Below, one piece after another: positions 1 to 38,555 of a stretch of 38,555 nt of DNA. How positions within the stretch are numbered: the stretch's first letter is position 1; each line of letters starts with the position of its first letter. The notes under the pieces were generated by a model that was not told the origin of the DNA, did not search any database, and worked only from the letters and a program-made list of their open reading frames with translations. Position numbers and translations under genes: made by a program. The stretch is from Hydrogenophilales bacterium CG_4_10_14_3_um_filter_63_21 (GTDB lineage Bacteria; Pseudomonadota; Gammaproteobacteria; Burkholderiales; Thiobacillaceae): the NCBI GenBank assembly GCA_002784045.1, contig PFJX01000016.1:318-38872 (forward strand), written 5' to 3'.

Positions 1-208
1 AATGATGGGCATGAACTCTTCGGCGACCTGCGTATCGCCCCGTTCCGCGATGGACACGTGGCTGTAGCCGCGCTTGCTGAGGCCGGCATAGCCGCTCCAA
101 TCATCTGTGATGATCCGGGTGTCAAGTCCCGCCTGTTCATAAACGCACTCCGCAGCGAAGTCGCGGGGATCCGTCCGAACGGAGCGGCTATCGGCGACTC
201 CCACCCAA
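1..208 (-). pseudogene. IS1595/ISXO2-type transposase remnant
   Basis: Read on the minus strand, this stretch encodes an open frame with TRIITDDWSGYAGLSKRGYS, followed by HVSIAERGDTQVAEEF. That is the characteristic C-terminal half of ISXO2-like (IS1595 family) DDE transposases, where the third acidic region is DDWSGY. The frame runs off the left edge of the window, so its C-terminus is not visible. Its N-terminal half is missing because the hemW stop codon lies immediately upstream. The residues upstream of about position 150 (DSRSVRTDPRDF) are less convincing and may not be transposase. I see no inverted repeat here. It looks like a 5'-truncated insertion sequence residue left just after hemW. 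Family assignment is by motif recognition only. Confidence 0.7.
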
Positions 209-1429
209 TCAAAGAAAAATCTGCAACAACTCATTGAGAAAACGCCGCCCCGTCTCGCTGGGGCGCACATTGTGCAGTTCCCGTAGCAGCAAGCCGCGCC
301 GTTGCGCTTCCGCCAGGCCGGCTTCGGCGGCGGCGATGGAGAGGCCGGTGCGGGCCTCGAACAGGCGCGGGTCGAAGCCTTGGTTCAAGCGCAGGGCATT
401 CATCATGAATTCGAATACGCGGTCGCCACGGCTCAACTGGCGGGTTTCGGCGATATGCCCCGGTGGGCTTGCAAACACCGCGTCCATGTAGGCCTTCGGG
501 TGCTTCAGGCGGGCTTGGCGTTCGATGCGGTCGTGGAAATGGTTTACCCCCGGCTCGGGAAAGACGCCCGAGCCGCCCCCCGAGGGGGCCAAGTCGTTCT
601 TGGGGCGGCCCGGCGAACGACTTGTGAGTTTGCCGTGGGCGCCGGCGCCGAGGCCGAGGTAGTCGCCGAAGGTCCAGTAGTTGAGGTTGTGGCGGCAGCG
701 CGATCCCGGCCGGGCGAAGGCGGAGGTTTCGTAGTGCTCGTAGCCGGCGGCGACGAGCAGGTCTTCGGCTTGAAGCTGCATGTCGGCGGAAAGATCGTCG
801 TCGGGCAGGGCCGGCGGCGCTGCCGCGAACGGGGTGTTGGGTTCCAGGGTGAGGTGGTAGGCGGAGAGGTGCGCCGGGCCGAGCGCGAGGGCGGTTTCCA
901 GGTCGGCGCGCGCTTGTTCCAGGTTTTGCCCGGGCAGCGCATACATCAGGTCGAGATTGACCGTCTCGAACAGGCCGATGGCCGCTTCCGCCGCTGTGCG
1001 CGCTTCCTGGTCGTCGTGGATGCGGCCGAGTGCCTTCAGGTGTTCCGGGTTGAAGCTCTGGATGCCGAGCGAGAGGCGATTGACGCCCGCTTCGCGATAG
1101 CCGCGAAAGCGCGCCGCCTCGAAGGTGCCGGGGTTGGCTTCCAGGGTGATTTCCGCCAGCGGCGAGACCCGCAACAGGGTGCGCAGGGTGGTGAGCAGGC
1201 GGTCGATGCCGGCGGGCGTGAACAGGCTGGGGGTGCCGCCGCCGATGAAGATGCTCGTTACCTCGCGCCCCCACACTTCAGGCAAGGCCAGTTCGAGGTC
1301 GCGGGTGAGGGCATCGAGATAGCGCGCCTCCGGGATTTCCTCGCGCTGGGCGTGGGAGTTGAAGTCGCAGTATGGGCATTTGCGCACGCACCAGGGAATG
1401 TGGACGTAGACCGAGAGCGGAGGCTGCAT
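209..1429 (-). CDS. hemW: Radical-SAM haem chaperone HemW, with in-frame repeat insertion
   Basis: HemW is a radical SAM protein of the HemN/CPO-like family that handles haem trafficking. The 406-residue product has the Fe4S4 motif CVRKCPYC (Cys14, Cys18, Cys21) and the SAM-binding GGGTPS at residues 63-68. Most family members run straight from GAGAHGK to a RI.RQ...KHP segment. Here about 30 extra residues (268-298, including RPKNDLAPSGGGSG) intervene, and they coincide with a palindromic repeat at 552-624. The start at 1429 places the conserved YVHIPWC near the N-terminus. An in-frame ATG at 1462 would add 11 residues. Neither start has a clear Shine-Dalgarno. In related genomes hemW usually follows rdgB; here a divergent two-component pair separates them. 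Function is likely retained because the frame is open throughout. Confidence 0.93.
   Translation of the reverse strand: MQPPLSVYVHIPWCVRKCPYCDFNSHAQREEIPEARYLDALTRDLELALPEVWGREVTSIFIGGGTPSLFTPAGIDRLLTTLRTLLRVSPLAEITLEANPGTFEAARFRGYREAGVNRLSLGIQSFNPEHLKALGRIHDDQEARTAAEAAIGLFETVNLDLMYALPGQNLEQARADLETALALGPAHLSAYHLTLEPNTPFAAAPPALPDDDLSADMQLQAEDLLVAAGYEHYETSAFARPGSRCRHNLNYWTFGDYLGLGAGAHGKLTSRSPGRPKNDLAPSGGGSGVFPEPGVNHFHDRIERQARLKHPKAYMDAVFASPPGHIAETRQLSRGDRVFEFMMNALRLNQGFDPRLFEARTGLSIAAAEAGLAEAQRRGLLLRELHNVRPSETGRRFLNELLQIFL
552..624. repeat. Palindromic repeat (family C) inside hemW
   Basis: Two hairpins lie back to back within the hemW coding sequence. The first has arms GGCTCGGG (552-559) and CCCGAGCC (567-574). 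The second has arms CAAGTCGTTC (590-599) and GAACGACTTG (615-624). The part from 570 to 624 matches an intergenic sequence at 15001-15069 (shared GAGCCGCC, GGGGGCCAAGTCG, TTGGGGCGGC and CGACTTG blocks). This is therefore a dispersed repeat, not hemW-specific sequence. It keeps the reading frame. Confidence 0.75.
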
Positions 1430-1460
1430 GGTGGGTGTTGGGCTAAAGAGAATCGCGGAC

Positions 1461-2222
1461 ATGGCCGATAGTATGAGCGATGCCAACCTGGCCACAGCCC
1501 CTGACAAGATGACCGACTTCCCCAACCCCGTGAACGCCGAACCCGGCATGAGCATGAGCCATTTTCTGGTGTCGTCGGTGCACGACATGAAAAACTCGTT
1601 GGCGGTGATGGCGGATTTCCTGGAAACCGCCCTGGCGCAAGCGGCGGATCCCGCCACCCCACTCTATCGGCAGGCCAGCCAGGCGCTCTACGAGACGCGG
1701 CGCATCAACGACCACCTGATCCAGCTTCTCGCCCTGTACAAGATCGAGCAGGATTTCTACCCATTCGATCCACGGGAACAAAATCTCGCCGACCTGGCGC
1801 TCGACGCCTTGTCCCGCGTGGCCAACCTGGCGCAAGCGCGCGGCATCAGCCTGGAATATGAGTGTCCCGACGATCTCCACGCCTGGTTCGATTACGAGTT
1901 GATCGTGGGGGTGCTGGTACAGGCGCTACACAATGCCCTGCACTACGCGCGCGGCCGCGTGCTCTGCCTGATCGCGGCGGACCCGCGCGGCGGCATCAGC
2001 ATCCGGGTGGAAGACAACGGCCCGGGTTTTCCCGATTTCCTGCTGCGACAAGGCGCTTCGCACCAGCGTGAGATCAGCTTCGAAACCGGCAGCACCGGGC
2101 TGGGCCTGTATTTCGCCAGCGTAGTGGCCGGCCTGCATCGCGGCGGCGAACGCAACGGCAGCACCCGCCTGGAAAATGAGGGCTCCCTCGGCGGTGGCTG
2201 TTTCGTCCTGGAATTACCGTGA
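1461..2222 (+). CDS. Soluble sensor histidine kinase without a recognisable sensor domain
   Basis: The 253-residue protein carries a dimerisation/phosphoacceptor segment around HDMKNSL (His41), then a HATPase domain. That domain has the N box HNALHYA (Asn158), the G1 box VEDNGPGF (residues 183-190) and the G2 box GSTGLGL (210-216). There is no membrane segment and only about 35 residues before the H box, so input must come from the N-terminal tail or from a partner protein. The start at 1461 is preceded by AAAGAG at 1445-1450; an upstream in-frame ATG at 1428 would overlap the hemW start. The last codons overlap the next gene as GTGA, so kinase and regulator are translationally coupled. Kinase activity is inferred from motifs; the signal is unknown. 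Confidence 0.85.
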   Translation: MADSMSDANLATAPDKMTDFPNPVNAEPGMSMSHFLVSSVHDMKNSLAVMADFLETALAQAADPATPLYRQASQALYETRRINDHLIQLLALYKIEQDFYPFDPREQNLADLALDALSRVANLAQARGISLEYECPDDLHAWFDYELIVGVLVQALHNALHYARGRVLCLIAADPRGGISIRVEDNGPGFPDFLLRQGASHQREISFETGSTGLGLYFASVVAGLHRGGERNGSTRLENEGSLGGGCFVLELP

Positions 2223-3844
2223 AGATTCATAACCTCCCGCTCCCCGACTTCTCGCGGAAGTCATTTCTCATCGTCGAAGACTACGAAGGCATGCGCGGCA
2301 TCCTGCGCGACCTCCTCGGCCGCGCCGGCGCCACCCGCATCGACTTCGCCGCCAGCGGCGACAGCGCCCTGACGATGCTGGAGAAGACCCGTTACGACGC
2401 CGTGCTCTGCGATCTGCATCTCGGCCAAGGGAAGAACGGCCAGCAGGTGCTGGAAGAAGCGCGGCTGCGCCAACTCCTCGCGCCCCATGGCGTCTGGCTC
2501 ATGATCAGCGCGGAGAAAAGCTCGGAAATGGTCATGGGCACCGCCGAAACGCGGCCCGACGACTACCTGGTCAAGCCGATCTCGGAAACCCTGCTGTTCA
2601 TCCGCTTGCGGCACCAGATGGACAAGAAGCAGGTGCTGGCGCCAATCGAGCAGGCCATGCGCGACCACGAGTACCTCAAGGCCATGCGCCTGGTCGACCA
2701 GCTCCTCGCCACACACTCCGCATATACCTGGGATCTGAAACGCCTGAAAGCGGAACTCGCCCTGCAATCGGGCGACCTGGAACAGGCCCGCGCCGTGTTC
2801 GAGGACGCCCTGGGCCAGCGCGATCTGCCCTGGGCTCGCCTGGGACTGGCGCGCATCCTGTTCCAGGACAACCAATTGGAACAAGCCCGCCAGCATCTGC
2901 TGCGAATCACGGGCGGCAGCCGCGCCTACCTGGACGCCCACGACTGGCTGGCGCGAACGCTGGAAAGCCTGGGCGACCTGGATGGCGCCCAGAAAGCGCT
3001 CGAGCACGCCCTCTCGCTGTCGCCGCATGTCGCCGCTCGGCAATCCAGCCTGGGCGAGGTGGCCGCCCGGCGTGGCGATCTCGAAACCGCCGCGCGAGCC
3101 TACCGGCGCGGCATTGAACTGGCGCGCAATTCCCGGAATGCGTCCGTGGAGCCTTACCTGAGCCTGGCGCGCGTGCTCCTGGCGCGCGGCGAGAGCGGCG
3201 AGGCGGCCGAGGTGATCGGCCGCCTCGGCGTTGACATGAAGCACGACAGCAACGCGCAATTCCTGGCGCGTGTGATGGAAATTCCGATCCGCCTGAACAG
3301 CGGCGGCGAGCAGGCCGCGAGTCAACTGCTGGCTGAGCTGGCCCCCAGCCTGCGCCACGACGCGCATCGACTGCCGCCGGAACTGGCCTTCGACCTGGCC
3401 GGGCCACTCCTGCAACTGGGGGATAGGGAAACGCTCGACGCCGTGTTCACCAACCTGCTGGCCAACCACCACGAGCACCCCGACTACGCGAACCGGGTGC
3501 GCACGCTCTATGCCGAGGCGGGACGCGAGGAGGAAGGGGTGAAGCTGGTGGAGGAGGCGACTCGATCCGCCCTGGATATCATGGACCGGGGCGTGAGCCT
3601 GTCACGCGCCGGCAAACTCGACGAAGCCCTGACCCTGCTCCGCGAAGCGTGCCACAAGCTACCGGGCAACCCGCGCCTACTGCTCAACCACGCCTACCTG
3701 CTCATCACCCACATGGAACAACACGGCCGCGACTTGCACCTGGTCTATGAAGCCCTGGAGTGCATCAAGACCGCCCGCCGCTCGGCGCCGCATGACAAAC
3801 GCGTGGGGGAGTTGTTGGCGAAACTGGAACAGGTTGGAGCGTAG
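2219..3844 (+). CDS. Response regulator with receiver domain and TPR array
   Basis: A CheY-like receiver occupies residues 14-130. It has the acidic pair Glu20-Asp21, the phosphoacceptor Asp65 in CDLHLG, Ser97 and Lys119 in LVKP. The rest of the 541 residues is alpha-helical tetratricopeptide-like repeat, for example the segments around ARLGLARILFQDNQLEQAR and GDLETAARAYRRGIELAR. There is no DNA-binding or enzymatic output domain, so phosphorylation probably switches a protein-protein interaction surface. The start is GTG at 2219, overlapping the kinase TGA by four bases; no ATG is available nearby. It forms a cognate pair with the upstream kinase. The stop TAG at 3842 lies inside a GTAG-bounded repeat. 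The partner of the TPR array is unknown. Confidence 0.85.
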   Translation: MKIHNLPLPDFSRKSFLIVEDYEGMRGILRDLLGRAGATRIDFAASGDSALTMLEKTRYDAVLCDLHLGQGKNGQQVLEEARLRQLLAPHGVWLMISAEKSSEMVMGTAETRPDDYLVKPISETLLFIRLRHQMDKKQVLAPIEQAMRDHEYLKAMRLVDQLLATHSAYTWDLKRLKAELALQSGDLEQARAVFEDALGQRDLPWARLGLARILFQDNQLEQARQHLLRITGGSRAYLDAHDWLARTLESLGDLDGAQKALEHALSLSPHVAARQSSLGEVAARRGDLETAARAYRRGIELARNSRNASVEPYLSLARVLLARGESGEAAEVIGRLGVDMKHDSNAQFLARVMEIPIRLNSGGEQAASQLLAELAPSLRHDAHRLPPELAFDLAGPLLQLGDRETLDAVFTNLLANHHEHPDYANRVRTLYAEAGREEEGVKLVEEATRSALDIMDRGVSLSRAGKLDEALTLLREACHKLPGNPRLLLNHAYLLITHMEQHGRDLHLVYEALECIKTARRSAPHDKRVGELLAKLEQVGA

Positions 3845-3925
3845 GTCGGAACGCGAAGCGGTTCCGACAAGCGGTTCCGACAATCGAGCCACGGTGTCGG
3901 ATCGCCCTACGGGCATCCAACCTAC
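3841..3925. repeat. GTAG-bounded paired palindrome (family B, copy 1)
   Basis: The element starts GTAGGT and ends ACCTAC. Its left half is GTAGGTCGGAACGCG with a matching GCGGTTCCGAC arm. Its right half is GGATCGCCCTACGGGCATCC, itself a hairpin. GCGGTTCCGACAA is tandemly duplicated (3858-3883). The left GTAG supplies the TAG stop of the receiver-TPR gene, and the right CTAC supplies the TAG stop of convergent rdgB. Similar elements lie at 22368-22444 and 28679-28756. GTAG at the hairpin foot is the known signature of REP sequences. Confidence 0.85.
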
Positions 3926-4509
3926 AGCTTCCCCAACTTCTCCGCCAACGCCCGCAATGCCTGGCCGCGGTGGCTGATGCCGTTCTTCTCCTCCATACCG
4001 AGTTCGGCGCCGGTGCGGCCGAAGGCGGGGATCAGGAAATAGGGGTCATAGCCAAAACCGCCGTCGCCGCGCGGCGCGTCGATGATTTCTCCGTGCCAGG
4101 CGCCCTCGGCAATGATCGGGGTGGGATCGTCGGCGTAGCGCACATAGACCATCACGCAGTAGTAATGGGCGCGGCGGTTGGCTTCGCCTTGCAGGGCTTC
4201 GATCAGCTTCTGGTTGTTGCGCTGGTCCGACTTGGGTTCGCCGGCATAGCGCGCCGAGTACACACCGGGGGCGCCGTTCAAGGCATCCACGCAGATACCC
4301 GAGTCATCCGCCAGCGCCGGCAGGCCGGTGTGGGCCGCGGCGTGCCGCGCCTTGGCGATGCAGTTTTCGACAAAGGTGACATGCGGTTCCGGGCACTCGG
4401 GTACACCGAAAGCGCCTTGCGGCATGGCTTCGAAACCCATCGGTTCGAGAATTCGGGCGATTTCGCGCAACTTGCCCGCGTTGTTGGAGGCGATGACGAT
4501 TTTTTTCAT
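3922..4509 (-). CDS. rdgB: dITP/XTP pyrophosphatase (non-canonical purine NTP phosphatase)
   Basis: RdgB hydrolyses dITP, dXTP and ITP to monophosphates and keeps deaminated purines out of nucleic acid. The 195-residue product shows the family signatures: SNNAGK near the N-terminus, FVENCIAKARHAA, the catalytic/metal segment ALADDSGICVDALNGAPGVY, SARYAG, GFGYDPYF and SHRGQALRAL at the C-terminus. The start at 4509 (MKKIVIASNN) fits the family; an in-frame ATG 11 codons upstream would lie in the spacer after rph. It follows rph by 29 bases in the same direction and is probably cotranscribed with it. A small GTAGCG-CCGA-CGCTAC palindrome lies in its leader. The stop is a TAG within the family B repeat. 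Confidence 0.95.
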   Translation of the reverse strand: MKKIVIASNNAGKLREIARILEPMGFEAMPQGAFGVPECPEPHVTFVENCIAKARHAAAHTGLPALADDSGICVDALNGAPGVYSARYAGEPKSDQRNNQKLIEALQGEANRRAHYYCVMVYVRYADDPTPIIAEGAWHGEIIDAPRGDGGFGYDPYFLIPAFGRTGAELGMEEKNGISHRGQALRALAEKLGKL

Positions 4510-4520
4510 GTGGGTGTCCA

Positions 4521-4536
4521 GTAGCGCCGACGCTAC
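4521..4536. repeat. Miniature GTAGCG/CGCTAC palindrome (reduced family A)
   Basis: GTAGCG-CCGA-CGCTAC is a perfect 6-bp-arm palindrome between rph and rdgB. It has the same GTAGCGCCG start and CGCTAC end as the longer family A elements at 8746, 16692, 18534 and 26892. It could be a decayed or minimal copy, and it sits 11 bases upstream of the rdgB start codon. Confidence 0.5.
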
Positions 4537-4538
4537 AT

Positions 4539-5264
4539 TCATGCCAATGCACTACGCTGCAAGGCCATCAATTCGCGAATGCCTTTCTCGGCCAGGTCGA
4601 GCAGCGCGTTCAATTCTGTGCGGGTGAACGCCACACCTTCCGCCGTGCCCTGCACTTCGATCAGGCTTTTCTCCCCCAGCATCACCACATTCATATCGGT
4701 ATCGCAGGCGACGTCCTCGGCATAGTCGAGGTCGAGCACTGGAATGCCGTTCCAGATACCCACGGAGATGGCGGCGACTTGGCCGTGCATGGCGTTGGCG
4801 GGGAGTTTGCCCTCCCGCACCAACCACTCCACGGCGTCATGAACCGCTACCCAGGCGCCGGTGATGCTGGCGGTGCGGGTGCCCCCATCGGCCTGGAGCA
4901 CGTCGCAATCGACTTGAATGGTGCGTGCGCCGAGCTGGTCCAGATCCACCGCCGCGCGGAGTGAGCGGCCGATCAGCCGCTGAATTTCCTGGGTGCGGCC
5001 GGATTGCTTGCCGCGCGCGGCTTCGCGGTCACCGCGGGTGTGGGTGGCGCGCGGCAACATGCCGTATTCGGCGGTGAGCCAGCCCGCGCCGGTGCCTTTC
5101 ACATGCGCGGGCACTTTCTCCAGCACGCTGGCGGTGCACAGCACTTGGGTATCGCCGCATTCCACCAGCACGCTGCCTTCGGCGTGTTTGCTGTAATTGC
5201 GGGTCAGGCGCACGGCGCGCAATTGGTCGGCGGCGCGCCCGGAGGGGCGTTGTGGTTCAGACAT
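4539..5264 (-). CDS. rph: RNase PH
   Basis: RNase PH is a phosphorolytic 3'-5' exoribonuclease that trims tRNA 3' ends. The 241-residue product is close to the usual 238. It contains [53 protein letters not shown] and [18 protein letters not shown], all hallmark segments of the family, including the phosphate-contacting arginines in the RSGRTQEI region. The start at 5264 ([10 protein letters not shown]) is preceded by a GAAGGA Shine-Dalgarno. The open frame extends 29 codons further upstream into PP2C sequence without family similarity. It lies between the PP2C phosphatase and rdgB in a minus-strand run with spacings of 10 and 29 bases, suggesting one transcript. Confidence 0.96.
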
Positions 5265-5274
5265 CGGGTTTCCT

Positions 5275-6186
5275 TCAGGAAGTGGGGTTGCGCCCCAGGG
5301 CGGTCTGAATTTCCGCCAGCGCGTGTTCGAGTTCGTAATCGCTGCCGGCAAGCTCGGCTATTTCCTTGCCGCCGAGGCGTTTCAACTGGGTGGTAAAGCC
5401 GTCCAGGCCGAGGTCATCGGCCTGCACCAGTTCGTCGTCATCAAATTTTTCTTCGCCGAAACGCATCGCCACGGCCGAGAGGTTGTCGGCGTACTGGCCA
5501 GCGCGGAATTCGGCATGGTCAAGCATGTTCTTCACCGCCCGCTCGAGCGGATAGGCGCGCAGGGTGGAAAGTATTTCCTGCGGGTTGAGTTCGCTCCAGA
5601 CCCCATCGCTGCACAGATAGAGCACATCGCCTTCGGCGAGTTTGACCGGCGTTTCCAGCTCGATGTCCGGCAGCATGTAACCGCCCACCGAGTTATAGAG
5701 CTTGTTGCGATCCGGGTGCACGCCCATCTGGTCTTCTTCCAGAAGGCCGTCGTCCACCAGTTGCTGCACGGCCGAGTGGTCGTGGGTGCGGGATTTGAGC
5801 GCGCGCCGATTGAAGTGGTAGAGCCGGGAATCGCCGACATGGGCCCAGCAGGCCTGGTTTTTCTGCACCACGCAGACCACGCAGGTGGTCCGCGGCGGCT
5901 CCGCCATTTTGTGGCGCATGGCGTATTCGTTGATGGCGTCATGGGCGGCATAAATGCCGTCCAGCAAGAACGAGGCCATATCCACCAGCAGGGGTTTGGC
6001 GCGCGCCTTGAACAGCCCGGTGATGACCTGCACGGCGAGTTGCGAGGCGATCTCGCCGCGCGCATGGCCGCCCATGCCATCGGCCAACACCATCAGCAGG
6101 GCATCCGAGGTATAGGCATATCCCACCCGATCCTCGTTGTAAGGGCGGCCACCGCAACGGCTGGCCTGGTAGACGACGTATTTCAT
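5275..6186 (-). CDS. PP2C-family serine/threonine phosphatase
   Basis: This is a 303-residue, soluble, metal-dependent protein phosphatase of the PP2C/Stp1 type. Visible metal-ligand motifs, in order, are NEDRVG (residues 17-22), [12 protein letters not shown] (about 35-46), [26 protein letters not shown] and [10 protein letters not shown]. The C-terminal 60 residues after the catalytic core are acidic and helical, with no recognised domain. The ATG at 6186 starts two bases after the stop of the upstream kinase gene, so the two are a translationally linked kinase/phosphatase pair, the usual arrangement for reversible Ser/Thr phosphorylation modules. Its substrates cannot be read from the sequence; rph and rdgB downstream are probably only operon neighbours. 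Confidence 0.92.
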
Positions 6187-6188
6187 GC

Positions 6189-7124
6189 TTACCTGTTTAT
6201 GCGTTCTTTTATCAAGGCCAGCAAGCTGGGCTTGTGTTCACGTGACACCCGGGCCATTTCGATCAGCCGCTTTTGCACCGCGAATACGCTTTGCGGGCGT
6301 TCGGTGTAGTTGAGCTTGAGCATGGTATCGACCAGATCCAGCAATTCTTTGGAAAACAGCCCGGCATGGCTCTTGCTTACCGGCAGTAACTTGTCCTTGT
6401 CCATGCGCTGGTCGGATGGCTGCGGCGGGGCTTTCGCGATACAGGCATAGAGGGTGGCGCCGACACTGTAGATGTCGGTCCATGGCCCCAGGCGGTCGCG
6501 CTGGTTGTATTGCTCGGGCGCGGCAAAGCCCGGGGTGTACATGGGCGAGGCGGCCTGGAAATCGTAGGTCAACGCATGTCGGGCGGCGCCGAAGTCGATC
6601 AGCACGGGTGAGCCGTCGGCGTGGATGTAGATGTTCGAGGGCTTGATGTCGAGATGCAGGATCTTGTGGGCGTGGACTTCGCGCAGGCCGTTGAGCAACT
6701 GCACGAAAACACTGCGAATGAAGGACTCGCGCAGGGGTTCCTTGATGCCGGTGATGTGGCGTTGCAGGGTTTTGCCCTGCTCGAACTTCATCACCATGTA
6801 GACCGTTTCATTGGCGCGGAAGAAGTTGGTCACGCGCACCACGTTGGGGTGGTGAATGCCAGCCAGCGCCCTGCCCTCCTCGAAAAAACATTTCATGCCA
6901 TAACGGAATGAAGCCTCCTTGTCTTCCGCCAGAGGATGCACCGTGCCAAGTTTGCCGCGCGCCACCACCCCGCCAGGCAGGTACTCCTTGATGGCGACCG
7001 CTTGCCCCTCGCTGTCATAGGCCAGATACACCAATGAAAAACCGCCACCACCGATGCGGCGGTCGATCACATACTCACCCAGGTGATAGTTCCGGGGCAG
7101 CGGTTCGATGGGTTGGAAGGCCAT
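6189..7124 (-). CDS. Soluble Ser/Thr protein kinase
   Basis: The 311-residue product is essentially a bare Hanks-type kinase domain. It has the glycine loop RIGGGGFSLVY (24-33), ATP lysine Lys46 in VAIKEYLPGG, the catalytic loop HLDIKPSN (157-164, Asp159 and Lys161) and DFGAARH (177-183). The catalytic loop is HLD rather than HRD, so this is a non-RD kinase that should not depend on activation-loop phosphorylation in the usual way. There is no membrane segment, PASTA or other sensor domain. It is followed two bases later by the PP2C gene. It is divergent from yicC with a 65-base spacer that must hold both promoters. Targets are unknown. Confidence 0.92.
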   Translation of the reverse strand: MAFQPIEPLPRNYHLGEYVIDRRIGGGGFSLVYLAYDSEGQAVAIKEYLPGGVVARGKLGTVHPLAEDKEASFRYGMKCFFEEGRALAGIHHPNVVRVTNFFRANETVYMVMKFEQGKTLQRHITGIKEPLRESFIRSVFVQLLNGLREVHAHKILHLDIKPSNIYIHADGSPVLIDFGAARHALTYDFQAASPMYTPGFAAPEQYNQRDRLGPWTDIYSVGATLYACIAKAPPQPSDQRMDKDKLLPVSKSHAGLFSKELLDLVDTMLKLNYTERPQSVFAVQKRLIEMARVSREHKPSLLALIKERINR

Positions 7125-7189
7125 GTAATTCAGGCTTGGGTGCGGGGTAAGATGCGCCGATTTGAATTCGCCGAAGGATAACCAAGATC

Positions 7190-8086
7190 GTGTCAGCCAT
7201 GAAGGAAACTCTACACAGCATGACCGGCTATGCCGCCGAATCCGCCGATATCGCGGGTGCCCACGTCACTTTGGAACTCCGCGCGGTCAACTCCCGCTTT
7301 CTCGATCTCTCGTTCCGCATGGGCGAGGACTTCCGCGCGCTGGAACCCGCATTACGCGAACACATCACGGGGAAGGTCAAACGCGGCAAGCTGGAATGCC
7401 GCCTGAATCTGGTCGCACGTGCCGACGCAGCGCTGCCGACTGAACTCAATACCGCCCTGCTCGATCAGCTTGGCGCCCTCTCCGCGTCCGCGCGCCACGC
7501 CTTTCCGGAAGCCGCCGGCCTCTCCGTGGCGGAAATCCTGCGCTGGCCCGGCATGTTGGGGGAGAACACACTGGATACCGATGCCCTGCAAGCCGGCACC
7601 CTGGCGATGCTCGACCGCGCCCTGGTTCACTTCAACGCTAGCCGCGCACGCGAAGGCGACAAGCTGAAAGCCGTCATCCTGGAGCGTCTGCGAGGGATGC
7701 GCGAGCACGTCGCCCGCATCCGCCCGCGCACCCCGGAAATCGTCGCCGCCTACCGGGAAAAACTCGGCTTACGCCTGGCGGAACTGCTGCCAAATTTGTC
7801 AAATGTGCTGGATCATGACCGCCTCCACCAGGAAGTCGCCCTGTTCGCGCAGAAGATCGACGTCGACGAAGAACTCGACCGCCTGCTCACTCACCTCGAT
7901 GAAGTCGAAAGGGTACTGGGCAGCGGTGGCGCCGCTGGCAAACGGCTGGATTTTCTGATGCAGGAACTCAACCGCGAAGCCAACACCCTGGGCTCTAAAT
8001 CGGTTTCCCTGGAACTCACCCAGACGGCGGTTGAACTCAAGGTGTTGATCGAACAGATGCGCGAACAGATCCAGAACATCGAGTAA
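7190..8086 (+). CDS. yicC: YicC-family endoribonuclease
   Basis: YicC proteins are endoribonucleases linked to small-RNA turnover and stationary-phase survival. The 298-residue product has the family's N-terminal SMTGYA, LRAVNSRFLDLSFRMG, and the C-terminal acidic run KRLDFLMQELNREANTLGSKS with ELKVLIEQMREQIQNIE, nearly identical in pattern across the family. The GTG at 7190 is preceded by AAGGA at 7174-7178. An ATG at 7199 (MKETLHSMTGYA) is equally compatible with the protein and would have poorer ribosome-site spacing. Gmk begins 12 bases downstream; the yicC-gmk pair is a widely conserved arrangement. Confidence 0.93.
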   Translation: MSAMKETLHSMTGYAAESADIAGAHVTLELRAVNSRFLDLSFRMGEDFRALEPALREHITGKVKRGKLECRLNLVARADAALPTELNTALLDQLGALSASARHAFPEAAGLSVAEILRWPGMLGENTLDTDALQAGTLAMLDRALVHFNASRAREGDKLKAVILERLRGMREHVARIRPRTPEIVAAYREKLGLRLAELLPNLSNVLDHDRLHQEVALFAQKIDVDEELDRLLTHLDEVERVLGSGGAAGKRLDFLMQELNREANTLGSKSVSLELTQTAVELKVLIEQMREQIQNIE

Positions 8087-8708
<622 letters not shown>

Positions 8709-8710
<2 letters not shown>

Positions 8711-8739
8711 TGCGGTGCGCTTTGCTTACCGCATCCTAC
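8709..8739. repeat. GATGCGGT/ACCGCATC hairpin (family E)
   Basis: Arms GATGCGGT (8709-8716) and ACCGCATC (8728-8735) enclose an 11-base loop and are followed by CTAC (8736-8739). On the minus strand it reads GTAGGATGCGGT, so it too has a GTAG foot. It abuts the gmk stop codon and is followed seven bases later by the larger family A palindrome. GTAGGATGTGGT at 13591-13602, at the pabB stop, may be a decayed copy. Confidence 0.6.
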
Positions 8740-8745
8740 GGGCTG

Positions 8746-8845
8746 TGTAGCGCCGGCGTCTCGCCGGCTTTGTCCTTCTGATCAGGCCCACGAAGCCGGC
8801 GAGACGCCGGCGCTACAGTGGGGGTGTGGGCTTGTTTCACGTTAA
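8746..8845. repeat. Large perfect palindrome (family A, copy 1) with flank
   Basis: A 25-bp perfect inverted repeat (8746-8770 and 8793-8817) begins TGTAGCGCCGGCG and ends CGCCGGCGCTACA, around a 22-base centre containing CTGATCAGGCCCACG. The 16-base sequence GCTTGTTTCACGTTAA at 8830-8845 reappears, inverted, at 16664-16679 beside copy 2. The mobile or duplicated unit is thus larger than the palindrome itself. The hairpin lies between gmk and convergent ppnP and could terminate both transcripts. Confidence 0.85.
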
Positions 8846-8858
8846 CGGACATCCGGGA

Positions 8859-9176
8859 TCAGCCGAAGTGGCAGACGTAGTGATAAGCCTCGCCCGCCGC
8901 CACCTCGATCTCGAAGCTGGAGTTACCCGGCACCGAGAAGGATTCACCGACGCCGTATTGTTTCCACTCAATTTCACCCCTCAACAGCACACGGCAGCGG
9001 CCATCCACGCCTTCCATGATTTCCGGCACGCCGGTATTGAAGATCAGGCGCGCCGGCAGGATGACGCCCACGGATTTCTTGCTGCCGTCGGCGAACTGGA
9101 CTGTGTGGGAGATACATTTTCCGTCGAAGTAGACGTTGGCTTTCTTGATGACGGCGACGTTGTCGAATTGGGCCAT
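8859..9176 (-). CDS. ppnP: Pyrimidine/purine nucleoside phosphorylase PpnP
   Basis: The 105-residue protein belongs to the small cupin-like YaiE/DUF1255 family now known as PpnP, which phosphorolyses many nucleosides to a free base and ribose 1-phosphate. Recognisable segments are [58 protein letters not shown] and YHYVCHFG at the end. Its length is typical (about 94-106). An AAGGAAAG ribosome site lies just upstream. It is the last gene in the minus-strand argD-to-ppnP run, 19 bases after the DUF2283 gene, and ends before the family A palindrome. Confidence 0.92.
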
Positions 9177-9195
9177 GAGCTTTCCTTTCCGTTAT

Positions 9196-9426
9196 TCAGG
9201 CAGCCAGAGGAACACGCGTTTCCTGGCTACCCAGTTCCAATATGATCTGCCCCTCATCCTCAGCCAATTGAGCATTGGCGTTGAGTAGTTCAAAACCATA
9301 GACCGTGCCGTCCGCCGCCATGTCCACATTGAGTTCGTCGCTGATGCGCAGCGTGGTCACCGGCCCGGTCTTCTCATGCAGGCGCAGATAAGCGATGTTG
9401 TAGCGGGGGTCATAAGTCAGTTTCAT
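9196..9426 (-). CDS. DUF2283 protein, candidate antitoxin-like partner
   Basis: The 76-residue protein starts MKLTYDPRYNIAYLRL and has VYGFELLNANAQL, the usual pattern of DUF2283 (a tyrosine-rich N-terminal strand, then a G.E.L.A motif). The ATG at 9426 is preceded by AGGAG at good spacing; the open frame's two extra upstream codons begin with TTG. It lies 10 bases after the DUF4258 gene. DUF2283 and DUF4258 genes are commonly paired in bacterial genomes and have been suspected to form toxin-antitoxin modules. That role is inference and has no direct support in this sequence. Confidence 0.8.
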   Translation of the reverse strand: MKLTYDPRYNIAYLRLHEKTGPVTTLRISDELNVDMAADGTVYGFELLNANAQLAEDEGQIILELGSQETRVPLAA

Positions 9427-9436
9427 GCCCAACTCC

Positions 9437-9688
9437 TCAGAAGAACTTCACGATCACGGTGATAACCAGCCAGGCGCCATCTTCTTCCACGGCATAGGCT
9501 TCGATCTGTTTGTTGGCATAGACCTTACCGTTCCAGACACCATCGAAAGTAAAGTTGCGGCGAAAACCTTTACGACCGAATTTTGCTGCAAAGCGCTCGC
9601 CTTCCATCACGGTTACCCGTACTTCATCCAACATCGCCCCGCGTTCTTCCAGGCGCTGGGCTGCGTGGGGATGCAAATGGACATCCAT
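9437..9688 (-). CDS. DUF4258 protein, candidate toxin-like partner
   Basis: The 83-residue product (MDVHLHPHAAQRLEERGA, then NKQIEAYAVEEDGAWLVITVIVKFF) fits DUF4258, which starts with a histidine-rich S/PHA..R..ERG helix and ends with a strand of the form W.V.TV.VK. The ATG at 9688 has GGAAG upstream, located in the last codons of argG. The gene begins six bases after the argG stop and is probably translated by coupling from argG. It pairs with the downstream DUF2283 gene. Toxin activity is a hypothesis based on gene pairing and on the small, basic, RelE-like size; no catalytic residue can be assigned here. Confidence 0.8.
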   Translation of the reverse strand: MDVHLHPHAAQRLEERGAMLDEVRVTVMEGERFAAKFGRKGFRRNFTFDGVWNGKVYANKQIEAYAVEEDGAWLVITVIVKFF

Positions 9689-9694
9689 CAAGGA

Positions 9695-10920
<1,226 letters not shown>

Positions 10921-10924
<4 letters not shown>

Positions 10925-11127
10925 AGTTGATCTTCAGAAATATCCGCGAGTTTGAGTAAATGCCTGAGCAGGCCGGTTTTCAGCAATTCATTGCCGTGAA
11001 TCGGCACCGACAACCGTGCCATGCTGCCCGATCTTCCGTAAATATGATGGCTGCCGTTGATCCGCATGAGCTGCCAGCCATGCCGTTCCAGCAAACGGGC
11101 AAGTTACTTGCCACTGATTGATTTCAT
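10921..11127 (-). pseudogene. hicA: HicA mRNA interferase toxin, nonsense-inactivated
   Basis: The minus strand reads MKSISGK, then TAA (11104-11106), then LARLLERHGWQLMRINGSHH and [40 protein letters not shown]. This is a full HicA sequence including the catalytic GSHHIY histidine and the PIHGNEL segment. Only codon 8 is broken; the family residue there is normally Glu (GAA), one base from TAA. The ATG overlaps the hicB stop as ATGA, and the stop overlaps the argG start. The remaining frame has no other defect, which points to a recent or selected single-base inactivation. Internal ATG re-initiation would lose the first helix. A sequencing error cannot be excluded. Confidence 0.88.
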
Positions 11128-11327
11128 ACCGCGATTTCAAGGACGCGGTCCGTCGCTTCCGTGGCTATCTGGCTGACATCCACGGCCAGGCAGCCTTCCA
11201 CCGCCTCGCAGAGATTGGCAAGCAATTCCTCGAAATTCTCTCCCTGGGTGGCGCATCCTGGAAGAGTGGGGACTTCGGCCCAATAACTGCCTTCTTCGGC
11301 GTTATGGACGATGACTTTCAGCTTCAT
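11124..11327 (-). CDS. hicB: HicB-family antitoxin
   Basis: The 67-residue protein (MKLKVIVHNAEEGSYWAEVP, LPGCATQGENFEELLANLCEAVEG) is the partial RNase H-fold domain of HicB antitoxins, with the E/A-x-VP-x-LPGC-x-(T/S)-x-G signature. There is no C-terminal HTH or ribbon-helix-helix extension, so it probably neutralises HicA without a strong DNA-binding role. Its stop overlaps the start of the hicA frame by ATGA. It begins 27 bases after argF in the same direction. With hicA nonsense-mutated it is an orphan antitoxin that could still counter HicA toxins encoded elsewhere; that is inference. Confidence 0.9.
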   Translation of the reverse strand: MKLKVIVHNAEEGSYWAEVPTLPGCATQGENFEELLANLCEAVEGCLAVDVSQIATEATDRVLEIAV

Positions 11328-11354
11328 GGCACGGGCCTCCTCATGTTCAAGGCG

Positions 11355-12281
11355 TCAGTCCTCGACGCGCCCACGCAGCAAATATTCCAGCAACGCTTTC
11401 TGGGTATGCAGCCGGTTTTCCGCCTCGTCCCAGACCACCGATTGCGGGCCGTCGATGACGGCGGCTTCCACTTCCTCGCCGCGATGCGCGGGCAGGCAGT
11501 GCATGAACAGGGCAGCGTCGGCGGCCACCCGCATCATGTCGCTATCCACCTGCCAGTCGGCGAAGGCCTTGATACGGGAGGCGGATTCCGCTTCAAAGCC
11601 CATGCTGGTCCAGACGTCGGTGGTCACTAGATCGGCACCACGGCAGGCGTCCATCGGATCGGCGAATTCTTCGTAATGGGTGGTGGTGAACAGGCCGGCG
11701 CGGGCCGCTTCCACTTCGTAGCCGGGCGGGGTGGAGACGTGGACGTTGAAGTCCAGCACCTCGGCGGCTTGCAGCCAGGTATTGCACATGTTGTTGGAGT
11801 CGCCGATCCAGGCCACGGTCTTGCCCTGGATGGGGCCGCGCTGTTCGATGAAGGTGTAGATGTCGGCGAGGATCTGGCAGGGGTGGTATTCGTTGGTGAG
11901 GCCGTTGATGACCGGCACCCGCGAATGGGCGGCGAAACGTTCGATGATGTCCTGCTCGAAGGTACGGATCATCACCACGTCCACCATCCGCGAGATCACT
12001 TCCGCCGCGTCTTCCACCGGCTCGCCACGCCCCAACTGGGTGTCGCGGGTGTTGAGGTAGATCGCAGCACCGCCCAACTGGTGCATGCCCGCCTCGAAGG
12101 AAAGGCGAGTGCGGGTCGAGTTCTTCTCGAAGATCATCGCCAAGGTGCGGTCAGCCAGCGGATGGTAGGGCTGATAGCGCTTGAAACGATCCTTGATGAC
12201 GCGGGTACGGGCGAACAGGTGTTCCAGTTCGTCGCGGGAAAAATCCTTGAATTGCAGGAAATGCTTCAGTGCCGGTGACAT
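11355..12281 (-). CDS. argF: Ornithine carbamoyltransferase
   Basis: ArgF transfers the carbamoyl group from carbamoyl phosphate to ornithine, giving citrulline. The 308-residue product has the carbamoyl-phosphate loop FEKNSTRTRLSFE and LGRGEPVEDAAEV. It also has the HPCQ motif in NEYHPCQILADI, the ornithine-binding IGDSNNMCNTWLQA, and MHCLPAHRGEEV near the C-terminus; all active-site segments are intact. The ATG at 12281 lies five bases after the argD stop, so the two are tightly coupled. hicB follows 27 bases downstream. Confidence 0.97.
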   Translation of the reverse strand: MSPALKHFLQFKDFSRDELEHLFARTRVIKDRFKRYQPYHPLADRTLAMIFEKNSTRTRLSFEAGMHQLGGAAIYLNTRDTQLGRGEPVEDAAEVISRMVDVVMIRTFEQDIIERFAAHSRVPVINGLTNEYHPCQILADIYTFIEQRGPIQGKTVAWIGDSNNMCNTWLQAAEVLDFNVHVSTPPGYEVEAARAGLFTTTHYEEFADPMDACRGADLVTTDVWTSMGFEAESASRIKAFADWQVDSDMMRVAADAALFMHCLPAHRGEEVEAAVIDGPQSVVWDEAENRLHTQKALLEYLLRGRVED

Positions 12282-12286
12282 GGAAC

Positions 12287-13459
12287 TTACTCCAGGAACG
12301 CCTTGATCAACGCCGCCAGTTTTTCCGTGAGCAAAGCGGCTTCCTCGCGCTTCAGGATCAGCGGTGGCAGCAGGCGCACCACCGACTCATTGGTGACGTT
12401 GATCAGCAGTTTCCGCGCCAGCGCCTGTTTCACCAGGTCGCCGCAGGGCCGATCGAGTTCGATGCCGATCATCAGTCCCTGGCCACGCACCTCGCGCACA
12501 CCGGCGAGGCCGGCGAGGCGGTGCAGCAGATCGGCGCGGATAAAGGCGCCGACTGCCGCCGCGTTTTCCAGCAACTTGTCGTCTTCCATCACCCGCAAGG
12601 TGGTGAGCGCCGCCACGCAGGCTAGCGGATTGCCGCCGAAGGTGGAACCGTGCTTGCCCGCCACGAAGGTTTCCGCCGCCACGCCGCGCGCGAGACACGC
12701 CCCGATCGGTACGCCTGAGCCCAGGCCCTTGGCCAGGGTCATCACGTCGGGCTTGATGTCCGTGTGCTGGAAGGCGAACCAGGTGCCGGTGCGGCCGATG
12801 CCGGTCTGCACTTCGTCCAGCATCAGCAGCCAGGCGTTTTCGTCACAGATACGGCGCAGTTGGGCCAGATAGTCGAGTTGTGGAACCTGCACGCCGCCCT
12901 CGCCCTGATACGGCTCCACCAGCACGGCAACGATATTCTTGTGATGTTCGGCCAAAGCGGCGACGGCCCCAGCATCGCCGAAGGGGACACGCACGAAACC
13001 GGTCACTAGCGGCTCGAAACCCGCCTGTACCTTGCGGTTGCCGGTGGCCGAGAGAGTGGCCATCGTCCTGCCGTGGAAGCTTTTTTCCATGACCACGATG
13101 GCCGGGTTTTCGATGCCGCGGTTGTGGGCATAAAGGCGAGCGATCTTGATCGCCGCTTCATTGGCCTCGGCCCCGGAATTGCAGAAAAAAGCGCGTTCCA
13201 GACCGGACAAGGTGCACAGGCGCTCGGCCAAGCGTTCCTGGAGGGGAATCCGATACAGATTGGAGGTGTGGAGCAGCCGTCCGGCTTGCTCGCACAAGGC
13301 TCGCGCCAGAACCGGATGGGCATGGCCCAAGCCGCTGACGGCCACCCCGGCCAGGGCATCCAGATAGCGGTCGCCGTTCTCGTCGAACAGCCAGACCCCT
13401 TCACCACGGTCAAACGCCACCGGCTGGCGAGCATAGGTTTGCATCAGGTAATCGGACAT
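12287..13459 (-). CDS. argD: Acetylornithine aminotransferase
   Basis: ArgD is a class III PLP-dependent aminotransferase making N-acetylornithine from its semialdehyde; the same fold also serves succinyldiaminopimelate in lysine synthesis. The 390-residue product has TYARQPVAFDRGEGVWLFD, CNSGAEANEAAIK, FHGRT, LMLDEVQTGIGRTG and TLAKGLGSGVPIGA, with the PLP-binding lysine in TLAKGLG. The ATG at 13459 is preceded by GGAAAG; an ATG five codons upstream at 13474 lacks a ribosome site. It is the first gene of the arg cluster, followed by argF. Confidence 0.95.
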   Translation of the reverse strand: MSDYLMQTYARQPVAFDRGEGVWLFDENGDRYLDALAGVAVSGLGHAHPVLARALCEQAGRLLHTSNLYRIPLQERLAERLCTLSGLERAFFCNSGAEANEAAIKIARLYAHNRGIENPAIVVMEKSFHGRTMATLSATGNRKVQAGFEPLVTGFVRVPFGDAGAVAALAEHHKNIVAVLVEPYQGEGGVQVPQLDYLAQLRRICDENAWLLMLDEVQTGIGRTGTWFAFQHTDIKPDVMTLAKGLGSGVPIGACLARGVAAETFVAGKHGSTFGGNPLACVAALTTLRVMEDDKLLENAAAVGAFIRADLLHRLAGLAGVREVRGQGLMIGIELDRPCGDLVKQALARKLLINVTNESVVRLLPPLILKREEAALLTEKLAALIKAFLE

Positions 13460-13535
13460 TTCTTGGCTTTCCATGCGCTGAAAAACAGTTGCGGCAGCCT
13501 CGGCCGCCGCTCAGCGTCGATAAAGAAAGCGGGGA

Positions 13536-13563
13536 AACATACCACCAAATCATTAAATTACAA
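13536..13563 (-). promoter_or_regulatory. Candidate sigma-70 promoter of the argD cluster
   Basis: On the minus strand, TTGTAA (13558-13563) and TATGTT (13536-13541) are spaced 16 bases apart in the most AT-rich part of the argD/pabB spacer, about 77 bases upstream of the argD start. It is the only such pairing I see upstream of the cluster. No ArgR operator can be assigned with confidence. Confidence 0.4.
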
Positions 13564-13601
13564 ACGGGGCGGAAGGCCTCCAGCAGGATCGTAGGATGTG
13601 G

Positions 13602-14957
13602 TTACCGAAACCCCGCCAGCACCTCCTGCAACGCGCGAGCTTTGTCCTGGCATTCCTGGTATTCGGCCGCGGCGTCGGAATCCGCCACCAGGCCGCCGCC
13701 GGCCCAGAAACGCAGATGGTTGTCGGCGCGGGTGAGGGTGCGAATGGCGAGGTTGCTATCCATGCCACCATCGTGGCCGAGATAACCGATGGCGCCACAA
13801 TAGATGCCGCGCCGTTCCGCTTCCAGTTCCTCGATGATCTGCATGGCGCGCAGTTTTGGAGCGCCCGTGATCGAGCCGCCGGGAAAGGCCGCCGCCAGTT
13901 GATCGAGGGCGGTCTTGCCCGGACGCAAGCGGCCCCGCACGGTGCTGACCAGATGATGCACGGTGGCAAAACTTTCCACGGCGAACAGGCTGGGCACGGT
14001 GACGCTGCCAGGAACGCAGACCTGGCCCAGGTCATTGCGCAGCAGGTCCACGATCATCAGGTTTTCCGCGCGGTCTTTCGCGCTGCTGAAAAGTTCAGCC
14101 TTACGCCGGGCGTCTTCGCCTGGGTCTTCGCTGCGTGGCCGGGTTCCCTTGATCGGCCGGGTTTCAACCAGACCGCCCCGCACCGAGAGAAAGCGTTCCG
14201 GCGAGGAGGACAGCACCTGGCCGAAGGGAAAGTTGAGCCAGGCCGAAAACGGCGCCGGATTGCGCGCGCGCAGCGCCAGGTAAAGCGGCCAGGGATGGCC
14301 GCGGCAGGGGGCGGCGAAGCGCAAGGCCAGGTTGACCTGGTAGCAATCGCCCTCCCGGATGTAGTTCCGCACCTGGGCGAAAGCCCGCCGATAAGCCTCG
14401 GGGCTGAGGCTGGAGTCGATCTCGCCGGTAAGGGCGAAATCCGGCGCGGCCGGCGCCCCCCGTAAGCTGGCCAGAAAGCGGTCCGCCCATGCCCGCCCGA
14501 CAGTATCGTCACTCGCCCAGAGCCGGCAGGTGCGATCAAAGTGGTCAACTACCAACGCGCCGTCGTAAATCCCCACCGCCATTTCCGGCAGGCCTTCAGC
14601 ATTGCTGGCCAGGCTCGGCAGGCGATGCAGGCGCCGCGCCAGGTCGTAAGCGAAGTAACCCAGAGCGCCGCCGGCGAAGGGCGCCACCGCCGCATCCACT
14701 TGCGGGCCCAGTTGCGCGCGCAGCAATTGCAGGGGGCACGCCCGGCTCAGCTTGAAGTGGCCATCCATGGACTCGATGCGGGTTTCCAGCCCACGCGTGA
14801 CCAAGGTGGCACGCGGCCACGCGGTGATGATGTCGTGGCGACCAGCCCGGCAGGCCGGCCAGGCGCTGTCCAGCCAATGCGCCCAGGGCTGCCGCGCCAA
14901 AGGGGCGAACAGGCGCGCGCAGTCGTCGGGATAAGGCAGGTCGAGAGAAATAATCAC
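13602..14957 (-). CDS. pabB: Aminodeoxychorismate synthase component I
   Basis: PabB converts chorismate and amine from PabA glutamine hydrolysis to 4-amino-4-deoxychorismate for folate. With the GTG start at 14957 the product is 451 residues, like the 453-residue E. coli protein. The open frame continues about 98 codons further upstream through a repeat region, without family similarity. Key segments are LSSSPERFLSV, ETRPIKGTRPR with the active-site lysine that distinguishes PabB from TrpE, LMIVDLLRNDLGQV, PGGSITGAPKLRAMQII and GAIGYLGHDGGMDSNLAIRT. It has no fused PabA or PabC domain. The TAA stop lies in GTAGGATGTGGTTACC, a possible decayed repeat. Confidence 0.92.
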   Translation of the reverse strand: MIISLDLPYPDDCARLFAPLARQPWAHWLDSAWPACRAGRHDIITAWPRATLVTRGLETRIESMDGHFKLSRACPLQLLRAQLGPQVDAAVAPFAGGALGYFAYDLARRLHRLPSLASNAEGLPEMAVGIYDGALVVDHFDRTCRLWASDDTVGRAWADRFLASLRGAPAAPDFALTGEIDSSLSPEAYRRAFAQVRNYIREGDCYQVNLALRFAAPCRGHPWPLYLALRARNPAPFSAWLNFPFGQVLSSSPERFLSVRGGLVETRPIKGTRPRSEDPGEDARRKAELFSSAKDRAENLMIVDLLRNDLGQVCVPGSVTVPSLFAVESFATVHHLVSTVRGRLRPGKTALDQLAAAFPGGSITGAPKLRAMQIIEELEAERRGIYCGAIGYLGHDGGMDSNLAIRTLTRADNHLRFWAGGGLVADSDAAAEYQECQDKARALQEVLAGFR

Positions 14958-15000
14958 AACGTAGGATCCAAAGCACAGCAGCGGTTCGCCCTGACGGGAT

Positions 15001-15069
15001 GAGCCGCCTGATAAATCCCCTACCCCGCGGGGGCCAAGTCGATGTTGGGGCGGCTTGGGCTTCGACTTG
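15001..15069. repeat. Palindromic repeat (family C, copy 2)
   Basis: This copy matches the hemW-internal repeat in blocks GAGCCGCC, CGGGGGCCAAGTCG, GTTGGGGCGGC and CGACTTG, and carries an extra 14 or so bases (TGATAAATCCCCTAC region) absent from the hemW copy. The CAAGTCGA (15035-15042) and TCGACTTG (15062-15069) arms form a hairpin. The extra bases include TGA and TAA, which would interrupt a reading frame in some orientations; the hemW copy lacks them. Confidence 0.7.
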
Positions 15070-15140
15070 CGAGGGGCACGCATTGTAGCGGGCGAAATGC
15101 CGGCGCTCCTGGCCGGGGCCACGGTGGCGGGGATGTCGAG

Positions 15141-15175
15141 AAGTCCACAGTTTCTGTGGATAACTCTGTGCACAA
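15141..15175. promoter_or_regulatory. DnaA-box-like cluster
   Basis: TGTGGATAA (15155-15163) is a perfect reverse-strand DnaA box (TTATCCACA). TGTGCACAA follows at 15167-15175, one helical turn away in the same orientation, and AAGTCCACA precedes at 15141-15149. A further TGTGGACAC lies at 15331-15339. They may titrate DnaA or regulate pabB; replication origin function is not supported by the gene context. Confidence 0.4.
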
Positions 15176-15445
15176 ACACGGGACAAGTCGCTTGGCTGCC
15201 CCGCCCATCGGTCGCTTGTGTCTGGCGACTACTTTTTAGGCAGGCACCCAACTATTAAAAATCAATGGGTTACAAAAACATCCAACAACATCATGGAGAT
15301 ACGCACGCTTTCTGACAAAGATGTTGCAACTGTGGACACAAGTCGCACTTGACACCCTTAAAAGATGGCGAGAAGCCAGTGCTGAAGCGGGTTTACACCC
15401 CAAGCCGGCAGCCCGCACGCCTTGTTCGGCCCACAAGCAGGCCTC

Positions 15446-16618
15446 CTACGGCGCGTAGACGAAATACAACCCCAACTGCCGCAACAAGTTCTGCCCCAAC
15501 GCGTCTTCGTTGCCAACCAGGCGGGGTCGCACGGCGACTATCTGGACTCTGGACAGGCCCGCCGCCAGCGGCAGTGCGGGAGGAAAGGAAAATTCCAGGG
15601 TTTGCGCCACGCCCTGGCCAAGCTGCGCGAGCAATCCCTTGGGCTGCGCCGCGACGGGCAATGCGGGACAGCTTGCCGGGCGCTCGCGCGCCAGTCGTTC
15701 CAGGGGCGCGCGAGCGCCTTGTTCGAGACGGGCCAGCGCGGAGTCGAGCTCGGCGGCGGGCGCGCACAAATCCAGCAGGCTGACGTCGGCTTCGACCCCC
15801 GTGCTGGATTCCGCAGTGACTTGCAGCGCAATGCTTACGGCGGCAAGCGCCCCCTCTACCCGAGCCGGCACCCTCGCCTCCAGATGGCCACGCAGGCTGA
15901 GCGGCAGGCGTTCGTCGCGCCCAGCCGCCCGCCGCCACTTGAAGCCTTCCATGAACCACGCCAGGCCCCTTCCCGCATGGGTGGCGGTGTCTGCAAGCCG
16001 TAAGTAGTCGAAGCCATAGCCGGTCATCATGCCGTTCTCGCCGAGGTGCTCCACATCCGCCTGAACCAGGGCTTCCAGGGCTTCACGGCCAGGTTGTGCG
16101 GCCACCACGCGGGTGCTGATCCAATGCCTCGCTTGCGGGCCGAAATCCGCCCCGGCGAGAAGGTCGTAGATCGGCTTGGGCAGCCCGGCCGCTTGCGGCG
16201 AGGCGAAGGCGAGCAGGCTGTAGGCGCGCCCCTCATGCACGCTGGCAAGTTGGAACACGATCGCGCCGCCGTCATTGGCCGGGCGCCGGCAGACCAGCCA
16301 GCGCACGCCGGCGATGTCGAGCCCGCCGATTTCCGCGCCGCGGCCGTACTGAGCGCCCCATTTTTTGCGCAGATTGGCGTGGAACGCCGCCGCGTCGGCC
16401 TTGAGTGGCGTGGACTCGCGCGGCAGCGCGACTTGCAGAGCGACGCCCTGGAGAGCCGGCCACTCCAGCAGATAAACGCCGTCCTCCTTTTCCTGCGCCG
16501 GATCGCCTCGCCGCCAGCCGGCATCCGGCGACAGGTGTAGAGCGTCGATGCGCAACGCCTCCGCCAACGCGGCCTGCACCGATAACAACAACATCCCGCA
16601 CAACAGCCAGCCTCTCAT
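15446..16618 (-). CDS. Secreted protein of unknown function
   Basis: The 390-residue product starts MRGWLLCGMLLLSVQAALA, a clear Sec signal peptide with likely cleavage after ALA, so it should be periplasmic or exported. I do not recognise a family. Visible features are a mixed alpha/beta middle (GGAIVFQLASVHEGRAYSLL) and a few cysteines (VCRRP, LDLCAP, PASCPALP), too far apart for a haem motif. The C-terminus ends in LRQLGLYFVYAP. The start at 16618 gives the best signal peptide; 11 more codons upstream (MRVQTWGGEIS) would spoil it. It is convergent with nothing and lies between pabB and divergent hrpA, probably as its own unit. The TAG stop falls in GTAG, followed on its strand by a weak GGCC hairpin. 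Confidence 0.8.
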   Translation of the reverse strand: MRGWLLCGMLLLSVQAALAEALRIDALHLSPDAGWRRGDPAQEKEDGVYLLEWPALQGVALQVALPRESTPLKADAAAFHANLRKKWGAQYGRGAEIGGLDIAGVRWLVCRRPANDGGAIVFQLASVHEGRAYSLLAFASPQAAGLPKPIYDLLAGADFGPQARHWISTRVVAAQPGREALEALVQADVEHLGENGMMTGYGFDYLRLADTATHAGRGLAWFMEGFKWRRAAGRDERLPLSLRGHLEARVPARVEGALAAVSIALQVTAESSTGVEADVSLLDLCAPAAELDSALARLEQGARAPLERLARERPASCPALPVAAQPKGLLAQLGQGVAQTLEFSFPPALPLAAGLSRVQIVAVRPRLVGNEDALGQNLLRQLGLYFVYAP

Positions 16619-16663
16619 GCTAATTTCGCCGCCCCATGTCTGAACCCTCACTTTCCATCCCTC

Positions 16664-16790
16664 TTAACGTGAAACAAGCTCACGTCCCTCCTGTAGCGCC
16701 GGCTTTATGTCCCGCGGGGACGGTATCCTTTAGGGCCAGCCGGCTTCGTGGGCCTGATCAGAAAGACGCCGGCTGGAAGCCGGCGCTACA
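16664..16790. repeat. Family A repeat, copy 2, inverted and expanded
   Basis: TTAACGTGAAACAAGC (16664-16679) matches the flank of copy 1 in inverted orientation. TGTAGCGCCGGC starts at 16692 and GCCGGCGCTACA ends at 16790. The internal GCCGGCTTCGTGGGCCTGAT (16739-16758) continues into CAGAA and matches the reverse complement of copy 1. About 30 bases after the left arm (TTTATGTCCCGCGGGGACGG region) are not in copy 1. The element fills the spacer upstream of hrpA, so the hrpA frame extending into it is not its true start. Confidence 0.8.
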
Positions 16791-16831
16791 AGTGCGACCG
16801 GTTTCATCAACCAGGGTGGTTCCTGGCCGCC

Positions 16832-19800
16832 ATGACCGTTAGCCTACCCCACCTGGAGTTTCCGGAAGCCTTGCCGGTTTCCGCCCGCCGCGCCGACATC
16901 GCCGCCGCCCTGCTCGCGCACCCGGTGATCATTGTCTGCGGCGAGACCGGTTCCGGCAAAACTACGCAGTTGCCCAAGATCGCGCTCGCCGCCGGGCGCG
17001 GCGGAGTTGGCCACGGGGTTGGCAATATCGGCGGCCTGGTGGGGATGACGCAACCGCGCCGAATCGCCGCCAAGAGCGTGGCGGCGCGCATCGCCGAGGA
17101 AACGAAATCTCGCCTTGGCGGCCTGGTCGGCTGGCAGGTACGCTTCACCGATCAGGTTTCAAAGGAGAGCCGGATCAAGGTGATGACCGACGGCATTCTG
17201 CTGGCGGAAACCCAGTCCGACCCTGACTTCCGCGCCTACGACACCCTGATTCTCGACGAGGCGCACGAGCGCAGCCTGAACATCGACTTTCTGTTGGGCT
17301 ACCTGAAGACCCTGCTGCCCCGCCGCCCCGACCTGAAGCTGATCCTGTCTTCCGCGACCATCGAGGCTGACCGCTTCTCCGCCTTCTTCGACGGCGCGCC
17401 GGTGGTGGAGGTGTCGGGGCGGACTTATCCGGTGGAGCTGCGCTACCGCGCAACGGAGCGCGCAGCGGAAGGGGGCGTCGGCGCTCCGGCGAAGGAAGAA
17501 GAACCCGACTTCGACCTCGCCCTGATCCATGCCGTCGACGAACTCGCCGCCGCCGGCCCCGGCGACATCCTGGTGTTCCTGCCGGGCGAGCGGGAGATCC
17601 GCGACGCCCACGAGGCGCTGCGCAAGCACCATCCGCCGCAGACCGAAATCCTGCCGCTGTTCGCGCGCCTGTCGGTGGCCGATCAAGAACGGGTTTTCTC
17701 CTCCCACGGTGGCCGCCGCATCGTGCTCGCCACCAACGTGGCGGAAACCTCGCTCACCGTGCCGGGCATTCGTTATGTGGTGGATGCCGGCCTGGCGCGG
17801 GTGAAGCGCTATTCCATCCGCAACAAGATCGAACAGCTCAAGGTGGAAAAGGTGGCGCAGTCTTCCGCCAACCAGCGCGCCGGGCGTTGCGGGCGGGTGG
17901 CGGCAGGCATCTGCATTCGCCTCTATGGCGAAGCCGATTTCCTTTCCCGGCCGAAATACACCACCCCGGAACTGCTGCGCTCCTCGCTGGCCGGGGTCAT
18001 CCTGCGGATGAAGTCGCTGCGCTTGCCGGACATCGAGGTGTTTCCCTTCCTCGATGCCCCCGAGGGCAAACGCATCCGCGACGGCCAGCAACTCCTGGGC
18101 GAACTCGGCGCCCTGGACGAGCGCGGGCGGCTTTCCAGTATTGGCAAACAGCTCGCCCACCTGCCGCTGGACCCACGCATCGGCCGCATGTTGATCGCCG
18201 CGAAGGATCGCGGCTGCCTGCATGAGGTGCTGGTCATCGCCGCCTTCCTCTCGGTCCAGGATCCGCGCGAGCGGCCGCTGGAGCAGCAGGAAGCCGCCGA
18301 CCAGAAGCACCGCCGCTTCATTGACCCCGATTCCGATTTCATCAGTCTGCTCAATCTCTGGACACACATCGACCAACTCAGCGTCCACCGCAAATCGCAG
18401 AAGAAATTCCGCGACGCCTTGAAAGCCGACTTCCTTTCGCCCAACCGGGTGCGGGAATGGCATGACTTGTATGCACAACTGGCCACCCAGGTGAAGGAAC
18501 TGGGCTGGCAGGTGGGAGAGCCGGAGCCGCCACGTAGCGCTGGCGCCTCGCCGGCGGAGGCGCCGGCGCTACCTTACGCCGCCCTGCACCAAGCCCTCCT
18601 GCCCGGCCTCCTCGGCAACCTCGGAATGCTCACCGAGGACGGCGCCTATCTCGGCGCGCGCGACATGAAGTTCTGGATATTTCCCGGCTCCGGGGTGAAA
18701 AAAAAGCCGAAGTGGCTGCTCGCCGCCGAGATCGTGGAAACCAAGCGGGTCTATGCCCGCATGGTGGCGAAGATTGAGCCGGAGTGGATCGAACTCGCCG
18801 CCCGGCATTTGCTGAAAGTTTCCTACTCCGACCCGCACTGGGCCAAGAAACCGGCGCAGGTGGCGGCGTCCATGCGCGCCACCTTGTACGGCTTGCCGGT
18901 GGTGAATGGCCGCCGCGTGCATTACGGCCCGATCGACCCGGTGCTGTCGCGCGAGCTGTTCATCAGAGGCGCCCTGGTCGCGGGCGAATTTGAGACCCGC
19001 GCGCCCTGGTTCGAACACAACCGCCGCCTGCTCGAAGAAATCGACGACCTCGCCCAGCGCGCCCGCAATGCCCGCTTGGTGGTGGATGAGCATCGCCTGT
19101 ACGAATTCTTCGACGCACGTGTGCCACCAGGCATCCACAACGGCGCGGCCTTCGACCGCTGGCGGCGCGACGCGGAGCAAGCCCAGCCGCGCCTGCTCTA
19201 CCTGGAACGCGCGACGCTGCTGGCCGACGATCACGATTCCCAAGAGCAGGAATTTCCGCCCGAGATCGACCTCAACAGCGCCCGCTACCCGCTCGCCTAC
19301 CGCTTCGACCCCGGCACGGAAGACGACGGCGTCACCCTGATCGTCCCGCTCGCCGCGCTCAACCAGATTTCCCCGGCGCGCTGCGAATGGCTGGTGCCCG
19401 GCCTCCTGGAAGAAAAAATCACCGCCCTGATCAAGAGCCTGCCGCAATCCATCCGCCGCGCCTTCGTGCCGGTGCCGGAGTACGCCCGGGCGGCGGCGGC
19501 AGCCTTGGCGACCAACACCGCCGATACCGCGCGCCTGGCGTCACTGACCGACGCCCTCGCCGCCTTCCTGTCCAAATCCACCGGCCAGCTCATCCCGCGC
19601 GACGCCTGGCGCCCGGAAGCCCTCGCTGCCCACCTGGCCATGAATTTCCGGGTGCAGGACGAAGCCGGCAAGACCCTGGCCGAAGGCCGCGATCTCGCGG
19701 CCCTGCGCCAGCAACTAGGCAGCGCCGCCAGCGAGGAACTGGCGCGCGCAGTTGGCCAAATCACCGGCCAGTTCCAGCGCGACCAGATCACGAAATGGGA

Positions 19801-20656
19801 CTTCGGCGACCTGCCGGAAACCGCCACGGTCAACAGCGGCGGTCGCGTTGGTGGCCAAATCGTCGCCGCCTTCCCTGCGCTGCAATGCGTGGAGGGCCAG
19901 GTCAATCTGCGCCTGTTCGACCATCCCGACGCAGCCCGCGCCGCGCACCGCCTGGGCGTGGCCCGCCTGCTCTGGCTGGGCTTCCCCGACCTGCTGAAAC
20001 AGGGCGAGCGCGACCTGGCCGTGCGCCTTAAACCTGCCTGCCTGCAATACGCCCTGTTGTTCAAGGGCGTCTCCTGTCTTGGCCTTACCCGCGACCTGCT
20101 GGCCGCCGCCTTGTTTGGCCTTCGAGAGGTCGCCGACATCCGCGGCCAGGCCGCGTTTGCCGAAGCCGCGCAAGCCGTCCGCCCGCGCCTGTCGGAAACC
20201 AGCACCCGCCTGGCGACCACGGCGACGGACTGCCTCGCCGCCGCGTACCGTCTCAGCCAGGCACTGGCCAAGGCCCCCGCCGCCTGGAAAAGCGCCGTGA
20301 CCGACCTGCGCGAACAACTCGACGCCCTGGTGTTTCCCGGCTTTCTCACGGCCCACCCCGGCGAGCGCCTGGCCCACCTGCCGCGCTATCTCAAGGCCAT
20401 GGAACTACGCCTGGCCAAGCTCCCCAATCAGCCCGCGCGCGACAGCACCGCACAACGCGAAATAGCCCCGCTGCTCACGGCCTGGCGTTCCCGCGTGGAA
20501 CGCCTGAAAGCGCAAGGCCAGGACGACCCGGCGTTGGAGACTTTCCGCTGGCAACTGGAAGAACTGCGCGTCTCCCTGTACGCCCAGGAACTGAAGACGC
20601 CGGAACCGGTGTCGGTGAAGCGACTGGCAAAACGCTGGGCGGAAATCGCCCGGTGA
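16832..20656 (+). CDS. hrpA: ATP-dependent RNA helicase HrpA
   Basis: HrpA is a DEAH-box RNA helicase implicated in rescuing stalled or collided ribosomes and in mRNA processing. The 1274-residue product is close to the E. coli 1300. It has Walker A GETGSGKTTQ, motif Ia TQPRRIAA, DEAH in LDEAHERSLN, SAT in LILSSATIE, TNVAETSLTVPGIRYVVDAG and QRAGRCGR. After these come the HA2 and OB regions and the long DUF3418 C-terminus typical of HrpA. The ATG at 16832 is used because the 28 codons upstream lie in a repeat. A 39-bp palindromic repeat is inserted in frame around residues 568-580. The stop is 19 bases before the chemoreceptor frame. Confidence 0.96.
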   Translation: MTVSLPHLEFPEALPVSARRADIAAALLAHPVIIVCGETGSGKTTQLPKIALAAGRGGVGHGVGNIGGLVGMTQPRRIAAKSVAARIAEETKSRLGGLVGWQVRFTDQVSKESRIKVMTDGILLAETQSDPDFRAYDTLILDEAHERSLNIDFLLGYLKTLLPRRPDLKLILSSATIEADRFSAFFDGAPVVEVSGRTYPVELRYRATERAAEGGVGAPAKEEEPDFDLALIHAVDELAAAGPGDILVFLPGEREIRDAHEALRKHHPPQTEILPLFARLSVADQERVFSSHGGRRIVLATNVAETSLTVPGIRYVVDAGLARVKRYSIRNKIEQLKVEKVAQSSANQRAGRCGRVAAGICIRLYGEADFLSRPKYTTPELLRSSLAGVILRMKSLRLPDIEVFPFLDAPEGKRIRDGQQLLGELGALDERGRLSSIGKQLAHLPLDPRIGRMLIAAKDRGCLHEVLVIAAFLSVQDPRERPLEQQEAADQKHRRFIDPDSDFISLLNLWTHIDQLSVHRKSQKKFRDALKADFLSPNRVREWHDLYAQLATQVKELGWQVGEPEPPRSAGASPAEAPALPYAALHQALLPGLLGNLGMLTEDGAYLGARDMKFWIFPGSGVKKKPKWLLAAEIVETKRVYARMVAKIEPEWIELAARHLLKVSYSDPHWAKKPAQVAASMRATLYGLPVVNGRRVHYGPIDPVLSRELFIRGALVAGEFETRAPWFEHNRRLLEEIDDLAQRARNARLVVDEHRLYEFFDARVPPGIHNGAAFDRWRRDAEQAQPRLLYLERATLLADDHDSQEQEFPPEIDLNSARYPLAYRFDPGTEDDGVTLIVPLAALNQISPARCEWLVPGLLEEKITALIKSLPQSIRRAFVPVPEYARAAAAALATNTADTARLASLTDALAAFLSKSTGQLIPRDAWRPEALAAHLAMNFRVQDEAGKTLAEGRDLAALRQQLGSAASEELARAVGQITGQFQRDQITKWDFGDLPETATVNSGGRVGGQIVAAFPALQCVEGQVNLRLFDHPDAARAAHRLGVARLLWLGFPDLLKQGERDLAVRLKPACLQYALLFKGVSCLGLTRDLLAAALFGLREVADIRGQAAFAEAAQAVRPRLSETSTRLATTATDCLAAAYRLSQALAKAPAAWKSAVTDLREQLDALVFPGFLTAHPGERLAHLPRYLKAMELRLAKLPNQPARDSTAQREIAPLLTAWRSRVERLKAQGQDDPALETFRWQLEELRVSLYAQELKTPEPVSVKRLAKRWAEIAR
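18534..18572. repeat. 39-bp family A palindrome inside hrpA (in frame)
   Basis: Arms GTAGCGCTGGCGCCTC (18534-18549) and GAGGCGCCGGCGCTAC (18557-18572) pair with one G-T wobble around the loop GCCGGCG. The ends are the same GTAGCGC and GCGCTAC as intergenic family A copies. Its 39 bases equal 13 codons and encode SAGASPAEAPAL-type sequence in a linker between conserved HrpA segments (VKELGWQ and YAALHQALLPGLLGN). Confidence 0.85.
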
Positions 20657-20675
20657 GATGAACAGGTTGGCCTAA

Positions 20676-22371
20676 GTGCAGCGCGCTCAAGTTTCGTTCC
20701 CCGCTGTCGATAAGGCGGCGAATCCCTATACAAAAAAGACGGAGACGCCCTCGAAGTCGATCGCTTTCTGCACCGGCACCATTACTTCCAGAATCCTCGC
20801 CTTCGCGGCGGGCCTGTTTCTGGTCATCCTCACCGCATCGCAGATACACGCCCACTTCGCGCAGAAAAATCTGGCGGAGGAATTCGTCGGCAACCAGGTA
20901 GGTGGTGTTGCGGACACCTATTTCGATGGCCTGAACAAGCTGATGCTGACCGGCGCCATGGCGACGCGCGATGAACTGCCGCTGCAGATCAAACAGCAGC
21001 CCAATGTCCTGGAAGCGCGCGTGATCCGGAGCGACGCCGTAATCGGCCAGTATGGGCCGGCCGACGCCAGGGAAATGGCCGCTGACGACCTCGATCGCGA
21101 TGCCTTGAAAGGCAAGGAAACCGCGCGTATCGAAGAAACCCCACAAGGGCGCCGGCTCACCCTGGTGCGGCCGTTCCGGGCGAGCGAGAAAACCCGGGGC
21201 GTCGACTGTATGGGTTGCCACAGCGTACCCACCGGCACCGTCCTGGGCGCTGTCCGTATCAGCTACGATCTGGCGCCGGTGGATGTGCGCATCCGCAACG
21301 CGGGACTGATCAGCCTGGGCATCCATGGTGTGCTGTTCTTCTTCGGCATGGCGCTGCTCATCCTGGCCCTGCGCCGCACCGTGGCGGCGCCGATCAACCG
21401 CCTGACGGCGCTGATGACGCGGGTGGAACAGGAATCCGATCTGAACCTGCGTATTCCCGTGGACGGCAGGGATGAAATCGCCTGTGCGGCGCACGCCTTC
21501 AACACCATGATGGAGCGCTTCGCCGACATCATCCGTCAGGTCGGCGGTGCCACCCATCATCTCAGCCAGGTGGCCAGCCATCTGGTCATGGTCACTACCC
21601 GCACCCAGGCCGGTGTCGACAAGCAACTTGTTGATACCGAACAACTGGTCGCCACACTGACCCAACTCGCCGGCAGTGTGCAGGAAGTGGCGCATAACAA
21701 CCCAGGCAGCGGCCGACGCGGCCCGCCAAGCCGACAACGATGCGAAGGAAGGGACGAAAACCTCCACCTGCGCCCTCGGCGCCATCTCCGCCATGTCCGA
21801 TCAACTGAAACAGGCGGTAAACGTCATCCAGCGTCTGGATACCGATAGCCGCGACATTGGCCGGGTGATCGGCCTGATCCGCGTGATCACCGAGCAAACC
21901 AACCTGCTCGCCCTAAACGCCGCCATCGAAGCCGCTCGTGCCGGCGAACAGGGGCGCGGTTTCGCCGTGGTCGCCGACGAAGTGCGCACCCTGGCGCAAC
22001 GCACCCAATCCGCCACCGAAGACATCGAGAGCATCATCGTCATGGTTCAGGATCGCGCCAAGGAAGCCGTGGGCGCCATCCAGAGCGCGGAACAGAAGAC
22101 CGACTCCAGCGTGAAGAGCGTCCAGGAAAGCGCGGCGGCACTCACCACCATTTCCGGTTCGGTGAGTGTCATCACCCGCATGAATGCCCAGATCGCGTCC
22201 AGTTCAAAAGAACAGAGCAGCGCGGCGGACAGCATCAACCAGAAACTCGGCGACATCGGCGCCGTCGCCCGCGAAGCCTCCAGCCATGCCCACGATACCC
22301 ACGGCGCCAGCGAGCAGCTCGCCGCCCTGGCGCGGGAGCTGGAAGGCATGGTGAATCAGTTCCAGGTGTAG
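20676..22371 (+). pseudogene. Methyl-accepting chemotaxis protein with CxxCH haem motif, frameshifted
   Basis: The 5' frame (GTG at 20676) encodes TM1 (about residues 39-56), then a periplasmic domain with CMGCH (Cys178, Cys181, His182), a c-type haem attachment motif near VLGAVRISYD. It continues with TM2 (209-232), a HAMP domain and the start of the signalling coiled coil up to SVQEVAHN. The frame then shifts at 21696-21700, where AACAACCCAG has one A more than the AACACCCAG that would give [14 protein letters not shown]. The rest continues in the +1 frame with the highly conserved tip [38 protein letters not shown]. As written, no full receptor is made. The start codon is uncertain, as no ATG exists. 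A sequencing error or slippage is possible. Confidence 0.85.
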
Positions 22372-22444
22372 GGCGGAACGCGACAGCGGTTCCGCCGAAT
22401 TACGCCCCGGCATGGCGGATCGGCCTGCCGGCCATCCGCCCTAC
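22368..22444. repeat. GTAG-bounded paired palindrome (family B, copy 2)
   Basis: The termini GTAGGGCGGA (22368-22377) and TCCGCCCTAC (22435-22444) are a perfect 10-bp inverted repeat. Inside are GCGGAACGCGACAGCGGTTCCGC and GGATCGGCCTGCCGGCCATCC hairpins, equivalent to the two halves of the copy at 3841. Both flanking genes end in its GTAG/CTAC: the chemoreceptor frame at 22369-22371 and the small membrane protein at 22441-22443. Confidence 0.85.
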
Positions 22445-22593
22445 CTCCAAGCCGCCCCCAGCATCACCGCCGCCACGACCAGCGCCACCAGCCCCGTAGC
22501 CCATTGCCCAGTCGCGCCCCAGGCCGCGCCGGCCACGATCATCACGGGGTAGATCAGGGTGGAAAGGCGGGCGGTCCAATCGGTTGCATTCAT
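22441..22593 (-). CDS. Small two-span membrane protein, unknown
   Basis: The 50-residue product (MNATDWTARLSTLIYPVMIV, AGAAWGATGQWATGLVALVV, AAVMLGAAWR) has two hydrophobic helices separated by GATGQWATG. The ATG at 22593 is preceded by GGAGA seven bases upstream, a good ribosome site. An open frame extending upstream to 22749 runs into the WYL gene and is not used. Its TAG stop is in the family B repeat. I do not recognise the family. It is divergent from the WYL regulator with a 158-base spacer, which may control both. Confidence 0.6.
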   Translation of the reverse strand: MNATDWTARLSTLIYPVMIVAGAAWGATGQWATGLVALVVAAVMLGAAWR

Positions 22594-22751
22594 GTCAATC
22601 TCCGAAACCATCAAGATGGCGACATGATGCACGCCACGAGGCTCACCAGATGAGCCTGTTATAAAGTCGCTGGCGGCAAGGCGGCAGCGGCTTTTCGGCG
22701 GGCATGAGGCATACTCTCGCCACCCATCCATTCTTCGCCAAGGGTTCACGC

Positions 22752-23795
22752 ATGGATCGCACGGAACGCTTCTACAAGATCGACCAGCTTCTCGCCGAAC
22801 GCCGCGTGGTGCCGTTCGAAGCGTTGCAGTCCGCGCTGGAAGTCTCGCGCGCCACCCTCAAGCGCGACCTGCTCTACCTGCGCGACCGCCTCAACGCTCC
22901 CATCGTCTGGGACCGCGCGGCACGCGGCTATCGCTATGCCGGGCAAGGCACAGCGCGCGCCGGCAGGCAGTTCGCGCTGCCCGGCCTGTGGTTTAACGCT
23001 CAGGAAATCCACGCCCTGCTGACTATGCAGCACCTGCTCGCCAGCCTCGATCAGGGCGGCCTCCTGGGTCCGCAGGTGCAGCCGCTGATGGCCCGCCTGA
23101 ATGGCCTCATGGGCACGGCCGACGACAGCGCCGAGGAAGTACGCAAGCGAGTACGGATCATCGGCGCGGCGGCGCGAAGCCTGGATCTCGCCCAATTCGA
23201 ACGCATCGGCTCCGCCCTGCTGCGCCGCAAGCGACTGCTGATTACCTACCACGCGCGCGGCAGCAATGAAGTCAGTGAACGCGAAGTCTCGCCGCAACGC
23301 CTGGTGCACTACCGCGGGAACTGGCACCTGGATGCCTGGTGCCACTTGCGCCGCGGCCTGCGCAACTTTTCCGTGGACGCCATCGAACGCGCGGAGATTC
23401 TGGAAAAGCCCGCCCGCGACCTCGCCGAAAAAACGCTGAACAAGAAGCTTGGCGCCGGCTATGGCATTTTTTCTGGAACCCAGGTGCAATGGGCCAAGCT
23501 CCGCTTCAGCCCGGAGCGAGCGCGCTGGGTGGCAAGCGAGCAGTGGCACCCGAAGCAGAAAGGGCACCTGGATCGGGATGGCGCCTATCTCCTGGAACTC
23601 CCCTATAGTGATGATCGGGAACTGATCATGGACATCCTGAAATACGGCCCGGATTGCGAAGTGCTGGGGCCGGATGCGCTGCGCGAGCGGGTATGGGAAC
23701 AGGCCAGGGCAACCCTTGCGCTTTATCGAAAATCGCCTGGCGCGCGTTCCCCCGGCCGGGGGAAACAAAAACCCGTCAATCGCACTACCCCATGA
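22752..23795 (+). CDS. WYL-domain transcriptional regulator
   Basis: The 347-residue protein has an N-terminal DeoR-type winged HTH (RFYKIDQLLAERRVVPFEAL to RATLKRDLLYLRDRL) and a WYL domain. The WYL part contains RRKRLLITYHARGSNEVSEREVSPQRLVHYRGNWHLDAWCHLRRGLRNFSVDAIE, and the C-terminal WCX-type extension continues to the end. WYL domains bind nucleic-acid-like or nucleotide ligands in many defence and DNA-damage regulators, but this architecture is also common in stand-alone regulators. The ATG at 22752 (MDRTERFYKIDQLL) is the family start; 16 upstream codons are unsupported. No defence system is visible nearby. Confidence 0.92.
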   Translation: MDRTERFYKIDQLLAERRVVPFEALQSALEVSRATLKRDLLYLRDRLNAPIVWDRAARGYRYAGQGTARAGRQFALPGLWFNAQEIHALLTMQHLLASLDQGGLLGPQVQPLMARLNGLMGTADDSAEEVRKRVRIIGAAARSLDLAQFERIGSALLRRKRLLITYHARGSNEVSEREVSPQRLVHYRGNWHLDAWCHLRRGLRNFSVDAIERAEILEKPARDLAEKTLNKKLGAGYGIFSGTQVQWAKLRFSPERARWVASEQWHPKQKGHLDRDGAYLLELPYSDDRELIMDILKYGPDCEVLGPDALRERVWEQARATLALYRKSPGARSPGRGKQKPVNRTTP

Positions 23796-23848
23796 AACAA
23801 GCAATATCCGGATAATCCGGCCTCTCTCAACAATATTACTTTCGATAT

Positions 23849-24682
23849 ATGCGAGTCGTTGTCGTCAGCGGACTGTCCGGGTCCGGCAAGAGCGTCGCCC
23901 TCAAAGCGATGGAAGACGCAAATTTCTATTGCGTCGATAACCTGCCCGCCGCGCTGTTGCCGGAGGCGGTGGAATATCTGCGGCTGTTGGGCATTCAGGA
24001 TGCCGCCTTGAGTATCGACTCGCGCAGCGGCGGTAGCCTGGTCGGGCTGCCGGACGAACTGGAGCGTTTGCGCGGCAAGGTCGATCTGCGAGTCATTTTT
24101 CTCACCGCCAAGGACGACACGCTGGTCAAGCGTTTCTCGGAAACCCGGCGGCGCCATCCCTTGAATACCGGTGAACGCTCGCTGGAGGAATGCATCCGCC
24201 AAGAACGTGAGATGCTGGCGCGGATTTCCGCTAACGCCCATCTGATGGATACCAGCGACCTCTCCGCCAACACCCTGCGCGACTGGATCAAGGACTTCCT
24301 CGGCCTGCACAGCGCCGGCTTCACCCTGGTGTTCGAATCGTTCGGCTTCAAGCATGGCATCCCGATGGACGCCGACCTGGTGTTCGACGTGCGTTGCCTA
24401 CCCAATCCGCATTACGACCCCACGCTGAAACCGCTGACTGGCCGCGACGCGCCGGTCATCGCTTTCCTGCAAGCCCAGGAACCGGTGGCGGACATGCTGA
24501 AAGATATCCGTGCCTTCGTCGCCAAATGGCTGCCATCCTACATCAAGGACAACCGCAGCTATTTCACCGTGGGCCTCGGCTGCACCGGCGGCCAGCACCG
24601 CTCCGTGTATTTCGCGGAGGCCCTGGCTGACACTTTCCGCGAGTCCCAGCAGGTGCTGATCCGGCATCGGGAGCTTTCCTGA
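23849..24682 (+). CDS. rapZ: RNase adapter protein RapZ
   Basis: RapZ is a P-loop protein that in enterobacteria directs RNase E to the sRNA GlmZ and so tunes glucosamine-6-phosphate synthesis. The 277-residue product has Walker A GLSGSGKS, FYCVDNLPAALLPE, IFLTAKDDTLVKRFSETRRRHPL, FESFGFKHGIPMDADLVFDVRCLPNPHYDP and the C-terminal GCTGGQHRSVYFAE. The ATG at 23849 has no clear ribosome site; the preceding bases are AT-rich. In many betaproteobacteria rapZ lies near hprK and ptsN; those are absent here, where a WYL gene precedes and a NusG-II protein follows by one base. Its role in this organism is not shown. Confidence 0.95.
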   Translation: MRVVVVSGLSGSGKSVALKAMEDANFYCVDNLPAALLPEAVEYLRLLGIQDAALSIDSRSGGSLVGLPDELERLRGKVDLRVIFLTAKDDTLVKRFSETRRRHPLNTGERSLEECIRQEREMLARISANAHLMDTSDLSANTLRDWIKDFLGLHSAGFTLVFESFGFKHGIPMDADLVFDVRCLPNPHYDPTLKPLTGRDAPVIAFLQAQEPVADMLKDIRAFVAKWLPSYIKDNRSYFTVGLGCTGGQHRSVYFAEALADTFRESQQVLIRHRELS

Positions 24683-24683
24683 A

Positions 24684-25037
24684 GTGGGGCGCGCCCGCCC
24701 CGGCGACTGGCTGATTCTGTTCGCGGGGCTCACCCTGGCCATTGGGTTGTGGCTGCGCCAGGCGGACAGCCTGGAGGGGCGCGTCATCGTGCGCCTCGAT
24801 GGCAAGGTGGCGATCGAGACCAGCCTGCGCCTGAATCGCCAGATCGAAATCAACGGGCCGCTGGGCATCAGCCGGATCGAAATCCGCGATGGCCGCGTGC
24901 GTGTCGCCCGCGACCCCAGCCCACGCCAACTCTGTGTCCGGCAAGGCTGGATAGCGCCGGGCGGGGCCGCCATCTGCCTGCCCAACCGGGTCAGCGTGGA
25001 AAACGCCGCGGCGGGTTACGACACGCTCAATTACTGA
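24684..25037 (+). CDS. NusG domain II-containing membrane-anchored protein
   Basis: The 117-residue product has an N-terminal membrane helix (DWLILFAGLTLAIGLWL) and then a soluble region with LEGRVIVRLDGKVAIETSL, IEINGPLGISRIEIRDGRVRVARDPSPRQLCVRQGWI, GGAAICLPNRVSVE. This is the NusG-II fold of small stand-alone proteins found beside Gx transporters and Rnf/ApbE-type genes. The GTG at 24684 starts one base after the rapZ stop, with GGGAG in the end of rapZ. The Gx transporter gene lies 64 bases downstream. The pair is known in Firmicutes and some Proteobacteria; its molecular role is not established. Confidence 0.85.
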   Translation: MGRARPGDWLILFAGLTLAIGLWLRQADSLEGRVIVRLDGKVAIETSLRLNRQIEINGPLGISRIEIRDGRVRVARDPSPRQLCVRQGWIAPGGAAICLPNRVSVENAAAGYDTLNY

Positions 25038-25101
25038 AGCCTACCGGCGCGACGCTGGAAACCCCACCCGTTCAGGGCTCGTTAATGAATAACATGGCGC
25101 C

Positions 25102-25617
25102 ATGCAACTCGAACTCCATGCCACGCTTGAAGATCGCCGGGTGGCCGCGCTGGCCGCGGCGGCCATTGGCCTGACCCTGGCCGAAGCGGCGATTCCACTG
25201 CCGCTTCCCGGGGTCAAACCCGGCCTCGCCAATATCGTCACCCTGGTGGTGTTGTATCGCTACGGCTGGCGCACCGCCGCCTGGGTGGCGGGCCTGCGCA
25301 TCGTCGCCGGGGCACTGGCGCTGGGCCAGTTTCTCACTCCGGCTTTCGTGTTGAGCCTGTCCGGCGGAATCGCCAGCCTACTGCTGCTGGCCTTGATGAT
25401 TCGCCTACCGGCACGCTGGTTCGGCCCGATCGGTTTGTCCGTGCTGGCCGCTTTTGCCCACATCGCAGCGCAATTGCTGGTGGTGGATGCCTGGCTACTG
25501 CCGGGGGCCAGCATTCTCGGCCTGCTGCCGCTGTTCCTTTCCGCCGCCTGGATCACCGGCCTGGTGAACGGGTTTGCGGCGGATCATCTGTTGCACACTC
25601 AAGAGAGCACGCCATGA
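25102..25617 (+). CDS. Gx transporter family membrane protein
   Basis: The 171-residue hydrophobic protein has about five membrane segments. It carries the family signature PLPLPGVKPGLANIVTLVVL, then GWRTAAWVAGLRIVAGAL and LSLSGGIASLLLLALM, as in the Gx transporter/heptaprenyl diphosphate synthase component I-like family, which resembles ECF-type S components. The substrate is unknown. It follows the NusG-II gene and overlaps ubiX by four bases (ATGA). The ATG at 25102 is preceded by a second ATG four codons upstream that is out of frame. ATGAATAACATGG at 25085-25097 in its leader reappears in the hairpin at 26314-26344. Confidence 0.85.
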   Translation: MQLELHATLEDRRVAALAAAAIGLTLAEAAIPLPLPGVKPGLANIVTLVVLYRYGWRTAAWVAGLRIVAGALALGQFLTPAFVLSLSGGIASLLLLALMIRLPARWFGPIGLSVLAAFAHIAAQLLVVDAWLLPGASILGLLPLFLSAAWITGLVNGFAADHLLHTQESTP

Positions 25618-26219
25618 AACGCATCACCCTCGCCCTCACCGGCGCCTCCGGCATGGCTTACGGCCTGCGCTTGCTGGAATGCCTGCTGCACGCAGGCTGC
25701 CAGGTTGATCTCTTGATCTCGCAGGCCGCGCGCATCGTCGCCCAGCACGAGCTCGATCTGCGGCTTCCCACCGGCAACGGCGAGGTAGCCGCTTTCTTCG
25801 ACCGTCGCTTCGCAGGCCACCATGGCCACCTCACGGCCTACGGCAAGGAGGAGTGGTTCGCGCCCGCCGCTTCCGGCTCCAATCCGGCCACCGCGATGGT
25901 GGTCTGCCCGTGCACCATGGGCACGCTGGCGGCGATCGCCCACGGCCTCGCCGACAATCTGATCGCACGCGCCGCCGACGTGATGCTCAAGGAGAAGCGG
26001 CCATTGCTCCTGGTGCCGCGCGAAACCCCGTTCTCCCTCATTCATCTGCGCAACATGACCGCCCTGGCCGAAGCCGGCGCCACGATTCTTGCCGCCAACC
26101 CCGGCTTCTACCATCGCCCTGAAAGCGTGGCACAGGTGGTGGATTTCATCGTCGCGCGCATCCTCGATCACTTGGGCATCGCGCACGAATTGATGCGGCC
26201 CTGGGGCGCGCATGAGTAA
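25614..26219 (+). CDS. ubiX: Flavin prenyltransferase UbiX
   Basis: UbiX prenylates FMN to make prFMN, the cofactor of the UbiD decarboxylase in ubiquinone synthesis. The 201-residue product has LTGASGMAYGLRLLECL, the phosphate loop and FMN segment GSNPATAMVVCPCTMGTLAAIAHGLADNLI, RAADVMLKEKRPLLLVPRETP, HLRNMTALAEAGATILAANPGFYHRP. The ATG overlaps the Gx transporter stop as ATGA and AGAGAG precedes it. UbiD is not in the window. Its TAA is preceded by an out-of-frame ATGAG, possibly the start of a lost downstream gene. Confidence 0.96.
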   Translation: MKRITLALTGASGMAYGLRLLECLLHAGCQVDLLISQAARIVAQHELDLRLPTGNGEVAAFFDRRFAGHHGHLTAYGKEEWFAPAASGSNPATAMVVCPCTMGTLAAIAHGLADNLIARAADVMLKEKRPLLLVPRETPFSLIHLRNMTALAEAGATILAANPGFYHRPESVAQVVDFIVARILDHLGIAHELMRPWGAHE

Positions 26220-26356
26220 CCCGCTCAGGCACCCACGCTCGCCGCTGCGCGCCAGTCGGTGCGGGAATTCATCCGCCGCAATGGGCTGGCACGGTTCGCC
26301 TTGGTTTGCTTGAGGGGCTGTCCATGAATAACATGGACAGCCCCTAAGGAAGCGAA
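26211..26356 (+). other. Possible truncated gene start between ubiX and the PNPOx gene
   Basis: ATGAGTAA overlaps the ubiX stop. In another frame the following bases encode QAPTLAAARQSVREFIRRNG, then LARFALVCLRG, which looks like real protein sequence with biased codon use but ends within the hairpin at 26314. Joining MSNPL to it would need a frameshift near 26230. It may be the stump of a gene once coupled to ubiX. I cannot name the family. Confidence 0.3.
26314..26344. repeat. Perfect 13-bp stem hairpin with AATAA loop
   Basis: GGGGCTGTCCATG (26314-26326), AATAA, CATGGACAGCCCC (26332-26344): a perfect inverted repeat just upstream of the PNPOx-family gene (start 26357). No T-run follows on the plus strand, so it is not a classic terminator. 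ATGAATAACATGG from its centre recurs at 25085-25097. It may be a mobile repeat or a regulatory hairpin. Confidence 0.7.
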
Positions 26357-26896
26357 ATGGCAAAATTTTACGCGGCACTGACGCCGGAACTGGCGGCGTT
26401 CATCGGCAAACAGAAAGTCTTCTTCGTGGCCACCGCGGCACCGGGCGCCCGCATCAACCTCTCGCCCAAGGGCCTGGACAGCTTGCGCGTGCTGGATGAA
26501 CACACCCTGGCCTATCTCGACCTCACCGGCAGCAGCGCGGAAACCGCCGCCCACCTGCGCGCGGACCCGCGCATGACCCTGATGTTCTGTAGCTTCGCCG
26601 CCGACGCCCTGCTCCTGCGCATCTATGGCCAGGGCGAGGGCATTCCGCCGCGCGACCCGCGCTGGGGGGAATTGCGGGCGCTGTTTCCGGAACATCCCGG
26701 CGCGCGCCAGATCGTCCTGTTGCGGGTGGCGTCGGCGCAGACCTCATGCGGCGCCGGGGTGCCGCTGATGGGCTATGCCGGTGAACGCGGCACATTATCG
26801 GAATGGGCACGCAAGAAAGGCGAAGACGGCATGGCCGAATATCGCCGTGAGAAGAACGCGCGAAGCATTGACGGCTTGCCGACCGGGTTGGTGTAG
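26357..26896 (+). CDS. Pyridoxamine 5'-phosphate oxidase-family (FMN-binding split barrel) protein
   Basis: The 179-residue protein starts MAKFYAALTPELAAFIGKQK and has FFVATAAPGARINLSPKGLDSLRVLDEHTLAYLDLTGSSAETAAHL, RMTLMFCSF and RIYGQGE. That is the PNPOx-like split barrel found in a large family of putative FMN- or F420-dependent oxidoreductases, distinct from PdxH. An AAGGAAG ribosome site precedes the ATG. The substrate is unknown. The TAG stop lies in the GTAG of the palindrome at 26892-26920, and the gene is convergent with folB across it. Confidence 0.88.
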   Translation: MAKFYAALTPELAAFIGKQKVFFVATAAPGARINLSPKGLDSLRVLDEHTLAYLDLTGSSAETAAHLRADPRMTLMFCSFAADALLLRIYGQGEGIPPRDPRWGELRALFPEHPGARQIVLLRVASAQTSCGAGVPLMGYAGERGTLSEWARKKGEDGMAEYRREKNARSIDGLPTGLV

Positions 26897-26920
26897 CGCC
26901 GGCAAGATGCCGGCGCTACA
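26892..26920. repeat. Short perfect palindrome (family A, copy 3), probable bidirectional terminator
   Basis: TGTAGCGCCGGC (26892-26903), AAGAT, GCCGGCGCTACA (26909-26920), followed by GTTTTAC. It lies in the 27-base gap between the PNPOx gene and convergent folB and supplies the TAG stop of the former. The stem plus TTTT could terminate plus-strand transcripts. Confidence 0.85.
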
Positions 26921-26923
26921 GTT

Positions 26924-27280
26924 TTACAATCGCGAACCGCGCTCGACGATGATGCCGAGTTCCTTCACCCCACGCAGGATGGCGAGCTTGCGCACGGTGA
27001 CTTTTACCCAGGGTGCGCCGAACTCGCTACGCACGATCTCCGCGATGTGTTCTCCCAGGGTTTCCACCAGACGGATTTCGCGCGCGGCCACGCTGTCACG
27101 GATACGCTCGGCCACCTGGCCATAGTGGATGGTGTCGCCGATCTGGTCGGTGTGTCCCGCCTTGTGGTCGTAGAGGCCGATCTCCAGGTCGATCATTACC
27201 GACTGCGGCGCTTTGCGCTCCCATTCGTAGAGCCCGATAATCAGCTCCAGGCGGAAATCCCGCAGAAACAGTATGTCCAT
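26924..27280 (-). CDS. folB: Dihydroneopterin aldolase
   Basis: FolB cleaves dihydroneopterin to 6-hydroxymethyldihydropterin and glycolaldehyde in folate synthesis. The 118-residue product is of typical length and has MDILFLRDFRLELIIGLYEWERKAPQ, DLEIGLYDHKAGHTDQIGDTIHYGQVAERIRD, RLVETLGEHIAEIV and VKVTVRKLAILRGVKELGIIVER, matching the family's tunnelling fold with the catalytic lysine in VRKLAI. The gene is divergent from plsY (47-base spacer), a common betaproteobacterial arrangement, and convergent with the PNPOx gene. Confidence 0.94.
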   Translation of the reverse strand: MDILFLRDFRLELIIGLYEWERKAPQSVMIDLEIGLYDHKAGHTDQIGDTIHYGQVAERIRDSVAAREIRLVETLGEHIAEIVRSEFGAPWVKVTVRKLAILRGVKELGIIVERGSRL

Positions 27281-27327
27281 CCAACCCCCGGCCGCTATTC
27301 ACAAAAACGAACGCGCATTTTACGCAA

Positions 27328-27969
27328 ATGACCGCGCAACCACCTGAACTCACGCTGATTCTTGTCGCCTGCTACCTCCTCGGCTCGGTCTCCTTCGCGA
27401 TCGTGGTCGCGCGCGCCTATGGCCTACCCGATCCACGCAGCCACGGTTCCGGCAACCCCGGCGCCACCAACATGCTGCGCACCGGGAAAAAATCCGCCGC
27501 CGTCCTCACCTTGTTGGGCGACGCGCTCAAGGGTTATGCCGCGGTCAAGCTGGCGCAGTGGGCAACCCTGTCCTGGGGCTTGCCCGCCTATACGCCCTAC
27601 CTGGCCGCGCTTGCCGCTTTCCTGGGGCATCTATTTCCCGTGTTCTTCGGCTTCAAGGGCGGCAAGGGCGTGGCCACCGCGCTGGGCGTCCTGCTGGCGC
27701 TGGATGCCCGCCTGGGTGGGCTGACCCTGGCAACCTGGGCCATCATGTTCACCCTCACCCGCATCTCCTCGCTGTCCGCCCTGGTTGCCGCCACCCTGGC
27801 ACCGTTCTATGGTTGGCTGCTGCTCGATGGCGGCCCGGAAAGTGGCCCCAAAATTGGCCTCCTCGCCCTGCTCTGCGGCCTGGTGCTGGCGCGCCATCAC
27901 GGCAATATCCGCAAGCTCCTCTCCGGCGAGGAAAGGGCTTTCAAAAATCGGGCCTTCAAAAAGAGATGA
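27328..27969 (+). CDS. plsY: Glycerol-3-phosphate acyltransferase PlsY
   Basis: PlsY is the inner-membrane enzyme that transfers the acyl group from acyl phosphate to glycerol 3-phosphate, starting phospholipid synthesis. The 213-residue product has about five membrane segments and the conserved loops GLPDPRSHGSGNPGATNMLR, TLLGDALKGYAAV and GHLFPVFFGFKGGKGVATALGV, with the third motif in RHHGNIRKLLSGEERAF at the end. Its stop overlaps a possible ATG of the next gene (ATGA). Confidence 0.96.
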   Translation: MTAQPPELTLILVACYLLGSVSFAIVVARAYGLPDPRSHGSGNPGATNMLRTGKKSAAVLTLLGDALKGYAAVKLAQWATLSWGLPAYTPYLAALAAFLGHLFPVFFGFKGGKGVATALGVLLALDARLGGLTLATWAIMFTLTRISSLSALVAATLAPFYGWLLLDGGPESGPKIGLLALLCGLVLARHHGNIRKLLSGEERAFKNRAFKKR

Positions 27970-27971
27970 CC

Positions 27972-28682
27972 ATGTTCGAGAAAACCATCGACTACGCCCG
28001 CGAAAGCCTGATCGCCGCCTCCGAGGCGGCCGTCGACCGGGCCGGGGAACGGATGGGGCAGGTGGTGGACAACGCCAGCCAGGCGATCGACCAGAAGCTC
28101 GACAAAATTTCCCTGGAACTGCACAGCCAGCGCCAGTTCACCAAGGACGACGTGCACGAACTGGTGGATTACGCCGCCGTGCGGCTTTCCGACGTGCTGG
28201 ATCAGCGTATCGCCCTGATGCGGCGGGAAATCACCAGCCTGGTCGAGGAAAAAACCGAGTATTTCAAAACCGAAATCGACGACTTCTTCATCAAGCGGCA
28301 GCAAGATCTGGCGCGCGAACGCCGCCGCCTGCTGATCAACATTGTGCTGGCTACCGCGGCGGCCTTGAGCGTGGGCGCCATCTCGCTGTTCTATAAGGGC
28401 GTGCGCGAGTGGGATCTGCTCACGGTGTTCCGTGTGGTACTAGCCTCGCTCGCCGGCGGCTATGGCGTCTGGCTGGTGGCATCGCTGCTGCGCGGCTGGC
28501 TGCGCATGACCGAGCACAAGAAGGACCTGGTGTTCCTGGCTGCCCGCTACTGGGGCTGGCTGCGCCCAGCCAGCATCTTCTCCACCCTGGTCGTGCTCGC
28601 CATCCTCGGCTTGCTGTCCCTGGCGCTGATGTTCCCGCATGAGGCACTGCGCCTGATCGGGCAGCCGATTCTGAATCCGTAG
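27972..28682 (+). CDS. Coiled-coil membrane protein of unknown function
   Basis: The 236-residue product has a long charged, helical N-terminal half (FEKTIDYARESLIAASEAAV to FIKRQQDLARERRR) predicted to form coiled coil, then three hydrophobic segments (LLINIVLATAAALSVGAISL, VFRVVLASLAGGYGVWLVAS, SIFSTLVVLAILGLLSLALM). The ATG at 27972 has AAGAG at good spacing; an ATG at 27966 overlapping the plsY stop would add two residues. It is transcribed with plsY and is convergent with tsaD. I do not recognise the family. The organisation resembles phage-shock or YqjD-like membrane-associated proteins only superficially. The TAG stop lies in the family B repeat. Confidence 0.8.
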   Translation: MFEKTIDYARESLIAASEAAVDRAGERMGQVVDNASQAIDQKLDKISLELHSQRQFTKDDVHELVDYAAVRLSDVLDQRIALMRREITSLVEEKTEYFKTEIDDFFIKRQQDLARERRRLLINIVLATAAALSVGAISLFYKGVREWDLLTVFRVVLASLAGGYGVWLVASLLRGWLRMTEHKKDLVFLAARYWGWLRPASIFSTLVVLAILGLLSLALMFPHEALRLIGQPILNP

Positions 28683-28756
28683 GTTGGAACTGGAACGCCG
28701 AAGGCGGTTCCGACAAACATTACGCTGGCGGATCGCCCTTCGGGCATCCGCCCTAC
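28679..28756. repeat. GTAG-bounded paired palindrome (family B, copy 3)
   Basis: Starts GTAGGTTGGAAC and ends CATCCGCCCTAC. Inside are GGAACGCCGAAGGCGGTTCC and GGATCGCCCTTCGGGCATCC hairpins, homologous to the copy at 3841-3925. The left GTAG provides the TAG of the membrane protein and the right CTAC provides the TAG of convergent tsaD. Confidence 0.88.
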
Positions 28757-29763
28757 CTCGGCGCCGCCAATTCCGCCAACTCCCACCTCGGCCGCACCGT
28801 GAACCGCCCGTCGGCCGGGATTCCGTGCACCCGCCGCCGCGCCCCGGCGTAGGCAATCATGGCGCCGTTGTCGGTGCACAACGCCGGGGGCGGATAGAAC
28901 ACCGCGAAACCCTGTTGTTTCGCTTCCGCATCGAGGCGAGCGCGCAAAGCATGATTGGCGCCAACACCGCCCGCCACCACCAGACGCCGCAAACCGGTCT
29001 CGCGCAGCGCTTTCAGGCTCTTGCCGGCCAACACATCGACGACGGCGGCCTGGAAACCGGCGGCGAGGTGACCCCGCGCGGACTCGCCTTCCTTGCGCGC
29101 CAGCATCAGTACCGCGGTCTTGAGGCCGGAAAAGCTGAAATCCAGATCGCCGGAATGCAGCATTGGCCGCGGCAGTTTGTAGCGATAGGGCTCGCCGCCT
29201 TCCGCCAGTTTTTCCAGCGCCGGGCCACCAGGGTAGGCGAGTCCCAACAACTGCGCGGTCTTGTCGAACGCCTCGCCGGCGGCGTCGTCCACGGTCTCGC
29301 CGAGGAGCTGGTAGCAGCCAACGCCATCCACCCGCATCAACTGGGTGTGCCCCCCTGAAACCAGCAATGCGACGAAAGGAAAATCCGGACTCGGCGTCGC
29401 CAGCAGCGGGGAGAGCAGATGGCCTTCGAGGTGATGCACGGCGATTGCCGGAATACCCAGCGCCAAGGCCAGCGCATTGGCGAAACTCGCCCCCACCAGC
29501 AGGGCACCCGCCAGACCAGGCCCCTGCGTGTAGGCGATGGCGTCAAGATCACCCAAGGCCAGGCCAGCCTCGGCCAACACCCGGCGGGTGAGTGGAATCA
29601 CCCGCCGGATGTGATCGCGCGAAGCCAGTTCCGGCACCACCCCGCCGTATTCGGCATGCATGGCCACCTGGCTGTGCACGGCTTGCGCAAGCAGGCCACG
29701 CCCGGTATCGAACAGGGCCAGGCCGGTTTCATCGCAGGAAGATTCGACGCCAAGGACGAGCAT
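28753..29763 (-). CDS. tsaD: tRNA N6-adenosine threonylcarbamoyltransferase TsaD
   Basis: TsaD, with TsaB/TsaE, places the threonylcarbamoyl group on A37 of ANN-decoding tRNAs. The 336-residue product has [19 protein letters not shown], the metal site [48 protein letters not shown] and [11 protein letters not shown] and [12 protein letters not shown], all intact. The start at 29763 gives the canonical MLVLGVESS; upstream frame residues are unsupported. It is divergent from rpsU with a 108-base spacer, the classical tsaD/rpsU arrangement. Confidence 0.97.
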
Positions 29764-29797
29764 GGGAAGTCCATCTGAAATCAAGCAGGCAATTCTA

Positions 29798-29827
29798 TTG
29801 AAACCTCGGAAGCGCTTGATATAGAAT
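29798..29827 (+). promoter_or_regulatory. Candidate sigma-70 promoter of the rpsU operon
   Basis: TTGAAA (29798-29803) and TAGAAT (29822-29827) are 18 bases apart, 44 bases upstream of the rpsU start. The overlapping TATAGAAT makes the -10 AT-rich. No competing pairing is evident in the tsaD/rpsU spacer. Confidence 0.55.
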
Positions 29828-29871
29828 CCCGCATCTTTTTTTGCCCCTCCCCGCAACCAGGAACACCACAG

Positions 29872-30084
29872 ATGCCGAGCGTTCGCCTTAAAGAAAATGA
29901 GCCTTTTGAAGTTGCCATGCGCCGTTTCAAGCGCACCATCGAAAAAATAGGTCTGCTGACCGAGTTGCGCGCGCGTGAGTTCTACGAAAAACCCACCCAG
30001 GAGCGCAAGCGCAAACTGGCCGCCGCCGTGAAGCGCCAACACAAGCGCCTGCGCAGCCAGACCCTGCCGCCCAAAATGTACTGA
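29872..30084 (+). CDS. rpsU: 30S ribosomal protein S21
   Basis: The 70-residue, highly basic protein [20 protein letters not shown] followed by [22 protein letters not shown] and [20 protein letters not shown] is S21, involved in mRNA recruitment to the 30S subunit. It is the first gene of the macromolecular synthesis operon. A strong hairpin terminator 22 bases after the stop separates it from yqeY-dnaG-rpoD, as in enterobacteria where it sets higher S21 expression. Confidence 0.98.
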
Positions 30085-30106
30085 GCGAGGCTTTCTCTTC
30101 GTTTAC

Positions 30107-30138
30107 ACGAGCCTGATTGTTCAGGCTCGTTTGTTTTT
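30107..30138 (+). terminator. Rho-independent terminator after rpsU
   Basis: ACGAGCCTGA (30107-30116), loop TTGT, TCAGGCTCGT (30121-30130), then TTGTTTTT. The 10-bp stem is perfect. It lies between rpsU and yqeY, so readthrough would decide the level of dnaG and rpoD. Confidence 0.92.
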
Positions 30139-30160
30139 CTTCCCGCCGCGAGATACCGCC

Positions 30161-30604
30161 ATGTCCCTCAAGCAACAAATCACTGAAGACATGAAAAACG
30201 CCATGCGCGCCAAAGACTCGGCACGCTTGGGCGCCATCCGCCTGTTGCTGGCGGCAATGAAACAGCGGGAAGTGGATGAGCGGATCGAACTCGACGACGC
30301 CGCCGTGGTGGCCATCGTCGACAAGCTACTGAAGCAGCGCCGCGATTCTTTCAGCCAGTATCAAGCCGCCGGGCGCCAGGATCTGGCCGATCAGGAAGCA
30401 TTCGAGATCGAAGTTCTGGCCGCCTACCTGCCGCGGCAACTGGCCACCGAGGAAGTCGCCGCCCTGGTCAAACAAGCCGTGGCTGAAACCGGCGCCGCCG
30501 GCCCGCGCGACATGGGTAAGGTGATGGCCTGGCTGAAACCGAAACTGGCCGGCCGCGCCGACATGAACGCCGTTTCCAGCTTGGTCAAGGGCGCGCTCGG
30601 CTGA
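30161..30604 (+). CDS. yqeY: GatB/YqeY domain-containing protein
   Basis: The 147-residue product starts MSLKQQITEDMKNAMRAKDS and has LGAIRLLLAAMKQREVDERIELDD, KLLKQRRDSFSQYQAAGRQDLADQE and IEVLAAYLPRQLATEEV, then GPRDMGKVMAWLKPKLAGRADMNAVSSLVK at the end, the YqeY signature. The domain is related to the tail of GatB and may bind tRNA, but its cellular role is unclear. The ATG at 30161 is chosen because the upstream frame begins in the terminator. It precedes dnaG by 43 bases, as in many proteobacteria. Confidence 0.94.
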   Translation: MSLKQQITEDMKNAMRAKDSARLGAIRLLLAAMKQREVDERIELDDAAVVAIVDKLLKQRRDSFSQYQAAGRQDLADQEAFEIEVLAAYLPRQLATEEVAALVKQAVAETGAAGPRDMGKVMAWLKPKLAGRADMNAVSSLVKGALG

Positions 30605-30647
30605 ACCAGACTGCCCACACCGCCGCCTGACTTACAATCAGGCGGCC

Positions 30648-32375
30648 ATGATTCCCCAGGATTTCCTCCAGCAACTGCTCGACCGCACCGACATCGTCGC
30701 GGTCATCGAGCGTTACGTTCCACTCAAGAAGGCCGGCGCCAACTACCAGGCGCGCTGCCCCTTCCACAACGAAAAATCCCCCTCATTCTCGGTCAGCCCG
30801 ACCAAGCAGTTCTATCACTGCTTCGGCTGCGGCGCCCACGGCACGGCCATCACCTTCCTCATGCAACATGCCGGCATGCCGTTCGTGGAAGCGGTCAAGG
30901 AACTCGCCGGCCGTGTCGGCATGGCGGTGCCGGACGATGGCAGCCGCCGCCCGCCGGAAGAAGAAAATCGCCGTGACAAGTCATTCGAGCGCATGGAAGC
31001 CGCCGCCCGTTTCTATCGCCAGCGCCTGAAAGGCCATGAAAAAGCAGTGGATTACCTGAAGCAGCGCGGCCTCACCGGCGAAACCGCCGCCCGCTTCGGC
31101 ATCGGCTACGCACCGGAAGGGTGGCAAAGCCTGCGCGAAGCGCTGGCCGCTGGTTTTGCTGATTACGCGGACCCGCTGCTCGCGGAAATCGGCCTGGTCA
31201 TCGCCCATGAAGACAAGCGTTACGACCGCTTCCGCGACCGCGTGATGTTCCCCATCCGCAACGAACGCGGCCAGACCATCGCCTTTGGCGGCCGCGTGAT
31301 CGGCGCGGGCGAACCGAAATACCTCAACTCGCCGGAAACCCCGCTGTTCCACAAGGGCCGCGAACTCTATGGCCTCTACGAACACCGCCGCGCCATCCAG
31401 GGCGACAACCGGGTGATCGTGGTGGAAGGCTACATGGATGTGGTGATGCTGGATCAGCATGGTGTCCAGAATGCGGTCGCCACCCTGGGAACCGCCATCA
31501 CCGCCGACCAGGCCGCGCGCCTGCTGCGACTGGCCGACGCCGTGGTATTTGCCTTCGACGGCGACAACGCTGGCCGCAAGGCCGCCTGGCGCGCCCTGGA
31601 GAACAGCCTGCCGCAGGCGCAGGATGGCAAGCGCCTGTCCTTCCTGTTCCTGCCCGAAGGTGAAGACCCGGATAGTTTTGTCCGCACCGAAGGCGCCGAT
31701 GCCTTCCACGCTTTGTGTGACCAGGCCATGCCCTTGTCCGACTTTCTGTTTGCGGAACTCACCAGCCAGACCGACCTCGGTTCCCAGGAAGGGCAGGTGC
31801 GCCTGGCCAAGCTGGCGGAACCGTACCTAAGCAAGCTCGGCCAGGCGCCCCTGCTCAAGCGCATGTTGCAACAGCGGCTGGCCAGCCTGACCGGCCTGGA
31901 GCCACCGCGCGCGCAACGTGGCCTGCGCGGCGCACCGATGCAACGCTCCCCACGCGGCCGTGCCGGTGTGCAGCCATCCGCCTGGCAGATCGCCCTGCAA
32001 GCGGTGCTGCATGACCCCACGCGCGCCACCCGGATGGTGGAATTACCCGAGAGTGAACGCCCCGAGTCGGTAGCGCTGGCGACCCTGGTCGCCCTCCTGC
32101 GCGAGCATCCCGAATTGAGCACGCGCGACCTCGTCGAGCACTTCCGTGGCCGTGAGGAACAAGGCCTGCTGGAACACGCCGCCGCCGGCCTTCTGGCCTG
32201 GGACGAGGATTACGACGTGGAAGCTGATTTCCAGGGCGCGCTGAACACCTTATCCGCCCAAGCCGGGCGCGCCCAGGCGCGGGAACTCTCCGGCCGTAAA
32301 CCGAGCGAACTCACGCCCGAGGAAAAAACCCGCTTGCTGGCTTCCCTACAACGACGGAAACCACCGCCCGCCTGA
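30648..32375 (+). CDS. dnaG: DNA primase
   Basis: DnaG makes RNA primers at the replication fork. The 575-residue product has the N-terminal zinc finger CPFH...CFGC (Cys37, His40, Cys58, Cys61). The catalytic core has [23 protein letters not shown] and the Toprim residues [12 protein letters not shown] and [13 protein letters not shown]. The helicase-binding C-terminal region is present and ends in [12 protein letters not shown]. Length is typical. It stands between yqeY and rpoD, 92 bases before the rpoD start. Confidence 0.97.
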
Positions 32376-32425
32376 TCTGTCCAATCCGCTTCTCAGGCCT
32401 TGGGCATAAATCGCCCAAGTTCATG

Positions 32426-32431
32426 TATAAT
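32426..32431 (+). promoter_or_regulatory. Candidate -10 element for rpoD
   Basis: A perfect TATAAT lies 37 bases upstream of the rpoD ATG at 32468, in the dnaG-rpoD spacer. The best upstream partner, TTGGGC at 32400, is 20 bases away, so the -35 is unconvincing. TTGGGC and GCCCAA (32413-32418) form a small palindrome. If the -10 is used, an ATG at 32423 cannot be the rpoD start. Confidence 0.4.
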
Positions 32432-32467
32432 ATCGCGTTTTTCCGCAGGTTCTCACGGAGCATTGCC

Positions 32468-34432
32468 ATGGCGACGACGGCCAAAAAGACCCCCAAACAA
32501 GCCGCACCCACGGCCAAGCCGGCCCCTGCCGGGCCCAGGAAGAAAGGGGCGGCGGGCAAAGCCAGCGCGGTCGAACATGCGGCCGCCAAGCCGGAAGCCA
32601 AGGTTGATGCGGAGACTCGCCGCACCCTGCTGAAGAATCTGATCATGCTCGGCAAGGAGCGGGGTTACCTGACTTATGCCGAAATCAACGACCACCTGCC
32701 CGATGAGATTCTCGACGCCGAGCAGATCGAGAGCGTCATCAGCATGATCAACGACATGGGCATCCAGGTCTTCGATCAGGCGCCCGCCGCCGAAGAATTG
32801 CTGATGTCCGAAACGCCCGCACGGGTGGCAGACGAGGATGCCGTCGAAGAAGCGGAAGCCGCTCTCTCCAGCGTCGACGCCGAATTCGGCCGCACCACCG
32901 ACCCGGTGCGTATGTATATGCGCGAAATGGGCATCAAGGACCTGCTCACGCGCGAAGGTGAAATCGAAATCGCCAAGCGTATCGAGGAAGGCCTCAAGAA
33001 CATGGTGCTGGCCATCTCCGCTTGTCCACTCACCATCGCGCAAATCCTGGATTTGGTGGCCAAGGTCGAGAAGGATGAACTGAAGATCGACGATCTGATC
33101 GATGGTCTGGTCGACAGCGCCGGCAAAGACATCGTCATGAACATGGCGGAAGAGCCGGAGGCGGCCGAGAGCGACGAAGACGACGAAGATGATGGCGGCG
33201 CGGCGATCGCCGCGGCCAACCTGGCACAACTCAAGATCGACGCCCTGGAGCGCTTCGCCGGTATCCGCAAGTGCCACACCCGGATGCAATCGGCCCTCGC
33301 CAAGCAAGGTTTCGCCAGCAAGCAGTACCAGAAACTACTGGAAGAGATTTCCGGCCATCTGATGGGTATCCGCTTCACCGCCCGCCAGGTGGACAACCTG
33401 TGCGATTCGGTCCGCGACATCGTCGATGAAGTCCGCTCGCACGAACGCGCCATCATGAACATCGCCGTCAACAAATGCGGAATGCCGCGTCAGCATTTCA
33501 TCCGCACCTTCCCGGGCAGCGAAGGTTCCCTCGACTGGGTGGCGCAGGAACTCGCCGCCAAATCGTGCAATACCGAATTGCTCGAGCGCTTGCAACACGA
33601 TGTCAATGAGCACCAGAAAAAGCTGACCGAGCTGCAAACACGCGCCGGCATTTCGGTGAAAGAACTCAAGGACATCAACAAGAAGATGTCCACCGGCGAA
33701 GCCAAGGCGCGCCGCGCCAAGCGCGAGATGATCGAGGCCAACCTGCGCCTGGTGATCTCCATCGCCAAGAAGTACACCAACCGCGGCCTGCAATTCCTCG
33801 ACCTGATCCAGGAAGGCAACATCGGCCTGATGAAGGCGGTGGACAAATTCGAATACCGTCGCGGCTACAAGTTCTCGACCTACGCTACCTGGTGGATACG
33901 CCAGGCCATCACCCGCTCCATCGCGGATCAGGCGCGCACCATCCGCATTCCGGTGCACATGATCGAAACCATCAACAAAATGAACCGCATCAGCCGGCAG
34001 ATTCTGCAGGAAACCGGCCTTGAGCCCGACCCGGCGACGCTGGCGGAAAAGATGGAAATGCCCGAGGACAAGATTCGCAAGATCATGAAGATCTCCAAGG
34101 AGCCGATCTCCATGGAAACCCCGATCGGCGACGACGAGGACTCGCATCTGGGCGACTTCATCGAGGACCAGTCCACCCTGGCGCCGGCCGAGGCCGCGAT
34201 GTACAGCAGCCTCCAGTTCGTTACCCAGGAAATCCTCGATAGCCTGACCCCGCGCGAAGCCAAGGTGCTGCGGATGCGCTTCGGCATCGAAATGAACACT
34301 GACCACACCCTGGAGGAAGTCGGCAAGCAATTCGATGTCACCCGCGAGCGCATCCGCCAAATCGAAGCCAAGGCGTTGCGCAAACTGCGCCACCCTTCGC
34401 GCTCCGAACGGCTGCGCAGCTTCCTGGAATAA
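32468..34432 (+). CDS. rpoD: RNA polymerase primary sigma factor RpoD
   Basis: The 654-residue product is the housekeeping sigma-70. It has a lysine/alanine-rich N-terminal extension ([20 protein letters not shown]), then region 1.1, and region 1.2 ([21 protein letters not shown]). An acidic non-conserved region includes [11 protein letters not shown]. Region 2 is [20 protein letters not shown] to [20 protein letters not shown], and region 3 is [15 protein letters not shown]. Region 4.2 is [20 protein letters not shown] with [19 protein letters not shown]. The ATG at 32468 is preceded by CGGAG; a frame extension to 32423 overlaps the candidate -10. The tRNA gene follows 27 bases after the stop. 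Confidence 0.97.
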
Positions 34433-34459
34433 TAGGATTCACACGGGGGCGACCCCGAC

Positions 34460-34538
<79 letters not shown>

Positions 34539-34547
34539 GCAACACAG

Positions 34548-34578
34548 CGGCTTGCAGCGATGCAGGCCGTTTTTGTTT
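34548..34578 (+). terminator. Rho-independent terminator after the tRNA
   Basis: CGGCTTGCA (34548-34556), loop GCGA, TGCAGGCCG (34561-34569), then TTTTTGTTT. The stem has one G-T pair. It lies 10 bases after the CCA end and would close the rpoD-tRNA transcript. Confidence 0.85.
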
Positions 34579-34587
34579 CTGGGGCTC

Positions 34588-34749
34588 GGGACACTGACGG
34601 GACACTCACAGAAAAACTCAGGCAGCATTCGGCTGGCTGCCCGGCCCGGCCTTTCCCCTCTTCAATCCATCACACCTACTTGTCTCTTCCGCCCGCTAGA
34701 CCTGTGGACAAGTGACCTTTTTCGACCGTCACTGTCCCTAAAGTGTCCC
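34588..34749. promoter_or_regulatory. Candidate integrase arm-type sites: two inverted pairs of GGGACACT
   Basis: GGGACACT at 34588-34595 and again at 34599-34606 (period 11). The inverted form appears at 34731-34738 (ACTGTCCC, one change) and 34742-34749 (AGTGTCCC), also period 11. Two direct pairs in opposite orientation, one helical turn apart, between a tRNA 3' end and an integrase gene, are what arm-type recombinase or excisionase sites look like. The remaining bases of the 347-base stretch between the tRNA and integrase hold no gene that I can see. Confidence 0.55.
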
Positions 34750-34885
34750 TTGTAACAGCCTTAATGCCTGCGACACCTTTAAGGTAGCGACATCAATAAA
34801 CTAGACTACGAGATTACTAATCCGTTGTTGTGTTTTCCTCCCCGTTGTTCTAGCCTGTATTCATCGCTTCCATCGGGGAACACGA

Positions 34886-35938
34886 ATGTCCACCATCGAG
34901 AAACGCACCACGGACGCCGGCACGTCATACCGGGTGAAAGTTCGCCTCACGGGCTACCCGCCTGAAACCGCCACCTTCGAGCGCCTGACCGATGCCCGCG
35001 CATGGGCCGCCAAGACCGAAAGCGATATGAAGGCCGGCCGGCACTTCGGGCAGAGCAAGCGCCACAACTTCGCGGAACTGGCCGACGAATACGCCCCCCA
35101 TGCGAAGGACGCTCCCCGCCTGGACTACTGGCGCGAGACTTTCGGCCCTGAGCGCCTGGACACCATCACCCCGGCCCGCATCGCCAAGGAACGCGACAAG
35201 CTGCTGTCCGAGGAAACCGACCGGAAGGACGCCGCCACGGGCGAACTCAAGAAGCGCACCGGGGCCACGGTGAACAGATACCTTGCCGCACTGAGTTCAT
35301 GCCTGTCCTATGGCGTGAAGGAGCTTCAATGGCTTGAACGCAACCCGATGGAGCGCGTCAGGAAGCCAGCCGAGGGCAAGGGCCGGGTGCGGTTCCTCTC
35401 CGACGATGAACGCGCCGCCTTGCTGATTGCCTGCCGGCCCCATGCCGACCTTTATCTAGCCGTGGTGCTGTCTCTGACCACGGGGGCGCGCCAAGCGGAA
35501 ATCATGGGCTTGCGCTGGGGGCAGGTGGATTTCGCCAGGCAGGTTATCAGCCTGACCGAAACGAAGAACGGCGACCGCCGCGCGCTGCCGCTGGTGGGCG
35601 AAGCCTTCACCCTGCTACGCGAACGCGGCCGGGTGCGGACGCTACACGATGACCGCATTTTCCCGCCCACGGCACGAGCGAGGAAAGCGGACTGTCTCGA
35701 CCTGCGAGACCCGTGGACAAAAGCCCTCAAGACCGCTGGTATCGAAAACTTCCACTGGCACGACCTGCGCCACACCGCCGCGTCCTATCTCGTCATGAGC
35801 GGGGTTTCCCTGCTGGCGGTTGCCAAGGTGCTGGGGCATCGGACGCTTCAAATGGTGGCGCGGTACAGCCACCTTTCGGACGAGCATCTCGTAGCGACCG
35901 GGCAACGCCTGGCGGATAGGCTGGGGGTGGGGCAATGA
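34886..35938 (+). CDS. int: Tyrosine-type site-specific integrase
   Basis: The 350-residue protein has an N-terminal arm-binding/SAM-like region and a C-terminal catalytic domain. The full tyrosine-recombinase set is visible: Arg202 in TTGARQAEIMGLRW, Lys228 in TETKNGDRR, His292 and Arg295 in HDLRHTAASY, His318 in LGHRTLQM and the nucleophile Tyr327 in ARYSHL. The gene reads away from the tRNA, 347 bases after it, and starts ATG at 34886 after a GGGGAACACG stretch. It presumably integrates the downstream element at the tRNA 3' end. The stop overlaps the next gene by ATGA. The right end of the element is outside the window. Confidence 0.95.
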   Translation: MSTIEKRTTDAGTSYRVKVRLTGYPPETATFERLTDARAWAAKTESDMKAGRHFGQSKRHNFAELADEYAPHAKDAPRLDYWRETFGPERLDTITPARIAKERDKLLSEETDRKDAATGELKKRTGATVNRYLAALSSCLSYGVKELQWLERNPMERVRKPAEGKGRVRFLSDDERAALLIACRPHADLYLAVVLSLTTGARQAEIMGLRWGQVDFARQVISLTETKNGDRRALPLVGEAFTLLRERGRVRTLHDDRIFPPTARARKADCLDLRDPWTKALKTAGIENFHWHDLRHTAASYLVMSGVSLLAVAKVLGHRTLQMVARYSHLSDEHLVATGQRLADRLGVGQ

Positions 35939-36762
35939 ACCACTACATCCCCTACCTGAAAGCAAAGAAACTCCTTGAGGCGCGTCTTGGCGCGACCGCC
36001 GAGGAAATCGCCGCGTGGGTGGATTTTGGTCCGGTGATGATGGTCAAGCACGGCCGCAACAAGGACTTTCACGCCGCGATGCAAGACCACTTACCGTCAT
36101 TCCGATATTGGCCATGCCTGCCACTGGAGGGGCTTGCAGCCTATTCCAATGCCAACGAGCTCGATGAGCCACCCCGATTTCACTTCGATTGGGAAGTCCA
36201 TGGCAATGACTACCTTGGGCCGCTCCAAAGTTGCTGGTTCCGGGCCGAGGACATAGCCGCCTTTCAGCCGATGAGCCGGTACATCACAGGGGAGGCGCTG
36301 AGGGAGCGATGGCAGGAGCTTGGCGACCAATTTGATGCCTTCATCATCACCAGGATTGAGGAATCGGCCTTGCTGGATTTTTACCCCACGGGGGTAGAAA
36401 CCCAATGGTCGAGCGAGAACTGCAATGCGCCTACCAAAGAATCGGCGCTATTTTTGCTGGCGCACACTCTTGCGGTTGAGGCCGAACACGGCATCGAGTC
36501 ACCCGAAATTCAAGCGCCACCGGCAATTGAACAGGCTCAAGAGGAAAGCGCCGGCACCGACCGTGCTGCCCTGATGGCTCGCCACAAAGAATTGACCACT
36601 ATCAAATGCAGGAACCCTACTGCCACGCTTTCCAAGGAATTCGGCATATCGGAAAGCTGGGTGCGCACCATCAAGCGCGAGGAACGGGAAAAGCCCACTT
36701 CAGGCATGGGTGCAATGGTTCAACAGTTGACGGCATCGAAGGTGCACAAAATAGGCAAGTAG
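35935..36762 (+). CDS. Unknown integrative-element protein with C-terminal HTH-like segment
   Basis: The 275-residue product is translationally coupled to the integrase (ATGA). I do not recognise the N-terminal 200 residues, which are tryptophan- and aromatic-rich (FRYWPCLPLEGLAAYSN, FHFDWEVHGNDYLGPLQSCW). Residues about 220-260 (ALMARHKELTTIKCRNPTAT, LSKEFGISESWVRTIKREE) look like a helix-turn-helix with recognition helix ESWVRTIKRE, so DNA binding is plausible. It could be a regulator of the element. The TAG stop is followed at once by a cluster of TTCCGCC repeats. Codon use resembles the core genome, so the element is probably adapted to this host group. Confidence 0.75.
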   Translation: MNHYIPYLKAKKLLEARLGATAEEIAAWVDFGPVMMVKHGRNKDFHAAMQDHLPSFRYWPCLPLEGLAAYSNANELDEPPRFHFDWEVHGNDYLGPLQSCWFRAEDIAAFQPMSRYITGEALRERWQELGDQFDAFIITRIEESALLDFYPTGVETQWSSENCNAPTKESALFLLAHTLAVEAEHGIESPEIQAPPAIEQAQEESAGTDRAALMARHKELTTIKCRNPTATLSKEFGISESWVRTIKREEREKPTSGMGAMVQQLTASKVHKIGK

Positions 36763-36849
36763 TTCCGCCCCGGCAGTTCCGCCCCCGCGCTGTCACTGGC
36801 ATTACAGGGCGGAACCCCTTCCGCCTTTGACCGGAACCCAGGTTCCGCC
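36763..36849. repeat. Cluster of TTCCGCC/GGCGGAA repeats upstream of the AlpA-like gene
   Basis: TTCCGCC occurs at 36763-36769, 36778-36784, 36819-36825 and 36843-36849, and inverted as GGGCGGAA at 36807-36814, with GGAACC half-matches between. The cluster fills the spacer before the small DNA-binding protein gene. It may be an operator array, or repeats related to the GGTTCCGCC arms of family B. Confidence 0.45.
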
Positions 36850-36898
36850 TTGAGTGTTCGCATCGTTATCAATCTGGCGCAAGCCAAAGGAAACGACG

Positions 36899-37201
36899 AT
36901 GCAACCCCAAGCCATACAACAACCCGAAGCCGGCCGCACCCCCGCCACCTTCACCGAACCCCCACCCCGCCGCCTGTTCACGCTGCCGAAGTTCGCCGAG
37001 AGGCATTCCGGTATGACCACGCTGGCGGCACTCACGAATTTGGTTTTTAAGGCCAAGCCTCGCCAGAGCAGCAAGGGCGAGATTCCCGGAAACGGAATGG
37101 AGGAAGCCGGGGCAGTTGTACGCCTTGCCGGCAGGGTGTTGGTTGACGAAGACGCCTATTTCCGCTGGGTGGACTCGCAGCAATCCAGGGGCCAGAAGTG
37201 A
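36899..37201 (+). CDS. AlpA/excisionase-like small DNA-binding protein
   Basis: The 100-residue product contains RRLFTLPKFAERHSGMTTLA, ALTNLVFKAKPRQSSKGEIP, GNGMEEAGAVVRLAGRVLVD, EDAYFRWVDSQQ. This pattern of HTH plus G.RVL.DE..F..W wing is seen in small regulators encoded between integrase and primase in prophage-like islands. Excisionase or primase-operon activator roles are inferred from position. The ATG at 36899 follows AAAGGAAACG; a frame 15 codons longer from 36854 has no ribosome site. It precedes a hairpin and the 43-residue ORF. Confidence 0.75.
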   Translation: MQPQAIQQPEAGRTPATFTEPPPRRLFTLPKFAERHSGMTTLAALTNLVFKAKPRQSSKGEIPGNGMEEAGAVVRLAGRVLVDEDAYFRWVDSQQSRGQK

Positions 37202-37203
37202 CA

Positions 37204-37239
37204 ACGGCCGCGAAAGACCCTGGGGAGGGGCGCGGCCGT
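37204..37239. promoter_or_regulatory. Hairpin with purine-rich loop in front of the 43-residue ORF
   Basis: ACGGCCGCG (37204-37212) and CGCGGCCGT (37231-37239) are perfect 9-bp arms. The 18-base loop contains GGGGAGGGG (37222-37230), the only Shine-Dalgarno-like sequence before the ATG at 37243. No T-run follows, so a translational or regulatory role is more likely than termination. Confidence 0.5.
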
Positions 37240-37242
37240 TTG

Positions 37243-37374
37243 ATGAAGCAAGCAGATGGTAGCCGCACCCGTGCATTCGTGAAAGCCTGGATCGTGCGCT
37301 TGGACTTGTGGGGATGGATTCCATACGGCCTGGCGACAAGGCTGATTCAGCGGGGAGGGATGCGCCATGAATGA
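37243..37374 (+). CDS. Small conserved-looking island ORF (43 residues)
   Basis: The product is MKQADGSRTRAFVKAWIVRL, DLWGWIPYGLATRLIQRGGM, RHE. The WIVRLDLWGWIPYGLATRLI segment is the type of amphipathic/hydrophobic peptide I recall from short ORFs directly upstream of Toprim primases in proteobacterial islands; this is memory of a pattern, not a search. It overlaps the primase start by eight bases and so could be translationally coupled. A short length and absence of a named family limit confidence. Confidence 0.55.
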   Translation: MKQADGSRTRAFVKAWIVRLDLWGWIPYGLATRLIQRGGMRHE

Positions 37375-38245
37375 CGCCATTTCCCAATTCCGCGCGGCGC
37401 TGGCCGTGCGCGGCATCCTCCCCCCGCTGGAAATCTGCGCCGATGGCGTCCTGCACCGCTGTGACGCCGAAGGCAAGGGCGGCAAGCGCGATGCGGCCTA
37501 TCTGCTGCACCTGGACGGCATCCCTGCCGGCGGATTTGAGAATCATCGTGATGGCCTGGGCTGGGAGACCTGGCGAGCCGACATTGGGCGCGCCCTGACC
37601 CATGCAGAAGATGCCGAGCACCGGGCCAAGATCGAAGCTGCGCGGCGCCAGCGAGAAGCCGAACAGGCCAGCCGACACACTGAAGCGCGCGAGCGGGCCG
37701 GCCTGATTCTGGCGGCGGCATTCTCTGCCACCGACCACCCATATCTGCTCAAGAAAGCCATCCAGCCCCACGGCGCGAAGGTGATCGAGGCCGAACAGGC
37801 CCGCGCCATCGCGCCCAATCTCTCGCCATACCTGGCCGGTCTGCTGCTGGTGATCCCGATGCGGGCCGATGGCGTCCTGCACTCGTTGCAGTTCATCGCG
37901 GCGGACGGCATCAAGCGGCCGTTGACCGGCGGCAAGGTGGCGGGCGGGTATTACTCCATCGGCACCACGAAGGGCGCGGCGGCCTTGTGCGTCTGTGAGG
38001 GTTTCGCCACGGGCGCGTCGATCCATGAGGCGACGGGCTACCCGGTGGCGGTTGCATTCAGTGCCGGCAACTTGATGGCGACCGCGAAGGCCATGCGCGC
38101 CAAGTTCCCCGACCTGCTCTTGATCTTGTGCGCCGATGACGACTACCTGACCGCCGGCAACCCTGGATTGACCACGGCGACCGAGGCGGCGCGCGCGGTG
38201 GGCGGCGTGGTGGCGGTTCCCGACTTCGGGAGGGCAACGTCATGA
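37367..38245 (+). CDS. Toprim-domain primase-like replication protein of the element
   Basis: The 292-residue product has an N-terminal region typical of plasmid/phage primases (GILPPLEICADGVLHRCDAE, AAYLLHLDGIPAGGFEN), a charged helical linker, then LLLVIPMRADGVLHSLQFIAADGIKRPLTGGKVAGGYYSIG. A Toprim domain follows, with Glu in LCVCEGFATGASIHEATGYP and the acidic ILCADDD motif. This matches island/plasmid primases that act with a DUF3987 or helicase protein. Its stop overlaps the next start by ATGA. It probably supports replication or priming of the element after excision. Confidence 0.88.
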   Translation: MNDAISQFRAALAVRGILPPLEICADGVLHRCDAEGKGGKRDAAYLLHLDGIPAGGFENHRDGLGWETWRADIGRALTHAEDAEHRAKIEAARRQREAEQASRHTEARERAGLILAAAFSATDHPYLLKKAIQPHGAKVIEAEQARAIAPNLSPYLAGLLLVIPMRADGVLHSLQFIAADGIKRPLTGGKVAGGYYSIGTTKGAAALCVCEGFATGASIHEATGYPVAVAFSAGNLMATAKAMRAKFPDLLLILCADDDYLTAGNPGLTTATEAARAVGGVVAVPDFGRATS

Positions 38246-38555
38246 GTGAACAAACCGACTTCAACGACCTGGCGCAACTGTGCGGCCTGGAAGCCGTAGG
38301 ACGGGCCATAGCGAGCGCGGCGGCACCGGCTAGTGCATCGCATCAACAAGCCGAATGGAACGCGCCAGCGGATGATTCTGAGGGCAACGGCTGGCCTGAA
38401 CCACAACCGCTATCCGCCAAGGTGGAACCAGAACCCTACCCGGTTGACGCCCTGCCCGACACCATCCGCGCGGCGGTTGAAGAAGTGGCGGGCTTCGTCA
38501 AAGCACCCTTGCCGATGGTTGCATCTTCGGCGCTGGCTGCGCTGTCCCTGGCTGC
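38242..38555 (+). CDS. DUF3987-type replicative protein, N-terminal part
   Basis: The first 104 codons are visible before the window ends. A poorly conserved N-terminus is followed by KVEPEPYPVDALPDTIRAAV and EEVAGFVKAPLPMVASSALA, ALSLAA. The YPVDALP..IR.AV.EV.GF.KAP..MVA.SALAA pattern is the classic start of DUF3987 proteins, which carry a P-loop helicase-like domain further on (not visible). It is coupled to the primase by ATGA, forming a priming/unwinding pair. Confidence 0.85.
   Translation, partial: MSEQTDFNDLAQLCGLEAVGRAIASAAAPASASHQQAEWNAPADDSEGNGWPEPQPLSAKVEPEPYPVDALPDTIRAAVEEVAGFVKAPLPMVASSALAALSLA

Follow-up and report, generated by a model that had tools for sequence, protein, structure and literature searches.

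GTAG-type REP elements that supply TAG stop codons at gene ends, and an apparent change of repeat family at the tsaD junction

The window, the whole 38,555-nt stretch of DNA analysed here, carries palindromic elements with GTAG feet, several of which lie directly at gene ends (Table 1). We found all four of the GTAG...CTAC palindromes reported by the first-pass annotation, although for one of them the bounds given (26892-26920, TGTAG...CTACA) were one base too wide on each side. Each of the four folds better than shuffled sequence on at least one strand (best z of -4.3, -3.9, -7.9 and -3.0, the second element being folded as 22365-22448 on the plus strand only), and the minus-strand fold of 28679-28756 reaches only z = -1.7. 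Motif and folding are those of a GTAG-type REP, a palindrome with a GTAG foot, and inverted GTAG...CTAC pairs (REPIN/BIME) are present. Three of these four elements (3841, 22368 and 28679) belong to family D.

Table 1. GTAG elements and adjoining genes, in window positions
Feature	Position	Strand	Remarks
Response-regulator/TPR gene	2219-3844	+	TAG stop 3842-3844 in element foot
GTAG-REP element, family D (GTAGGTCGGA... / ...TCCAACCTAC)	3841-3925		Between TPR/response-regulator gene and rdgB; TAG to both
rdgB (RdgB/HAM1 family)	3922-4542	-	TAG stop 3922-3924 in element foot
GTAG-REP element, family A	8747-8816		Convergent junction; stops not element-supplied (both TGA)
TAG stop in family-B-like foot (GTAGGAGGCCTGC)	15446-15448	-	
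GTAG-REP element, family A	16693-16789		Between divergent genes
39-bp paired GTAG element	18534-18572		Read through in frame inside helicase-like gene (16832-20656)
Methyl-accepting chemotaxis gene, C-terminal part, frameshifted	21676-22371	+	TAG stop 22369-22371 in foot
GTAG-REP element, family D (GTAGGGCGGA...)	22368-22444		3' of frameshifted chemotaxis gene; right-hand convergent gene unsupported
WYL-domain regulator	22704-23795	+	Next supported gene after 22368-22444
PNPOx-like gene	26357-26896	+	TAG stop 26894-26896 in element foot
GTAG-REP element, family A (GTAGCGCCGGC...)	26893-26919		TAG for PNPOx-like gene; other end 4 nt from folB TAA
folB	26924-27280	-	TAA stop, outside element
Conserved gene without Pfam family	27966-28682	+	TAG stop 28680-28682 in element foot
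GTAG-REP element, family D	28679-28756		Between gene 27966-28682 and tsaD; TAG to both
tsaD	28753-29784	-	TAG stop 28753-28755 in element foot

A single element can supply the TAG of both convergent genes, as at 3841-3925 and 28679-28756. The first-pass count of seven foot TAGs among eight flanking stops becomes six of the seven supported stops, since the eighth gene, 22441-22749 on the minus strand, has no Pfam family, was not picked by the gene caller and gave no tblastn match in a 1.18-Mb sample of one relative. Because this gene is unsupported, the junction at 22368-22444 does not count as convergent and is apparently tandem, leaving three of the four compact convergent junctions originally described. 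At a further convergent junction, the genes flanking the 8747-8816 element end at 8710 and 8859, both with TGA. The two remaining TAG stops differ: that at 15446 is in a family-B-like foot, and that at 36762 reads GTAG but has no recognised palindrome. The chemotaxis gene ending at 22371 has a frameshift near 21.7 kb, and the TAG called at 21848 is most likely a by-product of it.

We found 249 copies of the commonest half-site, family A, versus 15 for reversed-pattern controls, well into the high-copy range (>100); family D half-sites number only 39 versus 20. Strict feet are mostly extragenic: 147/187 in this genome (G000) lie outside called genes or at a stop, the 40 inside comprising 35 on the opposite strand and 5 on the same strand, and in the relative G022 the corresponding values are 110/149 and 39 (25 opposite, 14 same). 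An arm-matching scan of all 256 feet had no usable control, because GC-rich feet dominate. The search for REP-associated transposase (RAYT) genes that had been suggested for this genome did find them, with two of three candidate proteins above the cut-off of the NF047646 profile; across the genus, 21/23 genomes match this profile, 18 above cut-off. The RAYT at L009 sits between GTAGCGCAGGC arms, a family A variant, and no such arms occur in the examined flanks of L008 and L010. The window elements are repetitive extragenic palindromes (REPs) of the GTAG type.

The first-pass annotation would count its reading as refuted if TAG stops lay mostly outside such elements. In the sampled DNA they do: only 38/160 TAG stops in this genome (21848 counted in, 22371 not) and 22/136 in G022 are inside one. 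G precedes 64/122 non-element TAG stops versus 82/167 TAA stops; with G about equally frequent before TAA, we ruled out that GTAG as such is special at stops. The proposed enrichment at convergent junctions was borne out: elements occur at 18/78 convergent, 63/648 tandem and 7/76 divergent junctions in G000, whose sampled contigs were largely picked for carrying elements, and at 19/95, 44/675 and 2/80, respectively, in G022. These junction counts leave out gaps >600 nt and use families A-F, a slightly wider list than the A-E of the foot counts.

Genes running into a foot stop at its TAG more often than a one-in-three frame chance predicts. With strict families A-E in the sampled DNA and a binomial test against 1/3, 30 G000 feet end a gene by TAG and 5 are reached in another frame (p = 2e-10), the G022 values being 17 and 14 (p = 0.011); together, 47/66 genes reaching a foot stop at its TAG (p = 4e-10). 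The widest count, which takes every called gene spanning a foot (7 rows in G000 and 16 in G022), gives 30/37 (p = 3e-9), 17/33 (p = 0.023) and 47/70 in total (p = 8e-9). When only genes ending within 100 nt are taken, 30/31 in G000 and 17/18 in G022 are in the TAG frame. In G022 the bias becomes modest when every read-through foot is included (17/31 or 17/33). Several G022 read-through feet lie near a called start, which may be wrong, and some intragenic feet may be chance coding matches. Both the number of elements and the frame of the stops exceed chance.

Protein ends change little where an element is present. Where just one genome of a pair has an element at the stop, 9/16 ortholog pairs end alike and 15/16 agree within 3 residues; with an element in neither, the values are 95/133 and 122/133 (reciprocal pairs with <50% identity or <60 aligned residues excluded, as well as 1/153 pairs with an unaligned tail >40). 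FolB has 118 as its last codon in 21/21 genus loci, the stop being TGA, TAA, a bare TAG or an element TAG. The idea that elements trim gene 3' ends, supported neither by the ortholog pairs nor by the constant FolB end, was rejected. Whether relatives lacking the element share the same TAG, the other refutation named by the first-pass annotation, has a mixed answer: of the G022 orthologs of G000 element stops that have no recognised element there, 4/11 do, whereas 6 have TGA and 1 TAA, and two of the four TAGs open another or decayed repeat (judged by eye). Where the element stop is in G022 only, the five G000 orthologs have TAA (4) or TAG (1).

The tsaD junction has an empty counterpart. In seven genomes without the element, tsaD and its neighbour overlap convergently by 17 nt, and the element has split this ancestral overlap, giving both genes new stops. 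The tsaD stop is TAG in 8/8 carriers versus 1/11 non-carriers, omitting G014, where the gene is broken, a partial second copy in G020, and three genomes in which no ortholog was matched (G001, G005 and G013); the neighbour stop is TAG in 6/7 carriers versus 0/10 non-carriers, additionally omitting G009 and G020 (no neighbour found). By family labels assigned by eye, family D lies at this junction in G000, G011, G017 and G019, in half or decayed form in G009 and G008; G022 has family B there, and G006 a GTAGGTTGGGC element. A tree built without an outgroup separates the carriers, together with G005 (no tsaD match), from the other genomes by a split with support 1.000; G022 and G006 are placed among the D carriers, the joins placing G006 (0.751 and 0.914) being weaker than the clade itself. 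One clade thus has three REP families at one tsaD site with the tsaD TAG retained. Between sister species, one repeat type seems to have been exchanged for another with the stop retained, a replacement polarised on the tree at this one junction only. Repeated independent insertion or gene transfer may instead have brought different families there.

We consider it probable that the elements are self-capping insertions that survive at gene ends and then undergo turnover of their interior. GTAG-type REPs, presumably dispersed by RAYT transposases, read xTAG from outside at each end, so an insertion at the last codons or stop would cap a gene if it fell in the right one of the three frames. Where convergent genes overlap or lie close together, a single insertion could cap both. 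Other-frame insertions at a gene end would lengthen or damage the protein and mostly be lost; inside genes, elements could persist only in non-TAG frames. Once a foot is the sole stop, selection would retain its TAG, and the interior would decay or give way to another REP family, perhaps through a nested insertion and a later deletion between the short repeats of the feet, or through exchange at the transposase cut site. It is possible, and we suggest it tentatively, that such junctions are fixed REP docking sites, with feet kept as gene parts and the cassette repeatedly exchanged between families, so that sister species would share stops and not the repeat.

Target choice, by which RAYT would favour gene ends or stop-like sequence (e.g. 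an existing xTAG) as insertion sites and the TAG position would reflect integration specificity, is unlikely. The clustering of feet at and just 3' of stops and the convergent-junction excess agree with it, the four element-less TAG orthologs are what a target-site model predicts, and RAYT cleavage has been described at CT or CA, possibly GTAG-guided (PMC8266576, in the portion used here). However, the other seven of those orthologs have TGA or TAA, as does tsaD in 10/11 non-carriers; of the strict feet lying no more than 100 nt from a gene end, 46/76 in G000 and 44/61 in G022 do not supply its stop; and the frame bias is predicted by survival alone. Since in-frame survival explains that bias, the transposase preference for gene ends proposed by the first-pass annotation is not needed.

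We regard as quite unlikely that the hairpins persist at gene ends for a function in termination or mRNA stabilisation, the TAG being a by-product of packing a hairpin against a gene. The hairpins do fold strongly, and their location at convergent and tandem gene ends matches that of published REPs (PMC3733652, in the part used here). Yet a scan for intrinsic terminators (GC-rich hairpin followed by a T run) matched none of the four elements, and we dropped that reading of them; packing alone gives no preference for TAG over stops just before the foot, and at some junctions the interior decays or differs while the TAG stays. The hairpins, proposed by the first-pass annotation as bidirectional terminators, may have a Rho-dependent or stabilising role. 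That GTAG stops are simply common and the window rich in them is very improbable: the base before the stop is G in about half of both TAG and TAA stops, and element stops are more frequent in the window than in the samples, but neither the half-site excess over controls nor the frame bias and the ortholog comparison fits chance.

Stop donation itself is known. In the parts of the cited papers used here, GTAG-REP ends are already described as often supplying TAG stops (Di Nocera et al. 2013, PMC3733652), and the GTAG superfamily consists of GTAG-footed palindromes, many of them arranged as inverted pairs, which lie mostly near 3' ends between genes in convergent or tandem order. Our elements are alike in feet, pairing, location and stop donation; that part of PMC3733652 differs in that it neither counts stop donations nor tests their frame, and does not compare gene ends that carry an element with those that lack one. 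Its nearest precedent for a family change at one site, different REPs at about the same place in the coding sequence of recB in two Xanthomonas species, is intragenic, whereas our site is a gene end whose stop is kept. Earlier work has also described REP classes that have cognate RAYTs, a change of class at RAYT genes ('orthoswitch') and genomes in which old classes have been partly replaced (Nunvar et al. 2010, PMC2817692; 2013, PMC3686654); as far as the parts used go, that replacement concerns the whole genome or the RAYT locus, whereas here families differ at one junction with the TAG feet kept. REPINs are likewise inverted REP doublets, a mobile unit with excision evidence, and neither 'stop codon' nor 'convergent' appears in the main text of that report (Bertels and Rainey 2011, PMC3116915). 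What is added here is the frame bias, the split tsaD overlap and the apparent family change with TAG kept.

Self-capping survival would offer a simple explanation for the crowding of GTAG-footed REPs at 3' ends: bringing their own stop codons, they would do little harm in places where most other insertions are damaging, even in overlapping gene ends. If feet are kept while families change, they would mark one site across species and permit a tree-based study of REP family succession. The GTAG repeats of Stenotrophomonas, named SMAG, share the GTAG foot and the palindrome with ours and differ in host and cores. Among their classes, SM10 (GTAGCGCCGGGCC) resembles family A (PMC3686654, in the portion used here).

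REPs (repetitive extragenic palindromes) bounded by GTAG do supply TAG stops at their feet, the GTAG/CTAC ends, as the first-pass annotation had noticed, but this property has already been noted for GTAG REPs; PMC3733652 reports both stop donation and a preference for convergent and tandem gaps. The sharper content is a frame bias at the feet, protein ends that change little, the capping of both genes of an overlapping pair, and an apparent turnover of element families between feet that are kept.

The source genome (G000; 3.03 Mb, 174 contigs, 99.92% completeness), whose contig C57 contains the window, was compared with 22 further genomes of its genus. Among the best 80 matches to the tsaD of the window, the named ones were mostly betaproteobacteria, at 70% identity or less. 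We found all four palindromes of the table in the places first proposed.

GTAG-bounded elements named in the window
Feature	Position	Structure
GTAG...CTAC palindrome	3841-3925	folds as hairpin
GTAG...CTAC palindrome	22368-22444	folds as hairpin
GTAG...CTAC palindrome	26893-26919	folds as hairpin
GTAG...CTAC palindrome	28679-28756	folds as hairpin

Family D (half-site GTAGGKYGGA, 39 copies genome-wide vs 20 of the reversed pattern) includes three of these four. The commonest half-site is that of family A, GTAGCGCCGGC (249 copies genome-wide vs 15 reversed), and the sampled DNA holds families B (GTAGGAGCGG/GTAGGAGGCC), C (GTAGGGTGCGC) and E (GTAGGATGTGG) as well. Three genes in G000 match the Y1 transposase family, and the same three match the model NF047646 for RAYT (REP-associated transposase), two of them above its cut-off. 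All four elements had been placed at convergent junctions; however, the right-hand gene of the second, 22441-22749 (-), is unsupported and was rejected, so the genes on either side of that element are most likely both on the + strand. Of seven supported stops flanking the four palindromes, six are foot TAGs. Two more stops had been listed as GTAG; the one at 15446 is an element foot and the one at 36762 a plain GTAG. Element 8747-8816, also at a convergent junction, has a TGA stop on either side.

Stops and junctions were counted, with genes called by a purpose-written script, in 0.93 Mb of G000 (window included; contigs largely picked for carrying elements) and in 1.18 Mb of its congener G022 (contigs not picked for elements). 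TGA, TAA and TAG (amber) stops numbered 539, 167 and 160 in G000 and 607, 191 and 136 in G022, and 38/160 and 22/136 of the TAG stops, respectively, fall within a GTAG element recognised by family, palindrome or hairpin. Hence, TAG is not chiefly an element stop, and the idea that most TAG stops lie inside elements fails. The proposed enrichment at convergent junctions was borne out: elements occur at 18/78 convergent, 63/648 tandem and 7/76 divergent junctions in G000 and at 19/95, 44/675 and 2/80 in G022 (convergent vs tandem, p = 0.002 and 6e-5). At the 18 element-bearing convergent junctions of G000, a foot TAG ends both genes in 4, one in 6 and neither in 8; for the 19 of G022, the numbers are 1, 9 and 9.

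Three frames can reach a foot and one yields TAG, giving a chance value of 1/3. Strict feet reached by a gene end it by TAG in 30/35 cases in G000 and 17/31 in G022 (pooled 47/66, p = 4e-10 against 1/3). The widest count, of all called genes spanning a foot, some at their called start, gives 30/37 (p = 3e-9), 17/33 (p = 0.023) and, pooled, 47/70 (p = 8e-9). Hence, G000 shows a strong bias and G022 a modest one. Among genes ending within 100 nt of a foot, 30/31 (G000) and 17/18 (G022) have their TAG at the foot. Feet that are read through are mostly intragenic, where the two open frames yield peptides such as VAPAS or SAG; REPs within genes are likewise described in PMC3733652.

Gene ends were compared in 153 reciprocal best pairs between G000 and G022, alignable in 152. 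With an element stop in one genome only, the ends are the same in 9/16 pairs and at most 3 residues apart in 15/16, which argues against the suggested trimming of gene 3' ends; with an element stop in neither, the values are 95/133 and 122/133. FolB has an identical last codon at 21/21 genus loci, irrespective of its stop. Counting against our reading, the same TAG recurs in part without an element: opposite G000 element stops, 4/11 G022 orthologs lacking a recognised element end in TAG, of which, by eye, 2 open another or decayed repeat and 2 do not.

At the tsaD junction, 8 genomes carry an element or remnant, and in 7 element-free genomes (G002, G004, G007, G010, G016, G018, G021) tsaD and its convergent neighbour overlap by 17 nt. 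The tsaD stop is TAG in 8/8 carriers vs 1/11 non-carriers, and the neighbour stop in 6/7 carriers with a found neighbour vs 0/10 non-carriers. In carriers, tsaD has kept its length, give or take a few residues; its neighbour is shorter than that of G016 by about 2. An overlapping gene pair was thus parted, and both its members capped, by one insertion.

In a tree of five proteins without outgroup, a split with support 1.000 sets the carriers and G005 apart from the other genomes. The junction holds family D in G000, G011, G017 and G019, a half element in G009, and, in G008, a decayed copy with C in front of its TAG. At the same place lie family B in G022 and a GTAGGTTGGGC element in G006; both genomes fall among the D carriers on the tree. 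The G022 feet lie at the same base relative to the flanks as those of G017; in G006 the element is displaced on the neighbour side, where the stop is TAA. Independent insertion or transfer is a possible source of these family differences; the simplest history would be one family D insertion followed by two replacements.

Families at the other junctions were assigned by eye. Family A in G000 corresponds to B in G022 at folB/PNPOx; at L128, A (G000, G011, G019) corresponds to B (G006, G022). At TPR/rdgB, the element is D in G000 and G019; G022, G006, G011 and G005 have different repeats. Junction L138 has A in G000, G005, G006, G011 and G019, and in G022 a B element downstream of a TGA stop, its convergent partner not found there. 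At L123, G000 has B, and G017 and G019 have a common element with arm parts gone and both TAG stops kept. Several of these junctions have genomes without an element or with TGA/TAA stops. Composite and nested elements in G006 and G011 would fit what nested insertion leaves. At locus L302 (G011), a family A element is seemingly broken by another palindrome, as if by nested insertion.

PMC3733652 reports that different REPs occupy much the same place within recB in two species of Xanthomonas, and a 2013 comparison of REP classes (PMC3686654) describes partial replacement of older variants by new ones; here, in contrast, different families sit at single gene junctions with TAG kept. Our literature search, with subscription papers mostly beyond its reach, found no report of families changing at one junction where the stop is retained.

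In G015 (L167), the convergent rdgB and TPR genes are set apart by a spacer of 266 bp whose ends are long and inverted. The same genes have no spacer in G020 (L168), and a similar sequence follows tsaD there (L284); the spacer would be a different mobile unit at the same kind of site.

In G000, a family-4 uracil-DNA glycosylase gene (L009:98-1432 (-), contig C138) contains an in-frame RAYT domain at residues 108-219, which lies between inverted GTAGCGCAGGC REP arms and is apparently a RAYT unit lodged within a host gene. The same fusion may be present in G005, G008, G011, G017, G019 and G022, where open frames of 442-612 aa surround RAYT matches.

Within the window, a 39-bp GTAG palindrome (18534-18572) is read through in frame in helicase gene 16832-20656, which we take to be HrpA-like. 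The methyl-accepting chemotaxis gene 20676-22371 is broken by a frameshift near 21.7 kb, either an assembly error or a pseudogene; its best matches in many relatives lie within open frames of about 540-630 aa. On the strand opposite the WYL regulator gene (22704-23795, +), a long open frame at 22746-23804 (-) aligns with a relative too and is most likely a shadow of that true gene.
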